Part shown: positions 1 to 64,000 of the stretch, piece after piece
Numbering within the stretch: the first letter of the stretch is position 1
How the letters are laid out: each line of letters opens with the position of its first letter
Origin: a virus
Reading direction: 5' to 3' (one strand)
DNA length: 64,000 bases
IMG/VR virus record: IMGVR_UViG_3300044974_001280
Coordinates: 124,001-188,000 of that record
Notes under the pieces: model-generated
Seen by the model: only the letters and a program-made list of their open reading frames with translations
Databases searched by the model: none
What the model was told of the DNA's origin: nothing
Program-made: the position numbers and the translations under genes

Positions 1-1
1 G

Positions 2-862
2 GAATTTTTCGAGGACGTGGATGCTGTTTTTGTGGACGAGTGTCACCATTCCAATTCAGTTTCCATCAAAAAAATTCTATCCAAATGCATGCACACGGGG
101 TGGAGATTTGGTCTAACCGGAACCTTGACCAATCGGTCTTCTGCCGATCACCTGACCATCCAGCAGTATCTGGGCCCCGTGTTGGTCGAGATCTCTCCTG
201 ATTTTCTTTTTCGGAACGACCACGCCACCCCTGTTTCTATTAAGGTTGTGATCCTCGATTGGCTAGATCAGGAGATCAAGGATAAACTTGCCCAGTTGAA
301 ATTCTCTGCCCAGAATTTAGAGGGCAACGACATCTACAACATCGAAAGAAAATTGGTGATAGAGAGTGAAAAAAGAATTTCATATATCGTTGATTTTATT
401 TCGAAAACATCCAAGAACTCCCTGGTGCTTTTTCAGTCCGTAAAGGATGAATACGGAAAGCAAATCTGGAATAGACTGAGAGAAATAGATAGTACGAAAG
501 AGGTTTTCTACGTGGATGGAGACACTGATGAAAAATTAAGGGAGGAATACAAAGAGAGAATGAAGGACGGAGAAAATAAGATTCTGGTAGCAACCTTTGG
601 TACATTTTCAACTGGAATTTCGATCAACAATCTTCATAACATTTTCTTGGTTGAATCATACAAAAGCGAGGTTTTGATCAAGCAAAGTCTGGGCAGGGGT
701 ATGAGAAAAATGGAGGGCAAGGAGAAAGTGAACGTAATCGATTTTGTGGATGACTTTTCTACTCCTAAATACCTTAACTACCTGATGAAACACGGGGACG
801 TTCGAATGCAAATTTATAAGAAAGAGAAATTCAAATACAAAGTCTTCAAGGTTAAATTGTGA
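2..862 (+). CDS. UvsW-like superfamily 2 helicase, C-terminal part (5' end outside window)
   Basis: The reading frame is open from the left edge, so this is the C-terminal 286 residues of a larger gene. A DECHH Walker B box (residues 12-16 of the visible part) is followed by a GLTGTL motif III and, near the end, QSLGRGMRK, the arginine-finger motif VI of SF2 helicases. In T4 the DECH-type helicase UvsW unwinds R-loops and branched recombination intermediates, and the length and motif spacing fit. ATP binding motif I must lie upstream. The next frame starts on the stop codon, so the genes may be co-transcribed. UvsW proper or another phage SF2 repair helicase cannot be separated without the N-terminus. 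Confidence 0.8.
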   Translation, partial: EFFEDVDAVFVDECHHSNSVSIKKILSKCMHTGWRFGLTGTLTNRSSADHLTIQQYLGPVLVEISPDFLFRNDHATPVSIKVVILDWLDQEIKDKLAQLKFSAQNLEGNDIYNIERKLVIESEKRISYIVDFISKTSKNSLVLFQSVKDEYGKQIWNRLREIDSTKEVFYVDGDTDEKLREEYKERMKDGENKILVATFGTFSTGISINNLHNIFLVESYKSEVLIKQSLGRGMRKMEGKEKVNVIDFVDDFSTPKYLNYLMKHGDVRMQIYKKEKFKYKVFKVKL

Positions 863-871
863 ACAAGTTGG

Positions 872-879
872 GATATATA
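872..879 (+). promoter_or_regulatory. Putative late promoter box GATATATA
   Basis: GATATATA lies inside the 3' end of the helicase/upstream overlap region, 18 nt before the ATG at 898. The same octamer recurs before many virion-type genes in this window. It decides the start of the next gene: a longer frame from a GTG at 859 would run through the box. Confidence 0.5.
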
Positions 880-897
880 AATCAAAAAATCAGATTT

Positions 898-1452
898 ATG
901 ACTCCCAGATTAAAAAACTTTTCCATGTTTTCTGAGGCAATAAACAGAGAAAGAAGCAGGTTTAGATCCAATTTTGATAAAGAGGACGATTGGAGTAAGT
1001 TCGAAGAAATAGAGAGAAGGATAGAGGATCGATATTCAAGAAAAGAATCGGAAACGGGAATTGGTGAATTTTCAGATTCGGGAGCCAGAGCAAGATTTCA
1101 AGCTATGGCAGAAGATCCGAGTGGAGCTCCGCTAAGATTGGTCCGAATGGGCCTGTCCCTTGTTCAGAAGGTGGCTAAATCTATTGTTGATGTTTTTAAA
1201 ATGCCTTTTAGAGGTGGGGATTCTCTGGAGAGTCTTAAGAGACAAAAGAAAGATATGCTAGAAAAATGGGGTGAAACCATTACAAAAAGTGGCAGAAACA
1301 CAAGAGAAGACTATGAGGATTTCTATAGTAGAGCCTACGATAGTGGCAGAAGAACATTTGGAGATGATTTTGATCTAGATTCTCCCAGCTCTGAAGAAGG
1401 CAGGGTGTATTCAAGTTACATTAAAGGGGCCAGAAGATTTTACGATATTTGA
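898..1452 (+). CDS. Unknown protein with capsid-targeting-like leader
   Basis: I do not recognise the 184-residue body. The first 14 residues (MTPRLKNFSMFSEA) match the recurring N-terminal leader of this window: basic/hydrophobic start, F-x-x-F, then S-E before A. The rest is highly charged (R, E, D, K rich), with a hydrophobic helix in the middle (LVQKVAKSIVDVFKMPF) and an acidic-aromatic C-terminus. The ATG at 898 is preferred over the GTG at 859 because a GATATATA box lies between them and because the leader then sits at the N-terminus. The gene abuts the nucleotidyltransferase gene downstream. A packaged internal protein is the best guess. Confidence 0.6.
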   Translation: MTPRLKNFSMFSEAINRERSRFRSNFDKEDDWSKFEEIERRIEDRYSRKESETGIGEFSDSGARARFQAMAEDPSGAPLRLVRMGLSLVQKVAKSIVDVFKMPFRGGDSLESLKRQKKDMLEKWGETITKSGRNTREDYEDFYSRAYDSGRRTFGDDFDLDSPSSEEGRVYSSYIKGARRFYDI

Positions 1453-1454
1453 GC

Positions 1455-2387
1455 ATGATTTATACCTACACACAATATATGGAATTAAATGAAGGAGGGG
1501 CTGCTATTGGCAGTTCTAGAAAGATCCGAGAGGATGAAGTGGCCAAAACTTTGACCCACTTAGGGGAAGCCCTTTTTCCCTTGCTGGGCGATGGAAAATT
1601 AAACAGGGACTTTTTGCTCATTGGCAGCATTGGAAAAAAAGAAAGTCCAGATGACACTTCCGGGGACGTGGATTTGGGAGTTTCTAAACCCTTCCTGGCC
1701 CAAAAATGGGGTGTTCCTGAATCCAAGGTGTTGGATGTAATGACCGAGAAACTGAAGGACCAACTCCCCGACATTTTGGGTTACAAACCGGAGATCAAAA
1801 TGTTTAAAGGGATCAACATAGTCAGCGTTGAATGGCCCATTGAGGGGAACATCAAGAACGGCACGGTTCAACTTGATCTGATTCCAATTGCGGATATGGA
1901 TTGGGCTAAATTTATTTTTTACTCCCCGGACCAGAGAAAAAAAGAATCCAAGTATAAATCTGCCCACAGGAATTGGCTTTTCCAGGCCATTCTTTCGGCC
2001 TTGAAGGATGTAGATTCCGTTGATAAAGAAGGGCAAATCATGGATTATACTGGGTATGTTCTCAAACTAGGAGATGGCGTTTATAAGAATCGTAAGACCT
2101 ATCGGGGAGCAACAAAAAGACTCTCCCGACCTAAAATTTTAGAAGATAGCACCTTTCTAGTCACCAGGGATCCTCAAAAGATGCTAGATCTACTTTTTGG
2201 TTCTGGTGTTAGACCGAGTGATGTTAAGACCTTCGAGGATGTCTGGTCTTTAATAAAAAAACCGACTTTTATCCATGCCGATAAACTACAATCTATAGTG
2301 GAAGATTTTGTCAGATACTTAGAGAGAACCAATCACGACATTCCTTGGGAAATAAAAAAACTGGTTAGTAATGAACGTTTTCCCTAA
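1455..2387 (+). CDS. Nucleotidyltransferase with capsid-targeting-like leader
   Basis: The protein (310 aa) starts MIYTYTQYMELNE-GGA, a leader ending L-N-E before G, as in T4 capsid-targeting sequences. Around residues 56-75 a GSIGKK...SGDVDLGV segment gives the G-S...D-x-D signature of the DNA polymerase beta/nucleotidyltransferase fold, whose paired aspartates bind Mg-NTP. A later acidic residue in QLDLIPIADMDW could be the third metal ligand. Substrate is unknown (NMP transfer to protein, RNA or a small molecule). The ATG at 1455 is chosen over a TTG at 1449. It overlaps the next gene by 17 nt, indicating an operon. By analogy with T4 Alt, a packaged enzyme that modifies the host at entry is an attractive but unproven reading. 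Confidence 0.65.
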   Translation: MIYTYTQYMELNEGGAAIGSSRKIREDEVAKTLTHLGEALFPLLGDGKLNRDFLLIGSIGKKESPDDTSGDVDLGVSKPFLAQKWGVPESKVLDVMTEKLKDQLPDILGYKPEIKMFKGINIVSVEWPIEGNIKNGTVQLDLIPIADMDWAKFIFYSPDQRKKESKYKSAHRNWLFQAILSALKDVDSVDKEGQIMDYTGYVLKLGDGVYKNRKTYRGATKRLSRPKILEDSTFLVTRDPQKMLDLLFGSGVRPSDVKTFEDVWSLIKKPTFIHADKLQSIVEDFVRYLERTNHDIPWEIKKLVSNERFP

Positions 2388-2802
2388 TCTTTTCTACACC
2401 ACTTTGGATTTCTTGCTGGAAGGAGATGGAATAGAATCCATCTTTAAACACCCCGAAGTCATTTTGTTTAGGACAGTGCTGGGTTTAAATGGTTCTGTCA
2501 TGGCCAATTCAACCGGAGATTACGAAGTTCAGATTGGAGATGAAATTATCTACACGATGGAAAAATCAGTCTACGATTTGATCAATTTTGGTTTTTCTCC
2601 TCCTCCTTTATCCGTTTATGTTCCCTTGCTCTTAATGACCTGGAACTCACCATTACATGATAAATCTAAATTAATTATTGGCAAAATTCTCAATAGTCTT
2701 CTTTTTTTGGAGTCCAGAGGATATGTTGATTTTGAACTTCAAGAATACGGTCCTTTATCTTTTTTTCCAAATTTTCCAACAAGTTTTCCTCCCCATAAAT
2801 AA
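2371..2802 (+). CDS. Unknown protein, possible leader
   Basis: This 143-residue protein is not recognised. Its N-terminus (FYTTLDFLLEGDG) has an aromatic pair and an L-L-E before G, so it may carry a divergent form of the packaging leader, though the spacing is less regular than elsewhere. The body has two hydrophobic stretches and a repeated proline-aromatic pattern (FSPPPLSVYVPLLL) but no obvious transmembrane segment or catalytic motif. The start overlaps the end of the nucleotidyltransferase gene by 17 nt and the ligase gene follows after 8 nt, so it is probably translated from the same transcript. Confidence 0.5.
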   Translation: MNVFPNLFYTTLDFLLEGDGIESIFKHPEVILFRTVLGLNGSVMANSTGDYEVQIGDEIIYTMEKSVYDLINFGFSPPPLSVYVPLLLMTWNSPLHDKSKLIIGKILNSLLFLESRGYVDFELQEYGPLSFFPNFPTSFPPHK

Positions 2803-2810
2803 TTCATACC

Positions 2811-4760
2811 ATGTCTGGCATTAATCATCTATACGATCTTTACCACAAAAAAGGAGAAAATTTTATCAATTCTCTTTTCAGGGAATTTGTTACCATCAAT
2901 GAAAAGATGGATGGTTCTGCCTTTAGTTTCGAGAGGGATCAAGAGACTGGGAATTTCAAATTTTATCGGCGGGATCAAAGGAATCCAATTACCCTAGTTG
3001 ACCGTACTTTGATGAAATACTATGAGAAACCTATTTCTTATATCACGAGTCTTCCCCCTCACATTATAGAGAGAATCCCCAGAGGCTGGAGATTTGGCCT
3101 AGAGTATTTCGCCAACACCCAGCCAGTTGAAATAGTCTATGATCGGGTGCCCAAAAATAATCTGATTCTTTCTTACATTCATCAAATGGCGCCGGGAGGC
3201 AAAGTCGCCAGAACCCTTCAAAAGAAAGAAAAGCTGGACGAATGGGCTGATCTTTTGGGAGTGGAAAGAAGTCCTATTATTTTTCAGGGCCTGCTTCAGC
3301 CCGATCAAAAAGTTGCCTTGATGGAATTTTTGTCTACCCCCTTCAAAGAGCTAACCCGAAAATTTTCCACTCAAAGTTTCGTGAGGTTTATCATCTCGGT
3401 CCTTAACCCAGCTTTAGAGAAAACTGCTCTGAACGATAACCTGGATAAAGATGTGGAGGGAATCGTGTTTAGGTTTGGTCATCCGGATAGAGAAAGCGAA
3501 ACAGTTTTAGCCAAGATGGTTGATCCCATCTTCACGGAGTTGGCCAAGGAAAAGACCCAACAACAGATGGAAAGAAAACCCAGTGATTTTCTGGGTCTGA
3601 CCCTTTTGGACGTTATGAACTACATTCTCCAAAAGGGGGTAAAATCTTTCGAAACAGAAGGGGATTCTGAGGAGGAAAGATACATCTCCTATATGTCGGA
3701 CGTGTTTGCCAAGTTTCTGAGTCAGTACTCGGAGAAGTATAAAGGCACTGATTTTGATGAACCTGATTATCTGAAGAAAGAAGAATTCAGATTGAACAAA
3801 CAACTCATTTCGGACAGGAGAGTTCTAAAATGGGTCGAAGAAGACCCGGCCTTTGAGTCCTTGTTCAAGTTGATGCTCAATTCATTCAGAAAAATCAAGA
3901 CTCGAGCTTCGGGACTGGTAAAAGCCGGTACTTTAGAACAATTCAATCTACTAGTTCAGAAAATCAAAAATTATGTGGCCAAGAAAAAAATCAACGAGCA
4001 AGAAAAACAAGATTTTACGAGCTTCCTCGAATTCAAGAAAATAAATTCTCCTTCCGTAGATTATCTCAGAGAAGAACTTGATGACAATGAAGAGGAAGAA
4101 AATCCTCTCTTTTCCTTCGACGAATTCATTTCCAAGTTAGAGACCATCGATCAAAAACACGAAGAATACCTAGAGCAACGGGAAGAAAACACGGTTGAAG
4201 AAGCAGAAGAAAAATCTACGGGGAAAAAGGAGGAGAAAAACATCAATGTGATGCTCGGACGATTCCAACCTTTCCATCTGGGACATTTGAAGATGGCCCA
4301 AGAGATGAAGAAAAAAAACGATTTTCCTGTTTTTGTTGTGGTCGTTTATCCAGGTCACAACAGAAATAAAAATTCCCCATTTAATGAAGAGATTATCAAG
4401 CAGTACATGGATTCCTTGATGGAAGCTTATCCAGAAGACTTTGCCGGTTACAAGATTGTCAAATTGGGTCTATTGGGTTCAGTTGTTAATAGATTGGTCG
4501 AAGAGGGCTACATCCCTCATCTGGTGGGATCTGGAGAAGACAGGGCGGATGATTACGGTAAACAGTTTGAGTACATTAAAAAAACAGAGCTGCACGATAA
4601 ATTACCTTCTGATTTCGCTCTTCACGTCAGTAAAAGATCCATGTCTGCCACAGAGGTGAGGACAAAATTGAAGGAAGGCAATTTTACAGCTGCCAAAAAA
4701 ATGTTACCTAAAGCTGTTTTAAACAATTACGAGATTTTGAAGTCCGCTTTGAAAGAATAA
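2811..4760 (+). CDS. RNA ligase fused to NMN adenylyltransferase-like domain
   Basis: This is a two-enzyme fusion of 649 aa. The N-terminal domain has the covalent nucleotidyltransferase signature EKMDGS with Lys32 as predicted AMP acceptor, a motif III-like GWRFGLEYF (about residues 91-99), EGIVFRFGH (motif IV) and VLAKMVDP (motif V), as in phage RNA ligases. The C-terminal domain (about residue 475 on) has MLGRFQPFHLGHLKM, containing the HxGH motif of nucleotidylyltransferases, and ends with SMSATEVR, equivalent to the ISxTxxR motif of NadM-type NMN adenylyltransferases. A lysine/glutamate-rich linker of roughly 100 residues joins them. Ligase would seal RNA breaks using ATP; the second domain would make NAD from NMN and ATP. 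Either domain could use another substrate. Confidence 0.75.
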   Translation: MSGINHLYDLYHKKGENFINSLFREFVTINEKMDGSAFSFERDQETGNFKFYRRDQRNPITLVDRTLMKYYEKPISYITSLPPHIIERIPRGWRFGLEYFANTQPVEIVYDRVPKNNLILSYIHQMAPGGKVARTLQKKEKLDEWADLLGVERSPIIFQGLLQPDQKVALMEFLSTPFKELTRKFSTQSFVRFIISVLNPALEKTALNDNLDKDVEGIVFRFGHPDRESETVLAKMVDPIFTELAKEKTQQQMERKPSDFLGLTLLDVMNYILQKGVKSFETEGDSEEERYISYMSDVFAKFLSQYSEKYKGTDFDEPDYLKKEEFRLNKQLISDRRVLKWVEEDPAFESLFKLMLNSFRKIKTRASGLVKAGTLEQFNLLVQKIKNYVAKKKINEQEKQDFTSFLEFKKINSPSVDYLREELDDNEEEENPLFSFDEFISKLETIDQKHEEYLEQREENTVEEAEEKSTGKKEEKNINVMLGRFQPFHLGHLKMAQEMKKKNDFPVFVVVVYPGHNRNKNSPFNEEIIKQYMDSLMEAYPEDFAGYKIVKLGLLGSVVNRLVEEGYIPHLVGSGEDRADDYGKQFEYIKKTELHDKLPSDFALHVSKRSMSATEVRTKLKEGNFTAAKKMLPKAVLNNYEILKSALKE

Positions 4761-4774
4761 AACAAAATTCTAGA

Positions 4775-4782
4775 GATATATA
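4775..4782 (+). promoter_or_regulatory. Putative late promoter box GATATATA
   Basis: The octamer lies in the 39-nt gap between genes, 17 nt before the GTG start at 4800 of a leader-bearing protein. The match to the repeated box is exact. Confidence 0.6.
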
Positions 4783-4799
4783 ACATAAAACAATCCACA

Positions 4800-5333
4800 G
4801 TGAAAGTTATTCTTCCTTATTCTCAATTCATTACCCAGCTAAATGAAGCCGATGGGTTTGGAACCTTGCCCTTTCTCTTTAAGAAAGACGGGGATCTATG
4901 TTACTATTTTTTCCAGATAGACAAAGAAAAAGGAGACCAGCAAGGTTATGTTTTTTTGATTGGCAAATACTCCAGATTTGAAAATATGGAGGGTCCAAAA
5001 AATTCTTATGCCGTCATTAATCTCAACCAGATCGAGCCCGAGGTGATCGAAGACATTGCAATTGAGAACACCAAGAATTTACCCGAAGCTAACTCCAATA
5101 AATTTAAACTTAAGGGAGGAGAATTGGCGAGGCTCTACAAGCAGATTGGCAAATGTCTTTTGAATTACTTGGAGAAAAACCCAAAAACAATCAGAATAGT
5201 GGATGAGATGAATCAAAATCTAGTTCTGAATAACTACGAGGAGTACGCTAGATCTATGTTAATTTCGATCCTAGGTGATGAATGGCATTTGCAACCCGGA
5301 TCTAGAAAAGGAGTTTACGTCTTGAATCGCTAG
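4800..5333 (+). CDS. Unknown protein with capsid-targeting-like leader
   Basis: A 177-residue protein of unknown function. The N-terminus MKVILPYSQFITQLNE-ADG is one of the clearest leaders here: aromatic pair Y-x-x-F, then L-N-E directly before A, the T4 prohead protease cleavage consensus. The GTG start fits because the leader begins there and a late-type box sits 17 nt upstream. The body has a soluble alpha/beta character with no catalytic motif that I can name. It stands alone between the ligase fusion and the histone-like gene. Probably a packaged internal protein, processed at residue 16. Confidence 0.6.
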   Translation: MKVILPYSQFITQLNEADGFGTLPFLFKKDGDLCYYFFQIDKEKGDQQGYVFLIGKYSRFENMEGPKNSYAVINLNQIEPEVIEDIAIENTKNLPEANSNKFKLKGGELARLYKQIGKCLLNYLEKNPKTIRIVDEMNQNLVLNNYEEYARSMLISILGDEWHLQPGSRKGVYVLNR

Positions 5334-5386
5334 TTTTGATGAAACTTTTTCTTATACTATTCTATAATAAATAAAAATTATCTATT

Positions 5387-5566
5387 ATGGAAGCTTTTCA
5401 AGAAATTAAAAATCTCATCTCTCAAATTGAACCTGAATTCCAGAAATTCACTGAAAAAGGAAATAAAGCCGCTGGTACTCGGGTAAGAGTTGCAATGCAA
5501 GAACTGAAAAAACTTGCCCAGCAGATCAGAATTGATATACAAGATCAAAAATCCAAGGCAGCTTAG
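5387..5566 (+). CDS. Histone H1-like protein of the Hc1 family
   Basis: A 59-residue reading frame. The central stretch GNKAAGTRVRVAMQELKKL is the hallmark of the small Hc1-like (histone H1-like) proteins widespread in Bacteroidota: an acidic N-terminal helix, then a basic segment with R-V-R and K-K. In Chlamydia the namesake condenses DNA; the role in Bacteroidota is less clear. It has its own AT-rich upstream region (5334-5386) and is closed by a strong terminator, so it is transcribed as a unit. It may compact phage DNA or displace host nucleoid proteins. The family match points to a Bacteroidota host. Confidence 0.8.
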   Translation: MEAFQEIKNLISQIEPEFQKFTEKGNKAAGTRVRVAMQELKKLAQQIRIDIQDQKSKAA

Positions 5567-5586
5567 AATTTTCTTCTTTATTTTAG

Positions 5587-5611
5587 AAAGCAGTCTTCGG
5601 ACTGCTTTTTT
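5587..5611 (+). terminator. Rho-independent terminator
   Basis: A perfect 9-bp stem (AAAGCAGTC with GACTGCTTT) around a TTCG tetraloop is followed by a T run. It ends the histone-like gene and isolates the next late promoter. Confidence 0.9.
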
Positions 5612-5626
5612 GTGGTACATCATTTG

Positions 5627-5634
5627 GATATATA
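5627..5634 (+). promoter_or_regulatory. Putative late promoter box GATATATA
   Basis: The octamer follows the terminator by 15 nt and precedes the ATG at 5650 by 15 nt, giving a short A-rich leader with no Shine-Dalgarno sequence. Confidence 0.65.
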
Positions 5635-5649
5635 CAAAAAAAAAATTCT

Positions 5650-6993
5650 ATGAACTCTATTATTAAATTCTCTGATTATATTTTAGAAGAAGAAATGAGT
5701 CGAAAGGAGAGGAGACTGCAAAGAAGGGAAGAAAGATTAGAAAAAAAACTCGATAAAATCGGAAAAAAAAGAGGAGGGGATTCTCCAGTCCTGGGTGATC
5801 AAGAAGAAAGCCAAAAACGTTTGAGTACGCCCTTTTATCAAATTAAGGGCAAAGAATTACCTATGGAGCAAAAAATCGACATTAACGGTCAAAGTGTTGA
5901 ACCATACGGGATAGCAAACAATGTTATGAATACCTGGATCGAAGAAGTCAAAACTGAAACCCTAGACAACATCGATTCCAAATATAAAGTGGCTATTAAG
6001 GCTCTAATCGAAAGGTCACTCAATAAGATTTTTCCTATAGTGTCTAAGTACTTTATTCCGTCTGTCAAATTTGATGGTAAGCCTATTATTGAAGAAACTA
6101 AAATCGAGCCTAAAGAATTTTGGCTCCAGGTTTGGCCCCAAATCTGGAAAGAAATGAATGCAGTAGAAAGGGGGATTGTTAAAAGTATGACCTCCTTAAG
6201 AGAAGAAACTACCTATGACCAATTGATAGAAATGGTGGGTAAGGCTTTATCGGATGAGGAATTCTCAGGATACAATGAAGTTGTGTCCGAACAATTATCG
6301 AACTTATTGGAACTTTTTGGCTTGGCTTTTTCTACGACTTTCAAAGACAAGGCAGTGGAAGTTTCCCAAGAAATGATGGGAAAATTGGTCACGGATCTAA
6401 ATGCAAAAGGAGCAAAAATCAATTTCAAGTCCTCTCAAAAATCTAAAGGGGGTCAGCAAGAATTGGAAAATGTTGACCTTGGCAAATCATCAAAAGAAGT
6501 TTGGGCCGAAACAATCGTTAAACAAATAGAAGAATTCAGAAAACTTTTAACTTCAGAAGAAGATAATAAAGGAGAAAAAGATCAAAAATATAAAGAAGAA
6601 GAAGAAGTAAAAGATATAAAATTTCCTTCGTCAATCAAAACAAAGGAAGATTTGAAAAAATGGGCTTCCAGTTTAAGCTCCGATCAAAAACAAGTTCTAT
6701 TGGGTGCCTTGGGATTTAGTGAAGTTAAAAAAGAAGACTCAGAAGGAAAGGACTCGGGAGGATCTGGATCCGTCCAGTCAGCAGGCAGCGGAGGAAAAGA
6801 AGTCTTAAAAAGAGGAATGAAGTCTGAGGAGGTCGGTAAACTCCAGGATGCATTGGGCATGACAAATTTAGGAACCCAAAGAACTAATTTTGGTCCTAAA
6901 ACTGAACAGGCTGTTAAGGAATTTCAAAGGAAAAAAGGTTTGGTGGATGATGGAATAGTGGGACCTAAAACTAGAGAGAAACTTGGAATATAA
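5650..6993 (+). CDS. Peptidoglycan-binding-domain protein with capsid-targeting-like leader
   Basis: This 447-aa protein starts MNSIIKFSDYILEEE, an F-x-x-Y leader with I-L-E/L-E-E. Then follow a basic coiled segment (residues 15-45), a helical region (about 60-290), and a low-complexity charged linker with a G/S-rich stretch (about 300-375). The last 65 residues are a PG_binding_1 domain: LKRGMKSEEVGKLQDALG, then FGPKTEQAVKEFQRKKGL and DGIVGPKTREKLG. Such domains bind cell-wall glycan in hydrolases and tail proteins. No hydrolase motif is visible in the rest, so it may be a targeting or structural protein delivered with the virion and anchored to the wall. Confidence 0.7.
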   Translation: MNSIIKFSDYILEEEMSRKERRLQRREERLEKKLDKIGKKRGGDSPVLGDQEESQKRLSTPFYQIKGKELPMEQKIDINGQSVEPYGIANNVMNTWIEEVKTETLDNIDSKYKVAIKALIERSLNKIFPIVSKYFIPSVKFDGKPIIEETKIEPKEFWLQVWPQIWKEMNAVERGIVKSMTSLREETTYDQLIEMVGKALSDEEFSGYNEVVSEQLSNLLELFGLAFSTTFKDKAVEVSQEMMGKLVTDLNAKGAKINFKSSQKSKGGQQELENVDLGKSSKEVWAETIVKQIEEFRKLLTSEEDNKGEKDQKYKEEEEVKDIKFPSSIKTKEDLKKWASSLSSDQKQVLLGALGFSEVKKEDSEGKDSGGSGSVQSAGSGGKEVLKRGMKSEEVGKLQDALGMTNLGTQRTNFGPKTEQAVKEFQRKKGLVDDGIVGPKTREKLGI

Positions 6994-7039
6994 CAGAAAC
7001 AAAGCCCATTCGATCTGCTAAAAATTGAAAAAAAATCTT

Positions 7040-7246
7040 ATGTCTTACTACATTGCAAAAGTACAATTTGAGTCAGGTGATAACAAAAAAAATGGAGATC
7101 CTGTTATGATTAAATCCGAATTCTTAGTAGAGGCAGAGTCTGTGCTCGAGGTGGAGCACAAAGTTGCTTCACACCTCTCTGGAATATCCGGTTTTTTTGA
7201 AACCACTCAGATCACCAAATCAAAAATAGAAGCCGTGATAGGCTAA
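7040..7246 (+). CDS. DUF4494-like small protein
   Basis: A 68-residue protein starting MSYYIAKVQFESG. The pattern (W/Y-Y-x-A/C-K-V-x-F/Y, a short charged loop, then E-x-F-L-V-E-A-x-S-x-x-E-V-E, ending with a T-x-I-x-K-x-x-I strand) resembles DUF4494, a family I know mainly from Bacteroidota and their phages; its function is unknown. I use the ATG at 7040 rather than the TTG at 7025 because family members start just before this strand. It is probably co-transcribed with the next small genes. Confidence 0.6.
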   Translation: MSYYIAKVQFESGDNKKNGDPVMIKSEFLVEAESVLEVEHKVASHLSGISGFFETTQITKSKIEAVIG

Positions 7247-7263
7247 AAAAGAATCAATAGATC

Positions 7264-7833
7264 ATGACACGTCAAAACCCATTTCAGTCTCGAAAATATC
7301 TCAACGAATCCGATCAAAAATTAAATCGAGATCCGGAGATGACCCACGAGGCTGAAACGGGTTCTTATATTCCTCCCCAGTCTCCAATTGCTATTCAGCC
7401 GGGGGATAAAGGGTTTGAGATAGTGGGAAAAGCCTACAATAAGTGGTTGTGGACATTTCCAGAGTGGAAAAAGAAATCCTCTAAAATCATTAATCCTGCC
7501 GCCAACTGGAATTTGAACAGCAAACCGATGACAGCTGCTCAGATCAAGAAAAAAATGAAGGGACTGTATCTTAAAGAAGGTGCGACGAATTTAGAGTTTT
7601 TGAAAGGAGGCAAATCGGATAAACTGACAATTTTAGATATAGCTCTTAAACACTCCGGTAAAAATTCTTCATCTTTATCAGAAATTCTAGATCATTTAAC
7701 TCAACAGCTAGTGGACGGAGTTTTTGTCGAGATGGAACACACCCAAAGACCACAGCAGGCCAGGGAAATTGCCATGGATCATCTCTACGAGGATCCAAAC
7801 TACTACATCAAACTAAAAAAAATAGAGGGTTAG
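7264..7833 (+). CDS. Unknown protein with DUF5661-like C-terminus
   Basis: This 189-aa protein opens with NPFQSRKYLNE-SDQ, a leader-like segment with L-N-E before S. The C-terminal 35 residues (VEMEHTQRPQQAREIAMDHL, then EDPNYYIKL) follow the E-H-T...A-x-x-I-A-x-D-H-L-x-E-x-P-x-Y-Y pattern of a small domain common in large phages (resembles DUF5661). The middle has a tryptophan-rich patch (KWLWTFPEWKKK) and basic helices. Function is unknown. It lies in a run of small same-strand genes with gaps of 10-45 nt. Confidence 0.5.
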   Translation: MTRQNPFQSRKYLNESDQKLNRDPEMTHEAETGSYIPPQSPIAIQPGDKGFEIVGKAYNKWLWTFPEWKKKSSKIINPAANWNLNSKPMTAAQIKKKMKGLYLKEGATNLEFLKGGKSDKLTILDIALKHSGKNSSSLSEILDHLTQQLVDGVFVEMEHTQRPQQAREIAMDHLYEDPNYYIKLKKIEG

Positions 7834-7842
7834 CAAACGACT

Positions 7843-8160
7843 ATGAAACACATCACTGTTTATGAATCTTGGTCCAGGGGGAGAACAGTAGAATTAGAAT
7901 CCACCCGGAATCGGGCAAAGATCACTCTGACTCTTCAAGGTTCAAGAATAGAAAGCATCGACAATCCTAGAGGCATGAGATTTCCCTGGTCAGTCGGACA
8001 AAACATCAATCGCAGTTTAGAAACCTGGGCTTGTAACAACGGCTTCACCATCAACGGAGAAGATCCTTGTCCAGAAGAAAAAATCTTCGGAGTCAAAACT
8101 TCCCAGGTGCCTAAAGGCCACGAGTGGAGGATGCTTTTTCCGAATAAATTTAGAAAATAA
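7843..8160 (+). CDS. Unknown small protein
   Basis: A 105-aa protein that I do not recognise. It is beta-rich, with alternating polar and hydrophobic residues (ITLTLQGSRIESID) and two cysteines in the C-terminal half. The N-terminus (MKHITVYESW) recalls the start of the packaging leader but lacks the second aromatic and the L-x-E site. It follows the previous gene after 9 nt. Confidence 0.45.
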   Translation: MKHITVYESWSRGRTVELESTRNRAKITLTLQGSRIESIDNPRGMRFPWSVGQNINRSLETWACNNGFTINGEDPCPEEKIFGVKTSQVPKGHEWRMLFPNKFRK

Positions 8161-8204
8161 GATCACCGCGGGACCTCCCGAATAACAAAAAAACAAAAAA
8201 ACAA

Positions 8205-8633
8205 ATGCCAGCAGTTTCAAGAGCACAGCAATCTTTCATGGGTCAGGCTTGGGCCTTAAGAACAGGACAACTGAAGTTGAAGGATATAGATCCTAGATAC
8301 AGAAAAGCCATTAAGGAAATAGCAGACGGAGAAATGACCAACAAGGAGTTGGAAAAATTTGCCTCCACTAAATCTAAAAAACTCCCTCATTATGTAAAAG
8401 AAGAAGAAGTAAACGAGGATGAAATCTCAGAAAAAGGAATTCCAGTGGCGGGTGCTACTTCTCCTTTGATTGGATCCAAGAAGGTTCCCAGCTTTTCTCC
8501 TGGTATCAGCCCCGGGGGAGGCATTAAACCTATCATTCCGCATCTGAACCCAGAAGCAACCAAAACTAAAAAAACAATGTCTAATTTGGTTGACTACAGA
8601 GATTACATCAAGAGCAAGAAGAAGAAAAAATAG
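8205..8633 (+). CDS. DUF3008-like protein with C-terminal packaging-like motif
   Basis: The first 60 residues (MPAVSRAQQSFMGQAWALR, then ELEKFASTKSKKLPHYV) match DUF3008-type proteins of T4-like phages, which start MPA-x-S-x-A-Q-Q and contain F-A-S-T-K. A proline/glycine-rich stretch follows, then a distinctive end: NLVDYRDYIKSKKKKK. That Y-x-x-Y segment looks like the leader motif of other proteins in this window moved to the C-terminus and followed by a lysine run. The total is 142 aa. The function of the family is unknown. It abuts the next gene, whose ATG follows the stop by 1 nt. Confidence 0.6.
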   Translation: MPAVSRAQQSFMGQAWALRTGQLKLKDIDPRYRKAIKEIADGEMTNKELEKFASTKSKKLPHYVKEEEVNEDEISEKGIPVAGATSPLIGSKKVPSFSPGISPGGGIKPIIPHLNPEATKTKKTMSNLVDYRDYIKSKKKKK

Positions 8634-8634
8634 C

Positions 8635-9048
8635 ATGAGATTCCTGCTCGAATATGAAGACTACGATCCTCGGGAAGAATATCTAACCGATACCCGTAGG
8701 AGTCTTTCTCTTGGAGGCATCAGGAAATCTGACATTTATCAAAAAATTCTGGATCTGGGCTTTGTTGAGCAGCATTCTCTTCAACAGGGTCTCAACAACA
8801 CCCTTAAATTTTTTCGTCCTGATCAGGAATCTTTAGAGCCAGGTGAGGAGAAAATCTTCTATACAATCCATCCCACAGGCATTGTTAGAAGATACAATCC
8901 GAAAGTTGACGACACAATTCCCGAGGGATTTGGAAATGAAATCAAAAAATTTCCGGGGCCTTTTACTAAACCGGCCGACTATCTCAGAGCCCTTAATTAC
9001 CTGTATTATTATTTAAAAAGGAAAGAAATGAGAGGAAACTTTAGATAG
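8635..9048 (+). CDS. Unknown protein
   Basis: This 137-aa protein starts MRFLLEYEDYDPREEY, which has the Y-x-x-Y pattern of the packaging leader but no clean L-x-E cleavage site. The body contains an F-F-R-P...FYTIHPTGIVRRY segment, suggesting a small beta sheet, and ends with a tyrosine-rich helix (LRALNYLYYYLKRK). The ATG at 8635 is used because the longer frame (from 8590) would overlap the previous gene by over 40 nt. Function unknown. Confidence 0.45.
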   Translation: MRFLLEYEDYDPREEYLTDTRRSLSLGGIRKSDIYQKILDLGFVEQHSLQQGLNNTLKFFRPDQESLEPGEEKIFYTIHPTGIVRRYNPKVDDTIPEGFGNEIKKFPGPFTKPADYLRALNYLYYYLKRKEMRGNFR

Positions 9049-9055
9049 TTTTTGA

Positions 9056-9063
9056 GATATATA
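9056..9063 (+). promoter_or_regulatory. Putative late promoter box GATATATA
   Basis: GATATATA follows the stop at 9048 by 7 nt and precedes the ATG at 9086 by 22 nt. Confidence 0.55.
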
Positions 9064-9085
9064 CTAAAAATTTAAACTCTTTTTT

Positions 9086-9325
9086 ATGTCCTGTGGATGC
9101 GGCAACAATCAAAATTTGAATCAAATTCTGACCGAAAGACAAGAGATTCAGTCTAGCGACGACCCCTATGTGGGCAAGAAGGTCAGACACACGAGTGGTA
9201 AAATTTTATCAATCCAATCTCCCATTAAAGATGTCAATGGGATGGTCATCGGCTATATTGCCATCGAAGATCCAAATCGAACTGTCAGGATTTTCGCCAA
9301 AGACGTCTCAGAAATATTAGCATAA
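9086..9325 (+). CDS. Small cysteine-containing protein of unknown function
   Basis: A 79-aa protein beginning MSCGCGNNQ. After an N-terminal C-x-C, residues 28-78 form a small beta-barrel-like pattern (VGKKVRHTSGKILSIQSPI, then GYIAIEDPNRTVRIFAKDV), reminiscent of SH3-like or KOW-type domains. It has its own late-type box and is followed after 4 nt by the next gene. No function can be assigned. Confidence 0.45.
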   Translation: MSCGCGNNQNLNQILTERQEIQSSDDPYVGKKVRHTSGKILSIQSPIKDVNGMVIGYIAIEDPNRTVRIFAKDVSEILA

Positions 9326-9329
9326 ACCC

Positions 9330-9806
9330 ATGAAAAACACCTATTTTCCAACAGGCAATTCGACTCAAGGTTACGCAGTTGTGTGTCTAGAAGATCTCTC
9401 TGACGAGATGCCTTTTTTCGAATCAGAATGTTCTGGTTCAGACAGCATTCTAGAGAGACTGGCCGATTGGATGCACGAAAATGAATACTGTGCAGAAACA
9501 TGGCAAGCCGAAAAGTTTGTTCAAGATTCTGGCTATCCCGACTACGATCTAAGTGAAAGTGAGGGTGCCTTTGCCACCTTGAACGCTACTCCTGGCATGG
9601 GAGCGGTCACCCCTCCTGAAGGACCTGGTACGAACCAAAATTTTTACGATCCTGCCAAACAGGGCTCAGGCGATAAATTTCCCAGTCTGAAAGTTGGAAC
9701 TCCAGCCGCCCAATCCACGAAAAAGAAAAAAACTGGAAGAACGTCCAACCCGATTCAATCCTTCAGTGACTTTATCCAGATCATGAAAAAATTTCAAGGC
9801 AAATAA
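9330..9806 (+). CDS. Unknown protein with C-terminal packaging-like motif
   Basis: This 158-aa protein has an acidic N-terminal half (residues 1-80), then a low-complexity proline/glycine/threonine region. Its end, NPIQSFSDFIQIMKKFQGK, is nearly the same as the N-terminal leader of the fourth repeat protein of this window (NPIQSFKIFEA), but here it is at the C-terminus and has no L-x-E site. Several aromatic residues in the first half (YFPTGNSTQGYAVVCLEDL) suggest a small folded domain. The function is unknown. The C-terminal motif suggests recruitment into the capsid without cleavage. Confidence 0.5.
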   Translation: MKNTYFPTGNSTQGYAVVCLEDLSDEMPFFESECSGSDSILERLADWMHENEYCAETWQAEKFVQDSGYPDYDLSESEGAFATLNATPGMGAVTPPEGPGTNQNFYDPAKQGSGDKFPSLKVGTPAAQSTKKKKTGRTSNPIQSFSDFIQIMKKFQGK

Positions 9807-9913
9807 CGACAAATTGTCTTAAAAAACCTGGGAAAGGGTGACAAAATTTCGATTATCCTCGTAAATTTCTTTTTGGTACAAAGATTGATTAGCAGTGATT
9901 AAAAAAAATCACT

Positions 9914-10270
9914 ATGAAAACTATGTACTATTACCACCCCTTGGAAATGATGGAGAGAATCCTCGGCAACGATCTTAAGATCGTCGAAAATCTGGACTAT
10001 AAAGTTTCAGAACAAGAGGATGCCTTCGAAGCCCAATTCAAAATGCCAGGTTATAAACAGAGCGAAATCCTGGCAGAGGTCAGCGACAATATTCTGACCC
10101 TGCAGGCAAAATCTGACACCAATCCCTGGTCATCTGAAATTTCTAAAAAGTTCAAACTTCCAAACTCTGTTCAAGGTCAAAAGACGGAGGCAAAACTTCA
10201 GGACGGAATTCTCCACCTTAGAATCCCCAAAAGAAAAGAGTCTCTGACTAAAAAAATTGAAATTTTATAG
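9914..10270 (+). CDS. Small heat shock protein, Hsp20/alpha-crystallin family
   Basis: A 118-aa protein whose residues 27-118 form an alpha-crystallin domain: YKVSEQEDAFEAQFKMPGYK (strands 2-3), ILAEVSDNILTLQAK, then FKLPNSVQ and AKLQDGILHLRIPK, with the G-I-L-H-L-x-I-P signature of strands 8-9. A short N-terminal arm and an I-E-I-L tail (I-x-I/L type) fit oligomerisation. Hsp20 proteins hold unfolding proteins for refolding. A 107-nt upstream region lacks the TATATA box, so it probably uses a different promoter class; a terminator follows. T4-like phages often carry an Hsp20. Confidence 0.9.
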   Translation: MKTMYYYHPLEMMERILGNDLKIVENLDYKVSEQEDAFEAQFKMPGYKQSEILAEVSDNILTLQAKSDTNPWSSEISKKFKLPNSVQGQKTEAKLQDGILHLRIPKRKESLTKKIEIL

Positions 10271-10295
10271 CCTTCAGAAGTTCCTTTTTAGGCAA

Positions 10296-10322
10296 GCCCG
10301 GCTGAACTAAGCCGGGTTTTTT
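10296..10322 (+). terminator. Rho-independent terminator
   Basis: CCCGGCT and AGCCGGG form a GC-rich 7-bp stem with a 6-nt loop, followed by six T. It ends the Hsp20 transcript. Confidence 0.9.
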
Positions 10323-10335
10323 GTATGTTTGCTCT

Positions 10336-10728
10336 ATGAGAGAAAGACTTATTCAAGAAGATTATGTAGAAGAACCCTGGAGAATGCTGGTCTGCTGCAT
10401 TCTTCTTAACCAGACCTCAAACCAGCAAGTCCGAAAAGTGCTCCCTGACGTTTTTTCTTTCGTGCCCGATCCTGACACTGCCGTAAATTGTGATGTTGAT
10501 CAGCTGATTCAGTTGATCAAAAGCACCGGCTTTTCTCGGGTCAAAGCCCAAAGAATTATTCAGATGAGCCACAAATGGCTAGAGGGGTTTCATCAAGTTT
10601 CAGAACTGCCAGGTGTGGGCAGATATGCCCACGACTCCTGGAAAATTTTCATCCAAAAAATGAGAGATCTAGAGGTGACCGATAAAAAATTGGCCAAGTT
10701 TTTAGAGGAGGTTCGGTTGGATATATAA
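10336..10728 (+). CDS. HhH-GPD DNA glycosylase, MBD4-like
   Basis: A 130-aa protein with EEPWRMLVCCILLNQTS near the N-terminus and SELPGVGRYAHDSWKIF later. This is the helix-hairpin-helix (L-P-G-V-G) with the catalytic aspartate (D in HDSW), as in the C-terminal glycosylase domain of MBD4, which removes T or U from mismatches with G. No 4Fe-4S cysteines are present at the end, also like MBD4. The ATG at 10336 is preferred to the TTG at 10321, which sits in the terminator tail. It may repair deaminated bases in phage DNA. It immediately precedes the virion protein gene but has no box of its own. Confidence 0.8.
   Translation: MRERLIQEDYVEEPWRMLVCCILLNQTSNQQVRKVLPDVFSFVPDPDTAVNCDVDQLIQLIKSTGFSRVKAQRIIQMSHKWLEGFHQVSELPGVGRYAHDSWKIFIQKMRDLEVTDKKLAKFLEEVRLDI
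10720..10727 (+). promoter_or_regulatory. Putative late promoter box, 4 nt from the start codon
   Basis: GATATATA overlaps the end of the glycosylase gene and ends 4 nt before the GTG at 10732. A start point 5-7 nt after the box would fall on the start codon. Confidence 0.6.
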
Positions 10729-10731
10729 GAG

Positions 10732-12429
10732 GTGGGCAATGTCATTAAATCCCAGATAGTTACCAGGGACACCAAAAATTTACTCAACTACACAACTTGG
10801 GTAGCTGGGAATAGCTCAGCTACTGGTTTCTCCAGAAATGGCGGGGCAGCAGAGAATCTACTGGTAAACGGTCTGGACCCTTGGGGCAACGAAACGGTTT
10901 TGTGGTTGTCACTACCCGACGGAGGTGGAAATGATGACGGAGGTTGGAACACGACAAATTTTTCTATAGATCACACTAAGCTCTATCGTTTTTCTGTGTG
11001 GGTAAAAAGGACAGTGTATGTGGAGGGTCGGTTCTATTTTGGAACAAATGGATTTGGTTCTACTAATGGAGTTTTAAGTCGTTCCACCGGAACAAACAAC
11101 ACTAACCCCTATTTTTGGACGTCGTCTGATCCGCCAACTACAGCCGAGATGCCTAACAGCACCTGGATTTTAGTGGTTGGACACGTTTGGCCATCTGGAT
11201 CGGGGACTGGAGCTAACAAACCAGAATCTGGCAGATATACTATTGGCTTGGGTAGATATGCTGGTATTTCTCTAGATTTCGTCTGGCGAACAGAATCTAC
11301 CCAGGCTAGACACAGAACTTATCTATACTATGCAGAGAGCAACTTACCTAGACAATATTGGTGTTACCCTAGAGTCGATATTGTAGATGGAACCGAGCCT
11401 ACCATAGCCCAATTATTGGGCGGATATGGCGCTTTGTCTTCTGTCTCTCTCCAAAAAAGCAATTTTTTATTAGGCCCTTCGGATACTGTTTCCTATTATG
11501 AAACATCACAGGGTGGGTATTGGAACGGTATCCTTCCGGCTTCCGGTGGTTACACGATTTATCTGGGTAATCCTGCCACAGCGGGGGCTTCTGCCTCACC
11601 CCCTGTTATTTACACTGCATCAAGCGGTAATGATTTAGTGACTGTGTCTGGCGTTGTGTTCAGAAATACTTTTAGTTCAGCCAGCGACGTATTGAGCTGG
11701 GCTGCTCCTCAGAACGACATTCTGATCGTTAACCGAGAATACGAGCCGATAGTTACTTCCGGTTTGGTACTAAATCTAGATGCGGGATTTACCCCTTCTT
11801 ATCCCACGACTGGAACAACCTGGTACGATCTGAGTGGGAATGGATTTAATGGCACTTTAGTTAACTCTCCAACTTATTCTTCGAATGAAGGAGGAATAAT
11901 CACATTCGATGGGATCAATGACTACGTGGAAATAGCGGACGCGACAAGTTTGAATTTTGGAACCGGAGGTTTTACAATTCTTATGTGGGTGGGTGGAATA
12001 CCTTCTTATCCTGGTTCCGCTAAAACTATAATTAGAAAGGGAAGCAGATTCGACGGTAACGTGGCGGGATGGTCTATTGTATGGGCGGGAAGTCCTCAGG
12101 ATTTGTATTTTATTATCAGCAGTTCTACGGCAAGACTGGAAGGAAGAACAAGTCCAAATGGTGGTTTGAACGGCTGGAGTGGATATAAATTAATTGGTGT
12201 CCAAAGAAGTGGAACCAATTGGAATCAAATCAACAACACCACAGTTACAACTTTAGGAACATTTAGCGGAGATGTAAACAACACATTGCCGATCACAATT
12301 TCATACAATTCACAGTATGCGTCATATCTAAATCAACAGGTTGGTATGACCTTGATTTACAATAGAGCTCTTAGCTCAGCTGAAATTACACAAGTTTACA
12401 ATGCCACAAAAGCCAGATATGGCTTATAA
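10732..12429 (+). CDS. LamG-domain virion protein (fibre or adhesin type)
   Basis: This 565-aa protein is rich in S, T, N, G and aromatic residues, typical of receptor-binding or decorative virion proteins. Residues about 345-565 form a concanavalin/LamG-type jelly roll: GLVLNLDAGFTPSYPTTGTT, WYDLSGNGFNG, ITFDGINDYVEIADAT, FTILMWV, ending MTLIYNRALSSAEITQVYNA. The N-terminal 330 residues contain a second beta-sandwich-like region with many tryptophans. The GTG start is fixed by the box 4 nt upstream. LamG domains bind sugars or proteins, so adsorption to the host surface is likely. It has no packaging leader. Confidence 0.7.
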   Translation: MGNVIKSQIVTRDTKNLLNYTTWVAGNSSATGFSRNGGAAENLLVNGLDPWGNETVLWLSLPDGGGNDDGGWNTTNFSIDHTKLYRFSVWVKRTVYVEGRFYFGTNGFGSTNGVLSRSTGTNNTNPYFWTSSDPPTTAEMPNSTWILVVGHVWPSGSGTGANKPESGRYTIGLGRYAGISLDFVWRTESTQARHRTYLYYAESNLPRQYWCYPRVDIVDGTEPTIAQLLGGYGALSSVSLQKSNFLLGPSDTVSYYETSQGGYWNGILPASGGYTIYLGNPATAGASASPPVIYTASSGNDLVTVSGVVFRNTFSSASDVLSWAAPQNDILIVNREYEPIVTSGLVLNLDAGFTPSYPTTGTTWYDLSGNGFNGTLVNSPTYSSNEGGIITFDGINDYVEIADATSLNFGTGGFTILMWVGGIPSYPGSAKTIIRKGSRFDGNVAGWSIVWAGSPQDLYFIISSSTARLEGRTSPNGGLNGWSGYKLIGVQRSGTNWNQINNTTVTTLGTFSGDVNNTLPITISYNSQYASYLNQQVGMTLIYNRALSSAEITQVYNATKARYGL

Positions 12430-12433
12430 CTCT

Positions 12434-12760
12434 CTATTTACTTTCCGTTTTGGCCTTGCCAGATAGAGTCTCATGAATTCTCTGTTTTACGTACTTTAGC
12501 ACTTTCTTAGAATCTTTGTGGTCTTTTGAAAGCATTTTTTGAAATTCTTCTTCCTCTGCTAACTCGTCTAGATACGAATACAAGTCAGTTGTGTTGTAGA
12601 GATCGTCAACTACCTGGGGCATCTGAGTGTAGGCTGGACGATAATTTCTGGAGTTAACGTTGTCTTTATACCAATCACCTGGCACTACCACACTCCCTGG
12701 AGCGAAGGCGCTCCAGCTTTCGGATAAAAATTTTTTGAAACTTTTAATACGGGGGGTCAT
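12434..12760 (-). CDS. Unknown small protein with capsid-targeting-like leader
   Basis: A 108-aa protein on the minus strand. It starts MTPRIKSFKKFLSE-SW, a textbook leader: basic, F-x-x-F-L, and L-S-E before S. The remaining 94 residues are not recognised; they contain a proline/aspartate/tyrosine-rich middle and an acidic then basic helical C-terminus. The start at 12760 is chosen because a late-type box lies 5 nt upstream; a longer frame would run into the divergent polymerase gene. It converges on the LamG gene with 4 nt between stops. Confidence 0.65.
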   Translation of the reverse strand: MTPRIKSFKKFLSESWSAFAPGSVVVPGDWYKDNVNSRNYRPAYTQMPQVVDDLYNTTDLYSYLDELAEEEEFQKMLSKDHKDSKKVLKYVKQRIHETLSGKAKTESK

Positions 12761-12765
12761 ATGTG

Positions 12766-12773
12766 TATATATC
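12766..12773 (-). promoter_or_regulatory. Putative late promoter box, 5 nt from the start codon
   Basis: On the minus strand this reads GATATATA, then ACACAT-type sequence to the ATG at 12760, leaving 5 nt. It lies in the divergent gap before the polymerase gene. Confidence 0.6.
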
Positions 12774-12806
12774 CAACTGGAGAAGACAAAAATTGACTTC
12801 GTAATT

Positions 12807-14210
12807 ATGATCATTGATATAGAAAATAAAGGGACTGGTTTAACGGTCTCTACTTTTTCAAAGGAGGGGAATGTTGAATTTGTCAACATTGAAATTCCTG
12901 AGGAAGAAAGATTCGTGTGGGAAATTTGTTCAGCTAGCGATAGGGCCAGAGACACTGTTTGGAAAAATTGGGACGGCAAGCCCATCAAGAAAGTCAAAAA
13001 TCAAAAGTACGACAAATACCGAATAGTTCAACTGTTAGAAGAGAGTGATCGGGATCTAACTGCACCTCTTTGGGAATCTCAAACCCCGAAAAAATATTTC
13101 GTGGACATTGAGGTCGAGATGACTGATGAGCTAGGTGATTCTTTGGACACCTCAAGTGCCAAAAATAGGGTCTTGTCGATCGGTATTGCCACTGACAGAT
13201 GTAAACTGATTGTGTTGGGTTTGGATGAGTTAACCCCCGAGGCACAGGCACAGATTCATGAAGAAGTGAACACCTACCTCGGCAAGATGGGTGATGAATG
13301 GTCTTTCAGATACATGAAATTCGAGTCCGAGTATGATATGATGTACACTTTTTTCAAAGACATTGGAGCCAAAATGTCTCTGATCACCGGCTGGAACTGG
13401 TTTGGTTACGACTGGCCCTATTTGCTTAATCGAGCCAAAAGGCTGGGCATCGATCCCAAGATCATGTCACCCTCTAAATATCTCATCGGTCAGAACCAAA
13501 TTCCGGTTCACTTGCAGATGGTCGACTATCTGGAAATCTACAAAAAATGGGATAGGGTTATCAAAATCAAAGAAAGTAATCGACTGGATTATGTGGCAGA
13601 AAAGGCAACGGGTCTCAAGAAAATTCACTATGATGGCTCTCTCCGAACCTTGTACCAATCAGATTTCAAAAAGTTTATTCTTTACAACGCCATTGACTGT
13701 GCCCTGGTCCATTACATCGATAAAAAATTGGGCACTCTCCTGACTTATTTTAAGATTGCCTGTCTCAACGGGGTCGAGATCGGCAGGGCTTTATCCCCTG
13801 TTTGGTCTACGGAAGTCATTATGCTCCGAAAATTCTTGGCTCGGAAGCAAGTTTTTGTAAATCTCCGCAAAGAAGAAAACCACATCAAATTCACGGGTGG
13901 CTATGTCAAAGAACCCATCCAGGGTCTGCACGAATGGGTTGCCTGTTACGACTTTGCTTCCCTATATCCGAACACAATAGTTCAGTGGGGTCTGTCCCCA
14001 GAAGTTTTCAAGGGTAAGAACATATCTCACTCCCAGGACTCCTGGACCAAAACCTCTTCAGGTTCGTTCTTTGGAGGTGACGACGAGGAGCCCATTCTGA
14101 AATCGATCATTAAAGATCTCTATGCCCAGAGAAGATCGACCAAAGATAAAATGTTGCAATTGCAGATTGAAATTGACAAAATAGAGAAACAATTAAAAAA
14201 CTTAACGTAG
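12807..14210 (+). CDS. 43A: Family B DNA polymerase, N-terminal part (exonuclease and palm motif A)
   Basis: This 467-aa protein is the first half of a T4 gp43-like polymerase. It has the 3'-5' exonuclease motifs FVDIEVE (Exo I), GWNWFGYDWPYL (Exo II) and YNAIDCAL (Exo III), then polymerase motif A in DFASLYPNTIVQWGLSPE. It stops in the fingers region after a coiled-coil-like helix (QLQIEIDKIEKQLKNL). Motifs B and C are absent here and are found in a separate gene at 35672, more than 21 kb away. The ATG at 12807 lies 46 nt from the divergent gene. The two parts must assemble to form an active enzyme. Together they total 851 aa, about the size of intact gp43. Confidence 0.9.
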   Translation: MIIDIENKGTGLTVSTFSKEGNVEFVNIEIPEEERFVWEICSASDRARDTVWKNWDGKPIKKVKNQKYDKYRIVQLLEESDRDLTAPLWESQTPKKYFVDIEVEMTDELGDSLDTSSAKNRVLSIGIATDRCKLIVLGLDELTPEAQAQIHEEVNTYLGKMGDEWSFRYMKFESEYDMMYTFFKDIGAKMSLITGWNWFGYDWPYLLNRAKRLGIDPKIMSPSKYLIGQNQIPVHLQMVDYLEIYKKWDRVIKIKESNRLDYVAEKATGLKKIHYDGSLRTLYQSDFKKFILYNAIDCALVHYIDKKLGTLLTYFKIACLNGVEIGRALSPVWSTEVIMLRKFLARKQVFVNLRKEENHIKFTGGYVKEPIQGLHEWVACYDFASLYPNTIVQWGLSPEVFKGKNISHSQDSWTKTSSGSFFGGDDEEPILKSIIKDLYAQRRSTKDKMLQLQIEIDKIEKQLKNLT

Positions 14211-14238
14211 AAAATTTCAGACCGCAGGGGACTATTTA

Positions 14239-14246
14239 GATATATA
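14239..14246 (+). promoter_or_regulatory. Putative late promoter box GATATATA
   Basis: The octamer lies between the polymerase stop and the ATG at 14285, 38 nt before the start, a longer spacing than at most other sites. Confidence 0.45.
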
Positions 14247-14284
14247 GTCTACTCATTCAAACAGACCTAAAAAACTTTTAAATA

Positions 14285-14767
14285 ATGACAAACCTCAATT
14301 TTCAGACTTGTGCCCATTTAGAGATCAACAACAATTATCAGGAATTAAGAGACCAGGGGGAAGACGCTCTAGCTCTAATTTTTAACCTCCAAAAATCAAT
14401 CCAGGAAGAAGTCTACGGGTACAATTTTGAGGAGATTCAATCTTCGATCAAGAAGTTAAAAGAGTTTATCGACTGGAATGAAGAAGCCATTAGAGACGAG
14501 GATCGGGAATTACAAAACGCCTTGACTGGAATTCACACCTACCCAGCCTGCTGGAAACCCTGGAAGTCCAAACACGCGGAAGCAATGTCCAGATCTCTGG
14601 CTGATTTGACCGAAGATGAACTGAAAGAATTAAGGTACGAATGGATAGATAAACTCCATTTTATGATGAATGAGGCTATTGCCCTGGGTTTAACTCCGGA
14701 ATCCATCACCAATTATTACGTGGCCAAGAACAGACACAACATCGAGAGGCAGGCCAATAATTATTAA
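14285..14767 (+). CDS. dUTPase-like all-alpha NTP pyrophosphatase
   Basis: This 160-aa, all-helical protein resembles dimeric dUTPases. Key features are an E-x-x-D-x-x-H-F motif in YEWIDKLHFMMNEAIALG (residues 118-135) that would hold Mg ions, CWKPWK (residues 80-85) like the FK-x-W segment that contacts the base, and an ending YYVAKNRHNIERQANNY like the K-N-x-x-N-x-x-R-Q tail that closes over the phosphates. It would convert dUTP to dUMP and keep uracil out of DNA. Its place directly before the ribonucleotide reductase genes supports a nucleotide-metabolism role. A MazG-type specificity is possible. Confidence 0.6.
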   Translation: MTNLNFQTCAHLEINNNYQELRDQGEDALALIFNLQKSIQEEVYGYNFEEIQSSIKKLKEFIDWNEEAIRDEDRELQNALTGIHTYPACWKPWKSKHAEAMSRSLADLTEDELKELRYEWIDKLHFMMNEAIALGLTPESITNYYVAKNRHNIERQANNY

Positions 14768-14833
14768 AAAAAACAACCATCCACTTCACTCTAGGGAGAC
14801 CTATCTGTGGAGAAAACCAAAAAAATAACCACC

Positions 14834-16114
14834 ATGCACAATTCAGAAGAAATTCTTCCCAGCGAAAGTCACTTCGTCATTAAGAGAAGTGGGGACAAAG
14901 TTCCTTTCGAAACCCAGAAAATAGAACAGGCGGTCGTCAAGGCAATGCGGAGCGTTAATACAGTGGATCCTGAAATGGCGGCCAGAATTGCAAGATTGAC
15001 CAAAAAAAGCCTCTTTAGAGGTGACAAGAACAGGGTTCCTCACGTAGATGAGGTTCATGATATGGTGGAGAACAAACTGATGGACAACAATCTGAATGAG
15101 GTTGCCAAGGAGTACATCATCTACAGGGCAAAGCACCAACCAAACCTTTTCTCAAAACGCATCAATCTTAAACCTTACGAGTACCCAGAGTTAGTGGAAT
15201 ACGTAGATGCGATCAGGCATTCCTATTGGGTTCACACAGAATTCAATTTCACTTCGGATATTCAGGATTTTAAGGTTTACCTGTCAGAACCAGAGAGGTC
15301 GGCCGTGCAGAGGGCGATGCTGGCCATTTCCCAGATCGAGATTGCAGTTAAAACTTTTTGGGGTGATCTATACAAGAGAATGCCAAAACCGGAGATTGGG
15401 AGTGTCGGTGCAACCTTTGCCGAATCTGAGGTGAGACACGCCGATGCCTATTCCAATCTCATTCAGGTTCTCGGCTTAAACTCCGAATTTGAGAATTTGC
15501 TCGAAGTACCCGCCATCAGAAAAAGAATTAAATATTTGGAGAAATCTATCTCAAATTCAAAATCTGTCGACAACAGAGACTATTTTGAATCCATTGTCCT
15601 TTTTTCGATGTTTGTTGAAAATGTCTCTCTCTTCTCCCAGTTTCTGGTTATTCTTTCTTTCAATAAACACAAGAACATGTTGAAAGGAATTAGCAATGCC
15701 GTAGAGGCAACCTCGAAAGAAGAAAACATCCACGCAGAATTTGGTTTTGATCTGGTGAATTTGATTAAAAAAGAGAATCCTTCTTGGTGGACTCAGGACC
15801 TGGTTGAGGACCTCATTGATGCCACCTTTGAAGCCTATGAAGCAGAGCTTGAAATTGTAGAATGGATTTTCGAAGCAGGAGATCTCGATTTTTTAAGCGC
15901 GGTCGAAACTGTTGAGTTTATCAAACATCGGTTTAATCTTTCTCTGAACGCCATAGGCATTCAAAATATCTTTGAGGTCAAAGAGAATCTGCTAGAAAAA
16001 ACAGAGTGGCTGAATGATGAAATTTTGACCACTAAGCACACCGACTTCTTCAATAAAAGATCCATTAATTACAGCAAAAAATCTAAATCAATTACCGTTA
16101 ACGACTTATTCTAA
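14834..16114 (+). CDS. nrdB: Ribonucleotide reductase radical subunit with N-terminal ATP-cone
   Basis: A 426-aa NrdB. Residues about 12-100 are an ATP-cone (FVIKRSGDKVPFETQKIEQA, VPHVDEVHDMVENKLMDNN), an allosteric domain normally found on NrdA. The ferritin-like core follows, with metal ligands in FAESEVRHADAYSN (E-x-x-H and the radical-type tyrosine four residues after H), a glutamate in MFVENVSLF, and EENIHAEFG (second E-x-x-H). ATP-cone NrdBs are known from Flavobacteriia such as Leeuwenhoekiella. The subunit makes the radical for NrdA. The start could also be the GTG at 14807, which has GGGAG upstream; the ATG is used here. NrdA follows after 15 nt. Confidence 0.9.
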   Translation: MHNSEEILPSESHFVIKRSGDKVPFETQKIEQAVVKAMRSVNTVDPEMAARIARLTKKSLFRGDKNRVPHVDEVHDMVENKLMDNNLNEVAKEYIIYRAKHQPNLFSKRINLKPYEYPELVEYVDAIRHSYWVHTEFNFTSDIQDFKVYLSEPERSAVQRAMLAISQIEIAVKTFWGDLYKRMPKPEIGSVGATFAESEVRHADAYSNLIQVLGLNSEFENLLEVPAIRKRIKYLEKSISNSKSVDNRDYFESIVLFSMFVENVSLFSQFLVILSFNKHKNMLKGISNAVEATSKEENIHAEFGFDLVNLIKKENPSWWTQDLVEDLIDATFEAYEAELEIVEWIFEAGDLDFLSAVETVEFIKHRFNLSLNAIGIQNIFEVKENLLEKTEWLNDEILTTKHTDFFNKRSINYSKKSKSITVNDLF

Positions 16115-16129
16115 AAAAAATAATTATTT

Positions 16130-17839
16130 ATGACAGGGGACAGAAAACCTTTCGACTGGATCAATTGGGAATCCATGACTTTTCTCAAAAGGGGCTATTT
16201 AGCCGAGCATGAAGATCCCGGGGTCCGGGTAAAAGTCATTGCCGATCATGCAGAAAAATTGCTGGGCATGCCCGGATTTTCCGACAAATTCTTTGATTAT
16301 ATGGGCAGAGGATGGTACTCCCTTTCCTCTCCAGTTTGGGCTAATTTTGGGAAAAAAAGAGGTCTCCCCGTTTCTTGCTTTGGTTCTCATCTAATGGACA
16401 ATATCGAGTCTATCCTGTATACCCAAGGAGAAGTAGGTGAAATGAGCAAGATGGGAGGAGGAACTTCAGGTTATTTTGGCAACATCAGAGGTCGAGGAGC
16501 CACGGTCAGTGATAACGGCCACGCCCCAGGGGCAGTCCACTTCATGAACCTTTTTCAGAGTGTGGTGGACAACATCTCCCAGGGCTCGACCAGAAGAGGC
16601 AGATTTTCACCTTATCTGCCCATCGACCATCCGGACATTCTGGAGTTTTTAGACATCGGAACCGAGGGATTTCCCATTCAGGATTTGACCCACGCCGTGA
16701 CGGTCTCTGACGACTTCATGACCAAGATGACCTTGGGAGATCAGGAAAAAAGAGCGGTGTGGGCTAAAGTCATTCAGAGAAGAGGGGAGATAGGTTATCC
16801 CTACATCATGTTTAGCGATACCATGAACTCCAAGTCACCGGATGTTTATCGGGATAAAGATCTTAAAATTTCCAATTCTAATCTTTGTTCTGAGATTGCC
16901 TTGCACAATTCTGATGACGAATCTTTTGTTTGTGTTCTGTCCTCGATGAATTTACTTCATTACGACGAATGGAAAGGCACAGATGCAGTTCAAACCATGG
17001 TCTATTTCTTGGATGCCGTGGTAACGGAATTTCTGACCAAAATAGATAATCTGAGGCAGGACGGCACAGTGGAAGGACAAAGAGCATTCTTTTATTTGTC
17101 TAGAGCCTACAATTTTGCCAAAAGACAGAGAGCTCTGGGTCTAGGTGTATTGGGCTGGCATTCCTTGCTTCAATCCAAATCTCTGCCCTTTGACTGCAAA
17201 GAGAGTGCCCAGTTGAACGTGGAGGTTTTCAAATACATCAAAGATGAATCCTATGCTGCTTCTAGGCAGCTAGCCACCATCTTCGGAGAACCCGAAATGC
17301 TCGTTGGATACGGCCGGAGAAATGTGACTCTGAATGCCATTGCTCCCACCACATCTTCTGCCTTTATTCTAGGCCAGGTTTCTCAGTCTATCGAACCAAT
17401 TTGGTCCAATTGTTTTGTTAAGGATGTCGCCAAGATCAAGGTCTCAATCAAGAATCCGGTTTTGAGAAAATTGCTAGTTGAACTGGATAAAGACACCAAA
17501 TACATCTGGGACAGCATCAAAAAGCACGATGGATCTGTCCAGCATTTCGATTGGTTGACTGACCATCAGAAAGAAGTGTTCAGAACTTTCTCCGAGATCA
17601 ACCAGGCGGCCATTATCAACCAGGCGGCTGTGAGACAGGATTACATCGATCAAGCTCAATCTCTCAATCTGATGATTTCTCCTGAAATGCCAACCAAAGA
17701 CGTGAACAGACTTCTGATCGATGCCTGGAAGCTCGGGATTAAAACTTTGTACTACCAGCATTCTATGAACTCTGCCCAGGCTTTTTCCAGAAAAAAATTA
17801 AATTTAAACGATCTTCAGTGTGTTGCCTGTGAATCTTAA
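16130..17839 (+). CDS. nrdA: Ribonucleotide reductase catalytic subunit without ATP-cone
   Basis: A 569-aa class I NrdA, short because the usual N-terminal ATP-cone is absent; that domain is on NrdB instead. Visible features are GLPVSCFGS (first redox cysteine), SNLCSEIAL with the N-x-C-x-E active site (thiyl cysteine and glutamate), FVCVLSSMNL (second redox cysteine), TLYYQHS (tyrosine pair of the radical pathway) and a C-terminal CVACES cysteine pair that re-reduces the active site. It converts NDPs to dNDPs in the cytoplasm. It forms an operon with the upstream nrdB. A thioredoxin encoded at 39854 could be its reductant. Confidence 0.95.
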   Translation: MTGDRKPFDWINWESMTFLKRGYLAEHEDPGVRVKVIADHAEKLLGMPGFSDKFFDYMGRGWYSLSSPVWANFGKKRGLPVSCFGSHLMDNIESILYTQGEVGEMSKMGGGTSGYFGNIRGRGATVSDNGHAPGAVHFMNLFQSVVDNISQGSTRRGRFSPYLPIDHPDILEFLDIGTEGFPIQDLTHAVTVSDDFMTKMTLGDQEKRAVWAKVIQRRGEIGYPYIMFSDTMNSKSPDVYRDKDLKISNSNLCSEIALHNSDDESFVCVLSSMNLLHYDEWKGTDAVQTMVYFLDAVVTEFLTKIDNLRQDGTVEGQRAFFYLSRAYNFAKRQRALGLGVLGWHSLLQSKSLPFDCKESAQLNVEVFKYIKDESYAASRQLATIFGEPEMLVGYGRRNVTLNAIAPTTSSAFILGQVSQSIEPIWSNCFVKDVAKIKVSIKNPVLRKLLVELDKDTKYIWDSIKKHDGSVQHFDWLTDHQKEVFRTFSEINQAAIINQAAVRQDYIDQAQSLNLMISPEMPTKDVNRLLIDAWKLGIKTLYYQHSMNSAQAFSRKKLNLNDLQCVACES

Positions 17840-17852
17840 CGAGTTATGTTTG

Positions 17853-17860
17853 GATATATA
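17853..17860 (+). promoter_or_regulatory. Putative late promoter box, 4 nt from the start codon
   Basis: TTGGATATATAGCACATGG places GATATATA exactly 4 nt before the ATG at 17865. It separates adenylate kinase from the nrd operon and predicts late, leaderless transcription. Confidence 0.65.
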
Positions 17861-17864
17861 GCAC

Positions 17865-18497
17865 ATGGATTTAGTTAAGAATTTCTCAGATTTTTTAATA
17901 GAAAGAGAATTGCCGGATTCTCAAGGAAAAATTCTAGTTGTGATGGGACCTCCGGGATCAGGTAAAGGAACTTTTTCCGAAAAACTGGCAGATAGGCAAG
18001 GCTTCCACCACATTTCAACCGGAGAATTGCTCAGGAAATCAAAAAACCCGGAGATCAAGAAAAAAGTTGAACGGGGTGATTTCATCGACGATCAGACAGT
18101 TGTAAAGATGATCCGGAGGGAACTGAAGAAAATTGATCCTGATGATGGGATCATTATTGACGGATTCCCCCGGACCGTTAAACAAGCCTCTCTGTTAGAT
18201 TCTTTGCTCGGAAAAATGGGCTTGGGCCTGAGCCACACCATCTATCTGGATATAGACGAAGAAACGGCCAAAGGCAGAATTACTGCCAGGGCGGAAAGAG
18301 AAGACCGGAAGGACGACAAAGATCCAGAGGTGGTGGCTAAAAGATTCAGAGACTATGAAGAAAAAACTGCACCCCTGATTGATCTCTACACAAAAAACAG
18401 AAAACTGAAAAAATATAATGCCGCCAAAGGTAGCGAGAGCGTTTACAAGAAGATCGTGAAGGCCTTAGAACTAAACCGGACCCCTGATTCAGAATAA
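17865..18497 (+). CDS. adk: Adenylate kinase with capsid-targeting-like leader
   Basis: The first 18 residues (MDLVKNFSDFLIERELPD) are a leader of the packaging type (F-x-x-F-L-I-E). A complete adenylate kinase follows: VVMGPPGSGKGTFSEKLA (P-loop), HHISTGELLR (AMP site), DGFPRTVKQA (D-G-F-P-R), then an RITARAEREDRKDDK lid that is short and lacks zinc cysteines, as in short-lid kinases. It converts ATP plus AMP to two ADP. Total 210 aa. Unlike nrdAB it has its own late box 4 nt upstream, so it looks like a virion protein rather than an early metabolic enzyme. A non-AMP nucleotide specificity cannot be excluded. Confidence 0.9.
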   Translation: MDLVKNFSDFLIERELPDSQGKILVVMGPPGSGKGTFSEKLADRQGFHHISTGELLRKSKNPEIKKKVERGDFIDDQTVVKMIRRELKKIDPDDGIIIDGFPRTVKQASLLDSLLGKMGLGLSHTIYLDIDEETAKGRITARAEREDRKDDKDPEVVAKRFRDYEEKTAPLIDLYTKNRKLKKYNAAKGSESVYKKIVKALELNRTPDSE

Positions 18498-18520
18498 TTT
18501 TTCAGTTCTAATTTTTTTCT

Positions 18521-19210
18521 ATGTCTGCCTACAAGTTTTCCTTGGTTGATGATTTCATCGATAAGTTTAAGAATTCTCTGACCCATAAATCTAAAACATC
18601 CACCTCGGATCGGAATCATCTTGAAGAGATTGCCAAATTTTTAGAAACACGGTGGTTGTCTCTGGGGATTGAAATTTCTCCCTATCGGGTTTCTTTGAGT
18701 AGAAATCCCGTGGTCTACCTCAAGTCCAAGAATTTCACCTCGGTCGACCATATGCTCTCCCAGTTGGAGGATATCCTGAAAGGACAGCGGATTGTATTCA
18801 AAAGACACAAGTATCCCGGTTGTTACCCTATCTTTTCTCTTTACAATCCCTCCATCCCTTCTTTACTGGCAAGTAAATCCCACAGTTTATTGACTTTGAC
18901 CTCTCATGGCAACTCCAGAAAACCCTGTTTTAAATTAGAACTTCTTCAAGATCATCAAGTGGTCAAGATTCTGGATGTCCAAATCAGCAACTTGAGGGCT
19001 GTTATCTGGACTGGTAATAAAATGGCAAAGATGAACTTTGAATCTTCTTCCGACCAGAAGTGTGTTTCACTTGAACCGCAGGATCTAGTTCAAAATCTAG
19101 AGTTGATGGCTCACACCAAAGAAGGAAATTGGAAGATGGAGGCGGATTTTACCTTTTATGCAGGTAGAGGCCTCATGCTTCAAAAGATTAGAGATATCAA
19201 GCGAGTGTAA
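18521..19210 (+). CDS. Unknown protein
   Basis: This 229-aa protein is not recognised. It begins MSAYKFSLVDDFIDKF, which vaguely recalls the leader (F-x-x-x-x-x-F) but has no L-x-E. The sequence alternates strands and helices, is rich in S, K and L, and has cysteines near residues 105, 135 and 186 without metal-binding spacing. No signal peptide or membrane segment. It follows adenylate kinase by 23 nt, so it may share its transcript; a weak terminator follows. Confidence 0.45.
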   Translation: MSAYKFSLVDDFIDKFKNSLTHKSKTSTSDRNHLEEIAKFLETRWLSLGIEISPYRVSLSRNPVVYLKSKNFTSVDHMLSQLEDILKGQRIVFKRHKYPGCYPIFSLYNPSIPSLLASKSHSLLTLTSHGNSRKPCFKLELLQDHQVVKILDVQISNLRAVIWTGNKMAKMNFESSSDQKCVSLEPQDLVQNLELMAHTKEGNWKMEADFTFYAGRGLMLQKIRDIKRV

Positions 19211-19217
19211 ACCTCTT

Positions 19218-19240
19218 TGAGAAAAAATTCTCACTTTTTA
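19218..19240 (+). terminator. Probable weak terminator
   Basis: TGAGAA and TTCTCA form a 6-bp stem with a four-A loop, followed by CTTTTTATT. The stem is AT-rich and short, so termination may be partial. Confidence 0.4.
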
Positions 19241-19295
19241 TTCGTCATTCCTGAAATTTTTTCTCTTCCTAGAATATAATGAGAAATAATTTTCT

Positions 19296-20540
19296 ATGCC
19301 TGAAATTCTGCCAGAAACTGATATTTTTCCAGCTTCACAAGTATCTTCTTCTATCAAACCTAAAGACCCCCGCCAAACATATTCTCTCTGTCTGGTTATG
19401 ATCGTCAAAGACGAGGAGGACACCATTAGAAAATGTCTTACACACGTTGCCCCTTTTATTTCTTATTGGGTCATCTGTGACACAGGTTCCTCTGATAACA
19501 CGGTTCAAGAGATCGAAACTACCATGCAGGATCTAGGAATTCCAGGGGAGCTCCACCACAGGCCTTGGGTTAATTTCGAGGTGAATAGAACAGAAAGCCT
19601 GGAACTCTCCAAAGGAATTTGTGACTACAGATGGATCATTGATGCCGACGACACCTTTACAAACCTTAAACCTGGCACCAATCCTTTCATGGATTTGCCT
19701 GCCGATATAGATTGCTTTCAACTGCAGTATAAATTGAACTCATTGCAGTATTTTAGGGCCCAGATAGTCAGATCTGACCAGGATTGGGTTTATCGGGGAG
19801 TTCTCCACGAGTATTTAGAGCTTCCCGGCAAGGCACCTCTAGTTCAAGCTCAAATACCTGGTGATAGGTGTCTGGTCAATGCTAACATTTCTCCTTTGAA
19901 AAGAGCATCTTCATTGGAAGAAAAATATTCCAAAGATGCGGATATTCTACTTCAGGCTCTGCAGGAAGATCCCAACAACACCCGGTACATGTTTTATCTC
20001 GCCCAAAGTTATCGGGATTCTTCCCAGCACGAAAAATCTCTGACCTGGTATCAAAAAAGAGTTGACGCCGGAGGCTGGCCTGAAGAGGTTTACTACTCGA
20101 TGTACATGATAGGCAGGATCAAAGAAAAACTGGGGCATCCGATTGAAGAAGTTATTACCGCCTATTCTAAAGCCTGGGAATTCCGGCCCGAAAGGTTGGA
20201 GGCAGTTTTTCACTGCATGAGAAAATTAAGGGAGCAAAACAGATGGATTCTATCTTTCACCTACGGAAGCATGGCCCTAAAAAATCCAGGCACCCAAGAT
20301 ATCCTCTTTGTGGAACCTGAAGTTTGGCAGTGGAGACTGCTGGATGAATATTCATTGGCCGCCTTCCAAACCGGAAATCCAGAGATCTCCTACGAGAAAA
20401 TGAAGGCTGTGGTTGAAATGCCAGCTTTTTCTAGCCTAAATCTCCAAGAACAGCAAAGGATCAAAAGAAATTTGGATAATTTCAGGGGAGCGGCAGCCCA
20501 AAAATTAAAAATACAGCAAGAACAGGCAAGAAACAAATAA
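19296..20540 (+). CDS. Family 2 glycosyltransferase with TPR-like region
   Basis: A 414-aa protein. Residues about 28-125 form a GT-A domain: YSLCLVMIVKDEEDTIRKCL, ICDTGSSDNTVQEIE, and WIIDADDTFT with the D-x-D metal site. A W-V-Y-R-G-V-L-H-E-Y segment at about residue 165-175 resembles the acceptor side of SunS-like and related enzymes. Residues about 215-330 are helical repeats of TPR type (YMFYLAQSYRDSSQHEKSLT, YYSMYMIGRIKEKLG). Such fusions often glycosylate proteins or peptides. It lies far from the large glycan cluster and may modify a virion protein. It is followed after 6 nt by a secreted protein gene. Confidence 0.8.
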   Translation: MPEILPETDIFPASQVSSSIKPKDPRQTYSLCLVMIVKDEEDTIRKCLTHVAPFISYWVICDTGSSDNTVQEIETTMQDLGIPGELHHRPWVNFEVNRTESLELSKGICDYRWIIDADDTFTNLKPGTNPFMDLPADIDCFQLQYKLNSLQYFRAQIVRSDQDWVYRGVLHEYLELPGKAPLVQAQIPGDRCLVNANISPLKRASSLEEKYSKDADILLQALQEDPNNTRYMFYLAQSYRDSSQHEKSLTWYQKRVDAGGWPEEVYYSMYMIGRIKEKLGHPIEEVITAYSKAWEFRPERLEAVFHCMRKLREQNRWILSFTYGSMALKNPGTQDILFVEPEVWQWRLLDEYSLAAFQTGNPEISYEKMKAVVEMPAFSSLNLQEQQRIKRNLDNFRGAAAQKLKIQQEQARNK

Positions 20541-20546
20541 AAAATT

Positions 20547-20861
20547 ATGAAAAAAATTGTAGTGACTTTATTCCTATTGGCGTTCACTTGTGTGTTTTCG
20601 GCGAATGCACAATCGGTAGATTCTTGCGAAATTGTTAATCCTATAGAGAATGAGGATTCTCTTTTAGCATATACTATTTCTTCAAGTTCATTAGTCCCGT
20701 CCGATTCTATTTTTTCTAAGAATATAAATATGCAACCTAAAAAAGAAAAATTTTTAAACAAAAAAAGAATTGTTATTTTGTCATCCCTTGTAGTTCTACA
20801 GGTGGCTTTTGGTTTTGATCCTAAGTTTACCGCGATTAATTTGGTCTGGCTCCTTTTTTGA
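20547..20861 (+). CDS. Small secreted/membrane protein of unknown function
   Basis: A 104-aa protein with a clear signal peptide: MKKIVVTLFLLAFTCVFSAN, then A-Q, the A-x-A-Q end typical of Bacteroidota exported proteins. A second hydrophobic segment near the C-terminus (RIVILSSLVVLQVAFGF) could be a transmembrane helix. In between is a serine-rich loop. It might act at the envelope, for example in lysis or superinfection exclusion, but no family is recognised. Its TGA overlaps the ATG of the thioesterase gene (TGATG), so translation is coupled. Confidence 0.6.
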   Translation: MKKIVVTLFLLAFTCVFSANAQSVDSCEIVNPIENEDSLLAYTISSSSLVPSDSIFSKNINMQPKKEKFLNKKRIVILSSLVVLQVAFGFDPKFTAINLVWLLF

Positions 20862-21301
20862 TGCAGGATAAGATTTTACATAGCATGGAAATGCTTTCCA
20901 TGTACCCAGTAAAAAAATCAGATCTAGGATTTCACGGTAATTTGTTCGGAGGTCAGCTCCTGAAGTGGATAGATGCTGCTGCTGCTGGATACGCCATGCA
21001 GTTGTGCGACACTCCCCGAATGGTGACTGTCTCCATTGATAAGTGCTTCTTTGAAAAACCAGCTCGAGAAGGTCAGTTGCTTAAAATTTACGGGCTGCCA
21101 TCACAAATAGGAAACTCCTCTATCACTCTCTATGTTGAAGCTAGAGCCCACAATGTTTATACGGGTGAGCAGAGATTAATTCTAAGAACCCACATCAGAT
21201 TTGTTAGAATAGACGAGGACGGTAATTCGATCCCTATTTCAGAAAGAGCTAGAATCAGGATTCAGACTCTAATGACGTCAAATTCCGATTCAGTTTCTTG
21301 A
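20861..21301 (+). CDS. Acyl-CoA thioesterase, YciA-like hotdog fold
   Basis: A 146-aa single hotdog domain. The segment GFHGNLFGGQLLKWIDAAAA (about residues 24-43) is the N-x-F-G-G-x-L-L-x-W-x-D signature of acyl-CoA hydrolases (YciA/BACH family), with the catalytic aspartate in W-I-D. Later strands (RMVTVSIDKCFFEKPAREGQ, SSITLYVEARA) also fit. It would hydrolyse acyl-CoA to free acid and CoA and could disturb host lipid or CoA metabolism. The ATG at 20861 is used, overlapping the previous stop. It converges with the minus-strand cupin gene and overlaps it by 47 nt. Confidence 0.85.
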   Translation: MQDKILHSMEMLSMYPVKKSDLGFHGNLFGGQLLKWIDAAAAGYAMQLCDTPRMVTVSIDKCFFEKPAREGQLLKIYGLPSQIGNSSITLYVEARAHNVYTGEQRLILRTHIRFVRIDEDGNSIPISERARIRIQTLMTSNSDSVS

Positions 21302-21560
21302 CCGAGATCCTGAGATCGGAAGTTCCCTGAATCAGTCTGTGCCACACGCCTTGGGGAATAAGTAATTCGTGCTCCCCTATTTCCCGAGGTAGATCGTTGT
21401 CCAACTGAATCAACCAGTCGTTTTCTTCGAGAGCCCTCACCAATCGATCTTCTAGATCAATGTGCCAATGAAGTTCGGATCTGTCTGTTTTAGCAGAAAA
21501 GAATCTTTCGTAGGTGCTTTCCTCGATCTGTTTTTCTGAAAAAGGTCTAGACTCTACCAT
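21255..21560 (-). CDS. Cupin-like small protein
   Basis: A 101-aa protein with ELHWHIDLEDRLVRALEEND, then LLIPQGVWHRLIQGTSDLRI. The two histidine-containing strands and the I-P-x-G-x-W-H turn match a small cupin barrel, but the usual first metal motif (H-x-H with E) is only partly present (H-W-H). Phage relatives of this size are known to me only as hypothetical proteins. The start overlaps the upstream minus-strand gene by 7 nt, so both belong to the same operon. Confidence 0.5.
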   Translation of the reverse strand: MVESRPFSEKQIEESTYERFFSAKTDRSELHWHIDLEDRLVRALEENDWLIQLDNDLPREIGEHELLIPQGVWHRLIQGTSDLRISVKKLNRNLTSLESES

Positions 21561-22117
21561 GGACTTGAAGATTTAATGCCCAGTAGTTTTCTGTATCTTG
21601 ACACGTTACAGGACCAGTATCTGGCTTTCCATTTGGGACCTGGGTTATCACAATTGTGTCTTGCTCTAAAAGATTTTGATCTCTGAGGATCGTCATTTCT
21701 TATTCTCATACCTGGCTGGCCGAATCTAACTAGAACGACGTTACCAGACTCGTTTTTAGTGTAAACCCCAAATTTTCTAGGAGCACCCGGGGTTCTGAAA
21801 GGTTTGTTCAGAGAAACCTTCCTGCCCTTATATTCTGCCTCGTGCAGATCCTCTTCAGGGAGAGGTAAATCCAGCCACACCTCTTTCCCTTCAAAGATTC
21901 CCCTTCGGCCCAGTTCGGTGCTAATCAAAAAAGTGTCGTCGTCGTCTAATTCAATCGAATTTGATTCCCAAAGGCGTCTAGTCTCATCTATTACCCCGTA
22001 CCAGGCTTCGGAGCCAATTCTAAAGACGCTAGTGGCTAGAGTCAGATCATTTTGGAGGTGATATTGCAGATTTTCACTGATCTGATCCCTAAATTCTCCG
22101 AAGTTCAGTATTTTCAT
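21554..22117 (-). CDS. Phage protein with capsid-targeting-like leader and conserved T4-like C-terminal domain
   Basis: A 187-aa protein. Residues 1-16 (MKILNFGEFRDQISEN) form a leader with F-x-x-F and I-S-E. The C-terminal 75 residues include KFGVYTKNESGNVVLVRFG, RNDDPQRSKSFRARHNCDNP and KWKARYWSCNV, a basic cysteine-containing domain that I associate with hypothetical T4-like phage proteins, often near prohead or structural genes. The two cysteines in H-N-C and W-S-C could bind metal. It sits between the lysozyme fusion and the cupin-like gene on the minus strand, 8 nt after the lysozyme stop. Confidence 0.55.
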   Translation of the reverse strand: MKILNFGEFRDQISENLQYHLQNDLTLATSVFRIGSEAWYGVIDETRRLWESNSIELDDDDTFLISTELGRRGIFEGKEVWLDLPLPEEDLHEAEYKGRKVSLNKPFRTPGAPRKFGVYTKNESGNVVLVRFGQPGMRIRNDDPQRSKSFRARHNCDNPGPKWKARYWSCNVSRYRKLLGIKSSSPW

Positions 22118-22125
22118 TTTTTTTT

Positions 22126-23007
22126 TTATTTTTTTACTTCGTAAGTTTCAATTCTTTTGGCCAGCTCTTTTGCTCTGTTCCCCACTTGCTTGGCCCAGGT
22201 TGAATTGAGCATCTCTTGGGAAGCCAATTTGTAATTCATGTTTTGGATGTGAGATAAGAATTTTTTGAATTCGGACAGGCCCGACTTTCCGAGGTTGAAT
22301 GCCATTTCTATCAAAACACATTGTACCGGTAAGGGCTGTTGACCCAAATCAGGAACCAGAGATTTGGCATCTTCGATAGCTTTATCCACGTCTTTTTTAA
22401 ACAGAATCTGAATTTGACTGTCATTCAATTTCTCTTTTCCCGACCTGATTAATTTTGGATTGGCCCCAATTTCCTTTAACCTGGTATCTGCATCCGATCT
22501 TTCTAGATTCATTCCAATTCCAATTGATAGATTTTTTCTAGAGTCCCGGTAAATTTGATATTTAATACCCTCGTGCAATTTAATGCTTTCTTCCGCGGTT
22601 CTTCTAACTTTTTCGTCCTTCAAACGAGATTCTTCTTGTTTTTGTAAGAAGTCATTTGTGACTTTCAATTGATCCGTGTGTTTTTTTATTTCATCGATTA
22701 TTTTCTGATCAAAAAAACCTAACTCGGAATTAATAAGGGATCCAACACTTCTATATGAATAAACGGCTGGAAATTTAGCAAAAATGGCATCAATTTCCCC
22801 CAGAGTTTTCAAATCAGGAATTTCTAATAAAGTTTTCAGCAACAGTTCTTCGTCCGTTCCTAGACCTTTGATGGATTTTTCCAGTAAATTTGCCAATTCA
22901 ACTGGGCTTCTTCGACCCATTTTTTCCAGAACTAAATCTAAATTAAAGGAACTATTCAAGTTGCTAAAATCTCTGAAGTTTTGAATCCTTCTTATTTTTT
23001 CTTTCAT
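22126..23007 (-). CDS. Annexin-like repeat fused to T4-type lysozyme, with leader
   Basis: A 293-aa protein. The first 17 residues (KIRRIQNFRDFSNLN) are a leader-like F-x-x-F segment. Residues about 30-105 resemble an annexin repeat: LANLLEKSIKGLGTDEELLL has the G-x-G-T-D-E calcium-loop motif. Residues about 140-293 are a T4-type (GH24) lysozyme: LHEGIKYQIYRDSRKNLSIG carries catalytic Glu and Asp at T4 spacing (E11, D20); the T4 Thr26 position is Ser and His31 is Met. The C-terminus (NSTWAKQVGNRAKELAKRI) also matches. It would cut peptidoglycan, probably as a virion or ejected enzyme rather than the lysis endolysin. Confidence 0.75.
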   Translation of the reverse strand: MKEKIRRIQNFRDFSNLNSSFNLDLVLEKMGRRSPVELANLLEKSIKGLGTDEELLLKTLLEIPDLKTLGEIDAIFAKFPAVYSYRSVGSLINSELGFFDQKIIDEIKKHTDQLKVTNDFLQKQEESRLKDEKVRRTAEESIKLHEGIKYQIYRDSRKNLSIGIGMNLERSDADTRLKEIGANPKLIRSGKEKLNDSQIQILFKKDVDKAIEDAKSLVPDLGQQPLPVQCVLIEMAFNLGKSGLSEFKKFLSHIQNMNYKLASQEMLNSTWAKQVGNRAKELAKRIETYEVKK

Positions 23008-23011
23008 TATC

Positions 23012-23019
23012 TATATATA
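23012..23019 (-). promoter_or_regulatory. Putative late promoter box, 4 nt from the start codon
   Basis: On the minus strand TATATATA ends 4 nt before the ATG at 23007. It differs from the others in having T rather than G at the first position. Confidence 0.55.
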
Positions 23020-23038
23020 CTTTACCTATGTTATATCT

Positions 23039-24142
23039 CTAGACAATCCCGTCCTTCCAGGGATCGACGTAGCCCAATTTGGTCTTCAGGGCCTTAATGA
23101 CCCGAAGCTGCTCAGGACTGAGTCTCTGTTCGATCTCCTGTCTCTGCTCCTCCCAGCCTGACTTATCCCAGAGGTCTGCCAGCTGCAGGAGCACCTGGCC
23201 GTCTTTCTTCAGGTCTCCCTTCAGTTTCTGCAGCCAGAAGCCGGCATCGAACATGGGCAGGGTCACAATCAGGCTCCGGGCTTCGCTATCTCCAGTGGCC
23301 AGAATCTTGGTCCAGCCCAGGGGATTCCATGCCCCACTTTGGAGTGTGAAAGAGTCGCACCGGAGAATCCCACCCACCGTCTGTGGTGCCCCGACCAGGG
23401 AGGTCAGCCGGTTATTGTCGCAGTAGAAATTCCCACCCACCGTCTGAGGTGCCCCGGCCAGGGTCGTCAGCTGGTTGTAGGAACAGGAGAAATACCCATC
23501 CACCGTCTGGGGTGCCCCTGCCAGGGAGGTCAGCTGGTTGCCGGAACAGGAGAAATTCCCACCCACCTTCTGGGGTGCCCCTGACAGGGAGGTCAGCTGG
23601 TTTCTGGAACAGGAGAAATACCCACCCACCGTCTGAGGTGCCCCGACCAGGGTCGTCAGCTGGTTGTAGGAACAGAAGAAATGCCCATCCATCGTCTGAG
23701 GTGCCCCGGCCAGGGTCGTCAGCTGGTTGTAGGAACAGTCTAAATCCCCATCCACCGTCTGGGGTGCCCCGACCAGGGTCGTCAGCCGGTTGCCGCCACA
23801 GTAAAAATGCCCATCCACCGTCTGAGGTGCCCCGACCAGAGAGGTCAGCTGGTTTCTGAAACAGGAGAAATCCCCACTCACCTTCTGGGGTGCCCCTGCC
23901 AGGGAGGTCAGCTGGTTGACGGAACAGTAGAAATTCCCACTGACATGTCCGAACGAGATGCCCTGTAAGCTCTTTAATCTTTTACCCCCACAAGCAAAAC
24001 TTCCCTTTACATCCACTAGCCCTGTCTCTGGGTTGACCGACCAGGTCCCTTGCGTGTATTTGGTCAGGAAAGTCTTTTGCTTTTGGGTCAGATCTGAAGT
24101 CTTCCGGGCTTCGAACAGGGAAAAGGATTGGAGGTGTTTCAC
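23039..24142 (-). CDS. Leucine-rich-repeat protein with leader, paralogue 1 (9 repeats)
   Basis: A 367-aa protein starting MKHLQSFSLFEA-RK, a leader with L-F-E before A. A basic domain follows (LTQKQKTFLTKYTQGTWSVN), then nine 21-residue repeats of the form L-T-x-L-x-G-A-P-Q-x-V-x-G-x-F-x-C-x-x-N-x, and a C-terminal domain of about 110 residues (AGFWLQKLKGDLKKDGQ). Repeats with this L-x-x-L and N spacing form a leucine-rich solenoid, usually a binding surface. The GTG start is set by the box 5 nt upstream. It is the longest of three tandem paralogues with near-identical ends. A target in the host or virion is unknown. Confidence 0.75.
   Translation of the reverse strand: MKHLQSFSLFEARKTSDLTQKQKTFLTKYTQGTWSVNPETGLVDVKGSFACGGKRLKSLQGISFGHVSGNFYCSVNQLTSLAGAPQKVSGDFSCFRNQLTSLVGAPQTVDGHFYCGGNRLTTLVGAPQTVDGDLDCSYNQLTTLAGAPQTMDGHFFCSYNQLTTLVGAPQTVGGYFSCSRNQLTSLSGAPQKVGGNFSCSGNQLTSLAGAPQTVDGYFSCSYNQLTTLAGAPQTVGGNFYCDNNRLTSLVGAPQTVGGILRCDSFTLQSGAWNPLGWTKILATGDSEARSLIVTLPMFDAGFWLQKLKGDLKKDGQVLLQLADLWDKSGWEEQRQEIEQRLSPEQLRVIKALKTKLGYVDPWKDGIV
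23380..23960 (-). repeat. 63-bp tandem repeats coding the leucine-rich repeats of paralogue 1
   Basis: About nine imperfect 63-bp units, each containing a GGTGCCCC(G/T)(A/G)CCAG core on the plus strand, encode the G-A-P-Q repeats. They are coding DNA, not an intergenic array. The same units occur 4 and 7 times in the neighbouring paralogues. Confidence 0.8.
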
Positions 24143-24147
24143 GCCCT

Positions 24148-24155
24148 TATATATC
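24148..24155 (-). promoter_or_regulatory. Putative late promoter box, 5 nt from the start codon
   Basis: The minus strand reads CTAGAGATATATAAGGGC then GTG. The box follows, almost without spacing, the TAG stop of paralogue 2. Confidence 0.65.
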
Positions 24156-24156
24156 T

Positions 24157-24939
24157 CTAGACAATCCCGTCCTTCCAGGGATCGACGTAGCCCAATTTGG
24201 TCTTTAGGGCCTTGATGACCCGAAGCTGCTCAGGACTGAGTCTCTGTTCGATCTTCTGTCTCTGCTCCTCCCAGCCTGGTTCATCCCAGAGGTCTGCCAG
24301 CTGCAGGAGCACCTGGCCGTCTTTCTTCAGATCTCCCTTCAGTTTCTGCAGCCAGAAGCCGGCATCGAACAGGATCACAATCAGGCTCCGGGCTTTGCTA
24401 TTTTTTTTGGCCAGAATCTCGGTCCAGCCCTGGGGATTCCATTTCCCACTTCGGACTTCGAAAGAGTCGCAGTAGAAACCCTCCCTCACCGTCTGGGGTG
24501 CCCCGGCCAGGGTCGTCAGCTGGTTTCTGAAACAGTAGAAATCCCCATTTACCGTCTGGGGTGCCCCGACCAGGGAAGTCAGCTGGTTGCCTTGACAGTA
24601 GAAATCCCCACCCACCGTCTGGGGTGCCCCGGCCAGGGTCTTCAGCTGGTTGCCGCCACAGAAGAAACTCCCACCCACCGTCTGGGGTGCCCCGGCCAGG
24701 GTCGTCAGCTGGTTTCTGAAACACCAGAAATCCCCACTGACATGTCCGAACGAGATTCCCCGCAGAGACTTCAGTCTTTTGTAACTACAGTCAAAATCTC
24801 CTTTCACATCGACCAGACCGGTCTGCTGGTTGACCGACCAGGTCCCTTGCGTGTATTTGGTCAGGAAAGTCTTTTGCTTTTGGGTCAGGCCTGAAGTCTT
24901 CCGGGCTTCGAACAGGGAAAAGGATTGGAGGTGTTTCAC
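24157..24939 (-). CDS. Leucine-rich-repeat protein with leader, paralogue 2 (4 repeats)
   Basis: A 260-aa paralogue with the same leader (MKHLQSFSLFEA-RK), the same basic domain and the same C-terminal domain as its neighbours, but only four G-A-P-Q repeats. Near identity in the ends and difference in repeat number point to recent duplication with gain or loss of 63-bp units. A few codons are missing in the C-terminal domain relative to paralogue 1 (RSLIVILFDAGF instead of RSLIVTLPMFDAGF). GTG start, with the box 4 nt upstream. Same unknown role: a packaged binding protein is the best inference. Confidence 0.75.
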   Translation of the reverse strand: MKHLQSFSLFEARKTSGLTQKQKTFLTKYTQGTWSVNQQTGLVDVKGDFDCSYKRLKSLRGISFGHVSGDFWCFRNQLTTLAGAPQTVGGSFFCGGNQLKTLAGAPQTVGGDFYCQGNQLTSLVGAPQTVNGDFYCFRNQLTTLAGAPQTVREGFYCDSFEVRSGKWNPQGWTEILAKKNSKARSLIVILFDAGFWLQKLKGDLKKDGQVLLQLADLWDEPGWEEQRQKIEQRLSPEQLRVIKALKTKLGYVDPWKDGIV

Positions 24940-24943
24940 GCCT

Positions 24944-24951
24944 TATATATC
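24944..24951 (-). promoter_or_regulatory. Putative late promoter box, 4 nt from the start codon
   Basis: GATATATA on the minus strand, then AGGC and the GTG at 24939. It lies within the 13-nt gap to the next paralogue. Confidence 0.65.
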
Positions 24952-24952
24952 T

Positions 24953-25936
24953 CTAGACAATCCCGTCAAAGTCTTTCCAGGGATTGACGTAGCCCAATTT
25001 GGTCTTTAGGGCCTTGATGACCCGAAGCTGCTCAGGACTGAGTCTCTGTTCGATCTCCTGTCTCTGCTCCTCCCAGCCTGACTTATCCCAGAGGTCTGCC
25101 AGCTGCAGAAGCACCTGACCGTCTTTCTTCAAGTCTCCCTTCAGTTTCTGCAGCCAGAAGCCGGCATCGAACATGGGCAGGGTCACAATCAGCCTCCGGG
25201 CTTTTCTATCTCCAGTGGCCAGAATGGCCAACCAGCCCTGGGGATTCCATTCCCCACTCCGGAGTTTGAAAGAGTCGCAGAAGAAATACCCACCCACCGT
25301 CTGAGGTGCCCCGACCAGGGTCGTCAGCCGGTTGTGGGAACACCAGAAATCCCGACCCACCGTCTGAGGTGCCCCGACCAGGGAGGTCAGCTGGTTGTTG
25401 TCGCAGTAGAAATTCCCACCCACCGTCTGAGGTGCCCCGGCCAGAGAGATCAGTCGATTGCCGGAACAGCCGAAACTCCTATTTACCTTCTGAGGTGCCC
25501 CGGCCAGGGTCGTCAGCTGGTTGCCGGAACAGTCGAAAACCCCACCCACCGTCTGAGGTGCCCCTGCCAGGGAGGTCAGATGGTTGCCTTGACAGAAGAA
25601 ACTCCCACACACCGTCTGGGGTGCCCCGACCAGGGAGGTCAGCTGGTTGTTGTCGCAGGAGAAATACCCACCCACCGTCTGGGGTGCCCCGGCCAGGGAG
25701 GTCAGATCGTTGCCGGCACAGGAGAAATTCCCACTGACATGTCCGAACGAGATGCCCGATAGAGACCTCAGTCCGCTGTAACTACAGTCAAAATCTCCTT
25801 CCACATCGACCAGACCGGTCTGTCGGTTGACCGACCAGGTCCCTTGCGTGTATTTGGTCAGGAAAGTCTTTTGCTTTTGGGTCAGATCTGAAGTCTTCCG
25901 AGCTTCGAACAGGGAAAAGGATTGGAGGTGTTTCAC
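24953..25936 (-). CDS. Leucine-rich-repeat protein with leader, paralogue 3 (7 repeats)
   Basis: A 327-aa paralogue: leader MKHLQSFSLFEA-RK, basic domain, seven G-A-P-Q repeats and the common C-terminal domain, here ending KDFDGIV with two extra residues. Individual repeats vary at the same few positions (the residues around the cysteine and before the asparagine), as expected of a changing binding face. It is the first gene of the tandem array and has its own box 4 nt before the GTG. I see no signal peptide, so an intracellular or virion location is likely. Confidence 0.75.
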   Translation of the reverse strand: MKHLQSFSLFEARKTSDLTQKQKTFLTKYTQGTWSVNRQTGLVDVEGDFDCSYSGLRSLSGISFGHVSGNFSCAGNDLTSLAGAPQTVGGYFSCDNNQLTSLVGAPQTVCGSFFCQGNHLTSLAGAPQTVGGVFDCSGNQLTTLAGAPQKVNRSFGCSGNRLISLAGAPQTVGGNFYCDNNQLTSLVGAPQTVGRDFWCSHNRLTTLVGAPQTVGGYFFCDSFKLRSGEWNPQGWLAILATGDRKARRLIVTLPMFDAGFWLQKLKGDLKKDGQVLLQLADLWDKSGWEEQRQEIEQRLSPEQLRVIKALKTKLGYVNPWKDFDGIV

Positions 25937-25940
25937 GCCT

Positions 25941-25948
25941 TATATATC
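25941..25948 (-). promoter_or_regulatory. Putative late promoter box, 4 nt from the start codon
   Basis: GATATATA on the minus strand, then AGGC and the GTG at 25936. It heads the tandem repeat-protein array. Confidence 0.65.
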
Positions 25949-26047
25949 TGTTATACCTCCCTGAATAGCACCACCTCGAAACCTTAAAAAATTCTGTCAT
26001 AGAAGACTTTCAATTGCATTTATGTTTTACATTTACACTTCTACACC

Positions 26048-27835
26048 ATGACTATCCAACCCAGCAAAAAAATCCAGGTCCTTAGCGACTTCGAGCACAT
26101 ATTAAAAAGGCCTACTATCTACGTTGGCTCCGTTAAGTTATCGGAGGAAATGATTCCTTCGGTAGAAAGCGATAAAATTTGTCTGGTCCCTAAACAAATT
26201 TCAGTTGGGATGTACAAACTCTTTGACGAAGTCTTTTCCAACTGTGTGGATGAAGCCAAACGCATGAAAAAATCCATGCCCTGGATAAAAGTTTTTGTGG
26301 ATCCAATTCGAAACTCAGTGACTATTACTGACAGCGGAGGAGGTTTTGTTGATGGATCTCAAATTAACGAAAAGAGCAAAATGAGCAACATCCAGACTGC
26401 TGTTTCTATGCTCAGAGCTGGTTCTAATTTTGACAATGAGGGCACCTCTGAAACTCTGATTGGTACCAACGGAATGGGGGTTAGTTTAGTCAATGCTCTG
26501 TCATCTTTCTTTTCAATTCACACCACTAACACTAAAGAATCCTACCGTCAGGAATGGAAGAATTTTAAATCCAGCAAACCTGAGGTTCTGCCCAGGCAGA
26601 CGGAAGAATTAGGTACTTCAGTGTCTTTTGTGCCTTTAGAAACAATTTTTGATGGGTGCCGATGGGATCGCCAAATTCTTCATTCCATCCTGATTCTGAA
26701 GAAAAGAGTCTTAGAATCTGAAGCTCACACCCGAAAAATCGACATTGAGTTTCACTGGGGACCCGAAAGAATTTATATTACAACCGATGTTCTCCACCAG
26801 TTATCTTATAAGAATTCACTGGGGGAAATTTTAATCTGGGAAAAAACGGAGAATTCGGGGTCGTTAGCTTTTGTAAACAGTGCCATGTGTACAGGGATCC
26901 ACCAGAAGATTATTCTGGATCTCATCAACGGAGAACTCGAGGATTCTTTGGGTCATCACTTCTACGATTTTTGCTTAATTCTGAACCTACCCCCCGCCTT
27001 AGTAAAGTTCGGGGACCAGAACAAAACCAAATATGTGACAAAGCGGGAAGAGATTGAAAGGCTTATTACTGATTCGTTTGAACCTCAAATCAAAAAATTT
27101 TTTTCCACACCTCTTTTCAAAAAAATCAGAGATAAGGTTGAAGAAAGAAAAAAAGACACGGCCCTCAAAAAAATCAGGAAAGAGAAAAAATCAATTAATA
27201 TCAAATTCTCTCATAAGTATTTTCCGCCTAACTCTAGAGTAGCAGAAAATATTTTTATTGTTGAAGGTCTATCGGCCATGGGCAGTATTCTTCAGAAAAG
27301 AAGCCCTGCCCGGGACGGTGTTTATGCACTGAAAGGCAAGATCAAAAACGCCAGAAATCTGTCCGACCTCTCAGATAACAAAGAGATATTGGAATTGATG
27401 CACATCCTGAATCTGGACCCAGGATTAGACTCAGGCCAATGCCCCTACCAAAAAATCATTATCGCCACCGATCAGGATCCTGATGGATCCCACATTACTT
27501 CCCTTCTCATCTCCCTCTTTCACAACTGGTTTCCCTGGGTTATTGCCAAACGTATGCTTTATATTCTAGAAACACCCTTGGTTACCTCTGGTGACAAGCA
27601 GAAAGAGTATTTCTATTCTCTGGCGGAGTATAAAGAGGCTAGCTCCAAGAAGAAAATGTCCAACATCAGATATCTTAAAGGTTTAGGTTCTCTATCTTTG
27701 GACGATTGGGATTATGTCATGAAAAATAAAAGAATAGTTGCCATTGTGGGAGATAAGAAATCTAAACAAATGCTCGAAATGGCTTTCGGTAATTCTTCAG
27801 AGCTTCGTAAGAACTGGTTGCAAAATAAAATCTAA
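26048..27835 (+). CDS. 39: DNA topoisomerase II large (ATPase/TOPRIM) subunit, T4 gp39-like
   Basis: A 595-aa GyrB/ParE/gp39-type subunit. The GHKL ATPase has RPTIYVGSVK, VFSNCVDEAKR, ITDSGGGFVDG and TLIGTNGMGVSLVNALSSFF. The TOPRIM domain has FIVEGLSAMGSI with its catalytic Glu, and IATDQDPDGSHITSLLI with the D-x-D. It binds and hydrolyses ATP and holds the metal for DNA cleavage, together with the gp52-like subunit encoded at 31978. Length matches phage enzymes, shorter than bacterial GyrB. Only an AT-rich upstream region is visible, without a late box, fitting early or middle expression. Confidence 0.93.
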   Translation: MTIQPSKKIQVLSDFEHILKRPTIYVGSVKLSEEMIPSVESDKICLVPKQISVGMYKLFDEVFSNCVDEAKRMKKSMPWIKVFVDPIRNSVTITDSGGGFVDGSQINEKSKMSNIQTAVSMLRAGSNFDNEGTSETLIGTNGMGVSLVNALSSFFSIHTTNTKESYRQEWKNFKSSKPEVLPRQTEELGTSVSFVPLETIFDGCRWDRQILHSILILKKRVLESEAHTRKIDIEFHWGPERIYITTDVLHQLSYKNSLGEILIWEKTENSGSLAFVNSAMCTGIHQKIILDLINGELEDSLGHHFYDFCLILNLPPALVKFGDQNKTKYVTKREEIERLITDSFEPQIKKFFSTPLFKKIRDKVEERKKDTALKKIRKEKKSINIKFSHKYFPPNSRVAENIFIVEGLSAMGSILQKRSPARDGVYALKGKIKNARNLSDLSDNKEILELMHILNLDPGLDSGQCPYQKIIIATDQDPDGSHITSLLISLFHNWFPWVIAKRMLYILETPLVTSGDKQKEYFYSLAEYKEASSKKKMSNIRYLKGLGSLSLDDWDYVMKNKRIVAIVGDKKSKQMLEMAFGNSSELRKNWLQNKI

Positions 27836-27846
27836 AACCTTCTATC

Positions 27847-28773
27847 TTGAGACACGGCTACTGCTGCATCAATCTAACTCTGGGTGAAACTCAGGGCCAA
27901 CCCCGGATTACCACCAACAGGTCAATGGTGAAAAAAACATTTCTGGCCAAAGGACTGGACTATGTGTCTGAACTGGCTTTGGCCAATTGCAGAGATCTAA
28001 TTCAAATCATTAAATGGAACAATCAGCAGGGGGTAAGAATGTATCGAATGTCCTCTGATATTTTTCCCTGGTGTAGTGAATACGAGTTTTCAGATCTACC
28101 TGGGTTTGCCGAGATCAAATCTTTTTTGCAAATGGCGGGAGAAGAGGCCAAAATGGGGGATCAAAGACTAACTTTCCACCCTTCCCACTTCGCAGTTCTG
28201 GCATCCAAACAAGACTCAGTGGTTCGGGCTGCCCAAAAAGATCTTAGGCAACACGCAGAAATTATGGATTTGATGGGTTTAGATCAGTCATATTTCTACC
28301 CCATTAACATCCACGTCAACACTTCCCAGCCTACGAAAGAAGAAGCAGCAGAGAGATTCTGCCGACAGGTAGAGCTCACTCCTCCTAATGTCAGAAAAAG
28401 ATTGGTAGTGGAGGTGGATGACAAGAAGTCTGGCTTTCACGCCGAGGATCTTTTTAGGCTGGTTCATCAGAGAGTAGGGATTCCCATTACCTTCGACTTT
28501 CTTCATAATCAATGTCACCCCTCTGCTCTCTCCGAAGAAGAAGCCCTTAAGCTCTGCTTCTCTACCTGGCCGGCTGGAACAGTGCCCGTAGTTCACTTCT
28601 CTTCTTCCAAAAAGAAGTACGAAGATGCCCAGGCAAGAGAGGTTGCCCACTCAGATTGGATCTATGAAAGTGTGGCTCATTACGGATTAGAGATAGATAT
28701 AGAATTCGAGGTCAAAATGAAAGAACTTGCTCTCTTAGCCTACCTCAGAGATTTTCCTTTCATTCTCCCATGA
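27847..28773 (+). CDS. uvdE: UV damage endonuclease, UvdE family
   Basis: A 308-aa TIM-barrel nuclease. It starts RHGYCCINLTLGE as UvdE proteins do, then has RMSSDIFPWCSEYEF, RLTFHPSHFAVLAS (metal histidine), INIHVNTSQPTKEEA, LVVEVDDKKSGF (Glu and Asp ligands) and ITFDFLHNQCHPS. It nicks DNA 5' of UV photoproducts and some abasic sites. The TTG start at 27847 is used because the family N-terminus begins exactly there; no ATG exists nearby. It follows the topoisomerase gene by 11 nt, likely in one operon. T4 uses DenV instead for this task. Confidence 0.9.
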   Translation: MRHGYCCINLTLGETQGQPRITTNRSMVKKTFLAKGLDYVSELALANCRDLIQIIKWNNQQGVRMYRMSSDIFPWCSEYEFSDLPGFAEIKSFLQMAGEEAKMGDQRLTFHPSHFAVLASKQDSVVRAAQKDLRQHAEIMDLMGLDQSYFYPINIHVNTSQPTKEEAAERFCRQVELTPPNVRKRLVVEVDDKKSGFHAEDLFRLVHQRVGIPITFDFLHNQCHPSALSEEEALKLCFSTWPAGTVPVVHFSSSKKKYEDAQAREVAHSDWIYESVAHYGLEIDIEFEVKMKELALLAYLRDFPFILP

Positions 28774-28808
28774 AATTTTTTAGTCAACCTGTCATATAAA
28801 ATGCACTT

Positions 28809-29069
28809 ATGAAAAAAATAGAACCAATAGACCTCCAAAAATTCCAGGAATTTGAGCAAGAAATTCTCCAACTTGAAGTTCCCCGTGTCAAGTACACTCC
28901 AGATTTAGAAATTCAGGCCGAAGTCAGAAGACAGGTCCTAGCTGAGAATTTCGGGGAAGAGAAGCTGGCCGAAGTTTTGGCTGCAACTGGATTCGAAGCC
29001 CGAGATCTAGGAGTAGATCACCTCTTTTTTCAAGTTAACAAAACCCTTCAAAATACCCTGGCCCAGTGA
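28809..29069 (+). CDS. Unknown small acidic protein
   Basis: An 86-aa protein, not recognised. It is mostly helical and acidic (LQKFQEFEQEILQLE), with no membrane segment or motif. The stop overlaps the GTG of the next gene, so translation is coupled. It sits between the UvdE and DnaJ genes. Confidence 0.5.
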   Translation: MKKIEPIDLQKFQEFEQEILQLEVPRVKYTPDLEIQAEVRRQVLAENFGEEKLAEVLAATGFEARDLGVDHLFFQVNKTLQNTLAQ

Positions 29070-29410
29070 GCAGTTTTACTAGAAACTTCGATTTGTCCGG
29101 TTGGGGATCTTCCTTTGAAGATCATCCACAACACGCCGTGCTGAAGAAAAATATCGATCGGGCAGTCCACGATATTTTTCTTCAGGCTCTGAGAGAGCAA
29201 CACAATGAATTCTTATCAATTTTCGAGTCCGAGAATAAAATCGAAGACTTTGTCAGCAGAACTCTGAAATATTGGGAGGAGGAAGAAAAATATGAAATTT
29301 GCGCCGAGATTCAAAAATTAAAAACGCAGGTCATTCAGAAATGGAAGGGGATGCCTCTCATAGATAAAACACAGGCCAAAAAATTAAGGGATTTTTTACA
29401 GGGTCTTTAA
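29066..29410 (+). CDS. Small protein with EEYEKCA-type motif
   Basis: A 114-aa protein. Its C-terminal half contains [20 protein letters not shown], one of five occurrences in this window of an E-x-Y-E-x-C-x-x-(I/L) motif in small helical proteins. The motif resembles the UVR helical hairpin (F/Y-E-x-A-A-x-L-R-D-x-I), a protein-protein contact in UvrB/UvrC and ClpC. The GTG start overlaps the previous stop by 4 nt. Function unknown; it directly precedes the DnaJ gene by 5 nt. Confidence 0.5.
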
Positions 29411-29415
29411 ACTGT

Positions 29416-30459
29416 ATGAAGAATTATTATCAAATTCTTGGGGTGACCAAAGAATCTACTCCGGAGGAAATCAAAAAGAATTACCGAAAGCTAGCTCTTC
29501 AATACCATCCAGATAAAAACAATCAGGATCCTGCTGCCGCCGAAAAATTCAAAGAAGTTTCTGAAGCCTATGAGGTTCTAAGCAATCCCCAAAAAAAGTC
29601 TCAATATGATCGGCCTGCGTCCCCATTTGGAAATCATCCTTTCCAGGGAGGAAGAGGACCATTCCAATGGGGATTTGGAGATCTTTTTAACAATTTTAAT
29701 AATAATACTACCTATAATGGAGGTATAAGAAGGGGCAAAAATATCACCGCAAAACTCCAGGTGACTCTAGAGGAGAGCATCAAGGGTTCTAAGAAGATCG
29801 TTAACATCTTTAGAAGATTGCCCTGCAATCCCTGTCAAGGAACTGGAGCTAAAGACGGTAAAATTAGAATCTGCCCTGCTTGCATGAGTTTGGGTTTCAT
29901 TAAAAAGGTCGTCAATACTGGATTTGGTCAAATGTCGATCGATGAAACCTGCTATACCTGTTCGGGGATCGGTGAGATAGCGGAAGAGCTTTGTATCTAT
30001 TGTACAGGATCTGGCACCATCAGAAAAACAGATCAGGTTGAAATAAAAATTCCCGCTGGATCCGTCTCTGGGATTTCTTTTAAACTGGATGGCAAAGGTG
30101 ATTTTGATAAAGTACCTTGCGATCCTGGGGATCTGATCGTCGTTGTAGAAGATATGGACCATCCATTTTACAAAAGAGATGGCATTAATTTAATCTGCGA
30201 CTGCGAGATCAACTTTGTTCAGGCTTGCCTTGGGACTGAAGTCAAAATCCCGAGTCTGGAAAATCCTGATCGTGAATATAAAATTTCTATTCCCCCGGGC
30301 ACGGATCCTGGTAAAATATTGAGACTGGCGGGGAAAGGTGTTCCTGAATTTAACACTGATTTTAGAGGAGATCTTCTGGTGAGAATTAAACTGCTAATTC
30401 CCAAGGAGCTGGATGAAACTCAGCGGGAATTTCTGGCTACATATCAAAAAATATTTTAA
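29416..30459 (+). CDS. dnaJ: DnaJ (Hsp40) co-chaperone
   Basis: A 347-aa, full-length type I J-protein. It has an N-terminal J-domain ([20 protein letters not shown], then [10 protein letters not shown] with the H-P-D), a G/F-rich stretch (residues 70-110), and a zinc domain with four C-x-x-C modules: [24 protein letters not shown] and CIYCTGSG. The C-terminal substrate domains follow ([20 protein letters not shown]). J-proteins pass clients to DnaK and stimulate its ATPase. No DnaK is in the window, so it likely redirects the host one. T4 itself has no DnaJ. The next gene starts 1 nt after the stop. Confidence 0.95.
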
Positions 30460-30460
30460 G

Positions 30461-30823
30461 ATGTTTATTTATTCTTTTATAGGCTGGGGAATCACCAATC
30501 TTTTAGTCAATGGGTCTATTTTTGATGATATCAGAAATTACCTTCTCGTGATGCACCCTAAGTTGGGTAAACTCCTCACCTGTATGCAATGCTCTGGGTT
30601 TTGGGTAGGTGTACTTCTGGGTCTTTTTAATTTTGCCGGAATCATTGAGAACCCTTGGTCCGATTTTTTTCAATTTCAAGGGGAAACGGCAGGCAAAATC
30701 AGGCATTTTATAGAATTTTTGCTCCTTATTTTCACCTCGGGCGTTTGGATCAGCGGAGTGAGTGTCATCTTCAACACCCTCCTGATAACTTTTGCCAAAA
30801 TGGGAATGAAAAAAGAACTATAA
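30461..30823 (+). CDS. Small membrane protein, DUF1360-like
   Basis: A 120-aa protein with three hydrophobic segments: FIYSFIGWGITNLLVNG, a middle one in CSGFWVGVLLGLFNFAG, and FLLLIFTSGVWISGVSVIF. The C-x-x-C-x-G-F-W-V-G segment (CMQCSGFWVG) resembles DUF1360 proteins of bacteria and phages, whose role is unknown. The ATG at 30461 is used rather than 30413 because it avoids a long overlap with dnaJ. A holin-like or envelope function is possible but unproven. Confidence 0.6.
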   Translation: MFIYSFIGWGITNLLVNGSIFDDIRNYLLVMHPKLGKLLTCMQCSGFWVGVLLGLFNFAGIIENPWSDFFQFQGETAGKIRHFIEFLLLIFTSGVWISGVSVIFNTLLITFAKMGMKKEL

Positions 30824-30825
30824 GG

Positions 30826-30833
30826 GATATATA
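30826..30833 (+). promoter_or_regulatory. Putative late promoter box GATATATA
   Basis: GGGATATATAAAG lies 16 nt before the ATG at 30850 of a leader-bearing protein and 2 nt after the previous stop. Confidence 0.6.
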
Positions 30834-30849
30834 AAGAAAAAAATCCCTC

Positions 30850-31920
30850 ATGAAATCATCTAAAGTTCTGAATTTTCAAGATTTTCTCGGTCTGTCAACG
30901 GACAGAATAACAGAGAATGAAAAAATTCAGGATATTTTAAAAGATGCCATTGGGGAAGTTGCCCCACTGATTCCCAAAACAGGGGGAGAAAGCGGTGGTC
31001 TAAAAGAACCAATTATCAAGTCAGGTAAAGATTTACAGAATATGTTTTGGTCTACCAGTATGGGCAAGAGATTTTTAGAAAAAACGGATGAAGATTATCG
31101 AAAGCAGATGTCCGAGAAAGGTCTCCTAGACAGCAAATATTTATCTGATGAAGGAACTGGATCAAGAAATGCACCTTCCGGCAATATCTCAAAGGAAAAA
31201 GAATTGCAAGATATGCTCGATAGAATGGGAATGGGAAAAAGTGGAGATATAGATTTCGGTAAGTTACCAGACGGAGGATCTTACGAATTTAGTGAGGCCA
31301 AAGAAATGGATTGGAGTGATCTCAGCCAACTATTGAAAAAAGAAGGAATCAAGTACCCGTCCGATAAATACACTCTTGTTGCTCTGAGAAACAACCTGGT
31401 GGTGAAGAAAAAAATGCCCAATCGTTTCACCGATGCACTTTTCTTACTAGGTCCCGACTCCAATAAAACAGTCCAATTTTATCCAGCCACCACCACACCT
31501 GGGCCAGCCTTTATGGTAAAAAGTTATCGGAATTTAATGGCTAGTAGGGGCAATGCTTCCGGCATTAACCCCAAGGGGCTAGCCATCATTCAACCGGGTG
31601 TTTATACCTATAAATTGGGTAAGCACAAAGGGAAAGAGGATGCATTAATCCAGGCAGAACCAGTCACGGTTCATAGATACACGCCAGTCGATTCTGAAAG
31701 TCAGGCAACATTTAAAACTTTTTCACCGGGCAATGAAGAAAAAGGTGAATTTGGAATCAACATTCATCAAGGAGCTGATATAGATACCGTCGATAACATT
31801 AGCAGTGGCTGTCTTGCCACCCAGTACAAAAAAGACATGAAAGAGATCATCAAGAAATTGAAAGATGCCGGCCAAGATCAGATCGAATTGGTTCTTTTAG
31901 ATCTAGATTCAATTAATTAA
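30850..31920 (+). CDS. L,D-transpeptidase-like protein with capsid-targeting-like leader
   Basis: A 356-aa protein. The leader is KVLNFQDFLGLSTDRITE-NE: F-x-x-F-L and I-T-E before N. The middle (residues 25-180) is charged and helical. The C-terminal domain (about 190-340) resembles YkuD-type L,D-transpeptidases: IIQPGVYTYKLGKHKG, then GINIHQGADIDTVDNISSGC with the H...S-x-G-C active-site pattern (His and Cys separated by 15 residues). Such enzymes cross-link peptidoglycan or attach proteins to it. The usual final R after the cysteine is replaced (S-G-C-L-A). It may act on the wall at DNA entry. Confidence 0.6.
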   Translation: MKSSKVLNFQDFLGLSTDRITENEKIQDILKDAIGEVAPLIPKTGGESGGLKEPIIKSGKDLQNMFWSTSMGKRFLEKTDEDYRKQMSEKGLLDSKYLSDEGTGSRNAPSGNISKEKELQDMLDRMGMGKSGDIDFGKLPDGGSYEFSEAKEMDWSDLSQLLKKEGIKYPSDKYTLVALRNNLVVKKKMPNRFTDALFLLGPDSNKTVQFYPATTTPGPAFMVKSYRNLMASRGNASGINPKGLAIIQPGVYTYKLGKHKGKEDALIQAEPVTVHRYTPVDSESQATFKTFSPGNEEKGEFGINIHQGADIDTVDNISSGCLATQYKKDMKEIIKKLKDAGQDQIELVLLDLDSIN

Positions 31921-31977
31921 CGGCTCAAGGGGAAACTTCTTATCTGCAGGGCTGCTACAATCTGAAAAATTAAAATC

Positions 31978-33342
31978 TTGAAAGTACTTAGTATCACAGA
32001 GCAGATCGAAACCCAGTATCGTGAATATGCCCTGTACGTCCTGCAATCCAGAGGTATACCTAATTTTTATGATTCATTGACCCCGGTCCAGAGGATCGTA
32101 CTAGAAAACAGCCCAGCTATTTTTCAAAAAACCATCGGCTTGGTAGGGGAGGTTATTCGAACTGGCAGATATCACCACGGAGATTCTTCAATCGCCGGAG
32201 CGATCTCTAAATTAGCCAGACCCTTTGGGTGCTCAGGGTCCCTGTTGGAAGGGGATGGTTTTTTTGGTTCTCCTGTCAATCCCAATCCCTCTGCTCCTAG
32301 GTACACCTCAGTCAGGGTCAATCGGGGCATCAAAGAAATCATCTTTAAACACTACGATCTGAATGAAAAGAACGAGGAAGGGGGTTTTGATTGGTTGCAC
32401 ATTGAAACCCCTATTGGACTTTTAACCCACATTGTGGGGATTGCCGTCGGATACAGAAGCAACATTCTACCGAGAAAACTAGAAGACATTCAAGAATTTT
32501 TAGAAGGCAAGAACAAGATTCTTAAACCACATTTCAAAGATTTTGGAGGCAAAATTTTCAAATACGAAGATCAGGATAACGTGTGGCTGCTCGAAAGCGG
32601 ATTTGAGGTTCAACCCGAAAAAAAATCGATCCGAATCTTTGATCTTCCTCCAGTTATGAGATATGATTCTTTCATGGATAAATTATTGACTAAACTGGAA
32701 AAAATGGGCAAGGAATACAGGTTGGGTAACAATTCGCAAAGTAAATGTGATCTGACTCTCACCTTCTCGAAACTTTCGGCACCAGAATTTTCTGTCATGA
32801 CGGACGCAGTTAAAAAGATGACCCAGATTATTGTTAAAGAAGATGTTGTTTTTATCAAAGACGGAGCAGTACGCCAATATTCTTCAATTAAAGAATACCT
32901 GGGGGAATTTGCGGTGCATCTGGAGGACCTAAAACTTAAAAGATTCATGAAAGATGAAAAGGATCTAACCCATGAGTTGGCCTATTTAGAGGCCAAACTC
33001 AAATTCCTAATCTACATGAGTCAAACTAGAAGAAAGAACGATGAGATTTCCCAGTTTCTAACCCAGTTTTCTAAAGAAATTGCAGGAAGACTTTCCTCTA
33101 TCCAATTGATTAAACTCTCCTCGAATCACATCCAAGAGACAGAGCAAGAAATCAAAGAGATCAAGTCTCGCCTTCAATCCACCAAAAAGGCAATCCAACA
33201 GCAACAAAAAGCAGTTGCCCAGATTAAAGCGACCCAGAAAAAAGGAGCGGCGGTGTTACTGGCAGGTCCAACCCAGACTGCTTTTAAATTATCAGATGCA
33301 GAGATAGAAATTTTTACCCCTAGCGACGAGGAACAAGAATAA
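31978..33342 (+). CDS. 52: DNA topoisomerase II medium (cleavage) subunit, T4 gp52-like
   Basis: A 454-aa GyrA/ParC/gp52-type subunit. It has IPNFYDSLTPVQRIVLE (winged-helix arginine region), GRYHHGDSSIAGAI, the GGS-like GCSGSLLEGDGFFGSP, and PSAPRYTSVR with the catalytic tyrosine. A long coiled coil (residues 330-430) ends the protein; the GyrA beta-propeller is absent, as in T4 gp52. It cuts DNA and passes a duplex through the break together with the gp39-like subunit encoded at 26048. The TTG start at 31978 is used; the next in-frame Met is well inside the conserved domain. Confidence 0.93.
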   Translation: MKVLSITEQIETQYREYALYVLQSRGIPNFYDSLTPVQRIVLENSPAIFQKTIGLVGEVIRTGRYHHGDSSIAGAISKLARPFGCSGSLLEGDGFFGSPVNPNPSAPRYTSVRVNRGIKEIIFKHYDLNEKNEEGGFDWLHIETPIGLLTHIVGIAVGYRSNILPRKLEDIQEFLEGKNKILKPHFKDFGGKIFKYEDQDNVWLLESGFEVQPEKKSIRIFDLPPVMRYDSFMDKLLTKLEKMGKEYRLGNNSQSKCDLTLTFSKLSAPEFSVMTDAVKKMTQIIVKEDVVFIKDGAVRQYSSIKEYLGEFAVHLEDLKLKRFMKDEKDLTHELAYLEAKLKFLIYMSQTRRKNDEISQFLTQFSKEIAGRLSSIQLIKLSSNHIQETEQEIKEIKSRLQSTKKAIQQQQKAVAQIKATQKKGAAVLLAGPTQTAFKLSDAEIEIFTPSDEEQE

Positions 33343-33349
33343 AACACCT

Positions 33350-34018
33350 ATGTCTTACCTAAATCACAACATTCCAACCCTCACCTGTTTTATCAGAAAT
33401 GAATTCTTATTCAATCACGAAAAAGGACACGGGGATCTAACCCTAGCCGATGTTCATTCGGTGGCATCTATTCAGAAAAGAGTTCCTCTCTTCGAGGCAT
33501 TTCTAGAAAATGGGGTTAACTGGACCCGCCGGCCCATTCATGCCTTTTGTTGGCACCGTCAGGCCGAAGTTCTTCCCCTCAGTGAACACATGTACTGGGA
33601 CTGTTTCAGTTCTTACATTGACGTCCAGGTAAGAGAAAGGCTGTCGGGTCTCAGGGCCGATCTGATTTCGATCACGGGGCTCAAAAGGCAGGGTGTCTAT
33701 CTATTTACCTTGGACTGGTCCCACGAAAACAGAAGTGTTCTAGACACCAATTTCTCAGAAACCCCCGAACACAAGTGCGGACACGTTTTTAAAATGGACA
33801 ATGGTAATTTCTTTATCTACCCCAACAACAGAATCATCTGGATGGATAATGCCTGGACTTTTAACCGGATTGATAAAAATCCCGGCTACAAGATCGACAT
33901 GAGGGTCTATTCTATCGAAGGGAATGGTAAATATGAAACAGACTACCATTACTTCACAAATTTCTCAGAAAAAAAATCAGATTCTCTTTGCGATGCATCG
34001 AAAGAATCCTCCATCTAA
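33350..34018 (+). CDS. Unknown protein
   Basis: A 222-aa protein with no recognised family. It is rich in aromatic residues and histidines (RRPIHAFCWHRQAEVLPLSE, HVFKMDNGNFFIYPNNRIIW), suggesting a compact beta fold. It follows the topoisomerase gene by 7 nt and its stop is 26 nt before the start of the clamp-like gene, so the three may be co-transcribed. No leader, signal peptide or membrane segment. Confidence 0.45.
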   Translation: MSYLNHNIPTLTCFIRNEFLFNHEKGHGDLTLADVHSVASIQKRVPLFEAFLENGVNWTRRPIHAFCWHRQAEVLPLSEHMYWDCFSSYIDVQVRERLSGLRADLISITGLKRQGVYLFTLDWSHENRSVLDTNFSETPEHKCGHVFKMDNGNFFIYPNNRIIWMDNAWTFNRIDKNPGYKIDMRVYSIEGNGKYETDYHYFTNFSEKKSDSLCDASKESSI

Positions 34019-34044
34019 ACCCTATAATAAAAAAATCTAAATCC

Positions 34045-34806
34045 ATGAAAATTAGAGTAACCAGCACGAGTAATTTCATCCTTTTTCTCAAGAAGCTAAA
34101 AGTCGTCGACCGAAGCGTCTTGCTAGAATTAACAGAAACGGATCTTTTTTGTAAAGTTCACACCCCCGATAAATCTGTCATGAAATTCTCCAGAATTCCC
34201 ACTAATCTTATTTTTGATTCCTTAACTGAATTTTCAGCCCTTAAGTGTGACAGAATTAAAATAGGTCTGCTGGATATTACCAGACTGATGGATAGCTTCC
34301 GCTATTTTAGGTCGGAGGAGGAAGTTTTTTTACACCTGGAAATTGCCACTATTGATGATGAGTGTGTCGCAACGGAATTAAAATTGATCTCCCCCTCTCT
34401 GAAAATAAGGATCAAATGTGCTGATCTATCTTTGCTTTCTTATGTGGAGGATTCCATTTCTGATCTGGTTCAAAGTCAAGAAGATGCCTTGGCCAGTTTC
34501 AAATTTTTTGTTTCTGATTTCTCTTCTGTTTCTTCCCTCTGTGGAATGGAGTCCAACTCCGAAGAGCTGCTAAACTTCTCACTTCACTCGGACTACGTCA
34601 GAGTTATCGGAGAATCTTTTGACTATAAATTGACTATTGGAAGCTCTGACATAGATTGTGCCAAGCCCTTAGATGCTTCGATTTACAAATCACATTTGAA
34701 CTATGTAGATCCTGAATCATGCATTTGCTTCTTCCATGAGAACAGAATAGTCTTTGCCTCTGATCAAACCCCTACTTCCACCGCTATCGGCATTATCGAA
34801 AAGTAG
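34045..34806 (+). CDS. Sliding-clamp-like protein (possible gp45)
   Basis: A 253-aa protein of mixed strands with an internal two-fold look, as in T4 gp45 (228 aa). Support is weak at sequence level: an IGLLDITRLMDSFRYF segment, then KLISPSLKIRIKCADLSLLS, in the place where gp45 has its domain-linking strands, and a final strand CICFFHENRIVFASD. Its place among topoisomerase and polymerase genes fits. A T4-like phage needs a clamp for replication, and in T4 the clamp also activates late transcription. The ATG at 34045 is preferred over one at 33988 that overlaps the previous gene. It overlaps the convergent gene by 14 nt. Confidence 0.45.
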   Translation: MKIRVTSTSNFILFLKKLKVVDRSVLLELTETDLFCKVHTPDKSVMKFSRIPTNLIFDSLTEFSALKCDRIKIGLLDITRLMDSFRYFRSEEEVFLHLEIATIDDECVATELKLISPSLKIRIKCADLSLLSYVEDSISDLVQSQEDALASFKFFVSDFSSVSSLCGMESNSEELLNFSLHSDYVRVIGESFDYKLTIGSSDIDCAKPLDASIYKSHLNYVDPESCICFFHENRIVFASDQTPTSTAIGIIEK

Positions 34807-35608
34807 AGAAATATCCCCTCATATTGCTCAGAATTTTCACTTTTTTCTTCGTATTGAGATCTAGAACTTTTTCTAGCTCCCGTCTGAAATTGGCAACTTC
34901 TGGATATTCCCAAAACATAGCTAGATCCACCATGCGATCTGGATTATCGACAATATAATTCTTCAAGAAATTTACATCTAAAAAAGGAAGGGTTGAAATC
35001 AGAGCTTCAATACGGGTAAAATTTTTGGATTTAGCTTCTTCTAAGGCTTGTATCCAACCTAGATAATTCCATTTACCTTCATTAAAATCGACCAAATCGG
35101 AGTAAAAACCTTTCTTCAATTTAACTGGAGCTCCTACCAAACTGGTTAAGGGATTACCAAAGGCCAAGTACTGCCCACCAACTTCAACAGGACCCCCAAC
35201 TAGATCTTTAAGATTGTTGTTGTTGCAAGAGAAATTCTTCCCTATTTTAGTAGGTCCTCCCTGCAAGGAGGTCAAAGAGTTATCGCTACAGTTGAAACTT
35301 CCTTGAACTTCTTGTGGAAATCCCTCTAGATCTTGAAAAAAATTTCTAGTGCAATAAAAAACCCCGGTCACCTTGCCAAATCCGATCCCCTTGAAAATAT
35401 CAATTTCCCGGGTCTGATTAAAAGGTTCAGAAAGATAAAAATTGCCTGTGATGTCCACCCTGTCAGTTTTCCTGTTCATTTCCCAGGTGCCAACAACGTG
35501 TTTATTTAAGATTTCTGTTTGCTTTCTGGACAATCTTGTGCCAGCTGCCCGATCTCCTTTTTTTGCCTCGAAAATTTTAAAACTTTGAATGGGGTTCTCC
35601 TTTTGCAT
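34793..35608 (-). CDS. Leucine-rich-repeat protein with leader, divergent paralogue 4
   Basis: A 271-aa protein with the same plan as the tandem repeat proteins: leader MQKENPIQSFKIFEA-KK with I-F-E before A, basic domain (SRKQTEILNKHVVGTWEMN), about four degenerate repeats (LQGGPTKIGKNFSCNNNN, LVGAPVKLKKGFYSD), and a C-terminal domain (WNYLGWIQALEEA). Sequence identity is low, so it split from the others long ago. The ATG at 35608 is preferred to the TTG at 35611 because it lies 4 nt from the box. It is divergent from the polymerase C-terminal gene. Confidence 0.7.
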   Translation of the reverse strand: MQKENPIQSFKIFEAKKGDRAAGTRLSRKQTEILNKHVVGTWEMNRKTDRVDITGNFYLSEPFNQTREIDIFKGIGFGKVTGVFYCTRNFFQDLEGFPQEVQGSFNCSDNSLTSLQGGPTKIGKNFSCNNNNLKDLVGGPVEVGGQYLAFGNPLTSLVGAPVKLKKGFYSDLVDFNEGKWNYLGWIQALEEAKSKNFTRIEALISTLPFLDVNFLKNYIVDNPDRMVDLAMFWEYPEVANFRRELEKVLDLNTKKKVKILSNMRGYFSTFR

Positions 35609-35612
35609 CAAT

Positions 35613-35620
35613 TATATATC
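35613..35620 (-). promoter_or_regulatory. Putative late promoter box, 4 nt from the start codon
   Basis: On the minus strand GATATATA, then ATTG and the ATG at 35608, the same 4-nt spacing as at the tandem paralogues 10 kb away. Confidence 0.65.
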
Positions 35621-35671
35621 TAGGAATGGAAACAAACCAGCCTTCTAGCATAAAATAAACACAATCAAAAA

Positions 35672-36826
35672 ATGTCGTACGAAAATTTGTCCCAATCAGA
35701 ACTGCTTCAGAAAAAAGAAGAACTGACCGCTCTGAAAAACGAATATAAGAATGAAGAACAGGCGATCAAATTGACCATGAATTCTATCTATGGTTCGATT
35801 GGGAACAGTTATTTTGTGTGTTTCAACCACGAGGTAGCAGAAGCCGTTACCCTTCAGGGTCAGGATATGATTAAATATTCGGAGAAGATAGTCAACCGGT
35901 ACTTCCACGATTTTTGGCACGAGGACGTAGAACTGCACGAAAAATTAGGTCTAACTGAGGTTAAAAGAGTGGCCAAACCCCTTGTCATTTACTCTGATAC
36001 TGATTCCAACTATGTTACCTTTGAGGAAGTCGTTGCTTCCTGTGATTGGCAGGGTGATCCCAAAGAACTTATTCTTGCCATTAACGATTTAAGGCTGAAA
36101 AACTACATCAAAAAATGTTTTGATCTTTACTCTAAGAAATGGAACACTGAAAACTACCAGGACTTTGAACTTGAAACAATCTCAAAGAATGCTATTTTCT
36201 TGGGTAAGAAAAAATATGTCACCAATCAAGTCTATGCCGACGGGATACACTCGGATCCTCTGACTTTTATTAAAACAACAGGGGTAGAAATGATCAAGGG
36301 AGGAACCCCCACTTTTGTCAGAGAAAAACTTCTTTATTTGACGAAGTATATTCTGTCTGTGGGTAAAAACTTCAACCTTAGAGAATTTGTTCAGGAGTTA
36401 AAGAGCATTAAAAAAGATTTCAAGGCCCAAGAAGCCGAGCAGATCTCTCTCGCAATATCGGTTAACAACTACGAAAAATTCATCCTGAATGACACGACAA
36501 AACTCGAGGTGAGCAAGTCCTGTCCGATTCACGTTAGAGCCTCCGCTTTCCATAATTTTCTGCTAAACAACTCCAAGTACAAAGAGAAATATCCTCTTCT
36601 GAGATCTGGAGATAAAGTCAGATTTTATTTCGTGCCGGTTAGATCCGAGGCAGAGAACAACGTCTTTGCCTATTCCCAGGGTAATTTTCCCTATGAATAC
36701 GCACCCCCAGTCAACTACGACGAACAGTTCACCAAAACAATTCTAGATCCTATTAACAGATTTATCGAAGTAATGGGCTTTCACCCAATCAGTCCAAATC
36801 TTTTCATGATCAACACTCTTTTTTAA
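35672..36826 (+). CDS. 43B: Family B DNA polymerase, C-terminal part (motifs B and C)
   Basis: A 384-aa protein that completes the polymerase begun at 12807. It opens with a coiled-coil-like helix (SELLQKKEELTALKNEYKNE), then motif B in KLTMNSIYGSIGN, motif C in VIYSDTDSNYV, the K-K-K-Y of FLGKKKYVTNQVY, and the thumb. The C-terminal end (SPNLFMINTLF) resembles the clamp-binding tail of gp43. The break falls between motifs A and B in the fingers, where the flanking helices of both pieces could pair. No intein or intron remnant is visible at either end. Confidence 0.9.
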   Translation: MSYENLSQSELLQKKEELTALKNEYKNEEQAIKLTMNSIYGSIGNSYFVCFNHEVAEAVTLQGQDMIKYSEKIVNRYFHDFWHEDVELHEKLGLTEVKRVAKPLVIYSDTDSNYVTFEEVVASCDWQGDPKELILAINDLRLKNYIKKCFDLYSKKWNTENYQDFELETISKNAIFLGKKKYVTNQVYADGIHSDPLTFIKTTGVEMIKGGTPTFVREKLLYLTKYILSVGKNFNLREFVQELKSIKKDFKAQEAEQISLAISVNNYEKFILNDTTKLEVSKSCPIHVRASAFHNFLLNNSKYKEKYPLLRSGDKVRFYFVPVRSEAENNVFAYSQGNFPYEYAPPVNYDEQFTKTILDPINRFIEVMGFHPISPNLFMINTLF

Positions 36827-36829
36827 CTT

Positions 36830-37012
36830 ATGGGTTACCACCACACAATTTTACCCGATCCTGATACTCTGAGCAAAATCAGGGAAAATTTGGGGGATGA
36901 TTCAAAATTCCTCCAACTGTACTGGTACTCTCCTGATGCTGTTCTAGGTTCTGAGTCCTCTTTGTCCTACCTCCGTCAAATTTTAGAAAAGCATGAACAA
37001 GTACCAGTTTGA
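36830..37012 (+). CDS. Unknown small protein
   Basis: A 60-aa protein beginning MGYHHTILPDPDTL, 3 nt after the polymerase stop. Two short helices with a W-Y-W-like aromatic patch (LYWYSPDAVLG). The end overlaps the next gene by 20 nt in another frame. No function can be assigned. Confidence 0.4.
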   Translation: MGYHHTILPDPDTLSKIRENLGDDSKFLQLYWYSPDAVLGSESSLSYLRQILEKHEQVPV

Positions 37013-37244
37013 AGATATTGCGGATGAAGAATTCGAGGCATATTGCCAGTATATGGACGAGACCTACCATCTGTTAGAAGAAAACCGTTTTTTGTTTATA
37101 AGTGATAAAAGTCTCTCCCCTTCTTTCAAATGTGAGAGGTTGGAAGAGCTGGTTGATTTCTTCACTTTGGAGGAACAGTACGAGAAATGTGCAGTGCTTC
37201 ACAAAATCAGAATAGCGGTGGAAATCGAATTCTTGATGCAGTAA
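36993..37244 (+). CDS. Small protein with EEYEKCA-type motif
   Basis: An 83-aa acidic helical protein. Its end, LEEQYEKCAVLHKIRIAVEI, is the clearest example of the motif shared by five small proteins here and resembles a UVR hairpin. It overlaps the preceding small gene by 20 nt. Function unknown; a late box follows before the next gene. Confidence 0.5.
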   Translation: MNKYQFEDIADEEFEAYCQYMDETYHLLEENRFLFISDKSLSPSFKCERLEELVDFFTLEEQYEKCAVLHKIRIAVEIEFLMQ

Positions 37245-37269
37245 ACCATCTAATTTTTTCAGAGTTCTA

Positions 37270-37277
37270 GATATATA
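37270..37277 (+). promoter_or_regulatory. Putative late promoter box GATATATA
   Basis: CTAGATATATAGAAC lies 24 nt before the ATG at 37302 of the leader-bearing RimK/RimB fusion. Confidence 0.6.
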
Positions 37278-37301
37278 GAACATCTAAAAAAAATTCTCTG
37301 G

Positions 37302-38768
37302 ATGAATTCACTACCCGCCGTGTTAAATTTTTGCAACTTCTTGAACGAATCTAAAGAAGAAAAAGGAGTTGAACTCCTGATCCTCTCAGGCACGGTAAAA
37401 CCCAGTCCGACGTCCAAATCCTTCCTGGAGGAATGCCAAAAAAGGGGTATCCCTTGTTACGTTGTCAACATCAACAATGTGCAGCTTGAAAAAATCTATA
37501 ATGGACATCTACTCCGGGAGACCTCAGGGGACAAAAGAGAAATTTTCATAAATCCTGATGTGACCGCTATTATTCCTAGACGAGGGGTTATTTCCAATTC
37601 TCTGACCAAACAGATCATGAGAGAATTAGAAGCATCCCGTTATTTCTGTGTCAATTCTCTGGAATCTATCGAGGTGTGTGAGAGTAAATTCTTAACCTCA
37701 AAGGTGTTGGAAGAGAATGAACTTCCAGTTCCCAGATATGCCCTGGTGAACGGGGAAGAAAATCTGGATACTGCCTTGGAACAAATAGGTGGTCAGTTTC
37801 CTGTAGTAATGAAGTTGCTCTCGGGCACTCAGGGCATTGGGGTTTCAATTGTTGATTCTTACGCCTCTCTGAAATCTGTGTATCAAACGATTGCCAAATT
37901 GGATCCCGAAAAGGAAATTCTTATTCAGGAAAAAATTGACTCGAACTTTGATTTGAGAATTCAGGTCATCCTCAAAAGATTTGACCCTTTAATCACCAAA
38001 CCAAGCAATTGCATTATTCTTGGATCCATGAAAAGAGAAGCAGTAAAAAAGGATTTCAGAACCAATTACTCTCTAGGAGGTAAAGTTTCTGCCTATAATA
38101 TAGATGATAAAATTGCCGATTTAGCCTGTCGGGCTGCTAATTCTGTCGGTAGCCATTGGTGCGGGGTAGACATCATGATCGATAAAAAAACGAAAGAGCC
38201 GTATATTCTGGAGGTTAATTCCTCGCCTGGAACAGAAGGCATCTCTCAGGCCATAGGAAGACCCATTGTGGGGGACGTCATCGATTATGTCATCAATAAA
38301 AAGAATTGGATCTACTCTAGGATGGAGGTTGGTTATTTAGAGACGATTGAGATCCCAGAGATAGGAAAGCTTGTTGCCAAATTCGACACTGGAAATGGCT
38401 CCAGTGCCTCATCGATTCAGGCAGATGAAACGAAAGAAGTAGGAAATCAGCTGAAGTGGAAAATCGGGGGCAAAGAATTTACCAGCGACATTGTTGGTTA
38501 CACCGATACGGAAGTGGGTAGAGATAAAAGCAAGAGACCTATTATTCTGCTAGACGTCATGCTCAACGGGGTAAAGATCTCGGATGTAAAAGTTGCTCCC
38601 ACGGATAGGGTCCAAAAAAGCACTCCATTCCTGGCCAGCAGAGGCCTGATGAAAAAAATGGGGGTAATGGTTAATCCACACAAAGCCTTTGTCGTCACCG
38701 AGGAGATTAAAGGTTATAGACCTTTGAAAGCCAAAGGCAAACCCCATCTTGGCATTGAATTTTCTTAA
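37302..38768 (+). CDS. RimK-like ATP-grasp ligase fused to RimB-like aspartic protease, with leader
   Basis: A 488-aa protein. Residues 1-18 (SLPAVLNFCNFLNE-SK) form a leader with F-x-x-F and L-N-E before S. Residues about 20-330 are a RimK-type ATP-grasp: PRYALVNGEENLDTALEQIG, VVMKLLSGTQGIGVSIV, ILIQEKID, and GVDIMIDKKTKEPYILEVNS then SPGTEGI. Residues about 345-488 are a retropepsin-like domain: GKLVAKFDTGNGSSASSIQA carries the D-T-G catalytic motif, as in RimB/ATP-dependent zinc-protease-type proteins. In bacteria RimK adds glutamates to ribosomal protein S6 and RimB trims them. Both activities in one packaged protein is unusual; the target is unknown. Confidence 0.8.
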   Translation: MNSLPAVLNFCNFLNESKEEKGVELLILSGTVKPSPTSKSFLEECQKRGIPCYVVNINNVQLEKIYNGHLLRETSGDKREIFINPDVTAIIPRRGVISNSLTKQIMRELEASRYFCVNSLESIEVCESKFLTSKVLEENELPVPRYALVNGEENLDTALEQIGGQFPVVMKLLSGTQGIGVSIVDSYASLKSVYQTIAKLDPEKEILIQEKIDSNFDLRIQVILKRFDPLITKPSNCIILGSMKREAVKKDFRTNYSLGGKVSAYNIDDKIADLACRAANSVGSHWCGVDIMIDKKTKEPYILEVNSSPGTEGISQAIGRPIVGDVIDYVINKKNWIYSRMEVGYLETIEIPEIGKLVAKFDTGNGSSASSIQADETKEVGNQLKWKIGGKEFTSDIVGYTDTEVGRDKSKRPIILLDVMLNGVKISDVKVAPTDRVQKSTPFLASRGLMKKMGVMVNPHKAFVVTEEIKGYRPLKAKGKPHLGIEFS

Positions 38769-38769
38769 A

Positions 38770-38777
38770 GATATATA
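38770..38777 (+). promoter_or_regulatory. Putative late promoter box GATATATA
   Basis: AAAGATATATAAACC directly follows the stop at 38768 and precedes the ATG at 38796 by 18 nt. Confidence 0.55.
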
Positions 38778-38795
38778 AACCAAATAATAAACAAC

Positions 38796-38978
38796 ATGGC
38801 AAAAGCAGATAAAAGTGAAAAAATTCAGGTTCTCCTGTCATCTGAAGATCTGGAAGAACTTGGCAAAAAGATCTCAAAGCAAGCTCTAACCAAGGGCGAT
38901 CCTCCGGTTTCTATTTCTCACTACGTTAGAAAATTGATTCGGAGAGACCTGGGCAGAAGCACAACCTCCGACGATTGA
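38796..38978 (+). CDS. Ribbon-helix-helix-like small protein
   Basis: A 60-aa basic protein: KIQVLLSSEDLEELGKKISK, then VSISHYVRKLIRRDLG. One strand followed by two helices with an S-x-S-x-Y-V-R-K-L-I pattern resembles CopG/Arc-type DNA-binding proteins. It could regulate phage or host genes late in infection, but its own promoter class and position beside virion genes also allow a structural role. It converges with the acidic-protein gene with 8 nt between stops. Confidence 0.5.
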   Translation: MAKADKSEKIQVLLSSEDLEELGKKISKQALTKGDPPVSISHYVRKLIRRDLGRSTTSDD

Positions 38979-38986
38979 TTCTAGGA

Positions 38987-39481
38987 TTATTTCCTAGTTT
39001 TTTTAATAAAATCTTTGAAACTTAGGATTGGGGTTCTTTCATCCGATGAAGATTCTTCGTCCTCTTCATCTTCTTCGTCCTCTTCTTCGTCCTCTTCTTC
39101 GGAATCTTCATCTCCGAGAAAAGGTTCAGTTAGCATTTCCTCTTCTTCGTAATCTGTTTCATCTTCATCATCATCTTCATCATCTTCATCATCTTCATCA
39201 TCATCCTCGTCATCGACTTCGCTATATTCTATACTCTGGACCTCTTCTTCTTCGTCGCTCTCCTCTTCGTCCTCTTCCCCTTTGTCTTCTTCTCTTTCAT
39301 CCGGATCCTCTTCCTCATCTGATGAAATTTGGAAATCGATTGTACCCAGATCTTCTGGTTCTTCAGAAGGATCTTCTATTTCTTCGGGAGAAATTTCCAC
39401 TTCAGCTTCTTCTATTTCAAATTCCGAAGTTGAATCCTGAAGGTAAAAATCTTTGTCTTTTTCTGCTAAAGAAGTTTGCAT
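38987..39481 (-). CDS. Hyperacidic protein with C-terminal packaging-like motif
   Basis: A 164-aa protein in which residues about 20-145 are almost only D, E and S, with long runs of D/E. The last 15 residues flip to basic and aromatic: TPILSFKDFIKKTRK, the S-F-x-x-F motif seen in leaders of this window but here at the C-terminus. No L-x-E site follows it. Acidic proteins of this kind can be prohead core/scaffold components (T4 gp67 is small and acidic), DNA mimics, or counter-ion carriers in capsids. Its start faces a leader-bearing gene across a palindromic late box. Confidence 0.65.
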   Translation of the reverse strand: MQTSLAEKDKDFYLQDSTSEFEIEEAEVEISPEEIEDPSEEPEDLGTIDFQISSDEEEDPDEREEDKGEEDEEESDEEEEVQSIEYSEVDDEDDDEDDEDDEDDDEDETDYEEEEMLTEPFLGDEDSEEEDEEEDEEDEEDEESSSDERTPILSFKDFIKKTRK

Positions 39482-39500
39482 AGTTTTTGGTTTTTAATTC

Positions 39501-39512
39501 AGATATATATCT
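39501..39512. promoter_or_regulatory. Palindromic late promoter box AGATATATATCT serving both strands
   Basis: The 12-bp perfect palindrome contains GATATATA on both strands. On the plus strand it ends about 6 nt before the ATG at 39517. On the minus strand it precedes the ATG at 39481 by 22 nt. Confidence 0.6.
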
Positions 39513-39516
39513 CACT

Positions 39517-39843
39517 ATGTATAAGAAAAAAATTCTAGAATTCGACGATTTTGTTTCAAATCTGTCTCTCAGTGAAGTCCAACAGGAAGAAATCAAAGAT
39601 TTCGTTAAAAAATACGAAAAATACATGAATTTTCATGACACGGGAGATTTTGAATCTTCTTTAGATGAATTAGTTAAAGATGTGATGACCCACTTTAACT
39701 TTCCCTCTTCTAAAAAAGAAGACGTTCAGAATTTCATTCAGAGTCTTCAAACTCTGTCTGATGGTATGTCAGTTATTATGTCCCCGGGTCCTGAAATTAT
39801 CTACCGGACCAATCCCGATATGACCCAAACAATTGTTTACTAA
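39517..39843 (+). CDS. Unknown protein with capsid-targeting-like leader
   Basis: A 108-aa protein starting MYKKKILEFDDFVSNLSLSE-V: a basic start, F-x-x-F-V, then L-S-E. The ATG at 39517 is chosen over a TTG at 39487 because the late box lies between them. The rest is acidic and helical (VQQEEIKDFVKKYEKYMNFH) with a Y-E-K-Y segment that recalls the EEYEKC motif but lacks the cysteine. The function is unknown. It is followed after 10 nt by thioredoxin. Confidence 0.6.
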   Translation: MYKKKILEFDDFVSNLSLSEVQQEEIKDFVKKYEKYMNFHDTGDFESSLDELVKDVMTHFNFPSSKKEDVQNFIQSLQTLSDGMSVIMSPGPEIIYRTNPDMTQTIVY

Positions 39844-39853
39844 AATAAATTAT

Positions 39854-40150
39854 ATGAACTTATCAACTATTACTTCCGAAGATTTTACTGAATTAACCCT
39901 GCTCGATTTTTGGGCTGAATGGTGCGGCCCTTGTAGAATGCTCCATCCTATTCTGGACCAAATCAAGACCAAAAATCCAGACCTAGTCATCCACAAAATC
40001 AACGTAGACGAGAACAGAGAAACTGCCATTGAATTTGGGGTTAGATCTCTCCCGACCGTACTGCTCATCAAAGACGGTCAAGAAGTAGAAAGAGCTACGG
40101 GCTTAAAAAACCTCGACCTCTATCAAAAATTAATTGACACTCATTCTTAA
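39854..40150 (+). CDS. trxA: Thioredoxin
   Basis: A 98-aa thioredoxin: LDFWAEWCGPCRMLHPILDQ has the canonical W-C-G-P-C active site, then VIHKINVDENRETAIEFGVR, the cis-proline in SLPTVLLIKDG and a final helix. It is a cytoplasmic dithiol reductant and the natural partner of the phage ribonucleotide reductase, whose C-terminal cysteine pair needs reduction. The ATG at 39854 is used because the fold begins there. T4 has a distinct NrdC; this one looks like the bacterial type. Confidence 0.95.
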   Translation: MNLSTITSEDFTELTLLDFWAEWCGPCRMLHPILDQIKTKNPDLVIHKINVDENRETAIEFGVRSLPTVLLIKDGQEVERATGLKNLDLYQKLIDTHS

Positions 40151-40163
40151 AAAAAAAGACTTT

Positions 40164-40694
40164 ATGAAAAATATTATCTCTTACGACAATTTTACTCCAG
40201 AATCTTCTGATCCTTTACAGGAGGGATGGAAAGATGCCGGCTATGGCTACAAAAGGTACCAACCCCCAGGCATGTTACAAACCATGAAAAGAAAAACAAA
40301 AAGCCTGTTTGGTATTGAATCAAGCAAGGATCGGGAAAGATTAGGACAAATTTACAAAGAAATTGAAAATCCTCCCTATCAAGGTTATATCTCCAACGTC
40401 AGAGACATCAGTGGAGAATATCCGGCTTTAATTTGCCATCTGGGACCTAGAAATCTGTCTGTTATGTGCGATCCACAAGACCCTTCCATCAGATGGGGAG
40501 GAAGTGAATTGGATTTGGCGGATATCGATGATGAATGCCAAAGACTTTATCGTTTCATCAAAAAGCACATGGACCTGACTGAAAATACACATTCTCCAAC
40601 GGACAACACCATCAAAGATCCTAAAAACATGTACTCTTCCTACCCAGGTGTAGGTGGGGTGAGTAACCGAACAGTCAACCGTTCTCTGATTTAA
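40164..40694 (+). CDS. Unknown protein with capsid-targeting-like leader
   Basis: A 176-aa protein. The N-terminus MKNIISYDNFTPESSDPLQE-GW has the Y-x-x-F pair and L-Q-E before G, the exact T4 protease consensus L-x-E/G. A basic segment (YKRYQPPGMLQTMKRKTKSL) and a domain with paired cysteines (ALICHLGPRNLSVMCDP) follow. The function is unknown. It follows thioredoxin after 13 nt and converges with a holin-like gene. Confidence 0.6.
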   Translation: MKNIISYDNFTPESSDPLQEGWKDAGYGYKRYQPPGMLQTMKRKTKSLFGIESSKDRERLGQIYKEIENPPYQGYISNVRDISGEYPALICHLGPRNLSVMCDPQDPSIRWGGSELDLADIDDECQRLYRFIKKHMDLTENTHSPTDNTIKDPKNMYSSYPGVGGVSNRTVNRSLI

Positions 40695-40701
40695 AGGGAT
40701 A

Positions 40702-41028
40702 TTAAGAGTGAATAGGAGGTTCTTCGAAATCATCAGCGTTTCGAGAAACCTCCTTTTTTTCTTTCTGGATTTCGGTCATGATGTACCCGGCAATCGCAAA
40801 TTCGATCCCCGCCCAGATGGCAACATCAGAGGCAGACAATTCAGAGTGTTTTTCTAACATCCAGAAGATCATGCCCCATTGCCCAATAACAAAAGCCAAA
40901 CTAGATTCTATTCTTTTCTTTGAAAAAAAAGATTTCTTGGGACTGTACATGTAAACTAGCTCTCGGCAGAGCCAAAACATTTTGACCCTAATTGTGCCGA
41001 AAAATTTCTGTAGATCTTTCATTCCCAT
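40702..41028 (-). CDS. Membrane protein, possible holin
   Basis: A 108-aa protein with two hydrophobic helices, IESSLAFVIGQWGMIFWMLE and DVAIWAGIEFAIAGYIM, joined by a short polar turn and followed by a charged C-terminal tail (TEIQKEKKEVSRN). A basic, amphipathic N-terminus precedes them. Size, two helices and charged tail fit small phage holins, but no family is recognised. It overlaps the next minus-strand gene by 10 nt. Confidence 0.5.
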   Translation of the reverse strand: MGMKDLQKFFGTIRVKMFWLCRELVYMYSPKKSFFSKKRIESSLAFVIGQWGMIFWMLEKHSELSASDVAIWAGIEFAIAGYIMTEIQKEKKEVSRNADDFEEPPIHS

Positions 41029-41297
41029 TCAACATAATAACCCCCGCCAAATGATGTTCCGTGTTCCATCTGTCTGCCTCTGTTTTCTGTCCAATCCAAC
41101 CAATCTAGTCTATCTGCTGAATTGGCAAGTTCCAATAGACAATTAGCTAATTCCTGACCTTTTTCATCCCCCATAATTTTTTTCAATTTGTTTTTTATCT
41201 CGGGTAACTGCAAGATTTTTTTGGTGTTCTTTGCTTCTCCCTGGCCAATCAAATTCAGCATCTTCCTTTTCTCTGTTTCTGACATGAATTTATCCAT
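41019..41297 (-). CDS. Unknown small protein
   Basis: A 92-aa protein starting MDKFMSETEKRKMLNLIGQG. It is helical and basic, then has a tryptophan/aspartate patch (DRLDWLDWTENRGRQ) and a glycine/tyrosine end (GGGYYVEWE). No family recognised. It lies 8 nt downstream of the next minus-strand gene's stop and overlaps the holin-like gene, so all belong to one minus-strand operon headed by the Clp gene. Confidence 0.45.
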   Translation of the reverse strand: MDKFMSETEKRKMLNLIGQGEAKNTKKILQLPEIKNKLKKIMGDEKGQELANCLLELANSADRLDWLDWTENRGRQMEHGTSFGGGYYVEWE

Positions 41298-41305
41298 AGT
41301 AAAAT

Positions 41306-42322
41306 TTATTTTATGTAATCAGAGATTTCCATCATTTTATCAAAATCTCCCTCCTCGTCGGCCTTTCTGTATTCCCTTTTTAGTTCTTCTTGGGACATAC
41401 TAGCGTAATCTTTGGTGATCTGTGATTCTGAACCACTTGGGGATTTGGCAGCTTGTCTGGCTTTCCATGCTGCTAATTTCCTTTCATACTCAGCCTTATC
41501 GGCTCTATCCTGCTCCAGCCAGGCATCTCTGGCTTCCACCCTCTCAATGACTACATCAATCAATTCATCGATTTTTTTTCTGGCTTCTGGAGTTTTTCTA
41601 AAAATTCCTGTCATCAGAGGTAAAAATTCAGCCGTGGGTAAATTCTCTGGATCCACCATATATTTCCAAAGTTCCTCTCTCAAATTAGAATATTTGATGA
41701 CCTTGGGATTCTCAAAGATAAATTTTCTTAGATCTTCGGCCATTTGAGGACCATATCTCCATTCGTCCGGTTCGTCTATCAATCCGAATTGATCTTCAAT
41801 AGCCTTGGCTAGTTCAGGGTCATCTGGTACTGCAGACATTGACATAACCCTCCAAATTCCTTTGACTGCCTCATGAATCAGCATGCTGAAATCCGCTCCT
41901 AAAGCTTTAATTACTGGTTTAGAATCCGGTCGAGGTCTGTTTTTTTGTCTTGTTTTTCTAAAGCTGTCATCCAACATCCTCCTTATTTCTGGTCCCTGTA
42001 CTAGTTTAATTTCAAGCTTTATGTCGTAGTAATCAATGAGGGGCTTGTATAGATCTGTAATTATTTCTCTTGCTAGATCTTCTAGCTCCTTTTCATACCC
42101 TCTAGAAAGTTGCTGGGATCTCGAAAAATTTCCCATCAACTGGCTAACGGCTTGGCTGATTCCTTGCGGGGATCCCTCGGGAGTTTTCCCGATGCCGAGT
42201 TTTTCTTTAGCTCTTCTCGTGACATCCTCTAGGTAGTCGGGGGGAATACTCACCATGTCTTTAACCCTAATAGCCTCATTAAAGGATGCAAAATTCTTTG
42301 TGAAATTGGCTTTTAGTGACAT
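41306..42322 (-). CDS. Unknown protein with capsid-targeting-like leader
   Basis: A 338-aa protein starting MSLKANFTKNFASFNE-AIR: aromatic pair and F-N-E before A. It is mostly helical and highly charged: SRGYEKELEDLAREIITDLY, KPVIKALGADFSMLIHEAVK, and a long coiled segment of A/K/R/E near the end, then EELKREYRKADEEGDFDKMM, which resembles a UVR-type hairpin. No catalytic motif is recognised. The stop of the Clp gene lies 4 nt upstream, so the two are co-transcribed. Confidence 0.6.
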   Translation of the reverse strand: MSLKANFTKNFASFNEAIRVKDMVSIPPDYLEDVTRRAKEKLGIGKTPEGSPQGISQAVSQLMGNFSRSQQLSRGYEKELEDLAREIITDLYKPLIDYYDIKLEIKLVQGPEIRRMLDDSFRKTRQKNRPRPDSKPVIKALGADFSMLIHEAVKGIWRVMSMSAVPDDPELAKAIEDQFGLIDEPDEWRYGPQMAEDLRKFIFENPKVIKYSNLREELWKYMVDPENLPTAEFLPLMTGIFRKTPEARKKIDELIDVVIERVEARDAWLEQDRADKAEYERKLAAWKARQAAKSPSGSESQITKDYASMSQEELKREYRKADEEGDFDKMMEISDYIK

Positions 42323-42326
42323 ATTC

Positions 42327-44792
42327 TTAGTAAAATGGTTTTCTTTTTTTGAGTTCTGATATGTACCTTTTGATCACATCCATCTCTGAAGCTTTTTTCT
42401 TTATTGCTTGGGGTCCAGGAGCATGAGAAGGAACTTTAATTCGTGGTGCAATTGACGGATGAGGAGTTATTCTTCGGACCGGTTCTGCATCTGGATCAAA
42501 ATCCTCATCCTCATCTTCATCCTCACTGGGTGTAGGTTTAGGAGTAGGCTTAGGCTGTGGTTTAGGCGTAGGTTTAGGCAGTGGTTTAGGCAGTGGTTTA
42601 GGCAAAGGAGCTGGTTTTCCCTTTTCCTCTTCTTTCTCCCTTTCTGTTTCCGCCTCGTCTAATCTATCGCTAAATTCTGAAAAACTATTGATTCTTCTAG
42701 GACTTGTAGATTCGAACAAAGAAAAACTTTTGTGGATTTTTCTGAGTCTAGATTCAGATAACTCTGAAATTTTCTTTCCGTTAATGACTAACTCATCTGC
42801 CAAGGAATCGTAATCAATTTTGAGGTTGGATCCTTCCTCAATCTCTTCCTCGATTATAAAATTGGCTAGAGGGTCCTTGATATATTTCTCCACTGCTCTT
42901 CTAAGGGGTCTAGCCCCATATTCAGGGTCAAATCCGTGTTTAAGTAACAACTTGTAAACCGAAGTTCCCCAAGTCAGATTAATGTCTTGGGTATTTTTAA
43001 TCCTATCTGCCACCTTCTCGAGCTCTTTTTCTGCAATCTTTTTTATTGATTCTTGGTCTATTGACTGAAAAATAACAATATCATCTATTCTATTAATAAA
43101 TTCGGGCGAAAACTCTTTTTTGATCGCTGCATCGACTCTTGCTTTGATTTCCTCAGGTGATTCTGCTCCAGTCTGTTTTGTTTCATCTTCTGGTTCATCT
43201 TTAACCAAAAAACCAATCGCTTTTCTGGGTTCCTTTGATTTAACCTTTTTAGATCCTGTTTTTGATCCCACATTAGAAGTCATGATAATAACACAGTTTG
43301 TAAAGTCAACCGTTCTCCCTTGCCCGTCCGTCATCCTTCCATCTTCTAGCACCCCTAGCAGGGATTGTATAACTTGAGGGTTTGCTTTTTCGATCTCATC
43401 TAGCAAAATTACCGAATAAGGGTTTCTTCTGACTTGCTCTGTTAGTTTGCCTCCTTCCGAATAACCTACATAACCGGGAGGTGATCCAAACAATTTAGAT
43501 CCTGTATGAGCCTCCGAATATTCATTCATATCAATCCTAATCAATTTAGATTCCCTAGATCCAAAAAGCTCCTCAGCCAATTTTTTCACCAAATAGGTTT
43601 TACCTGTCCCAGTAGGGCCCACGAATAAAAATACCCCTTCAGGTCTATTAGGGTCTTTAAGACCCGACCTGTTTCTTTTAATTGTTCTAACAACGGTCTC
43701 TACCGCCTCGTCTTGACCGATAACTTTTGATTTCAGTCTGCTTGACATTCCTTTTAGGATTGCCTTACTGCCCTTTTTCATCGTTTCAACAGGAATCCCT
43801 GTTTTATCTGCCACTAGTTTTTCCACCATTTCTTTAGTGACGGTAATTTTAGGTCCCATTTGACCTTTCGCAGCCATTTTTTCAAGCCGACTCTCTATCT
43901 TTTCTTTTTCATCTGATAGATCTGCAGCAGCATCATAGTCACCTTCTGCCGTCTTTTGCCTGATCCGGTCTAGGAGTTCTAAATTTTTCTTTTCTAGATT
44001 CGCAACCTCCGCATCCGGGGCATTTTTAATGCGAATTCGTGCACCGGATTCGTCCATCAAGTCGATAGCTTTATCTGGCAAAAATCGGTCTTTAATATAC
44101 TGCTTAGATAGTTTATAAAAGGATTCTAAGGCTTCTGGTGAATAATTAACATGATGCCAATCCCCATATTTTTCTTGGATTTCTCTAAGTATTTCCATGC
44201 ATTCCTCGTAGGTAGGCTCTTCAACTTTGATCGGTTGAAATCTTCTTTCCATGGCTCCGTCTTTCTCAATAGTTTGACCATATTCACTATAAGTGGAACC
44301 ACCGATCATATGAAGTTTGGCTTTAGCCAAAAAGGGTTTGAGTTCATCGTAACTTGCTTTAGGTAGAGAATGGAGTTCGTCCACAAAAATAATCAAGTTA
44401 TCTTCCTCAATTTCACGGGCCAAAAGGGGTAAATAACCTCCATTAACTATTTTTTTAAATGCCCAGGTCAAATCTATTAACTTTTTCCCCTTTAAAAAAC
44501 CGGGACATTTATCGCTTGCCATTAAAAGAGCAAGCTTATCCACAATAGCGGTTTTTCCAACGCCCGGCTCTCCAACCAAAACTGGATTATCCTTGGTTTT
44601 CCTGGCCAGAATGCGAAGCAACTGTTCCAATTCCTTATCCCTTCCAATTACTTCATTTATCTCTCCCTCCTTCGCTGCTTTGGTCATATCCTCACCGTAT
44701 GCTTGCCAAAGCTTTTCATCATCTGGGACTTTTAGTTCTTCCTCAGATTCGAATAATCTTAATTTTTTGTAATTCTTGGATATTCTTTTCAT
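42327..44792 (-). CDS. ClpC-like double AAA+ unfoldase with leader and unusual C-terminal extension
   Basis: An 821-aa protein. The N-terminus KNYKKLRLFE-SEEE replaces the Clp N-domain with a leader-like segment. AAA-1 has VLVGEPGVGKTAIVDKLALL and IIFVDELHSL; a UVR-like insert (TAEGDYDAAADLSDEKEKIE) follows; AAA-2 has FLFVGPTGTGKTYLVKKLAE, VILLDEIEKANP and ARPLRRAVEKYI. RKAIGFLVKDEPE sits where ClpA/C/X carry the I-G-F/L-G-F loop that docks on ClpP. After AAA-2 come two more leader-like motifs (KSFSLFE-ST and NSFSEFSDRLDE-AE), a P-K-P repeat linker, an acidic run and a basic tail. No protease gene is in the window, so it may use host ClpP. Confidence 0.85.
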   Translation of the reverse strand: MKRISKNYKKLRLFESEEELKVPDDEKLWQAYGEDMTKAAKEGEINEVIGRDKELEQLLRILARKTKDNPVLVGEPGVGKTAIVDKLALLMASDKCPGFLKGKKLIDLTWAFKKIVNGGYLPLLAREIEEDNLIIFVDELHSLPKASYDELKPFLAKAKLHMIGGSTYSEYGQTIEKDGAMERRFQPIKVEEPTYEECMEILREIQEKYGDWHHVNYSPEALESFYKLSKQYIKDRFLPDKAIDLMDESGARIRIKNAPDAEVANLEKKNLELLDRIRQKTAEGDYDAAADLSDEKEKIESRLEKMAAKGQMGPKITVTKEMVEKLVADKTGIPVETMKKGSKAILKGMSSRLKSKVIGQDEAVETVVRTIKRNRSGLKDPNRPEGVFLFVGPTGTGKTYLVKKLAEELFGSRESKLIRIDMNEYSEAHTGSKLFGSPPGYVGYSEGGKLTEQVRRNPYSVILLDEIEKANPQVIQSLLGVLEDGRMTDGQGRTVDFTNCVIIMTSNVGSKTGSKKVKSKEPRKAIGFLVKDEPEDETKQTGAESPEEIKARVDAAIKKEFSPEFINRIDDIVIFQSIDQESIKKIAEKELEKVADRIKNTQDINLTWGTSVYKLLLKHGFDPEYGARPLRRAVEKYIKDPLANFIIEEEIEEGSNLKIDYDSLADELVINGKKISELSESRLRKIHKSFSLFESTSPRRINSFSEFSDRLDEAETEREKEEEKGKPAPLPKPLPKPLPKPTPKPQPKPTPKPTPSEDEDEDEDFDPDAEPVRRITPHPSIAPRIKVPSHAPGPQAIKKKASEMDVIKRYISELKKRKPFY

Positions 44793-44813
44793 AAATTTTT
44801 TTTACATTTGCAC

Positions 44814-44821
44814 TATATATT
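44814..44821 (-). promoter_or_regulatory. Possible late promoter box AATATATA for the Clp operon
   Basis: On the minus strand AATATATA lies 21 nt before the ATG at 44792. The first base is A rather than G, so confidence is lower. Confidence 0.4.
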
Positions 44822-44882
44822 CATTCTCGTAAACGGTTCCGTTCCATCTCAGAGAAAAATTCGGGGTTTTTTAGAATGATGA

Positions 44883-44890
44883 AATATATA
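44883..44890 (+). promoter_or_regulatory. Possible late-type promoter box for tmRNA
   Basis: AATATATA ends 6 nt before the predicted 5' G of tmRNA. If transcription starts there, it places the start point about 7 nt after the box. Confidence 0.45.
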
Positions 44891-44896
44891 AAAAAT

Positions 44897-45336
44897 GGGG
44901 CTGAAAGGAATCGACTGGAGGCATAAGTTCTTTGACATGATGCAGGCGGTGCTAGCTTTGGAAGCACCTAAATATCCTAAGTACTTCTTAAATGGCGAAA
45001 ATCCATTTTTTGCTTTGGCTGGACTAGGTTCAGCGGAGCCGGTTGAAGTTGCCTTGGCAGCCTAAACCTCGGGGGGTGACACCCAGGAACAGAAAGTCAC
45101 GAGGGTGGGAAAAAGGGTTAACAGTACCACACAATCCGTCGATCCTCAGTAACCCTGCGGGCTCCGGTCCAATACCCTTCAGATCGCTGTAGGGATCGAT
45201 GATGTGGATTATCTCCTATCACAGTCAAAAACTAGGAGGTAAAGATTTGTCTGTTTAGAAAAATGGACTAAGCCTGTGAACGAGTTTCATGGAATTACCT
45301 AGCAGGACGGCGGTTCGAATCCGCCCAGCTCCACCA
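44897..45336 (+). ncRNA. ssrA: Transfer-messenger RNA (tmRNA)
   Basis: The 5' end GGGGCTGAAAGGAATCGACT pairs with the 3' end CAGCTCC-ACCA to form the acceptor stem (one G-U). The T arm GGCGGTTCGAATCCGCC and an encoded CCA are present. The tag frame starts with a GGC resume codon at 44994 and reads GENPFFALAGLGSAEPVEVA then LAA and TAA at 45063, 23 residues in all. Host-type tags in Bacteroidota are short and, as I recall, begin GE and end ALAA, so this one looks extended past a first ALA-G. tmRNA frees stalled ribosomes and marks the product for Clp proteolysis. About 440 nt long. Confidence 0.93.
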
Positions 45337-45366
45337 AAAGTTTGTCGTAAGACAAACTTTTTTTTT
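45337..45366 (+). terminator. Rho-independent terminator of tmRNA
   Basis: AAAGTTTGTC and GACAAACTTT form a perfect 10-bp stem with a GTAA loop directly after the CCA end, followed by a T run. Confidence 0.92.
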
Positions 45367-45399
45367 GAAACTTTTGTGTAATTTCTTATAGAAATTCGA

Positions 45400-45414
45400 A
45401 AGGCGTAGTTCTGC
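45400..45414 (+). repeat. 15-bp inverted repeat, left arm
   Basis: AAGGCGTAGTTCTGC is an exact reverse complement of the sequence at 45832-45846. The two arms flank one gene (45435-45827). Confidence 0.85.
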
Positions 45415-45434
45415 TTCAAAAAAAATTAAAAATT

Positions 45435-45827
45435 ATGGCAATACTTTATTTTCTTTTAGGTGCGCTTACCGTGGTGGTCTTGGTCACCGTGGCGGGTGTG
45501 TTTAAGATGAATTCGGATTTAGACCGAAAAATCAGAACCAAAATCTCCGACCACATCGAATCGGTCATGAAAGAGATTGAAATTACAAGGAACAATTTAC
45601 ACTCCGATGATTCTTACATCCACAATCGGATCGATGAAGTTCTCGACGAAATCAATAAACGAGAAGAAGTCGGAATCAGATCGGGAAGAGAACAATTTGA
45701 ATCTCTACAAAAGCAGTTGGATTCCAGATGCGATAAGCTCTGGGCTCAGGTGAATGCAAATTACGAGTTGAGCCAAATGAGGTTCAACGATATTTCAAAC
45801 AAAAAAAATTCCCAGACAGAGGGATAA
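45435..45827 (+). CDS. Membrane-anchored coiled-coil protein
   Basis: A 130-aa protein with an N-terminal transmembrane helix (ILYFLLGALTVVVLVTVAGV) followed by about 100 residues of coiled coil (DLDRKIRTKISDHIESVMKE, REQFESLQKQLDSRCDKLWA). The topology would place the coiled coil in the cytoplasm or periplasm depending on insertion. It resembles spanin-like or hemolysin-XhlA-like phage membrane proteins in outline only. It is enclosed by an exact 15-bp inverted repeat, which may fold in the transcript. Confidence 0.5.
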   Translation: MAILYFLLGALTVVVLVTVAGVFKMNSDLDRKIRTKISDHIESVMKEIEITRNNLHSDDSYIHNRIDEVLDEINKREEVGIRSGREQFESLQKQLDSRCDKLWAQVNANYELSQMRFNDISNKKNSQTEG

Positions 45828-45831
45828 AATC

Positions 45832-45846
45832 GCAGAACTACGCCTT
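45832..45846 (-). repeat. 15-bp inverted repeat, right arm
   Basis: GCAGAACTACGCCTT on the plus strand, complementary to 45400-45414. It sits 4 nt after the stop of the enclosed gene and just before the glycan cluster. Confidence 0.85.
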
Positions 45847-45858
45847 GAATTATTTATT

Positions 45859-46839
45859 ATGAATTATCCATTTAAAAAAATTTTCATTATAAATTGTTTT
45901 CCTTCTAGTGACTACCATTTACAAATTCTGAAAGAATGTATTGTCAGACTCAAGGGGCTTGACTACAAACTGATGGTTGTTTCACATTTACCTCTGCCCC
46001 TTGATGTGCAGAAGGAAATAGACTATTTTATTTATGATTCAGAAAATCCACTCTTAGGATCCCATTCATTCAGTTGGTTTGCTAATTCTTTTATTAAGGC
46101 AACTCTGTGGAACATAGGTCACATGCTTGCTATCTGTAAAAATATGGACACTAGTATTTCTGCCGCCCACCGAATGGGCTATGAGTATTTCTATTTTTTG
46201 GAATGTGACAATTTAATTTCTGAAAAAGATCTTTCTACTTTTGATAATTTTCTGCAAGAAATGATTCATGCCGAAAAAAAAATGATCTTTCATAGATACC
46301 AATTTAACGAGGGTTACAATTATCACACTCTCTTGTTTGGAGGAAATGCTGAATATTTTGTGCAGAAAATCAAATTACCCACAAATTATGATGCCTATCA
46401 TGCCTTTAATATCACTGGTATTCTCGAAAGAGATTTTTATGAGCATTTGGGTGTAAATGAATCTGATTTTTTGATTAAGGAATGTTACGAAGATGGTGCT
46501 ATGGAAGGATTTAGAACTAGCGAGATGAATAGAATTTCCGCTATTGGGATAGTGTGTGAAGTCCTCCCATCTCAAACTGGCTACTATCTTTTTTTAATGA
46601 ACAACACCTCAAGAGAAATAATATATTACGTCGGAGAGAATCAAATTGTTCTTACACTTGGGGGTTATTGGTACTGCCCAGCCTCTGAAAAAATGGAAGT
46701 TCGAATCGTGGATGGCAAATATTCCTTAGAAAAAAGATTCGAATTGACCGAAGAGAACGAAAAGTTTTACAGTGCCAAAGGATTTTTAGAACTGTATGAG
46801 TTTGCAGATTTAAACGGCGGATATGGTTCTATCTATTAA
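45859..46839 (+). CDS. Glycosyltransferase-like protein, family A paralogue 1
   Basis: A 326-aa protein with a GT-A-like N-terminal region: KKIFIINCFPSSDYHLQILK, LKGLDYKLMVVSHL and, in MGYEYFYFLECDNLI, an E-x-D-N metal-site candidate. A C-terminal beta-rich domain follows (VLTLGGYWYCPASEKMEVRI). Two further genes of the cluster (51922 and 56052) share the order of motifs at low identity, so they form a family. Enzymes of this kind usually extend surface or virion glycans. Donor and acceptor are unknown. Confidence 0.55.
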   Translation: MNYPFKKIFIINCFPSSDYHLQILKECIVRLKGLDYKLMVVSHLPLPLDVQKEIDYFIYDSENPLLGSHSFSWFANSFIKATLWNIGHMLAICKNMDTSISAAHRMGYEYFYFLECDNLISEKDLSTFDNFLQEMIHAEKKMIFHRYQFNEGYNYHTLLFGGNAEYFVQKIKLPTNYDAYHAFNITGILERDFYEHLGVNESDFLIKECYEDGAMEGFRTSEMNRISAIGIVCEVLPSQTGYYLFLMNNTSREIIYYVGENQIVLTLGGYWYCPASEKMEVRIVDGKYSLEKRFELTEENEKFYSAKGFLELYEFADLNGGYGSIY

Positions 46840-46853
46840 TTTAATATCTCTTC

Positions 46854-47060
46854 TTACAGGCCATTCAATCTGGAGATCTCCTGTTTTAGCTGCGAAACCA
46901 CCAAAGTGTGATGCTCTTCTAATTTTTCCAGCTCTTTATTTAGATCTTCTACATGAGCTTTTAACCGACCGAGAATTTCACTCTTTTTCTCAGGGTCTTG
47001 GTTCAGCTCCAGATCTAGAATTAAATTCTTGATCCGATTGGTCCACTTGTTAACTTCCAT
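46854..47060 (-). CDS. Small coiled-coil protein
   Basis: A 68-aa minus-strand protein that is one long amphipathic helix: IKNLILDLELNQDPEKKSEI, then LKAHVEDLNKELEKLEEHHT. No family is recognised. It is the only minus-strand gene in the glycan cluster and converges with the first glycosyltransferase gene, with 14 nt between stops. Confidence 0.5.
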   Translation of the reverse strand: MEVNKWTNRIKNLILDLELNQDPEKKSEILGRLKAHVEDLNKELEKLEEHHTLVVSQLKQEISRLNGL

Positions 47061-47148
47061 TGTTTTTTTTTACAAATTTAAGAAATAATTCGAAATCATT
47101 TCTTTCTTTTTCATAAAAGGTCCATATTTAATTTGACTGACAAATCTC

Positions 47149-47535
47149 TTGGAACCACCTATTATATATCATGTACCCTCCTGCGATGAGTGCAACATCC
47201 CTAAAGGATGGGGTCATGAGGTTGTCTTCGAAAATAACGAACTGTATTGTGGAAAACTTCTATGTTTTAAGGGAGGAGCCAAATTTTCAATGCACTATCA
47301 TTTGATCAAAGATGAAACTTGGTACGTAAAGGAAGGCACTTTTATTTATCGGTATATAGACACCCGCAACGCAGAAGTGGTTGAAAAAAATTTAATAGAA
47401 GGTGATTCGGTCAGACAAATGCCCGGCCAACCACATCAACTGGAAGCAATAACGGATGGGATAATCTTCGAGGTTTCCACCCAACACTTTGACGAGGATT
47501 CTTATCGTGTTTGGAAAGGTGATTCACAAAAATAG
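47149..47535 (+). CDS. Cupin, phosphomannose-isomerase-type sugar cupin
   Basis: A 128-aa single cupin. KGWGHEVVFENNELYCGKLL and KFSMHYHLIKDETWYVKEGT carry the first metal-binding motif (H-x-H...E), and GQPHQLEAITDGIIFEVSTQ the second histidine. It resembles the C-terminal domain of type II mannose-6-phosphate isomerase/GDP-mannose enzymes and sugar-nucleotide cupins. It would isomerise or epimerise a sugar for the glycosyltransferases around it. The TTG start at 47149 is the only candidate before the conserved domain. Confidence 0.75.
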   Translation: MEPPIIYHVPSCDECNIPKGWGHEVVFENNELYCGKLLCFKGGAKFSMHYHLIKDETWYVKEGTFIYRYIDTRNAEVVEKNLIEGDSVRQMPGQPHQLEAITDGIIFEVSTQHFDEDSYRVWKGDSQK

Positions 47536-47552
47536 AAATTGAGTAGAGAAAA

Positions 47553-48338
47553 ATGAGCTCCGTTACCGTCATAATTCCAAATTACAACTTCTCTGAATTT
47601 CTTGATACGACTCTTTTTTCCGTTTTTTCGCAGATCACCAATTTCGACGTGCAAGTATTAGTGGGGGATGATTCTTCTCAAGATCAGAGCGCTGGTATTT
47701 TAACACGGTTCAAAAAATTTTACGGGCAGGACAAATTCGACTTTTTTATCAACACAGAAAATAAGGGAGAAGTAGAAACAGTTAAAAGATTACTTTCTAA
47801 AGCTAAAGGAAATTATATAGCCTATCTTGATGGTGATGACTATTGGATAGATCCTTATAAATTACAGAAACAATTTGATTTTCTTGAGAGTAATCCAGAA
47901 TTTTCCGCGTCTTCTACCGGTTATTTAACTTTAGAAGGAGAGTATGGATTTTGTCCACATCCAGAAGGAGATTTATTTTTTGGAGTTCCCGAAGAATTTA
48001 TGGATAAAAATTTCACCTCCCCTGAATTTATTTCTACCGGCAGGAACTGTGTATATGCATCCTCCCGTTTTTTTAGAAATTATGAGGATCTTTTTCAGCC
48101 TTACTTTTTCGAATTTCCGTATTCAGATTGGCCCATGAATTATGAATTAAGCTTAAGGGGTAAGATTAACTACGATCATTACCCTAGCTACATTTATAGG
48201 AAACATTCGAATTCTTTAACTCATCCTAAAGAAATAGAAAAAGTGGATGAAACAAGTGAAAAAGAATGGCTTGATCAAAAGTCCCTGATTTTTACCAGGA
48301 GAAAAGAAGAATTTCAGAAAAATCAGAATAAACAATAG
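47553..48338 (+). CDS. Family 2 glycosyltransferase, paralogue 1
   Basis: A 261-aa GT2 enzyme: SVTVIIPNYNFSEFLDTTLF, LVGDDSSQDQSAGIL, and YIAYLDGDDYWIDPYKLQKQ with the D-x-D-D metal site. It transfers a sugar from a nucleotide donor with inversion. The gene at 53040 is its paralogue (same YWIDPYKL segment and the same C-terminal SSRFFRN region). It forms a run with the cupin. No membrane segment is seen, so it acts in the cytoplasm. Confidence 0.85.
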   Translation: MSSVTVIIPNYNFSEFLDTTLFSVFSQITNFDVQVLVGDDSSQDQSAGILTRFKKFYGQDKFDFFINTENKGEVETVKRLLSKAKGNYIAYLDGDDYWIDPYKLQKQFDFLESNPEFSASSTGYLTLEGEYGFCPHPEGDLFFGVPEEFMDKNFTSPEFISTGRNCVYASSRFFRNYEDLFQPYFFEFPYSDWPMNYELSLRGKINYDHYPSYIYRKHSNSLTHPKEIEKVDETSEKEWLDQKSLIFTRRKEEFQKNQNKQ

Positions 48339-48343
48339 AATCA

Positions 48344-48592
48344 ATGGAGACGAAAAATCACATTATTAATTCTCTCAAAAAAAGGCATCAGCTTTACACT
48401 GGATTACACGATGAGCAAATTAAGAAAGATCACCTCTGGGTGCTGAACCATCCCTTAAAAGGCTCGGTTAAAAAAGAATGGACTGATTTTGGGGTAAATT
48501 TAATTATGGCTGAAATGGGCTTGGATCAGAGATCCGCCGAGATTGAGATGTCTTTCTTGGAGCAAGAGTACGAATCTTTAGCCTCTAGATAG
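48344..48592 (+). CDS. Unknown small protein
   Basis: An 82-aa helical protein starting METKNHIINSLKKRHQLYTG. It follows the glycosyltransferase by 5 nt. Basic at the start, acidic at the end (AEIEMSFLEQEYESLASR). No family is recognised. Confidence 0.45.
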   Translation: METKNHIINSLKKRHQLYTGLHDEQIKKDHLWVLNHPLKGSVKKEWTDFGVNLIMAEMGLDQRSAEIEMSFLEQEYESLASR

Positions 48593-48611
48593 GTTCACGA
48601 CACCCAGATTG

Positions 48612-48619
48612 GATATATA
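48612..48619 (+). promoter_or_regulatory. Putative late promoter box GATATATA
   Basis: TTGGATATATAAAGG lies 16 nt before the ATG at 48636 of the secreted nuclease. Confidence 0.6.
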
Positions 48620-48635
48620 AAGGAAAAAATATCCA

Positions 48636-49223
48636 ATGCTATCAAGAATTTTACTTTTTGTCCTTTTTTTTCCTTTTTGTACATATTCACAAAGAGCATC
48701 TGTAGCGGTTAATGCGGGGGAATACTCTCTCGTTTACTCTGAAATATATCAGCAACCTCTAGAATTATCATACTCGGTCAGATGTACTGCGGCAAAGGAG
48801 AGCAGACAAGGATTGGATTTTTACCGGGTTGATTCCATCATTACCTCTGATCATGCGGATTACGAAAAGAATATCTGGGACAAAGGGCACCTAGCCCCGG
48901 CGGCTACTTTCAGTTGTTCTAAGGAGTCACTAGTAAGAACTTTCTCCTACCTCAACTGTGCTCTCCAACACCAAGATTTAAATCGGGGGGTTTGGAGAAT
49001 TTTAGAGGCCAAAGAGAGACAATTGGTAGCAGAATTTCATCAGGTCGACGTTCTCATTAAACTAGATTTTTCAGGGTCTCCTGAAAAATTAAGTACGGGA
49101 GCAACAGTTCCAACTGGTTTTTGGAAAATCCTAACCATCGACAAGAAAGAAAAAATAACTTATTATTTTCCAAATCGTAAGCCGGCCTTTACAGATCCTA
49201 AAAAATTTCAAATAGCAAATTAA
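48636..49223 (+). CDS. Secreted DNA/RNA non-specific endonuclease (NUC1-type)
   Basis: A 195-aa protein with a signal peptide (MLSRILLFVLFFPFCTYSQ, likely cut after S or Q). The mature part has WDKGHLAPAATF, matching the D-R-G-H active site of beta-beta-alpha nucleases with the catalytic His (the R is K here), and YLNCALQHQDLNRGVWRILE with the metal-binding Asn. It would degrade nucleic acid in the periplasm or outside the cell. A late box drives it. Possible roles are degrading free DNA at lysis or blocking incoming competitor DNA. Confidence 0.8.
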   Translation: MLSRILLFVLFFPFCTYSQRASVAVNAGEYSLVYSEIYQQPLELSYSVRCTAAKESRQGLDFYRVDSIITSDHADYEKNIWDKGHLAPAATFSCSKESLVRTFSYLNCALQHQDLNRGVWRILEAKERQLVAEFHQVDVLIKLDFSGSPEKLSTGATVPTGFWKILTIDKKEKITYYFPNRKPAFTDPKKFQIAN

Positions 49224-49249
49224 AAAATTTGAAACCTTGTTGGTGATTC

Positions 49250-49257
49250 AATATATA
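49250..49257 (+). promoter_or_regulatory. Possible late promoter box AATATATA
   Basis: ATTCAATATATAAAG lies 31 nt before the ATG at 49289. First base A rather than G. Confidence 0.45.
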
Positions 49258-49288
49258 AAGAAAGTTAAAACAAAAAACAAAAAAAACA

Positions 49289-49450
49289 ATGACAAAATCC
49301 CTGCTTACGCTCGCTCTCATTTCCATCCTAAGCTCCTGCGGTCCTGTAGTAGAAACTACAACTGATGAACCGGCAGTAGTTGAAGAAACCACTCCAGTTG
49401 ACACTACAACAGAAGCTACCGCCCCTGTTGATACAGTTTCAGCTCAATAA
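49289..49450 (+). CDS. Small lipoprotein
   Basis: A 53-aa protein. MTKSLLTLALISILSSCGP is a lipoprotein signal peptide with the lipobox L-S-S-C; acylation at Cys17 would anchor it in the envelope. The mature part is a low-complexity T/E/V/P/A chain (ETTTDEPAVVEETTPVDTTT). A terminator follows immediately. Phage lipoproteins of this size often act as o-spanins in lysis or in superinfection exclusion; the choice is open here. Confidence 0.75.
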   Translation: MTKSLLTLALISILSSCGPVVETTTDEPAVVEETTPVDTTTEATAPVDTVSAQ

Positions 49451-49464
49451 GATTTCTTCTCTTC

Positions 49465-49488
49465 AACCCAGCTTCGGCTGGGTTTTTT
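49465..49488 (+). terminator. Rho-independent terminator
   Basis: AACCCAGC and GCTGGGTT form an 8-bp stem with a TTCG loop, followed by T residues. It ends the lipoprotein transcript. Confidence 0.9.
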
Positions 49489-49513
49489 GTGATTAATTTA
49501 CAAATTTGAACTT

Positions 49514-50146
49514 ATGCATAGATCAGAAGTGATCAATCAGATTATCAGTACCAAAAAATTTAGCACCTACTTGGAGATAGGAGTAAGATGGCCTGAGGAT
49601 TGTTACGATTTAATTCAATGCGAAGAGAAATCTGGGGTCGATCCAGGTCTAGAAAATCCTGAAAATCCGGTCAAGTATCCGTTTACCTCTGATGAATTTT
49701 TTTCCAGGCTAGAAAATAATCTGTTGGATTTACCTCCTGATTATGAGTGGGATCTTATTTTTATCGACGGATTACACCTTTCTTACCAGGTAGAAAAAGA
49801 CATCTTAAATTCTTTGAATCACTTGACAGAAGAGGGAGTTATAGTTCTTCATGATTGTGATCCTTTTATGTATGAAGTAAATTACATTCGGGTCATCGAA
49901 GATTATCTTGGAGTAGCATGGAATGGAACAGTTTGGAAAACTATCTATAAGTTAAAGGCAACCAGGCCAGATCTGAATATTTGTACTGTTAATACCGACG
50001 AAGGTGTTGGACTGATCAAAAGGGAAAGCCAAGAGCTCGTTCCTTTCGATAACCCATATTTTGAGTATAAAATTTTCCAGCAAAATAGAACCAGAGATTT
50101 GAATTTAATTTCCCCTGAAAAAATATCTTCCTGGATTTTAGATTGA
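49514..50146 (+). CDS. Class I SAM methyltransferase-like protein
   Basis: A 210-aa protein. TYLEIGVRWPEDCYDLIQCE has the E-x-G SAM loop, WDLIFIDGLHLSYQVEKDIL the D-G-x-H motif, and EGVIVLHDCDPF the following strand, as in Methyltransf_24-type enzymes. A glycan or small-molecule O-methyltransferase is likely, given the cluster. The loop G-x-G is incomplete (E-I-G-V-R), so activity is not certain. It has no late box. Confidence 0.65.
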   Translation: MHRSEVINQIISTKKFSTYLEIGVRWPEDCYDLIQCEEKSGVDPGLENPENPVKYPFTSDEFFSRLENNLLDLPPDYEWDLIFIDGLHLSYQVEKDILNSLNHLTEEGVIVLHDCDPFMYEVNYIRVIEDYLGVAWNGTVWKTIYKLKATRPDLNICTVNTDEGVGLIKRESQELVPFDNPYFEYKIFQQNRTRDLNLISPEKISSWILD

Positions 50147-50206
50147 AACTTAAAATCCATCGAAAACTAATTCAGATTAGGCCGTATAATTTGAAAATTC
50201 ATCCCA

Positions 50207-50983
50207 TTGAAAACATTTCAAAAGCCCTCACAAGCCATCAAGTGGGCTAAGGAAAAATTGATCGATCACGGATATGTCGTACAGACCGAGAGATGGCAGG
50301 GTATACCTTCCCCTGACGACATGTGGGAAACCTTAAATACTTCTTTCTCTATGTTTGTCCCCCACACACTCGAAGAACTACGTGATGAGGTCAGACCTAA
50401 TCTTCCCTGGGCGGACGATCATTTTGAAGAAAGAATCGGGGGCCAGCCGCTGAATCCACCTCCTTCTAACGAATGGTGGCCTTTCAACCAAAAGAAGAAT
50501 TCCCAATTCAAAACAGAGGAGAAATTTTCTCACACTTATCCAGAAAGACTCTGGCCTAAATTTGCATCAGAAGAACCCAATTCGACCATGTTTGGCATTA
50601 GGTACAACTACGGTGACTTTGGTGATGTGATTGATTTGTTGGCAAGAGAACCTTTCACTAGACAGGCTTTTCTGCCCCTGTGGTTCCCGGAAGACACTGG
50701 ATCTGTCCACGGGGAACGAGTTCCTTGTACAATCGGCTATCATTTTATGAGAAGAGCGGATTATCTACACATCGTGTATTACATCAGGTCCTGTGACTAT
50801 CTCCGCCACTTTAGAGACGATATCTATATGGCTTGTCGGAAAGTTTTTTGGGTTCTAGAAAAATTGAGGGAAAGAAATCCCGAATCCTGGGGCGAGGTTA
50901 AACCTGGATTTTTTACCATGCACATCACTTCTTTGCATTGTTTCAATAAGGAGAAAGAAGTTCTAAGACAAAATAATAAATAA
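50207..50983 (+). CDS. Thymidylate synthase superfamily protein
   Basis: A 258-aa protein. TRQAFLPLWFPEDTGS and GERVPCTIGYHFMRRADYLH carry the R...P-L-W-F-P and V-P-C-T (catalytic cysteine) region of thymidylate synthase/dCMP hydroxymethylase enzymes, and IRSCDYLRHFRDDIYMA the S-x-D-x-x-x-x-F-x-x-D contact region. It is divergent from standard ThyA and could be a pyrimidine methylase or hydroxymethylase that makes a modified base, as in T4 gp42. The TTG start at 50207 gives the sequence MKTFQKPSQAIKWAKEKL; an alternative start further in is possible. Confidence 0.7.
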   Translation: MKTFQKPSQAIKWAKEKLIDHGYVVQTERWQGIPSPDDMWETLNTSFSMFVPHTLEELRDEVRPNLPWADDHFEERIGGQPLNPPPSNEWWPFNQKKNSQFKTEEKFSHTYPERLWPKFASEEPNSTMFGIRYNYGDFGDVIDLLAREPFTRQAFLPLWFPEDTGSVHGERVPCTIGYHFMRRADYLHIVYYIRSCDYLRHFRDDIYMACRKVFWVLEKLRERNPESWGEVKPGFFTMHITSLHCFNKEKEVLRQNNK

Positions 50984-50990
50984 AAAAATT

Positions 50991-51920
50991 ATGATCTCTC
51001 TAAATCACATTTTACCGGATAGAAACGGGATAGACTTTACCAGTCATTTTGACGAGGAAAGGGAAATTGTAATTAAGTTTATAGATTCTCACACAAGATT
51101 GTGTTATTGGGGTGACATAATTAATGTTTTTCCCAAATGTTCATACTGGGTAGCATATAGCGGTAGAATCACAAAATTTATCACTTTTGTAGTAGAGGAT
51201 TTGCAAACTGGAGAAATCCTACTCGAAGTTTGTGATTACTCAGATACTTTTAGGCATGATATAAGAAATTTGGACCCAAAGAACAGGTTGAAAAATATAG
51301 GAAGTAATCTTTCAAAAAAAGACTTAGTAACAGGGCTTGTACTTTGGGAGATTTTTTTAAGTGGGGAATACAACCACGAACATTGTAAAGTGGAACCTGG
51401 AGATGTTGTTGTTGATATTGGGGCAAACATCGGTTTCTTTTCCTTTTTTTCGATTACAAAAGGAGCTGCACAAGTTCACTCGTTTGAACCAGACCCCAAG
51501 CTATCAAGTTTTATTCAAACAAACTTCGGTGATTTGCCAATTCATGTCCACAATTTAGCTGTGTGGTCGGAAAAAAAGGATTTGAAACTAAATATTCATG
51601 AGTCAAGTGTTTTGAATTCAGTTTCTGTTTCGTTCGATCACACCGATGAAAGTGTTTTTTGTCAAGGAGTTGTCCTGGAAGAATGGGCAAAAGAAAATGA
51701 GGTAAAAATAGATTTTTTAAAAATAGACTGCGAGGGAGGTGAATGGGAAATTTTTCCAAACATGAGCTCTGAATTTTTAAAGTCTATACCAAAGATAGTT
51801 TTGGAATATCATATTCATCCTCCGGATCAATTATTGCTTATCTTTTCAGAAAATGGATTTCAAACACACCACACTGGAAATATGATCTGGGCTTGGCAGA
51901 ATAAAAAGATCTTGTCTTAG
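50991..51920 (+). CDS. FkbM-family methyltransferase
   Basis: A 309-aa protein. VEPGDVVVDIGANIGFFSFF is the SAM-binding motif I (D-x-G-A-N-x-G), then VHSFEPDPKLSSFIQTNF, and IDFLKIDCEGGEWEIFPNM, the L-K-I-D-x-E-G signature of FkbM enzymes. These methylate hydroxyls of glycans or small molecules. The N-terminal 130 residues are an extra beta-rich domain. The region is visibly richer in A and T than the replication genes. Confidence 0.85.
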   Translation: MISLNHILPDRNGIDFTSHFDEEREIVIKFIDSHTRLCYWGDIINVFPKCSYWVAYSGRITKFITFVVEDLQTGEILLEVCDYSDTFRHDIRNLDPKNRLKNIGSNLSKKDLVTGLVLWEIFLSGEYNHEHCKVEPGDVVVDIGANIGFFSFFSITKGAAQVHSFEPDPKLSSFIQTNFGDLPIHVHNLAVWSEKKDLKLNIHESSVLNSVSVSFDHTDESVFCQGVVLEEWAKENEVKIDFLKIDCEGGEWEIFPNMSSEFLKSIPKIVLEYHIHPPDQLLLIFSENGFQTHHTGNMIWAWQNKKILS

Positions 51921-51921
51921 C

Positions 51922-53043
51922 ATGAATTCTGATAATTTAATAGGAGAAAAAATATCAGATAAAAAGTTCTGTGTCATCATAGATGCATATCCCCAAACCA
52001 CGGAGGAACAAGAAATTCTTCTGGCCAATCTAAAAATTTTTCAACAAAATGAGATAGACGTTCTTTTAACTAGCCACCATCCATGTACTCCCGAGATTAT
52101 TGAAAACACTACTTATTTTATTTTTGAAAGGAAAAACAATTATCATTTCCTTGATTCAGACATTCTAAATTACAATCTAGAGGGAATACAAAATCCAGTT
52201 TACCTGAAATACATTCAAATAGGAAATGAAATGTTTAGAGACCATTTGGTTGTTACCGGTTGGTCGGTTTCCATTGTCTCCCAATTTGTTAATTCGATTA
52301 AATTTTTGTGGTCAAAGGGATATGAATTTGCCTTTTATTTTGTTGGAGATTTCAAATGTCCGGATAATATTCAACAAAAATTCTCTGAAATTTTTTCGAA
52401 TTTAGGGGAGCACAAAAATTACTTTATAAAAAATAATCCAAATTTTAGTAGCTGGTATTGCCCACACCTTTTTGGGTTTACTTTGGACGAAAGTTTGATT
52501 CAAAAAATTCCAAATCTCGATTTTTCGGATAATTCCAATTTTCAAAAGATTTTTCCCAATTGTGGTCTTGAAGATGTGATGCTAAAACTTTTTGGCGGGG
52601 ATAATAATCTAGTTGATGAACATTCCGAGATGGATAAATTTTTCGGATTCGGAAATTGGAATACAGTAAGTTCGATCATAAAACCTGGGCCAAGCGCTTT
52701 ACATTTCACCACAACTTCTTCACTATTCTGGAAGGAAGATCTATCGGATTGTTATTTACTTTTAAATGTTGAACCAGGTTGCCCTTGTAATGAAGTCAGC
52801 TTCTCCATTAAGATTATTACTGAAAATTCAGAAGAAATTTTCCATCGCGAAATAATTCTAGGAAAGGGAGGGTGGTACAAAGAAAAATTGAATGATTTGT
52901 TTGTAGATGGGGACTCTGTAGTTTTCACAAAAAAATTACATAATATAGAAGATGAAACATGTCAATTCACAGATTCTATAAAAATTAAAAGAGAAAACTT
53001 GTCTAAATATGCTTTGGTAAAAAATTACTATAAAATCGAATGA
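51922..53043 (+). CDS. Glycosyltransferase-like protein, family A paralogue 2
   Basis: A 373-aa paralogue of the proteins at 45859 and 56052. It starts DNLIGEKISDKKFCVIIDAY, then TEEQEILLANLKIFQQNEID, and has SKGYEFAFYFVGDFKCPDNI in the place of the metal-site strand; the D-N/D-F acid is altered, so catalysis needs testing. A beta-rich C-terminal domain follows. The ATG overlaps no gene, and the next gene overlaps its stop by 4 nt. AT-rich codon use. Confidence 0.5.
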   Translation: MNSDNLIGEKISDKKFCVIIDAYPQTTEEQEILLANLKIFQQNEIDVLLTSHHPCTPEIIENTTYFIFERKNNYHFLDSDILNYNLEGIQNPVYLKYIQIGNEMFRDHLVVTGWSVSIVSQFVNSIKFLWSKGYEFAFYFVGDFKCPDNIQQKFSEIFSNLGEHKNYFIKNNPNFSSWYCPHLFGFTLDESLIQKIPNLDFSDNSNFQKIFPNCGLEDVMLKLFGGDNNLVDEHSEMDKFFGFGNWNTVSSIIKPGPSALHFTTTSSLFWKEDLSDCYLLLNVEPGCPCNEVSFSIKIITENSEEIFHREIILGKGGWYKEKLNDLFVDGDSVVFTKKLHNIEDETCQFTDSIKIKRENLSKYALVKNYYKIE

Positions 53044-53810
53044 AAAGAAAAGAAATAAGTGTTATAATGCCGGTCTACAATTATGCTTATTTTTTAGATC
53101 GTGCTTTTTTTTCCGTTTACGTGCAAAAAATCGACTGCAATATTCATTTTATAGCCTGCGATGACTGTTCTACAGATCAAAGTCTGGCTATTTTACACAG
53201 ATTAAAAAATTTTGAAAACGAAAATTTTAAAATTTCGATATTTTCCAATAAAGAAAACAAAGGATTTATAGAAACCGTTATTTTTCTTCTCAAAAATTGT
53301 TCAACTTCTTATGTTGCTTATATAGACCCAGATGATTATTGGATAGATCCATATAAACTAAAAAAACAATTTGATTTTTTAGAAAATAATCCTGATTTTT
53401 CTCTCGTTAGCACTGGATATTTGATTAGTGAAGGAAGAAAATTGGTTCCCTCGGCGGATGGGAGCTTTTGGATTGCTGCTATGACAGAGTATAACTCCGT
53501 TTTACATCCAATTAGTGACGGAGAAATTGACAAAAAACTTTTACATCATAGTAACTTGTGCTACTCATCATCAAGATTTTTTAGAAATTTCACTGACATT
53601 GATTTAAGTTATGTTAAAAATAAGCATTTCATAGATTGGGCTACCAATTTTGAATTATCTCTTCGCGGTAGAATAGGATATCTTGATTATCCATCATTTG
53701 TTTATGAAAAAAAAGAAGATTCAATGTCATCTAAAGCTCAAACTGAAATAACAGAAAAAGATTTAGATGAAATTAAATCGATTTTCAATCAAAAATTTCA
53801 TAATTTTTAA
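53040..53810 (+). CDS. Family 2 glycosyltransferase, paralogue 2
   Basis: A 256-aa GT2 enzyme: EISVIMPVYNYAYFLDRAFF, ACDDCSTDQSLAIL, and YVAYIDPDDYWIDPYKLKKQ with the metal-binding aspartates. Close in plan to the gene at 47553, which suggests duplication of a glycosyltransferase pair. The ATG overlaps the previous stop (AATGA), so the two are translationally coupled. Confidence 0.85.
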   Translation: MKRKEISVIMPVYNYAYFLDRAFFSVYVQKIDCNIHFIACDDCSTDQSLAILHRLKNFENENFKISIFSNKENKGFIETVIFLLKNCSTSYVAYIDPDDYWIDPYKLKKQFDFLENNPDFSLVSTGYLISEGRKLVPSADGSFWIAAMTEYNSVLHPISDGEIDKKLLHHSNLCYSSSRFFRNFTDIDLSYVKNKHFIDWATNFELSLRGRIGYLDYPSFVYEKKEDSMSSKAQTEITEKDLDEIKSIFNQKFHNF

Positions 53811-53821
53811 ATTTTTTAAGA

Positions 53822-54982
53822 ATGAAAAATATTCAATTATTCAAACCTAAGTTCAGAACATCAGAAATCTGGGAACATATGCAAGAGTGTATGGAAATAG
53901 GATGGACAGGTTTAGGTTTTAAAACTCAGCAGATTGAAGAAGAATGGAAAAAATACACCGGATTTAAGCATGCGCATTTTCTAAATTCGAACACCTCTGG
54001 TTTGCATCTTGCCTTAAAAATTTTAAAAGACGCCAATAAATGGAAAGAAGGAGACGAGATTATCACGTCCCCCTTAACTTTTGTGTCTTCAAATCACGCA
54101 ATAATGTACGAAAGACTGAGACCAATCTTTGCAGACGTAGATGAATTTCTATGTCTGGATCCAAAATCAGTAGAATCAAAAATCACCAAAAAAACCAAAG
54201 CTGTTTTATTTGTGGGAATTGGGGGTAATGCCGGGAGGTTCGATGAAATAGTAAATTTTTGCCAACGCAAAGGCCTTAAAATTATTTTAGATGCCGCACA
54301 TATGGCTGGAACCTGGATAAAAAACAAAACAGAGGTTGGTGTTGGTTACTCGAAAGATCATGTTGGTTTAGATGCTGATGTTTCTATTTTTAGTTTTCAG
54401 GCGGTCAAAAATCTTCCGACCGCAGATTCGGGAATGATCTGTTTCAAGAATGAAGATTATGACGTATTAGCCAGAAAATTATCTTGGCTTGGAATTTCTA
54501 AAGACACTTACCAAAGATCACACGACAAAGGAAGTTATAAATGGGAATATGATCTCGTTGATGTTGGTTTCAAATATCATGGTAATTCTATGATGGCTTC
54601 GATGGCTTTAGTTGGTTTGAAATATCTTGAAGAGGATAACACCAGAAGAAGAGAAATCTGCCAAATGTATGAAAAGTCATTTCAATCTGCAGGCATCCAG
54701 TCAGTTAAAGTTTCTCCGTACACAGAACTTTCTTCTAGGCATTTGTATCAAATTGTTGTGGAAGAAAGAAACAAAACTATGGAATTTTTAAATATTCGTG
54801 GGATATATCCAGGAGTTCATTATCGTGATAATACCCATTATGATATGTACAAATCACAATTTGGGTTGAATCCGAATTCATTGAACCTGAGCGAGAAAAT
54901 TATTAGTTTACCTTTACATTTATTTTTAACCGATGATGATATTGAATTTGTGATTCAAAACGTTATCGAATCACAAAAATAA
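53822..54982 (+). CDS. DegT/DnrJ/EryC1-type sugar aminotransferase
   Basis: A 386-aa PLP enzyme. LNSNTSGLHLALKILK (phosphate loop), GDEIITSPLTFVSSNHAIMY, LKIILDAAHMAGTW (aspartate that contacts PLP), and VSIFSFQAVKNLPTADSGMI with the Schiff-base lysine in V-K-N. It aminates a keto sugar-nucleotide to an amino sugar. A GNAT acetyltransferase follows after 5 nt, a common pair that makes N-acetylated amino sugars. Confidence 0.88.
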   Translation: MKNIQLFKPKFRTSEIWEHMQECMEIGWTGLGFKTQQIEEEWKKYTGFKHAHFLNSNTSGLHLALKILKDANKWKEGDEIITSPLTFVSSNHAIMYERLRPIFADVDEFLCLDPKSVESKITKKTKAVLFVGIGGNAGRFDEIVNFCQRKGLKIILDAAHMAGTWIKNKTEVGVGYSKDHVGLDADVSIFSFQAVKNLPTADSGMICFKNEDYDVLARKLSWLGISKDTYQRSHDKGSYKWEYDLVDVGFKYHGNSMMASMALVGLKYLEEDNTRRREICQMYEKSFQSAGIQSVKVSPYTELSSRHLYQIVVEERNKTMEFLNIRGIYPGVHYRDNTHYDMYKSQFGLNPNSLNLSEKIISLPLHLFLTDDDIEFVIQNVIESQK

Positions 54983-54987
54983 CATTT

Positions 54988-55392
54988 ATGACCATTCGCG
55001 AATTTCAGAAGGGAGATGAAGCTGGATTACTGGAAATCTTGAAGGAGACCTGGTACATCACAGAAATACAAGAAAACGTTTTATCTGAATGGATGACAAA
55101 TAATTACAATTTTGTTGCGGTTGAAGAACAAGAAATCATAGGAACAATTACACTCCATCTCCAAAGAAAATTAATCCGAAATGGCGGGTTAGCAGGATTC
55201 ATTGAAGATGTGGCGGTGAAAGAAAAATTTAGAGGTAATAAAATTGGTTTTTTATTGGTTCAAAAAGCTTTGGAAAAAGCCAGGGATCTTGGATGTTATA
55301 AGGTTATTCTATCCTGTTTCGATGAGAGAATTAATTTCTATGAAAGATGTGGATTTTTCAGGGAGTGCAATACTATGAGAGTGGATCTTTAA
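54988..55392 (+). CDS. GNAT-family acetyltransferase
   Basis: A 134-aa single GNAT domain: MTIREFQKGDEAGLLEILKE, FIEDVAVKEKFRGNKIGFLL with the R/Q-x-x-G-x-G/A-type acetyl-CoA loop (R-G-N-K-I-G), and CYKVILSCFDERINFYERCG near the end. It is placed right after the sugar aminotransferase, so N-acetylation of an amino sugar is likely. Other acceptors cannot be excluded. Confidence 0.85.
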   Translation: MTIREFQKGDEAGLLEILKETWYITEIQENVLSEWMTNNYNFVAVEEQEIIGTITLHLQRKLIRNGGLAGFIEDVAVKEKFRGNKIGFLLVQKALEKARDLGCYKVILSCFDERINFYERCGFFRECNTMRVDL

Positions 55393-55402
55393 AATAAAAA
55401 AA

Positions 55403-56044
55403 ATGAACAATTCATACAACTTAAATTTAGATGGTATCATGGATGGACATCTAAAAACTTTATATAGAGGAATTATAACTGAAAAATCCCCATTTGATTA
55501 CGTAATGTATCAAATGATAATTAATGAAATAAGACCCGATTTGATAATAGAAATAGGGACTAATTATGGAGGATCGTGTCTGTATTTGGGTGATATTTTA
55601 AATAATATAGGTAAAGGTATGGTTCATACTGTGGATATTCAGGATGAAACTTTTTTATCAAATTCCGAAGAAAAGAGGGGTTTGATTAATCGACATCCAA
55701 GAATTCAGAGATTCTTGGGAGGTTATCAAGAATACAACTTGGATTATGCATCCTCATTTAAAAAAATTATGTTGATTGAAGATGGGTCACACAACTATAA
55801 CGATGTTTTGTCTGTGATGAATAAATTCAAAGATTTAATCAGCGAAGATTCCTATATGATCGTTGAAGACGGAACTGTGAATTGGATGGGCATCGAAAAA
55901 AACTATGACGGAGGTCCTCTTAGAGCGATAGAAGAATTTTTACCACAAAATCCACAATTCGAAATAGATAGAAAATGGTGTGATTTTTATGGTTACAATG
56001 TCACTTTTAATCCAAATGGATATTTAAAAAAAATTAATTTTTAA
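55403..56044 (+). CDS. Cephalosporin hydroxylase/CmcI-like SAM enzyme
   Basis: A 213-aa protein. RPDLIIEIGTNYGGSCLYLG is the E-x-G-T-x-x-G-G-S SAM site of CmcI/rhamnosyl O-methyltransferase-like proteins, IMLIEDGSHNYNDVLSVMNK has the D-G-S-H metal site, and SYMIVEDGTVNWMG follows. Such proteins O-methylate sugars. It lies in the AT-rich part of the glycan cluster. Confidence 0.8.
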   Translation: MNNSYNLNLDGIMDGHLKTLYRGIITEKSPFDYVMYQMIINEIRPDLIIEIGTNYGGSCLYLGDILNNIGKGMVHTVDIQDETFLSNSEEKRGLINRHPRIQRFLGGYQEYNLDYASSFKKIMLIEDGSHNYNDVLSVMNKFKDLISEDSYMIVEDGTVNWMGIEKNYDGGPLRAIEEFLPQNPQFEIDRKWCDFYGYNVTFNPNGYLKKINF

Positions 56045-56051
56045 AAGAATT

Positions 56052-56978
56052 ATGAAAAAATTAGTTTTAATTAGTTCTCATTGTGATTCAGAAGAAAAAA
56101 GAAAAGTTCTAAAAATTAATTTGGAACTTTTAAGGCAAATAGACACATCTATTTTGCTTTATTCGTCTATTCATCTGGAAAGAGACATTCTAAACTTAGT
56201 TGATTTTTATTTTTTCAACCCAAATAACCCATTAAAAGAGGATTCTTCTAACCTTTTTTGGAAAGAAGAATTTTTTGGAGCGAAAAAAATTAAATTTTAC
56301 AGATTTTGGAGAAATAACCGTTTTGCTGGGTTTTCTCAGGTTCTGAAATTAGTTCAACTTGCAAGGATTCTAAATTATGACATGAATTATTTTATGCTAT
56401 ATGATTTGGTCATCGATAATCAAATTTTAAATTTCATCAAATACAAAAACCAAGAATCTTTTTTTGCTTTTAGAACAACCGAAAATGGAAAAAAATTAAT
56501 TAATGATTGTGCTTCCCAATTTTTTTCCGTCTCACAATCAAAATTAGAAAATCTAGAATCTGAATTTATTTGGGAAAGATGTTTGGAGTTTGATTGTGCG
56601 GAACACTTTTGGGCAGATCTTGCCCAAAAAATTAATGTTTCAATTAACAGGGATTTTATTATCGAAGATCATATTTACACTTTTCGTAATTGGCACGAAG
56701 ATTTTTACAATTATTCTCCCTGGCAGGAATTCAAAATTTATTTCTCCAAAAATGTTGGCACCGCAGATCCCCAACACTGTTTGGTTTACGATGTGAAACA
56801 ACCCTTGGAAATCTTTATAAGAAAGGATAACGATATCCAAAAGATGACAATATCAGAGTTCCAACAATTTGAGATTGATCCTAGTTTACAAAAATTCGAG
56901 TTTTGGAGAAATGGTAAAATTTTTGACGTTTTGGATCAAGCCGAAAAGTTTCCAGGAGGAGGATGGGAATTTGTATGA
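56052..56978 (+). CDS. Glycosyltransferase-like protein, family A paralogue 3
   Basis: A 308-aa paralogue of 45859 and 51922: KKLVLISSHCDSEEKRKVLK, LELLRQIDTSILLYSS, then ILNYDMNYFMLYDLVIDNQI at the strand where the first paralogue has E-C-D-N. A beta-rich C-terminal domain follows. The stop overlaps the ATG of the next glycosyltransferase (ATGA). Very AT-rich codon use. Confidence 0.5.
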   Translation: MKKLVLISSHCDSEEKRKVLKINLELLRQIDTSILLYSSIHLERDILNLVDFYFFNPNNPLKEDSSNLFWKEEFFGAKKIKFYRFWRNNRFAGFSQVLKLVQLARILNYDMNYFMLYDLVIDNQILNFIKYKNQESFFAFRTTENGKKLINDCASQFFSVSQSKLENLESEFIWERCLEFDCAEHFWADLAQKINVSINRDFIIEDHIYTFRNWHEDFYNYSPWQEFKIYFSKNVGTADPQHCLVYDVKQPLEIFIRKDNDIQKMTISEFQQFEIDPSLQKFEFWRNGKIFDVLDQAEKFPGGGWEFV

Positions 56979-57964
56979 AAAGAGCTTTTATTACACATGC
57001 CACTGAAAATTATCTAGACATAGCCAAAAATTTAGCTACAAGTATAGAACTCTTCTCTAAATTTCCTATTATTGTTTGCGGTGTAAATTGCTCTCCTGAT
57101 GCGTCCCTTTTCTTTAAAGGACTGGAAAAAGTTATCTTTAGAAATTTAGATCTAGAACTGGATGAAGACTACCTAGATAATTTTACTCATCAAGCTAATG
57201 GTAATTTTTACGTTACCAGAGAAAATCCAAAAATTTATAAAATTTTATGTGCTAAGACTATGGCTATGCAGCTGGCTTTAGAAGAAGGTTTCGAAGAGCT
57301 CTGCTACTTAGATTCGGATTGTATAGCTTCTCCTATAATCGACGAAATGTTCGATTGGATGCCCATCGTAAAAGACTACCCAGTTTGCACGGAGGGCATT
57401 CATCAATATATGATCATAGTCGAGCCAAATGGGTTTGAAAGAGGAAATCCATTTGAAGGGTGCTGGCCAAAGGCCGATTTAACCAAAACCCTAGAATGGC
57501 CTTTAATGCAATTTTTAGAAATGCCTGCGGAATCTAGGGGAACCTACAGAACAACCAACGTTATACTCTGTAATTCATCTTGTTTGAATTTTGTTAAAAC
57601 ATGGAGGGAATTCTGTTTTCTGCTTCCCAAATTGAAAATTAGTTTATCTAGGGTTGCCGCTTTTCACGAAGAGACAATCTACAACGTTTTATCGTGGAAA
57701 AAAACCAACGAAGGATTTCCACTATGCTATATAAATTTAAGAGATGGGATCAACACGGTTTGTCATTTTTATGAAGAGGGACATCCAGGATTTTCCACCT
57801 GGATGTCGGAGGAAAATAAGGACTATTCTCTTAATTTTTATAGAATTCCTCCTTCTAAAAGGGACATCAAGGTTCTCCACGGCGAGAAAAGACCGGAAGA
57901 ATTTCTGAAAATTTTAGATTATTTGAAACATCTCCAGCAATCTAATTATTTTAACACTTTATAA
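56975..57964 (+). CDS. Glycosyltransferase, GT-A type with DSD motif
   Basis: A 329-aa protein. KRAFITHATENYLDIAKNLA begins a GT-A fold, with YKILCAKTMAMQLALEEGFE and LCYLDSDCIASPIIDEMF containing the D-x-D metal site. The later AAFHEETIYNVLSW could supply the acceptor-side acids. It resembles GT8-like enzymes or glycogenin-type transferases in outline. The ATG at 56975 overlaps the upstream stop, so translation is coupled. Confidence 0.7.
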   Translation: MKRAFITHATENYLDIAKNLATSIELFSKFPIIVCGVNCSPDASLFFKGLEKVIFRNLDLELDEDYLDNFTHQANGNFYVTRENPKIYKILCAKTMAMQLALEEGFEELCYLDSDCIASPIIDEMFDWMPIVKDYPVCTEGIHQYMIIVEPNGFERGNPFEGCWPKADLTKTLEWPLMQFLEMPAESRGTYRTTNVILCNSSCLNFVKTWREFCFLLPKLKISLSRVAAFHEETIYNVLSWKKTNEGFPLCYINLRDGINTVCHFYEEGHPGFSTWMSEENKDYSLNFYRIPPSKRDIKVLHGEKRPEEFLKILDYLKHLQQSNYFNTL

Positions 57965-57965
57965 C

Positions 57966-58700
57966 ATGGATCTTTCTTTGGTTGTTCACACGTGTGATTC
58001 GTACCATCAGTTTTGGTTTGGTATGTTGTATTCCTTAGACCTGTACTGGGATTTTGAAAAAATCCCTGTTTATTGGGCATCCGAAGAACGGAATGTCAAG
58101 GATTTTGAACTTTCGTGCAGGGGTCACCTCTTCAAGCCTAACTCCGCGATGCAAAGCATTTTGACCGGAAAGACGGATAAAAATGGATTTTCCACCAGAA
58201 TGAAAAAAACCTTATCCGAAATTACCTCAAAATGGATCATTTATCTCCAGGAAGATATGTGGCTAAAATCTTCTTTTCCCTATCCCGTTTTAGAACAACT
58301 TTTGCTGTTCGCAGAAGTCCAAAAGGCGGAATCCATCAAGATTCACACCAAATTACACTATTACGATGCCTACCGCCTAGATCCTACCCCTTACGTCATT
58401 AACAAGGTTAGGATCATGAAGCACAGTCAAGGAGAAAATTATCTCCACTCTCATAATGCAACTATCTGGAATAGAGAGTACTTAATCCAAAACATTGTTG
58501 ATGGAGAAGATCCCTGGACAAACGAGGTTGAAGGGTCTAAAAGAATGAGCAGCAAAGTTCACAATCATTATCACTATAACGTCCACTGGTATTCCCAGCC
58601 TGGAGTTTGTGATAAGGGCCAACCTTCAGCAGAGTATTACCTTATGGGTCCTATTTTAGATGACCTAATGAGCATGAAATTATCGTCCGAAAAATTTTAA
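57966..58700 (+). CDS. Glycosyltransferase-like protein
   Basis: A 244-aa protein starting MDLSLVVHTCDSYHQFWFGM, with WIIYLQEDMWLKSSFPYPVL giving an E-D metal-site candidate typical of a small family of capsular-polysaccharide and phage GT-A proteins. The end is histidine/tyrosine rich (VHNHYHYNVHWYSQPGVCDK). It follows the previous gene by 1 nt. It closes the glycan cluster. Confidence 0.6.
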   Translation: MDLSLVVHTCDSYHQFWFGMLYSLDLYWDFEKIPVYWASEERNVKDFELSCRGHLFKPNSAMQSILTGKTDKNGFSTRMKKTLSEITSKWIIYLQEDMWLKSSFPYPVLEQLLLFAEVQKAESIKIHTKLHYYDAYRLDPTPYVINKVRIMKHSQGENYLHSHNATIWNREYLIQNIVDGEDPWTNEVEGSKRMSSKVHNHYHYNVHWYSQPGVCDKGQPSAEYYLMGPILDDLMSMKLSSEKF

Positions 58701-58711
58701 AAATAAACAGC

Positions 58712-58993
58712 ATGCAAATCCCCCCTAAAAGAATCAGAAAGCCAGAGGATTCTCTGATGAAACATTATCAGGAACAATACGTCAGAAATCAAAACAAGTG
58801 GATTCGAAGATCCAAACTCTTGCCAGAACACTTAGATCAAGAATTTCTATTGGAAGGTGAAAAATACTGTCTTCGGGGTAGTACCAGTCCCGTTCAAGTT
58901 GTGGTTGAAAAAAAATCCACCTCCGAATACTTTATCATGTCCATTGATCCCGTTACAAAATCAATTTTAGGAGAGCCAGAAGTTGAAGATTAA
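58712..58993 (+). CDS. Unknown small protein
   Basis: A 93-aa protein. The first half is basic (RIRKPEDSLMKHYQEQYVRN), the second half beta-rich and acidic (VQVVVEKKSTSEYFIMSIDP). The stop overlaps the TTG start of the next gene by 11 nt. No family is recognised. Confidence 0.45.
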   Translation: MQIPPKRIRKPEDSLMKHYQEQYVRNQNKWIRRSKLLPEHLDQEFLLEGEKYCLRGSTSPVQVVVEKKSTSEYFIMSIDPVTKSILGEPEVED

Positions 58994-59189
58994 GATTCTT
59001 ACCACCTCGCCCAGAACACATCTGGAAGTTTGTTCCCTTATTAATCTTCATAAGGTTGAAATCTTAGAAAACAAATTTGATGAAGAAGGATTTTATAGTT
59101 TTTTTTTACTAGAAAGTCTACCTATCTACGTTGATGATTTTATTCTAATTCCCGACATAAAAGTTCACTGGAACAAGGAAATCCAGTAA
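58983..59189 (+). CDS. Unknown small protein
   Basis: A 68-aa protein, TTG start, overlapping the previous gene by 11 nt. Two strands flank a helix (KIKILTTSPRTHLEVCSLIN, FFLLESLPIYVDDFILIPDI). No family is recognised; the unusual start lowers confidence. Confidence 0.4.
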   Translation: MKIKILTTSPRTHLEVCSLINLHKVEILENKFDEEGFYSFFLLESLPIYVDDFILIPDIKVHWNKEIQ

Positions 59190-59207
59190 AAAATGAGTCC
59201 TGATGCA

Positions 59208-59215
59208 GATATATA
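59208..59215 (+). promoter_or_regulatory. Putative late promoter box GATATATA
   Basis: GCAGATATATAATC ends 9 nt before the ATG at 59225, an intermediate spacing. Confidence 0.55.
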
Positions 59216-59224
59216 ATCTCAGTT

Positions 59225-59626
59225 ATGGAAACTCAAAAACCGATTTCAGAGATCATCAGGGAGGTTTTACAGGATGAATTAAACTCTATGAGGGAAAGAT
59301 CTCCAGGCCACGATCTAAGGATCATCCAGATCAGCATGGAGGAACTCAAAGCAGCTCAGTCTGAAATGAAAAAAGATCTCTCGGAGCTAAAGAAAAAACT
59401 TCTGGATCCAGATGATGGTGTGATCGTCAAAGTAAACGAAAACACCAAATTCAGACTAGAACAACAGAGACAGAAGGAGAAAGATGAGGTTGAATACCGG
59501 AACCTCTTACTAGAACACTCTGACCTCATGAAGTGGAAAGGGGGGATCACCAAAGCTATGTGGATCTTTTTCACCACTTTGGTTGGGATTTTAGCAAAAA
59601 TCTTTTTCCTATCTGATACAAATTAA
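59225..59626 (+). CDS. Coiled-coil protein with C-terminal membrane helix, XhlA-like
   Basis: A 133-aa protein: coiled coil in residues 40-100 (EELKAAQSEMKKDLSELKKK), then a C-terminal transmembrane helix (AMWIFFTTLVGILAKIFFL). This tail-anchored outline resembles phage hemolysin XhlA-type lysis accessory proteins. Driven by a late box. A role in lysis is plausible but not shown. Confidence 0.5.
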   Translation: METQKPISEIIREVLQDELNSMRERSPGHDLRIIQISMEELKAAQSEMKKDLSELKKKLLDPDDGVIVKVNENTKFRLEQQRQKEKDEVEYRNLLLEHSDLMKWKGGITKAMWIFFTTLVGILAKIFFLSDTN

Positions 59627-59635
59627 AAAAACACC

Positions 59636-59821
59636 ATGTCAAATCCACAAACAGTTGCTCCAGACCCTAAACACACCACCGACGATAATTTCGTCAAGTG
59701 GTACGATCAAAGGGCTTACAGTTCGAAAGTTGGCTCTCTGGGTATGAAGCAGGCCACGGTTGGTAAGCTCATGAAGTTTGAAGAGTTCAAAAAGACTTTC
59801 TCGAGCCTCCAATCTAAATAA
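59636..59821 (+). CDS. Small protein with C-terminal packaging-like motif
   Basis: A 61-aa protein. The first 40 residues are polar (TVAPDPKHTTDDNFVKWYDQ). The end, GKLMKFEEFKKTFSSLQSK, again has F-x-x-F followed by basic residues at the C-terminus, like the proteins ending at 8633, 9806 and (minus strand) 38987. No catalytic motif. It follows the previous gene by 9 nt. Confidence 0.5.
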   Translation: MSNPQTVAPDPKHTTDDNFVKWYDQRAYSSKVGSLGMKQATVGKLMKFEEFKKTFSSLQSK

Positions 59822-59913
59822 TTTTTCTTTACAATTTCTTTCAATACCCTTGAAAAATTGAAATTTTTTGAATTTTTGGGCTATAAACAGGAGTTCATTA
59901 AAACAAATTTAAC

Positions 59914-60966
59914 ATGAAATTAAAATTGGAGTATGTTTGGTTAGATGGATATCAACCCGAACCAAATTTGAGATCAAAAGTAAAGATTTTCGATTATACC
60001 CCGTCAAATCTGAACACTCTTTCGCCCCAACACGCAAAACCTAGACCAGAAGAACTTCCAGAATGGTCTTTTGATGGAAGTTCCACCCGGCAGGCTGAAG
60101 GTAATTTCTCAGATTTGATTCTAAAACCAGTGAGGGTTTATGCAGATCCTCTCAGAATGGGCTTTTGCTATCTCGTAATGTGTGAGGTTCTAAATCCAGA
60201 CCGCACCCCACATTCTTCCAATACTAGAGCCTTGATCGGAAAGGATTCTCATGCTCTTTGGTTTGGGTTTGAGCAAGAGTATGTGCTCAGGTGGTTCAAT
60301 AAAAATAGTAATCGGCCGGTAGGATTTGAAAATTTCAACCCACCCGAGTCTCAGGGCAAGTATTATTGTTCAGTCGGTCATCCTTATTCCGCTGGCAGAA
60401 ATATTTCAGAGGAACATTTGGATGCCTGTCTTTCTTGTGGCATTCAGATCACAGGCACCAATGCCGAAGTGATGCTCGGTCAGTGGGAATATCAGGTTTT
60501 TGGCCAGGGAGAACAGACGGCCGCAGATGATCTTTGGATATCTAGATTTTTGCTCATGAGAATTGCAGAAAATTACCAGATCAAAGTTGACTTTCACCCC
60601 AAGCCCATGGGAGCAGAGGAAGATTGGAACGGATCAGGAATGCACACCAATTTTTCAAATAATAGAATGAGAGAAACAGGAGGGGAAGAATTTTTTAACA
60701 GCATTTGTCAAGTGCTGGAAAAAACCCACGATGTTGCTATTTCCCTCTATGGATCGGACAATCATCTGAGACTTACCGGCAAGCACGAAACCCAAAGCAT
60801 TTCGAAATTCAGTTGGGGTGTAAGTGATAGAGGAGCATCAATCAGAATACCCATTTCTACCTCTGATAAGTGGTTGGGTTATCTTGAAGACAGGAGACCA
60901 GGATCAAATGCGGATCCTTATAAAATCACCAAATATCTCTCCAACTCTCTCGAGGAATTAGAATAA
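59914..60966 (+). CDS. Glutamine synthetase, type II (GSII)
   Basis: A 350-aa, apparently complete GSII. EWSFDGSSTRQAEGNFSDLI (N-terminal beta-grasp), WFGFEQEYVL (first metal glutamates), GIQITGTNAEVMLGQWEYQV (the N-A-E-V-M-x-G-Q-W-E motif), NGSGMHTNFS (ammonia/nucleotide site), LTGKHET and DRGASIRIP all match. It joins ammonia to glutamate using ATP. GSII is common in eukaryotes and some bacteria, including Bacteroidota, but rarely reported in phages. A 92-nt upstream region without late box suggests non-late expression. Confidence 0.93.
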   Translation: MKLKLEYVWLDGYQPEPNLRSKVKIFDYTPSNLNTLSPQHAKPRPEELPEWSFDGSSTRQAEGNFSDLILKPVRVYADPLRMGFCYLVMCEVLNPDRTPHSSNTRALIGKDSHALWFGFEQEYVLRWFNKNSNRPVGFENFNPPESQGKYYCSVGHPYSAGRNISEEHLDACLSCGIQITGTNAEVMLGQWEYQVFGQGEQTAADDLWISRFLLMRIAENYQIKVDFHPKPMGAEEDWNGSGMHTNFSNNRMRETGGEEFFNSICQVLEKTHDVAISLYGSDNHLRLTGKHETQSISKFSWGVSDRGASIRIPISTSDKWLGYLEDRRPGSNADPYKITKYLSNSLEELE

Positions 60967-60975
60967 ACTAAATTC

Positions 60976-61287
60976 ATGTACGATTCCCACCCGCCGTTCA
61001 AAGAAGCACTTCAGTTCAAAGATAAAGACAGATTTTGGGAACTCTTCCGTGAAAAGATTACCGAAGCTGTAGAACAAAGGTATAATTTCGCAGTTCTTTT
61101 TACGATGGGTCAAGATTTCAACACGGATGGTCCCAGCTATTCCGTAATCATTGAGAAAAAAGACTATGAAAAATTCCTTGTCAACTGCCAACTCTGGAAC
61201 GAAAGGACTGAAAATTACGAGGCGTGTGGGCAAATAAAAAAAACTTTACAACTTCTAAAAAAATGGAAAACTCAGGATTTAGACTAA
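60976..61287 (+). CDS. Small protein with YEAC motif
   Basis: A 103-aa protein. The end, NERTENYEACGQIKKTLQLL, is a variant of the E-x-Y-E-x-C motif found in four other small proteins here. The first half has an alpha/beta outline. It follows the glutamine synthetase gene by 9 nt, so it may be co-transcribed with it. Confidence 0.5.
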   Translation: MYDSHPPFKEALQFKDKDRFWELFREKITEAVEQRYNFAVLFTMGQDFNTDGPSYSVIIEKKDYEKFLVNCQLWNERTENYEACGQIKKTLQLLKKWKTQDLD

Positions 61288-61487
61288 TCAGTTCACACTA
61301 CTTGAACGATATGAGAATAGAAAAGGGTGACATCTTAAGAGAGAAATCTTCCCAAAAAACTGTCAAGGTATTGAATGTACTTAAAAATAATGAAGGGAAA
61401 GTGGAGTTACTGGTGGAATATAATGCTCCAGGCTCTTTTGGAGTGCCCTTTCAAAAATCGCCGGATAGCTTTCAATTTCTGACCTAA
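61263..61487 (+). CDS. Unknown small protein
   Basis: A 74-aa protein beginning MENSGFRLISSHYLNDMRIE, then a small barrel-like pattern (GDILREKSSQKTVKVLNVLK, KVELLVEYNAPGSFGVPFQK). The ATG at 61263 overlaps the previous gene by 25 nt; an upstream in-frame ATG at 61224 would overlap more. No family is recognised. Confidence 0.45.
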   Translation: MENSGFRLISSHYLNDMRIEKGDILREKSSQKTVKVLNVLKNNEGKVELLVEYNAPGSFGVPFQKSPDSFQFLT

Positions 61488-61560
61488 AAAATTCTGGCAA
61501 GAAAGATTGCTGTAAATTGTCTTTTGCACTTTAAACTCAGAAAATTCATTCTGGTCAAAA

Positions 61561-61568
61561 CATATATA
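61561..61568 (+). promoter_or_regulatory. Possible late promoter box CATATATA
   Basis: AACATATATACTTC lies 14 nt before the ATG at 61583. The first base is C rather than G. Confidence 0.4.
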
Positions 61569-61582
61569 CTTCTGAATCAGAA

Positions 61583-61825
61583 ATGAAAAATCATCAGAAT
61601 ATAGACCGATTGAATAGGGCTTTAGAAGTCTATAGTGACATCGTAAAATTTGGCGAGAAAAGTCTTGCCTTTTCCCAGCGGGAAGAATGTATTAAAGTTT
61701 TAGAAGATTTCGAGGAATATGAAAAATGTATGGATCTTCATCAGATCCACCCAGTAGAGCGCACCCAGTCTAAACTGAAAAAAAATGATTCAGAATTTGA
61801 AAACCGAACCGAGGATAGAGCGTAA
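61583..61825 (+). CDS. Small protein with EEYEKC motif
   Basis: An 80-aa helical protein with VLEDFEEYEKCMDLHQIHPV, the shared E-E-Y-E-K-C motif. It overlaps the next gene by 41 nt in another frame; both carry the motif, so this is a pair of neighbouring paralogues. Function unknown. Confidence 0.5.
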   Translation: MKNHQNIDRLNRALEVYSDIVKFGEKSLAFSQREECIKVLEDFEEYEKCMDLHQIHPVERTQSKLKKNDSEFENRTEDRA

Positions 61826-62057
61826 GGTGTACGAAAAAGCCTTATCTAGAATGGAAAAAATGGGCAGCAGCGCCATTAACCATCCTCATCTTCTCGAAAA
61901 GAGAGAAGACATTAAAGCTAGTTTGTTGAGATACTATGAGTCGACAGAGGAGTATGAAAAATGTCAGTACATCACAAACTTTTTCGCCAAGCTGGAGAAA
62001 GATATTCTACTCAGTCAAATTTTAACCTTGACCAAAGAATCAAAAACCGAGAAATAA
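61785..62057 (+). CDS. Small protein with EEYEKC motif
   Basis: A 90-aa helical, basic protein with LRYYESTEEYEKCQYITNFF. It overlaps the preceding paralogue by 41 nt. Together with the genes at 29066, 36993, 60976 and 61583 it forms a five-member family in this window. No function is known. Confidence 0.5.
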   Translation: MIQNLKTEPRIERKVYEKALSRMEKMGSSAINHPHLLEKREDIKASLLRYYESTEEYEKCQYITNFFAKLEKDILLSQILTLTKESKTEK

Positions 62058-62111
62058 TTAGCCGGGATAGAAACAGTTTTAAGATTTACACTACAGTAAA
62101 AAAATTTATTC

Positions 62112-63647
62112 ATGAGTCAAATTTCACTCAAGGACCTAGCCGAAAAATTCTCAGAGGAAATCTGGTCTTTACACGGTCAAGGTTTTTCTCATACTGAGAT
62201 AGCCAAAAAATTGGTTTCCGAAAAATTTCTAAATCTGGGCACTTCGGCCATTGATTCTTTTAGAAGAGCAATCTCTGCCAAGCTGTCAGAAGAATTACCG
62301 GAAGATGTTCTAAGACAATCGATCGAGGAAAAATTCAGGCAGGAGGAAATTCCTCCTTCTATGGAATTAGAAATCGACAAAGAGGAGGAAAAAATAGCCC
62401 GGTCTGCCTACAAAAAATACAAGCACAACACCAACTACTACTATGATGAGGCAAAAGATCTCTATATAGTGTACATCAAGAACAAAGCCTATCGATTTAC
62501 CGGCACCATCATTAGGGACATGAAATCCCGTTATTCTTCTCTGACCGGCAGTGCAGAAACCATCAACGAAATCTGTCGGAATTTCGAAATACCTAGAAAC
62601 ATATTTACCGCCCTTAAATCTATTCTGGGCTGGACCCACGACTCCGAACCCTATACCGACGAAGAAATGTTCGTCCGAGACGAGGAAGAGATGGTTTCAG
62701 ATGCTCTACAAAAAAGAAAATTTTCATTCTTCCAGAAATACACCCGGCAAGAGGAAAAAATGATCAAAGAGGCAGCCTCAAATTGGTGGGCTTTTAAGGG
62801 TCTGGTTATCAATCCTTTGGCCGAAAAATTATCCCAGGTTTTTGCCCAGTACGAGGTTCCTAAATTGACCCTGCCTCCCGGAGAACCTCATTCCCTCGTT
62901 ATTTCTCCCTTTGATCTGCACTACGGGAAATATGCCTGGTCAGGAGAGGTGAGGGATGAATACAACCGTCAAATGGCCCGGGATTTATTACTCGGAAAAA
63001 CTGCCTCCATCTTGTCCGATGTTGTTAAGTATCAGATTGAGAAAATTATTATTCCTGTAGGATCCGATTTTTTTCATGTTGATACCCTCGGTGGAACCAC
63101 GACCAAAGGCACACCTCAGGACTGCGATGGTACTTTTATCCAGATCATGGTGGAGGGCCAGCAACTGATGGTAGAATTCATCGATATCCTGAGAGGGGTG
63201 GCTCCCGTTGAGATTTTATTAACTGCGGGCAATCACGACTTCAAACTTTCTCATGTTCTTTTGGAGTATTTGGGAGCCTATTATAGGAGCTGTGAAGATG
63301 TAGAGGTGATTAAATGTCATAAATTCCGTCAGTACTACGAATACGGTGAAAATCTCATGGGATTCACGCACGGTGACGGAACCAAACTTTCAGAGCTTCC
63401 TTACCTTATGGCCAGAGAAGCTCCTGATTTTTGGTCCAGAACCAAACACAGATTCTTCTTTACTGGACACCTGCATCATGAGATGGTGAAGGACTTCAAT
63501 GGGGTGAAGGTTTATCAAATGCCGAGTCTGTCTGGTTCTGATAGATGGCATCACCAACACGGGTTTGAAGGATCCAATAGAGCTCTTCAAGCCTATCTGA
63601 TTCATCCCTCCGAAGGCATGAAAATAACTTTTGTTGCCTCAGTTTAA
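62112..63647 (+). CDS. Calcineurin-like metallophosphoesterase with N-terminal helical domain
   Basis: A 511-aa protein. The C-terminal half has the five metallophosphoesterase motifs in order: SPFDLHYGKYAW (D-x-H), IIPVGSDFFHVD (normally G-D), LLTAGNHDFKLS (G-N-H-D), FTHGDGTK and FFTGHLHHEM (G-H-x-H). The first 100 residues are helical (EEIWSLHGQGFSHTEIAKKL) and resemble a helix-turn-helix. Phages carry such enzymes as putative nucleases or phosphatases; the HTH-like part suggests a nucleic acid substrate. The second motif has S in place of the G-D pair's usual order (G-S-D), so metal binding may differ slightly. Confidence 0.75.
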   Translation: MSQISLKDLAEKFSEEIWSLHGQGFSHTEIAKKLVSEKFLNLGTSAIDSFRRAISAKLSEELPEDVLRQSIEEKFRQEEIPPSMELEIDKEEEKIARSAYKKYKHNTNYYYDEAKDLYIVYIKNKAYRFTGTIIRDMKSRYSSLTGSAETINEICRNFEIPRNIFTALKSILGWTHDSEPYTDEEMFVRDEEEMVSDALQKRKFSFFQKYTRQEEKMIKEAASNWWAFKGLVINPLAEKLSQVFAQYEVPKLTLPPGEPHSLVISPFDLHYGKYAWSGEVRDEYNRQMARDLLLGKTASILSDVVKYQIEKIIIPVGSDFFHVDTLGGTTTKGTPQDCDGTFIQIMVEGQQLMVEFIDILRGVAPVEILLTAGNHDFKLSHVLLEYLGAYYRSCEDVEVIKCHKFRQYYEYGENLMGFTHGDGTKLSELPYLMAREAPDFWSRTKHRFFFTGHLHHEMVKDFNGVKVYQMPSLSGSDRWHHQHGFEGSNRALQAYLIHPSEGMKITFVASV

Positions 63648-63661
63648 AAAAAAATAAACAA

Positions 63662-64000
63662 GTGGAAGAAACTGGAATTTATCATCTGGATCTGATCAGT
63701 ACCTGTCAGGTCAACCCCGAATCTTTGGCGAGGTTCTTACAAAAATTGAAAAAATTAGACATTCCCCCTGAGATGAAAGAAGCTGTTTCCGAGTCCTCTG
63801 TTATTGGTAAGTCTGGTAAATTGGAGATCTACATTGATGAAGGTGAAATCGAGATGTCCAATGCAGAGGAGTTTTTTGAGTGTGTCACAAAGGTGGAAAA
63901 AGAACTGTGCGAATTTGCAGACCATTCTAAAATCATTTGGACTTACAATTTTCCATTCTATTCCAAAGGATGGAAAAAAAATAAATACGAATGGGAAATT
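63662..64000 (+). CDS. Unknown protein, 3' end outside window
   Basis: A frame starting with GTG at 63662 is open to the right edge, giving 113 residues. It begins MEETGIYHLDLISTCQVNPE, then an alpha/beta pattern with KSGKLEIYIDEGEIEMSNAE. It follows the phosphoesterase stop by 14 nt, so it is probably co-transcribed. No motif is recognised. Confidence 0.5.
   Translation, partial: MEETGIYHLDLISTCQVNPESLARFLQKLKKLDIPPEMKEAVSESSVIGKSGKLEIYIDEGEIEMSNAEEFFECVTKVEKELCEFADHSKIIWTYNFPFYSKGWKKNKYEWEI

Follow-up and report, generated by a model that had tools for sequence, protein, structure and literature searches.

The internal proteins IPI-IPIII of phage T4 are unrelated proteins joined only by an N-terminal leader of 10-20 residues, which is processed by the S77 protease gp21. 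Mutagenesis of IPIII assigned targeting to residues 4 and 7 (Y4, F7) and processing to I8 and E10 (PMC9026906). T4 internal proteins carrying this tag enter the host by injection and are active there, and at least ten tagged internal proteins have been reported across T-even phages (PMC12373910). The heads of SPN3US and phiKZ likewise carry a large load of protein, the ejection proteins, which a related prohead protease cleaves after glutamate; most of their propeptides exceed 100 residues and only one is of T4 length, and the site in SPN3US is A-x-E (PMC5694885). In the Tenacibaculum phages PTm1 and pT24, a core scaffold-protease is annotated in which both parts lie in one ORF.

In this study, we read about 97% of a 230-kb phage genome, as stretches, and describe a leader of the form [ILV]-x-[FY]-x-x-[FY], then [LIVMF]-x-E, which occupies about 10-25 N-terminal residues of otherwise unrelated proteins. 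The window is the whole stretch of 64,000 nucleotides analysed, and positions refer to it unless stated otherwise. The leader shares with those of T4 its location, the spacing of its aromatic pair and an [IL]xE cleavage-type site, but whereas T4 has three tagged internal proteins, each genome here has dozens, including many enzymes. A related protease, cleavage after glutamate and a large load in the head would be common to SPN3US and phiKZ; however, leaders of this length with [LI]xE-type sites differ from propeptides of the SPN3US/phiKZ type (mostly >100 residues, A-x-E or S-x-E). PTm1 and pT24 share the single protease-scaffold ORF and a related capsid protein, but are without ISYSEYLAE repeats and have few leader genes; PTm1, pT24 and PAU all have few leaders of the dialect of our phage.

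Leader genes in the window

An initial annotation had listed 18 starts in the window as bearing a T4-like leader. All 18 N-termini exist and translate as described, and 17 contain the F/Y-x-x-F/Y pair within the first ~16 residues; the start at 44792(-) has only Y-x-x-L before LFE. Three further leader genes had been missed (2371, 7264 and 8635), and others lie outside the window, at genome coordinates 48184, 55360, 56104, 57041, 62258, 63020, about 65335, 119543 and 188965. The genes in the window are as follows (a slash marks the predicted end of the leader; box positions are relative to the start).

898..1452, plus strand: leader gene, MTPRLKNFSMFSE/AINRE, 184 aa; GATATATA box at -26
1455..2387, plus strand: leader gene, MIYTYTQYMELNE/GGAAI, 310 aa, possible pol-beta-type nucleotidyltransferase
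2371..2802, plus strand: additional leader candidate from sequence, MNVFPNLFYTTLDFLLE/GDG, 143 aa; weaker, without box
4800..5333, plus strand: leader gene, MKVILPYSQFITQLNE/ADGFG, 177 aa; box at -25
5650..6993, plus strand: leader gene, MNSIIKFSDYILE/EEM, 447 aa, endolysin-like; box at -23
7264..7833, plus strand: additional leader candidate, MTRQNPFQSRKYLNE/SDQ, 189 aa; DUF5661 2.3e-10
8635..9048, plus strand: additional leader gene, MRFLLEYEDYDPREEYL, 137 aa
12434..12760, minus strand: leader gene, start 12760, MTPRIKSFKKFLSE/SWSAF, 108 aa; GATATATA box at -13
17865..18497, plus strand: leader gene, adenylate kinase, 22-residue N-terminal extension MDLVKNFSDFLIE/RELPDSQG; box at -12
21554..22117, minus strand: leader gene, MKILNFGEFRDQISE/NLQ, 187 aa (phrog_7595)
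22126..23007, minus strand: leader gene, phage lysozyme, MKEKIRRIQNFRDFSNL, 293 aa; GTATATATA upstream
23039..24142, minus strand: leader gene, LRR-like repeat protein (weak LRR), tandem paralogue 1, MKHLQSFSLFE/ARK; box at -13
24157..24939, minus strand: leader gene, LRR-like repeat protein, tandem paralogue 2, MKHLQSFSLFE/ARK; box at -12
24953..25936, minus strand: leader gene, LRR-like repeat protein, tandem paralogue 3, MKHLQSFSLFE/ARK; box at -12
30850..31920, plus strand: leader gene, MKSSKVLNFQDFLGLSTDRITE/NEK, 356 aa (phrog_3000); box at -24
34793..35608, minus strand: leader gene, MQKENPIQSFKIFE/AKK, 271 aa; box at -12
37302..38768, plus strand: leader gene, RimK ATP-grasp and RimB-like protease fusion, MNSLPAVLNFCNFLNE/SKEE, 488 aa; RimK 7e-33
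39517..39843, plus strand: leader gene, MYKKKILEFDDFVSNLSLSE, 108 aa; box at -15
40164..40694, plus strand: leader gene, MKNIISYDNFTPESSDPLQE/GWK, 176 aa; score 8.6 with the LR756500 model (below)
41306..42322, minus strand: leader gene, MSLKANFTKNFASFNE/AIR, 338 aa
42327..44792, minus strand: leader gene, ClpC/ClpB-type AAA+ ATPase without N-domain, MKRISKNYKKLRLFE/SEE, 821 aa; AATATATA at -29

Among the enzymes that had been proposed as cargo, adenylate kinase, RimK, Clp ATPase and lysozyme are borne out by Pfam or PDB matches. In adenylate kinase (ADK 1.9e-36 from residue 26; residue 2 of PDB 4jlo aligns at residue 23) and Clp (AAA_2 7.9e-59; ClpC core from residue 31-32) the leader lies outside the enzyme core, and the lysozyme domain (Phage_lysozyme 1.6e-06) spans residues 145-285. 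RimB (Pfam E 0.0066; PDB 9g59 E 4e-4) and the nucleotidyltransferase are assigned on weak matches; for the latter, an AF2 model of the 1455 protein (pLDDT 57) gave OAS, Cid1 and NF45 as top Foldseek matches at E 0.03-0.1, suggestive of pol-beta, with none below E 0.001. The proposed L,D-transpeptidase was not confirmed; the 5650 protein has a C-terminal peptidoglycan-binding domain (PG_binding_1, 2.6e-12) and matches PHROG endolysins. The 898 protein has no Pfam match.

The T4-like character of the leader holds: its aromatic pair and [LI]xE correspond to the positions linked to targeting and processing by genetic work on T4 (PMC9026906). The pair has the T4 spacing in 17 of the 18 listed leaders and in 26 of 26 RimK-RimB sequences. 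[IL]-x-E follows at exactly the T4 distance in RimK-RimB, adenylate kinase, 5650 and 12760 and at a different distance in others; that 22126, 30850, 39517 and 44792 are without a clean site at that spacing counts against the likeness. Orthologous leaders have diverged while keeping the pair and an [LIMVF]xE-type site, as in 1455 (FNNFVILLE/GG and FSIFSKLFE/GG in the relatives G001 and G002, with E/GG kept), 4800 (TFGQFVSNMNE/SDGFG, NFNDFRFSVNE/SDGFG), adenylate kinase (FNEFLNE/RELPD, FNQFLNE/RELPD, FYGFLLE/REIPD) and others. Orthologues of 39517 read MKKILEFEDFLEN and MRLLIEFDDYLED, those of 42322(-) MIKSFKEKLEE/AS and MIKSFQDRLNE/AS, and that of 22117(-) in G001, which is boxed, MKYITTYESMSYTQRNQSISE/GLS; the relatives of 8635 in G001 and G002 begin MRNIKSFKDYNPNDEY and MKHVVDFEEYDPSDEY, and both are boxed. 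The Clp leader is the weakest and its G001 homologue has none, which also counts against.

Enrichment of the leader and its upstream box

The leader occurs far above chance. FxxF lies within the first ~20 residues of 46 of 180 genes, against 18.3±3.8 in shuffled sequences and 18.1±3.5 in internal segments; with an L-x-E-type site added, 25 genes of this set match (5.7±2.2 expected). When more of the genome was sampled, 28 of 277 genes matched, compared with 8.4±2.8 in shuffles. Since about 8 motif matches are expected by chance, the weak isolated ones at 2811, 34045, 36993 and 50321 are not to be believed; these were absent from the initial list. Starts were the annotated ones for the structural list of Yersinia phage YerA41 and elsewhere the first ATG or a box-supported start; choosing starts by Shine-Dalgarno strength was dropped because the genes have no usable Shine-Dalgarno sequence and wrong starts were picked. 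The strict expression [ILVM]x[FYW]xx[FYW][ILVM]xE was too narrow for counting cargo (2 own N-termini); with the scaffold excluded, its matches in four pooled genomes are strongly N-terminal.

A model built on another phage picks out these genes but leaves random phage genes aside, in line with the earlier proposal. A score matrix trained solely on leaders of LR756500 recovered 6 genes of our phage at >=8, where 0.30 are expected, and 11 at >=4, where 1.6 are expected; in crAss001 and SPO1, both without an S77 match, its matches did not exceed chance. An excess of leaders is also seen in several related phages.

The GATATATA box is common to tagged and structural genes and, within the window, precedes 11 of 17 leader genes compared with 6 of 69 others (p=4e-6). 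The box, which head genes share, may be a promoter active late. The 12760(-) gene, which lies beneath a DNA-polymerase ORF, looks real, with a leader and this box 13 nt upstream.

A prohead protease fused to leader-like repeats

The gp21-like protease that the initial annotation had expected elsewhere in the genome is present: an S77 prohead protease lies at 51565-51891 of the phage genome (G000; E 5.5e-10, above the Pfam cut-off), and five of six relatives also have one over the cut-off. It is fused to a scaffold of ~14 tandem 14-residue repeats (ISYSEYLAENLDKG; I-x-Y-S-E-Y-L-A-E-N-L-D-x-x), and such repeats are present in the clade. Because every repeat bears the leader motif, the leader looks like one scaffold repeat. 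T4 differs in that gp22 is neither fused to the protease nor, when compared, contains tandem copies of the motif.

In support of this resemblance, the two MKTYQEFIAEA internal proteins come out on top when 249 T4 genes are scored with a matrix made from the scaffold repeats. Enrichment on the N-termini of our phage is modest (3 genes at >=10, 0.5 expected), which counts against it; the 5650 leader is the best own match to both this and the LR756500 model. No match to the scaffold alignment came up among solved structures, and the AF2 model of the scaffold, helical but of low confidence (pLDDT 44), is uninformative and leaves the docking idea without structural support. The major capsid protein is homologous to those of T4-like phages and has a predicted propeptide; all its listed starts recovered with an N-terminus carry YCHYHSLNE/SAGAY, the propeptide ending at the conserved LNE/S. 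Two small core-gene families adjoining the capsid gene begin FxxW..LNE/A or FxEFxLNE/A.

Probable packaging and delivery of the tagged proteins

RimK-RimB keeps its leader and box in 36 of 36 IMG/VR orthologue records. Across 26 distinct sequences, L-x-[FY]-x-x-[FY]-[LI]-N-E/[AS] is retained amid variable residues: both F/Y positions, L/I, N, E and A/S are each conserved in 26 of 26, while the surrounding positions reach an entropy of 2.9 bits. YerA41 has a smaller genome and a different leader dialect ([LM]Nx[KR]FE/A), yet its RimK-RimB fusion bears the leader shared in that phage (LLNKFE/AA) and is labelled a structural protein in its record, an annotation that follows LC-MS of purified particles (PMC7354516). 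Of the seven YerA41 ORFs that have a KFE leader, six are annotated structural (P=3e-4, or P=4e-3 with the count of 63 in 201 given in PMC7354516), although the KFE pattern was chosen after the structural list had been viewed; the difference in dialect also counts against the comparison. The accessible text of the paper makes no mention of the leader (PMC7354516).

The leader might serve assembly alone, bringing structural components to the prohead core that are destroyed or kept in the head and never delivered as active enzymes. In favour of such a role, the leader is also borne by core proteins beside the capsid gene, and its motif is that of the scaffold repeats. Against it, some of the cargo proteins (adenylate kinase, RimK, Clp, lysozyme) are conserved catalytic enzymes whose core domains are intact and which have no obvious role in assembly, and in T4 the tagged internal proteins are delivered into the host and work there (PMC12373910). 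We consider this account unlikely. Less probable still, by a clear distance, is a conserved docking tag for another destination (membrane, replication compartment or tail) that merely resembles the T4 tag. Short aromatic motifs serve as docking elements for many purposes; however, this one recurs in scaffold repeats and core proteins, is followed by A, S or G after the glutamate in a genome with an S77 protease, shares its box with head genes, and has the YerA41 virion annotation. That chance and paralogy explain the count, because aromatic N-termini are common and one gene is present in three tandem copies (24142, 24939 and 25936 are paralogues), is refuted for the set as a whole and has next to no probability: about 8 of the 28 simple-motif matches are expected by chance, and individual weak members could be such, but the excess in several related phages, the held-out model test, orthologue conservation confined to the motif and the box association all stand against it.

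Taken together, a T4-type capsid-targeting leader with scaffold-like docking, release by the protease and injection of the cargo is very probably the correct explanation, and the earlier reading of a T4-like leader on packaged enzymes is supported at the level of sequence. The sequence itself shows the leader and its conservation, the genes that bear it, the protease, the repeats and the box; for the phage studied, we infer promoter activity, leader binding, cleavage, packaging and injection. Late in infection, tagged proteins would be made from GATATATA promoters along with the head genes, and the leader would bind the assembling prohead core, most likely as one more scaffold unit beside the ~14 motif-bearing repeats of the protease fusion. 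After closure of the capsid, the protease would cut behind the glutamate of scaffold repeats, capsid propeptide, core proteins and cargo leaders, dissolving the core and releasing mature enzymes inside the head. The freed cargo (adenylate kinase, RimK-RimB, Clp ATPase, lysozyme, peptidoglycan-binding and repeat proteins, and others) would then pass into the next host together with the DNA. Since in this phage and a whole group of giant relatives a removable leader on dozens of unrelated proteins resembles a scaffold repeat, a large protein cargo is probably loaded per particle and delivered with the DNA.

If the scaffold consists of the targeting motif in tandem, with one copy of it on every cargo protein, a single protease specificity would both dissolve the core and release the cargo. 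That widespread phages of 220-735 kb, some among the largest known, inject dozens of enzymes at the start of infection through such scaffold mimicry, including the conserved RimK-RimB that may modify the host ribosome, we hold to be slightly better than an even bet. An array of this kind would suggest a concrete and testable binding partner for the T4 capsid-targeting sequence, and would account for cleavage after glutamate releasing cargo while clearing the core. The leader would also be a readable sign of which uncharacterised proteins a huge phage packages and probably delivers to the host first, allowing candidate anti-defence and takeover proteins to be listed from sequence alone, and could serve as a module to load foreign proteins into very large capsids.

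The bS21 phages (PMC9723584) were rejected as parent clade, with S21 in only one of seven genomes. The leader system extends to phages of 635-735 kb. Neither the protease-scaffold fusion nor the RimK-RimB leader in two phage groups had been part of the initial annotation. In each of two unrelated phage groups, RimK-RimB has a leader in the local dialect, and the RimK-RimB of Pelagibacter phage Mosig begins MQVQPFKNYLEE/A.

A shared leader on diverse phage proteins

The window covers bases 124001-188000 of a virus record 230,445 bases long. The initial annotation described a capsid-targeting-like leader at 18 of its gene starts. All 18 translate as it described, 17 of them with an aromatic pair (F/Y-x-x-F/Y) within the first ~16 residues, and in most an L/I/F-x-E site follows the pair. 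In a 180-gene sample, pair and site occurred together at 25 N-termini, versus 5.7±2.2 after shuffling and 7.8±2.3 in internal segments; across 277 genes, drawn from ~97% of this phage's genome, 28 carry both versus 8.4±2.8 expected from shuffles. With a matrix trained solely on leaders of phage LR756500 (462 kb), 6 genes of this phage reached a score that 0.30 genes would be expected to reach. The same scan recovered the T4 internal proteins. In crAss001 and SPO1 this matrix gave no matches beyond chance, and a search for an S77 (gp21-like) prohead protease gave no match.

The excess extends to two relatives, G001 (373 kb; 46 leader genes vs 13.1 shuffled) and G002 (250 kb; 29 vs 7.7), to LR756500 (43 vs 20) and to the 400 kb scanned of LR745206 (635 kb; 60 vs 20.8). 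Here the leader is borne by adenylate kinase, RimK-RimB, a Clp ATPase, lysozyme, a peptidoglycan-binding protein, LRR-like proteins and unknowns; in relatives it is found on CHAP and SLT lytic domains, an OmpA-type protein, a metallopeptidase-VWA protein, LRR proteins, a poly(A) polymerase/CCA-adding type enzyme and a polynucleotide 3'-phosphatase. The window's polymerase, reductase, topoisomerase, DnaJ and thioredoxin genes have neither the leader nor the upstream box described below. Three tandem LRR-like paralogues (23039-25936, minus strand) share an identical leader, MKHLQSFSLFEARK, and near-identical upstream sequence; LRR proteins of LR756500 are likewise leader-bearing.

Mutagenesis of the ten-residue leader of T4 IPIII assigned residues 4 and 7 mainly to capsid targeting and residues 8 and 10 mainly to processing (PMC9026906). 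In MKTYQEFIAE/A (slash, putative cleavage point), these are the aromatic pair and I-x-E, respectively. Among RimK-RimB orthologues (26 distinct IMG/VR sequences from 36 records), F/Y, F/Y, L/I, N, E and then A/S are each present in 26/26, while the residues between and around them vary; judged by sequence, the positions kept are exactly the T4 targeting and processing positions. The leaders of 1455 (a possible nucleotidyltransferase), 4800, 17865 (adenylate kinase) and 39517 have diverged in two distant relatives with the aromatic pair retained, as is the glutamate site for the first three. In adenylate kinase and Clp the enzyme core starts behind the leader, which makes the leader an extra extension in these two proteins.

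Prohead protease and scaffold repeats

A gp21-family protease, anticipated elsewhere in the genome by the initial annotation, is present:

51463-53493 of this phage's genome (G000; 11463-13493 of stretch L002), outside the window: S77 protease fused to a repeat scaffold

S77 proteases also occur in 5/6 relatives tested and in T4, pT24, PTm1, PAU and LR756500. The open reading frame runs on into ~14 tandem 14-residue repeats (consensus ISYSEYLAENLDKG), each including I-x-Y-x-E-Y-L-A-E, the leader motif, or a close variant. Homologues in the clade share this layout, degenerate in LR756500, and related repeats occur in 635-735-kb phages (LR745206, LR756501-4). A matrix built from the 14 repeats placed both MKTYQEFIAEA proteins at the top of 249 T4 genes and, among the phage's own genes, ranked 5650 (the peptidoglycan-binding protein) and adenylate kinase first, with modest enrichment at its N-termini overall. 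Outside the scaffold repeats, the exact motif is ~16x denser at N-termini than elsewhere in four genomes (12 per 19,020 N-terminal positions vs 15 per ~372,000). An AF2 model of the scaffold was poor. We infer that the leader mimics one scaffold repeat. Every capsid-protein start printed with its N-terminus has a propeptide ending YCHYHSLNE/SAGAY, and two small genes adjoining the capsid gene have the same kind of leader, ending LNE/A or LFE/A.

In the mechanism we propose, tagged proteins would dock on the scaffold, the protease would cut behind the glutamate, and the proteins would be packaged and then injected. T4-like phages are known to carry a tag of this kind on internal proteins, at least 10 of which have been reported in T-even phages (PMC12373910). 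Our literature search, mostly outside subscription journals and bioRxiv preprints, found no report of a cargo of such size and enzymatic range, of a scaffold of tandem tag copies, or of the tag in the present clade.

RimK-RimB and virion annotation in other phages

Bacterial RimK adds glutamates onto ribosomal protein S6, and RimB belongs to the same control system (cf. PMC11957791, PMC7343187); given this role, it is plausible that RimK-RimB, if packaged, affects host translation early. Yersinia phages YerA41 and GN1 also encode RimK-RimB, annotated 'structural protein', and LC-MS of purified YerA41 particles is reported to have detected 63 proteins (PMC7354516). The YerA41 protein begins MNTLNQSPARRLLNKFE/AADEK. 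Seven YerA41 ORFs carry this leader dialect, 6/7 annotated structural (P=3e-4 against a background of 42/213 CDS; P=4e-3 against 63/201), both values being optimistic because the KFE pattern was picked after the structural list had been seen. YerA41 gene 202c (~136338-137096 of stretch L256) contains an S77 protease domain (E 1.5e-8); its record label is just 'structural protein, very weak hit on RNAse'. RimK-RimB of Pelagibacter phage Mosig begins with a T4-type leader, MQVQPFKNYLEE/A. Three unrelated phage groups thus each have this one enzyme with the leader of their own dialect.

The YerA41 ribonucleotide reductase alpha (26340-28613 of stretch L254), in the phage particle according to its record, is without the KFE leader; there may be more than one packaging route there, or it may be a contaminant. 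Several proteins of Sphingomonas phage PAU (stretches L059-L068 and L091) start MKTLxxLYEA or similar, including scaffolding-annotated gp152, possibly another leader dialect.

The upstream box

Most leader genes are preceded, 9-32 nt upstream, by a GATATATA box; the protease gene and several genes for tail and head proteins are preceded by it too. In the window:

GATATATA box upstream of 898, 4800, 5650, 12760(-), 17865, 24142(-), 24939(-), 25936(-), 30850, 35608(-), 37302 (RimK-RimB) and 39517

Box and leader are associated in three genomes (Fisher p 9e-6, 3e-8, 3e-4); within the window the box precedes 11/17 leader genes vs 6/69 others (p 4e-6), and it precedes RimK-RimB in 36/36 records. 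By their distance from the start codon the boxes form two sets, one at about 12-15 nt, perhaps reflecting near-leaderless mRNA, and one at 23-32 nt. The box probably serves as a late promoter in this clade. Between ~45859 and 58700 lies an extended series of genes that by sequence resemble glycosyltransferases and methyltransferases, some of them mutually similar, without convincing leaders. The sole boxed gene of this series (48636-49223) encodes a protein with a signal-peptide-like N-terminus and a possible late action on the host envelope; protein and box are both conserved in G001 and G002.

What the first reader, a model, noticed from the sequence alone, without database searches (positions are those of the whole stretch)
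37302..38768. RimK-type ligase and RimB-type protease fused in one leader-bearing protein
Seen: ATP-grasp motifs followed by a D-T-G retropepsin-like domain, preceded by a leader ending L-N-E before S. Known: RimK adds glutamates to ribosomal protein S6 and RimB removes them. Inferred: an injected enzyme that edits the tails of host ribosomes or another host protein at the start of infection.
Basis: partly seen in the sequence, partly recalled or inferred. Interest (0 to 1): 0.7.

Follow-up and report, generated by a model that had tools for sequence, protein, structure and literature searches.

The report
Phage-packaged glutamate ligase–protease fusion
A large phage carries one enzyme that fuses a RimK-type ligase (which adds glutamates to proteins) to a RimB-type protease (which removes them), behind a signal resembling the one phage T4 uses to pack proteins into its head, so the phage may deliver a ready-made write-and-erase enzyme into the cell it infects.

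Summary
Window 37302-38768 (+) is an intact 488-aa ORF: a leader (aa 1-16, ending FLNE|S), a RimK-type ATP-grasp ligase (aa ~24-337) and a retropepsin-type domain with DTG at 362-364. The ligase passes Pfam RimK and NCBIfam rimK_fam and models onto RimK crystal structures (Z 30). The C-terminal domain models onto RloA/RloA2/Lpg0085 (Z 12.5-13). Inspected ATP-grasp positions and DTG are invariant in 16 phage homologues, down to ~30% identity. All 36 IMG/VR loci keep the leader. The leader has the T4 capsid-targeting spacing (F..F-[LI]-x-E). This genome also has an S77 prohead protease and a gp23-like capsid protein with an SLNE|S motif, and similar leaders are 5-11 times enriched at N-termini. 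The distant YerA41 homologue was listed as particle-associated by LC-MS/MS (PMC7354516). Packaging and delivery are therefore well supported, by inference. The target (ribosomal protein S6 or another) is untested. Bacterial RimB-RimK hybrids are known with the protease first; here the ligase is first, as also in haloarchaea. A conserved convergent gene beside it encodes an acidic protein with a leader-like C-terminus, a possible partner or substrate. Verdict: new variant of a known kind.

The parts
37302..38768 (+). RimK-RimB type fusion ('RimKB'), 488 aa
37302..37349 (+). leader aa 1-16, MNSLPAVLNFCNFLNE; predicted capsid-targeting sequence, cleavage after E16
   Evidence: T4-type spacing F..F-[LI]-x-E (for T4); same leader in 36/36 loci; low-confidence, unfolded in the model (pLDDT under 50 for aa 1-20)
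37371..38312 (+). RimK-type ATP-grasp ligase domain, aa 24-337
   Evidence: RimK 7qys Z 30.1 over 289 residues; LysX 3vpd Z 30.2
38325..38699 (+). RimB/RloA-type retropepsin domain, aa 342-466
38385..38393 (+). DTG active-site motif, aa 362-364
   Evidence: invariant in 16 phage homologues
38796..38978 (+). 60-aa gene directly downstream, conserved beside RimKB in 13 of 19 other representative loci; looks ribbon-helix-helix-like by eye
   Evidence: no Pfam or PHROG hit
38987..39481 (-). convergent gene for an acidic protein (54% D+E), C-terminus PILSFKDFIKKTRK resembling the leader
   Evidence: acidic minus-strand ORF with C-terminal R[VI][LM].[FY].[DE][FY]-like motif at the same place in 28 of 36 loci
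39517..39843 (+). conserved gene with leader-like N-terminus MYKKKILEFDDFVSN; not clearly a head protein
   Evidence: conserved in 19 of 19 other representative loci; motif
40164..40694 (+). 176-aa gene with leader-like N-terminus MKNIISYDNFTPE|S
   Evidence: found in 4 other representative loci

Best explanation
It is a head-packaged, bifunctional RimK/RimB-type enzyme of a large myovirus with T4-type head genes. The N-terminal 16 residues dock the precursor in the prohead core and are cut off after LNE by the phage's gp21-type (S77) protease during head maturation; the mature enzyme (from S17) leaves the head with the DNA. In the new host its ATP-grasp domain ligates glutamate (or a similar amino acid) to the C-terminus of a protein, and its retropepsin domain, active only as a dimer, trims those tails, so that one polypeptide sets the tail length. 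The most likely target is ribosomal protein S6, whose tail length changes which mRNAs are translated. Shown here: sequence, domains, folds, conserved catalytic residues, leader conservation. Shown by others for a distant homologue: association with purified particles. Inferred: cleavage, delivery, activity, glutamate as substrate. Guess by analogy: S6 as target.
For: RimK and retropepsin assignment by sequence and fold; catalytic positions invariant across four phage groups. Leader: in T4 IPIII residues 4 and 7 direct targeting and residues 8 and 10 processing, and gp21 cuts after L/I-X-E (PMC9026906); here F10, F13, L14, E16 have the same spacing. Leader invariant in 36/36 loci while the linker after it varies. 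Same genome has a PF03420 prohead protease and a gp23-like capsid protein carrying SLNE|SAG. A leader regex fixed beforehand was 11-fold enriched at N-termini of the relative G002; a broader LxE form gave Fisher p 1.4e-9. RimK homologues in Pelagibacter phage Mosig (PFKNYLEE|A) and Methylophilales phage Melnitz (KFSQFITE|E) have the same spacing although the enzymes are only about 30% identical. YerA41 homologue is marked particle-associated, mid-expressed (PMC7354516). Bacterial RimB cuts poly-Glu from S6 and a RimBK hybrid is an active protease (PMC11957791).
Against: No experiment on this protein. The YerA41 particle list holds 63 proteins, including many replication enzymes, so co-purification is possible, and YerA41's own N-terminus does not fit the T4 leader. 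Strict leader enrichment in the window's own genome is not significant (4 N-terminal against 18 interior, p 0.13). The ligase fails the S6-ligase equivalog cutoff. Cyanophage RimKs have no leader, so a phage RimK need not be packaged.
Confidence: 0.45

Rival explanations
1. The substrate is a phage protein, above all the acidic protein encoded convergently next door (38987-39481). Both carry a related targeting motif, meet in the prohead or in the new host, and RimKB adds or trims its acidic tail.
For: Acidic minus-strand gene at the same place in 28 of 36 loci, D+E 28-54%, with conserved C-terminal [RK][VI][LM].[FY].[DE][FY] like the RimKB leader core. RimB and RloA enzymes act on glutamate-rich chains.
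Against: Published RimB needs about six contiguous Glu and ignores Asp, whereas this protein mixes Asp and Glu. Eight loci gave no acidic ORF by my criterion. The shared motif is short and was noticed after the fact; at a C-terminus it could instead be, for example, a sliding-clamp binding peptide.
Confidence: 0.15
2. The enzyme is packaged and delivered, but ligates another amino acid or modifies another host target (a defence protein, a translation factor, a peptide), as LysX/ArgX/MptN-type RimK relatives do.
For: Fold scores for LysX and RimK are tied (Z 30.2 and 30.1); MptN and LysX models also hit strongly; only the broad rimK_fam cutoff is passed.
Against: The partner retropepsin is of the poly-Glu-cutting RimB/RloA class, which fits glutamate.
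Confidence: 0.25
3. It is made and used inside the infected cell in mid-infection, is not packaged, and the N-terminal motif is a docking peptide for another phage protein.
For: YerA41 homologue is mid-expressed; gene neighbours include a DNA polymerase part rather than head genes; the leader core lacks an LxE site in several leader-like proteins.
Against: LNE[AS] is invariant or nearly so in RimKB; prohead protease and SLNE|S site in the capsid protein; particle association in YerA41.
Confidence: 0.12
4. One or both domains are catalytically dead and serve as a scaffold or inhibitor.
For: The residue after DTG is N, not the A seen in the haloarchaeal and Persicobacter homologues.
Against: All inspected catalytic positions are invariant at 30% overall identity.
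Confidence: 0.03

Closest known systems
RimBK hybrid of Desulfotalea psychrophila DP2392 (PMC11957791)
   Same: one chain with RimB-type protease and RimK-type ligase; the protease trims poly-Glu from S6
   Different: protease first, ligase second; cellular; no leader. Persicobacter plasmid protein has the same B-K order
RimK and RimB of Pseudomonas (7qyr, 7qys; PMC11957791, PMC7343187)
   Same: ligase fold and motifs; RimB-type DTG protease
   Different: separate proteins, about 25% identity, cellular
RloA/RloA2 periplasmic retropepsins (9g58, 9g59; PMC12239564) and Lpg0085 (2pma)
   Same: fold of the C-domain (Z 12.5-13.1)
   Different: single-domain, secreted (RloA); 24-31% identity
Haloarchaeal RimK/LysX-family proteins, e.g. 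WP_227778482.1
   Same: same ligase-then-protease order; two of three have DTG
   Different: 24-25% identity, no leader, separate branch of the tree; function unknown
T4 internal proteins IPI-IPIII and Alt, with capsid targeting sequence
   Same: leader spacing and L/I-X-E cleavage site
   Different: unrelated cargo domains; delivery shown for T4, not here
YerA41_066 / GN1 ORF105, Mosig_00005, Melnitz RimK
   Same: YerA41, GN1 and Mosig are full RimK-RimB fusions; Mosig and Melnitz have the leader
   Different: about 30% identity; YerA41 lacks a T4-like leader; Melnitz has no protease domain

Membership tests
RimK family alpha-L-glutamate ligases (TIGR00768/PF08443) | score above curated cutoff | tested here: met
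   146.8 against 143.4 bits; 114.3 against 21 bits
RimK family alpha-L-glutamate ligases (TIGR00768/PF08443) | ATP-grasp catalytic and metal-binding residues | tested here: met
   inspected columns invariant
30S ribosomal protein S6--L-glutamate ligase (NF007764) | score above equivalog cutoff | tested here: not met
   85.6 against 331 bits
30S ribosomal protein S6--L-glutamate ligase (NF007764) | ligates Glu to S6 | not testable with these tools
   needs enzyme assay
RimB/RloA retropepsin-like proteases (PF05618, family A2 type) | D-T-G in a retropepsin fold | tested here: met
RimB/RloA retropepsin-like proteases (PF05618, family A2 type) | score above PF05618 or RloA curated cutoff | tested here: not met
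   21.1 against 27; 34.8 against 250; the family profile finds PDB members at E 9e-10
RimB/RloA retropepsin-like proteases (PF05618, family A2 type) | dimerisation and poly-Glu cleavage | not testable with these tools
   needs biochemistry
RimBK hybrid (PMC11957791) | RimB domain N-terminal to RimK | tested here: not met
   order reversed here
T4-type capsid-targeted proteins | aromatic residues three apart, then L/I-X-E, at the N-terminus | tested here: met
   FCNFLNE; all 36 loci
T4-type capsid-targeted proteins | gp21-type protease and gp23-type capsid protein in the same genome | tested here: met
T4-type capsid-targeted proteins | cleaved and present in the head | not testable with these tools
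   only a distant homologue was listed as particle-associated

The most novel reading that the evidence does not exclude
A self-contained phage polyglutamylation cassette: a head-packaged writer-eraser together with a dedicated acidic partner or substrate that carries the same targeting motif at its C-terminus, both delivered into the cell.
Probability: 0.12. Interest if true: 0.85.

Novelty: new variant of a known kind. Interest (0 to 1): 0.6.

Why it matters
No phage enzyme that adds and removes amino-acid tails on host proteins was found in the papers searched here (R2K ATP-grasp ligases have been predicted to do so in jumbo phages, PMC7824862), and the role of S6 glutamylation is still poorly understood. 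A packaged, leader-bearing fusion that is conserved in large phages from many samples makes both directly testable: one assay of the recombinant enzyme and one virion proteome would decide most of it. It also gives a sequence signal for finding other head-packaged cargo in these phages.

Tried and rejected
A search for the fusion in bacterial and archaeal genomes found one relative, a contig carrying DNA polymerase and clamp-loader-like genes beside the fusion and so probably a T4-like phage contig; the scan used only two peptide patterns, so absence elsewhere is weak evidence. Plasmids gave haloarchaeal K-B fusions and ordinary RimKs. The idea that all phage RimKs are packaged was dropped: cyanophage S-RIM8 and S-RIM12 RimKs have neither leader nor protease. 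LNE anywhere in the proteome is not enriched (29 against 27 expected); only N-terminal occurrence is (13 against 6.7 in the first 70 aa). A strict T4 regex is not significant in the window's own genome. The full-length model's library hits cover only the ligase, so the C-domain was folded and searched alone. The 2009 amidoligase survey (10.1039/b917682a) is not held, so an earlier mention of phage RimK-protease fusions cannot be excluded.

Full report
What is there. Window 37302-38768 on the + strand is an uninterrupted 488-codon ORF in a 230,445-base virus record. It has three parts: a short leader, a RimK-type ATP-grasp ligase, and a C-terminal domain with D-T-G. The ligase part matches Pfam RimK (E 7e-33) and passes NCBIfam rimK_fam (146.8 against 143.4 bits), but is far below the equivalog for the S6-glutamate ligase (85.6 against 331). 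AlphaFold2 on 23 window-family sequences gives pLDDT 75, and aa 23-337 align to RimK crystal structures at Z about 30; LysX scores equally, so the fold does not tell the amino acid or the target.

The C-terminal domain is weak by single-sequence search (PF05618 21.1 against 27 bits; RloA2 E 1e-8), but a profile of phage C-domains finds RloA2, Lpg0085 and RloA in the PDB at E 9e-10 to 1e-7, and the domain folded alone matches those three at Z 12.5-13.1 and retroviral proteases at about 9. So it is a retropepsin of the RimB/RloA class. The DTG and all inspected ATP-grasp positions are invariant in 16 homologues, including Yersinia phage YerA41 and Pelagibacter phage Mosig at 32-33% identity.

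Distribution. 36 IMG/VR loci encode it, on contigs up to 430 kb, some nearly identical to the window. In GenBank phages, full fusions occur in YerA41, GN1 and Mosig; Melnitz and cyanophages S-RIM8 and S-RIM12 have the ligase only. Among plasmids, haloarchaea have the same ligase-protease order at 24-25% identity, and Persicobacter has protease-ligase. A maximum-likelihood tree of the ligase domain puts the phage fusions and Melnitz in one group (support 92/92, not starred) apart from haloarchaea and bacterial RimK.

The leader. All 36 loci share [VIL][LVMF]x[FY]xx[FY][LI]NE[AS]-type N-termini, and the ~10 residues after it are variable. In phage T4 the ten-residue capsid targeting sequence of IPIII uses residues 4 and 7 for targeting and 8 and 10 for processing, and gp21 cuts after L/I-X-E (PMC9026906); T4 internal proteins are delivered with the DNA (PMC3012670). 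F10, F13, L14 and E16 here have that spacing. The genome has an S77 prohead protease (PF03420, E 5.5e-10), within a 676-aa frame that continues into YSEYLAEN-type repeats, and a gp23-like capsid protein (E 1.6e-39) with SLNE|SAG about 40 residues from its start. Other proteins have such leaders. A core motif was five-fold enriched near starts in this genome (9 in 6182 positions against 18 in 61151; the regex was chosen after looking). The same regex, unchanged, on relative G002 (348 kb) gave 23 N-terminal hits, 11-fold over interior; a broader form with LxE gave p 1.4e-9, though some hits are from the same protein. Leader-bearing proteins include peptidoglycan-binding/endolysin, transglycosylase, GDPD and, in the window, adenylate kinase. 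Mosig and Melnitz RimKs have the same spacing.

Particle association. YerA41 gene g112, 'ribosomal protein modification protein', is marked as LC-MS/MS particle-associated and mid-expressed (PMC7354516). By gene order after the two ribonucleotide reductase genes it is YerA41_066, the homologue found here, annotated 'structural protein'. That list holds 63 proteins with many replication enzymes, so contamination is possible; and this homologue's own N-terminus lacks the T4-like leader.

How it probably works. RimK adds Glu to S6 and RimB trims poly-Glu and stimulates RimK; a bacterial RimBK hybrid is an active protease (PMC11957791); S6 tail length changes translation of a set of mRNAs (PMC7343187). 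By analogy, a delivered fusion would set tail length on S6 or a similar target at once after entry. Delivery is inferred, activity is inferred, the target is a guess. The upstream regions lack Shine-Dalgarno motifs (5 of 68 genes) and are A-rich, which fits a Bacteroidota host (inference); bacterial RimBK is common in Flavobacteriales according to PMC11957791.

A possible partner. Directly downstream, on the other strand, lies a gene for a strongly acidic protein; 28 of 36 loci have an acidic minus-strand ORF there, whose C-terminus ends in R[VI][LM].[FY].[DE][FY]-like sequence, similar to the RimKB leader core but without LxE. It may be a packaging partner, a substrate, or unrelated; the motif is short and could serve another binding purpose.

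Verdict. The structure is certain, packaging is likely (about 0.8), glutamate chemistry is likely (about 0.7), S6 as target is open (about 0.4 to 0.5).

Noticed in passing
window 38987-39481 (-) and L001-L036 about 1.6-2.2 kb after the RimKB start: Convergent gene for an acidic protein, D+E 28-54%, with conserved leader-like C-terminus, in 28 of 36 loci.
   Followed up: partly
G000:C1:51463-53493: The S77 prohead protease lies in one 676-aa frame with about 15 YSEYLAEN-type repeats, as if protease and scaffold were one polyprotein.
   Followed up: partly
window 17865-18497 (+): Adenylate kinase (PF00406 E 1.9e-36) with a leader-like N-terminus MDLVKNFSDFLIE.
   Followed up: partly
window 59914-60966 (+): Glutamine synthetase (PF00120, PF03951), a possible link to glutamate supply.
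   Followed up: no
window 5650-6993, 4800-5333, 7264-7833, 1455-2387 (+); 12434-12757 (-); 30850-31920 (+): Further proteins with leader-like N-termini, several ending LNE or LSE; 5650-6993 has a peptidoglycan-binding domain.
   Followed up: partly
window 8205-8633 (+): Protein with leader-like motif at its C-terminus (NLVDYRDYIKSKKKKK).
   Followed up: no
whole window: Few Shine-Dalgarno motifs (5 of 68 genes) and A-rich upstream regions, pointing to a Bacteroidota host.
   Followed up: partly
L034: RimKB frame is broken after aa 351 although the similarity runs on, perhaps a frameshift or assembly error.
   Followed up: no
window 45859-58700 (+): Run of glycosyltransferase-, methyltransferase- and aminotransferase-like genes, a sugar-modification cluster by eye.
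   Followed up: no

Follow-up and report, generated by a model that had tools for sequence, protein, structure and literature searches.

Phage-encoded tmRNA, SmpB, ClpP and ClpA are each already known singly. Huge phages encode tmRNA together with SmpB, their tmRNAs having been called with ARAGORN (Al-Shayeb et al., 2020, PMC7162821). The phages described here resemble them in encoding ribosome-rescue genes, but ARAGORN misses most of the present group, and neither tag length nor Clp partners were found described in the accessible text of that survey. A tmRNA is reported in 402 phages (PMC9004378). The Methylophilales phage Melnitz is, as here, a T4-like phage with a complete tmRNA, proposed in its description to tag host proteins selectively. 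The Melnitz tmRNA is, however, of the permuted two-piece alphaproteobacterial type and is linked to a riboswitch, and ClpP is unmentioned in the accessible part of the report (PMC9004378). The mycobacteriophages Bxz1, Catera and Wildcat likewise possess their own tmRNA but are actinobacterial phages, and no long tag is reported for them in the portion of the source consulted, which includes among phage tmRNAs the tag-less molecule of DS6A (PMC4131195). Clp components are encoded by jumbo phages carrying ClpP, ClpA and ClpX, with host proteins as suggested targets or a suggested role in virion assembly; in contrast to the present phages, tmRNA and SmpB go unmentioned in the text accessible (PMC7824862). 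A clade-conserved extended phage tag or a tmRNA-SmpB-Clp set was not found in the accessible text of the literature searched, and phrase searches on phage ClpP or on the tmRNA tags of phages yielded nothing relevant. Here we describe a phage tmRNA gene with a 23-residue tag. With an estimated probability of about two in three, this gene specifies a functional trans-translation RNA whose degron has been lengthened. Clp components are likewise encoded in the phage group concerned.

A one-piece tmRNA gene with a 23-codon tag frame

The window analysed is a stretch of 64,000 bases corresponding to bases 124001-188000 of a 230,445-base IMG/VR virus record. It contains T4-like replication genes (topoisomerase subunits, B-family DNA polymerase and ribonucleotide reductase), and the record is that of a large phage. 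The B-family DNA polymerase is split into ORFs 12660-14210 and 35672-36826, about 21 kb apart, the first matching PF00136 over positions 16-142 and the second from position 141 onward; the second half is a separate ORF in relatives too. A one-piece tmRNA (ssrA) gene is located on the plus strand at 44897-45336. It matches RF00023 over the full model (1-374 of 374) with 72.1 bits (E 4e-26; gathering cut-off 47 bits), and tmRNA is the sole Rfam RNA family matched in the window. This full-length match in a virus record bears out the claim of an earlier note on this DNA that the phage encodes a complete tmRNA. The 3' CCA is encoded at 45334-45336, while most relatives' tmRNAs possess ACAA instead. 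A terminator-like hairpin followed by a T run is present at 45336-45361 on the same strand, with about one such expected by chance in the region; a similar hairpin is also present in relative G005. Within about 30 bases upstream of the tmRNA start, G007, G008, G030 and G032 carry a TAnnTTTG element (TAAATTTG, TATCTTTG), which we take to resemble the Bacteroidota -7 promoter box; none was seen at about 30 bases from the tmRNA start in this window. ARAGORN missed the tmRNA at 44897-45336 when run on the window and found 3/10 of the phage tmRNAs tested, one of them misframed. Nucleotide searches with the tmRNA and tblastn searches with the tag gave no match in 50,697 phage records.

The predicted fold is supported by covariation in an alignment of eight phage tmRNAs. 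Compensatory changes are found in PK1, PK2 and the T stem, with 12 pairs changed on both sides compared to 5.7 in shuffles and a covariation score of 0.284 compared to 0.124 for shuffled alignments and at most 0.032 in slid registers. The 5' strand of the acceptor stem (44897-44903) pairs with 45326-45332 at 7/7 positions, as it does in all eight RNAs with the alignment adjusted by one column, and the G3:U70 alanine identity pair, a wobble, is present in 8/8. Part of helix P2 (44942-44947, pairing with 45272-45277) has pairs that are invariant in the set. Both pseudoknots flanking the tag possess covariation support. PK1 upstream (44948-44981) shows three compensatory pairs in stem 1 and two in stem 2, and stem 2 of PK2 downstream (45073-45100) is changed on both sides in four of its five pairs. 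Three of five pairs in the T arm (45309-45325) show compensatory changes. The single-strand fold of the RNA is uninformative (z -1.2), which is normal for pseudoknotted molecules.

The resume position of RF00023 aligns with GGC at 44994 with high posterior probability. This covariance alignment sets the tag as GENPFFALAGLGSAEPVEVALAA, a frame of 23 codons closed by TAA at 45063-45065 (44994-45065, plus strand) and kept in relatives. The earlier note had proposed the same extended frame, from 44994 to the TAA at 45063, and the covariance model leaves the resume codon in it. The tag terminates in a hydrophobic, alanine-rich VALAA, with small variants in relatives. A glycine resume codon, as present here, is characteristic of Bacteroidota-type tmRNAs, but the 23 residues of this tag contrast with the approximately 9 of that type.

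Tags of related phages and of Saprospirales

Relatives were identified through their T4 gp39-like topoisomerase, yielding 11 viral contigs of 61-100% identity. Nine whole records contain a tmRNA above the cut-off (G003, G004, G005, G007, G008, G009, G010, G011 and G013), and none was found in the remaining two, both of which are fragments. G030, G031 and G032 were added by a 5'-end pattern search. G003 and G004 represent the same phage as the window. Tags in this clade are 23-25 residues long, down to 61% topoisomerase identity. They read GENPFFALAGLGSVESVEVALAA in G005, GENPFFVLAGLGSVETAEVALAA in G007 and G032, GENPFYILAGLAPVEEAEVALAA in G008 (a long-tag frame on which ARAGORN, run independently, agrees), GENPFYILAGLAPVEEAEVALVA in G031 and GENPFFILAGLVPQKEAEVALAVA in G030, while the 61% relatives possess a 25-residue tag, GKTNVWEAINSFGAPVSQVEFAVAA, that differs from those of the near clade. 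The pattern GENPFxxLAGLxxxxxxEVALAA is kept across divergent phages. In pairwise tests, which are not mutually independent, the G005 and G007 tags show 14 base differences and 3 residue differences where 8.8 are expected at random (P 5e-5), and G000 and G007 also show an excess of silent changes (P 0.005), other pairs being weaker. Taking all variable sites, 11/23 are at third positions, a weak bias that does not reach significance on its own (P 0.11). The tags of the clade appear to be conserved mainly at the amino-acid level.

According to the earlier note, the long tag arose when the ALAA-stop of a short tag became ALAG. The tags of the relatives do not support this origin. Because the GENPF...LAG form does not vary within the near clade and the 25-residue tag of the 61% relatives is different, the extension is, as judged by sequence comparison, old. 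A stop-loss origin is not demonstrable, and residues inserted between GENxF and ALAA would explain the tags just as well.

Long tags are also found in two phages that are apparently unrelated to the window phage, with no similarity detected in the stretch compared (window positions 30000-56000). G014 possesses a 23-residue tag, GKNIPVNLLAQGQVGHSNFAYAG, on which ARAGORN agrees. G033 (IMG/VR 3300030419_005314, L284) has a 40-residue tag frame, GDNSLDGLVIDWHLAGAEMGFDNYVEESVSDSQPTYAYAA, read manually from a single sequence; its tmRNA carries the Saprospirales-type 5' motif and its tag is far longer than any other read. A strict 23-codon long-tag pattern, representing one length and motif only, gave 0 matches across 257 Gb of genome sequence; in viral contigs it matched the known relatives alone.

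The GTDB species genome collection contains 69 stretches with the 5' motif GGGGCTGA(N2-4)GGAATCGACNGG, and the proven tmRNAs among them are nearly all from Saprospirales, the motif being common almost only to the phage tmRNAs and this order. From this motif and the Bacteroidota-like phage ClpP we infer that the host or tmRNA donor probably belongs to Saprospirales (Bacteroidota). Saprospirales ssrA genes further resemble those of the phages in their GGC resume codon, preceded in some by TTAAAT as in the phage, and in tags with an initial G and a terminal A(L/M)AA. In contrast, the approximately 80 Saprospirales tags read are 8-10 residues long (e.g. GENTFALAA and GESNYALAA), making the tag of the window phage about 14 residues longer, and the RNAs span 361-407 bases compared to 418-460 in the phage clade, where covariance scores are lower. 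The tmRNA matches in 114 Bacteroidota genomes are 349-412 bases long, all shorter than those of the clade, and the tags of those longer matches that were read completely have 9-10 residues. The short host tags presumed in the earlier note are thus found in Saprospirales, and the long tag is present in no sampled host relative. A longer second tmRNA copy in Bacteroidota genome G249 (G249:C1:772761-773172, L342), considered as a potential long-tag case, was rejected as a decayed paralogue about 45 kb from the main copy; its tag GENNYALAA is still open.

These comparisons bear on the possibility that this is an ordinary phage tmRNA whose tag length has drifted, the extra residues being tolerated and having no role. 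Longer tmRNA tags occur in some other bacteria. Tag length varies widely among tmRNAs, with a modal length of 10 and tags as short as 2 residues in the accessible data (PMC11915505), and the other phage tmRNAs read here carry 9-16 residues. Drift is nevertheless improbable, given that a length of 23-25 residues and the GENPF-to-VALAA pattern are kept across divergent phages with silent changes in excess and that none of the Bacteroidota sampled possesses a long tag.

Clp and SmpB genes

The genes that bear most on function, those for phage Clp proteins and, in relatives, SmpB, were absent from the earlier note. A ClpC/ClpA-type AAA+ unfoldase of 821 residues with a proline-rich tail is encoded at 42327-44792 on the minus strand, 104 bases from the tmRNA and divergent from it (phrog_4871, E 4e-196). 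It consists of two AAA+ modules and a ClpB_D2-small domain and scores under the NCBIfam equivalog cut-offs for both ClpA and ClpB. Its best solved relative is Bacillus subtilis ClpC, with the alignment beginning at residue 32 opposite ClpC residue 166, indicating that the phage protein lacks the N-domain. The loop AIGFLVKDE aligns with YVGFNVQDE of ClpC, a match to the ClpP-docking IGF/VGF loop. The VGF loop of ClpC docks on ClpP, and ClpB is without such a loop. Searching viral contigs for the unfoldase returned distant ATPases only. Where tested, three co-directional genes (41306-42322, 41019-41297 and 40702-41028, minus strand) match nothing in Pfam, NCBIfam or PHROG. Together with the unfoldase they occupy the slot where G005 carries ClpP, between the homologue of 40134-40694 and the tmRNA.

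N-terminal motifs such as MKVILPYSQFITQLNE/AD and FASFNE/AI resemble the T4 capsid-targeting propeptides cut by the prohead protease, with 19 N-terminal matches compared to 9.3 in shuffles. Propeptide-like motifs are found in 1449-2387, 4800-5333 and 41306-42322 and, as an internal INSFSEFSDRLDE/AE, in the tail of the unfoldase.

In relatives, ClpP is located in the unfoldase slot or its neighbourhood. ClpP is present in 9 records of the clade (PF00574, S14 family, 184-199 bits) with an invariant Ser-His-Asp triad (S127/H152/D201). It is 45-47% identical to Saprospirales ClpP, with which it has the N-terminal sequence TPxxxEERxxxxxxDxFSRLMMDR in common. A RimK-like ATP-grasp ligase whose C-terminal stretch is retropepsin-like (37302-38768; NCBIfam NF052263, E 3e-7) is kept in relatives close to their thioredoxin and ClpP locus. 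SmpB genes are found in G009, G010, G013 and G001 only. As both SmpB and a ClpC-type ATPase were found in G009, this 373-kb phage possesses tmRNA, SmpB, ClpP and a ClpC-type ATPase, the four parts being dispersed over its genome. The 230-kb record of the window, possibly a fragment, gave no match to ClpP or SmpB. The tag is of the same kind whether the locus carries ClpP or the ClpC-type unfoldase, so no matching of tag to protease is apparent.

In a special case of the working-tmRNA explanation, the tag extension would be a private degron recognized specifically by a Clp unfoldase or protease of the phage, which would destroy phage-rescued products in a pathway apart from that of the host. 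Phages that carry the tmRNA have Clp genes adjoining it or close by, the complete set is found in G009, and the unfoldase lacks the N-domain that adaptors use. The tag is, however, unchanged between ClpP-locus and ClpC-locus phages, host ClpX would probably read the ALAA end anyway, and an own ATPase is not seen in most clade members, whose records are fragments. We regard such a degron as doubtful. A similarly tentative proposal has two parts: that these phages encode a self-contained rescue-degradation pathway independent of that of the host, comprising SmpB, ClpP, a ClpC-type unfoldase and a tmRNA whose long degron is private, and that the tag was lengthened on more than one occasion among phages whose tmRNAs are Saprospirales-type or Bacteroidota-like (23, 25 and 40 residues).

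Proposed role of the long tag

The RNA could in principle be a decoy in the manner of the tag-less DS6A molecule, titrating SmpB or ribosomes of the host and so blocking its trans-translation. A precedent exists in a phage tmRNA that consists of the TLD only and inhibits the tmRNA of the host, as far as the accessible text describes it (PMC4131195). In the present phages the frame of the tag, the resume codon and the pseudoknots are all conserved, features with which a decoy could dispense, making this function very unlikely. Although tmRNA genes commonly serve as integration sites, it is scarcely credible that the gene is a piece of host tmRNA retained as an attachment site or acquired recently as a passenger, as it is whole, diverged, surrounded by T4-like replication genes and common to the phage group down to 61% topoisomerase identity, a clade-wide conservation that rules out this reading at the locus.

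As a working trans-translation RNA, the phage tmRNA would, by analogy with the tmRNA family, be charged with alanine by the host enzyme and bind SmpB, here that of the host and in the 373-kb relatives the phage-encoded protein, freeing ribosomes stalled on broken mRNAs during infection. Alanine followed by GENPFFALAGLGSAEPVEVALAA would be added to the unfinished protein, and predicted tagged products carry an ...A-GENPFFALAGLGSAEPVEV... junction. The hydrophobic ALAA end would direct the product to a Clp protease. In relatives, host ClpX or ClpC with phage ClpP would degrade it, and in the window phage the phage ClpC-type unfoldase would dock on host ClpP. The tag is presumably degradative, and its extra length may provide a longer unstructured handle for the unfoldase or a different recognition site.

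ARAGORN-based surveys undercount tmRNA genes of this kind. The finding bears on the question of why phages carry tmRNA. The protein-level conservation of the tag in the phage clade and its length above that of the tags of likely hosts suggest that selection probably acts on the tag itself and not only on the release of ribosomes; the Clp and SmpB genes found with it provide directly testable partners.
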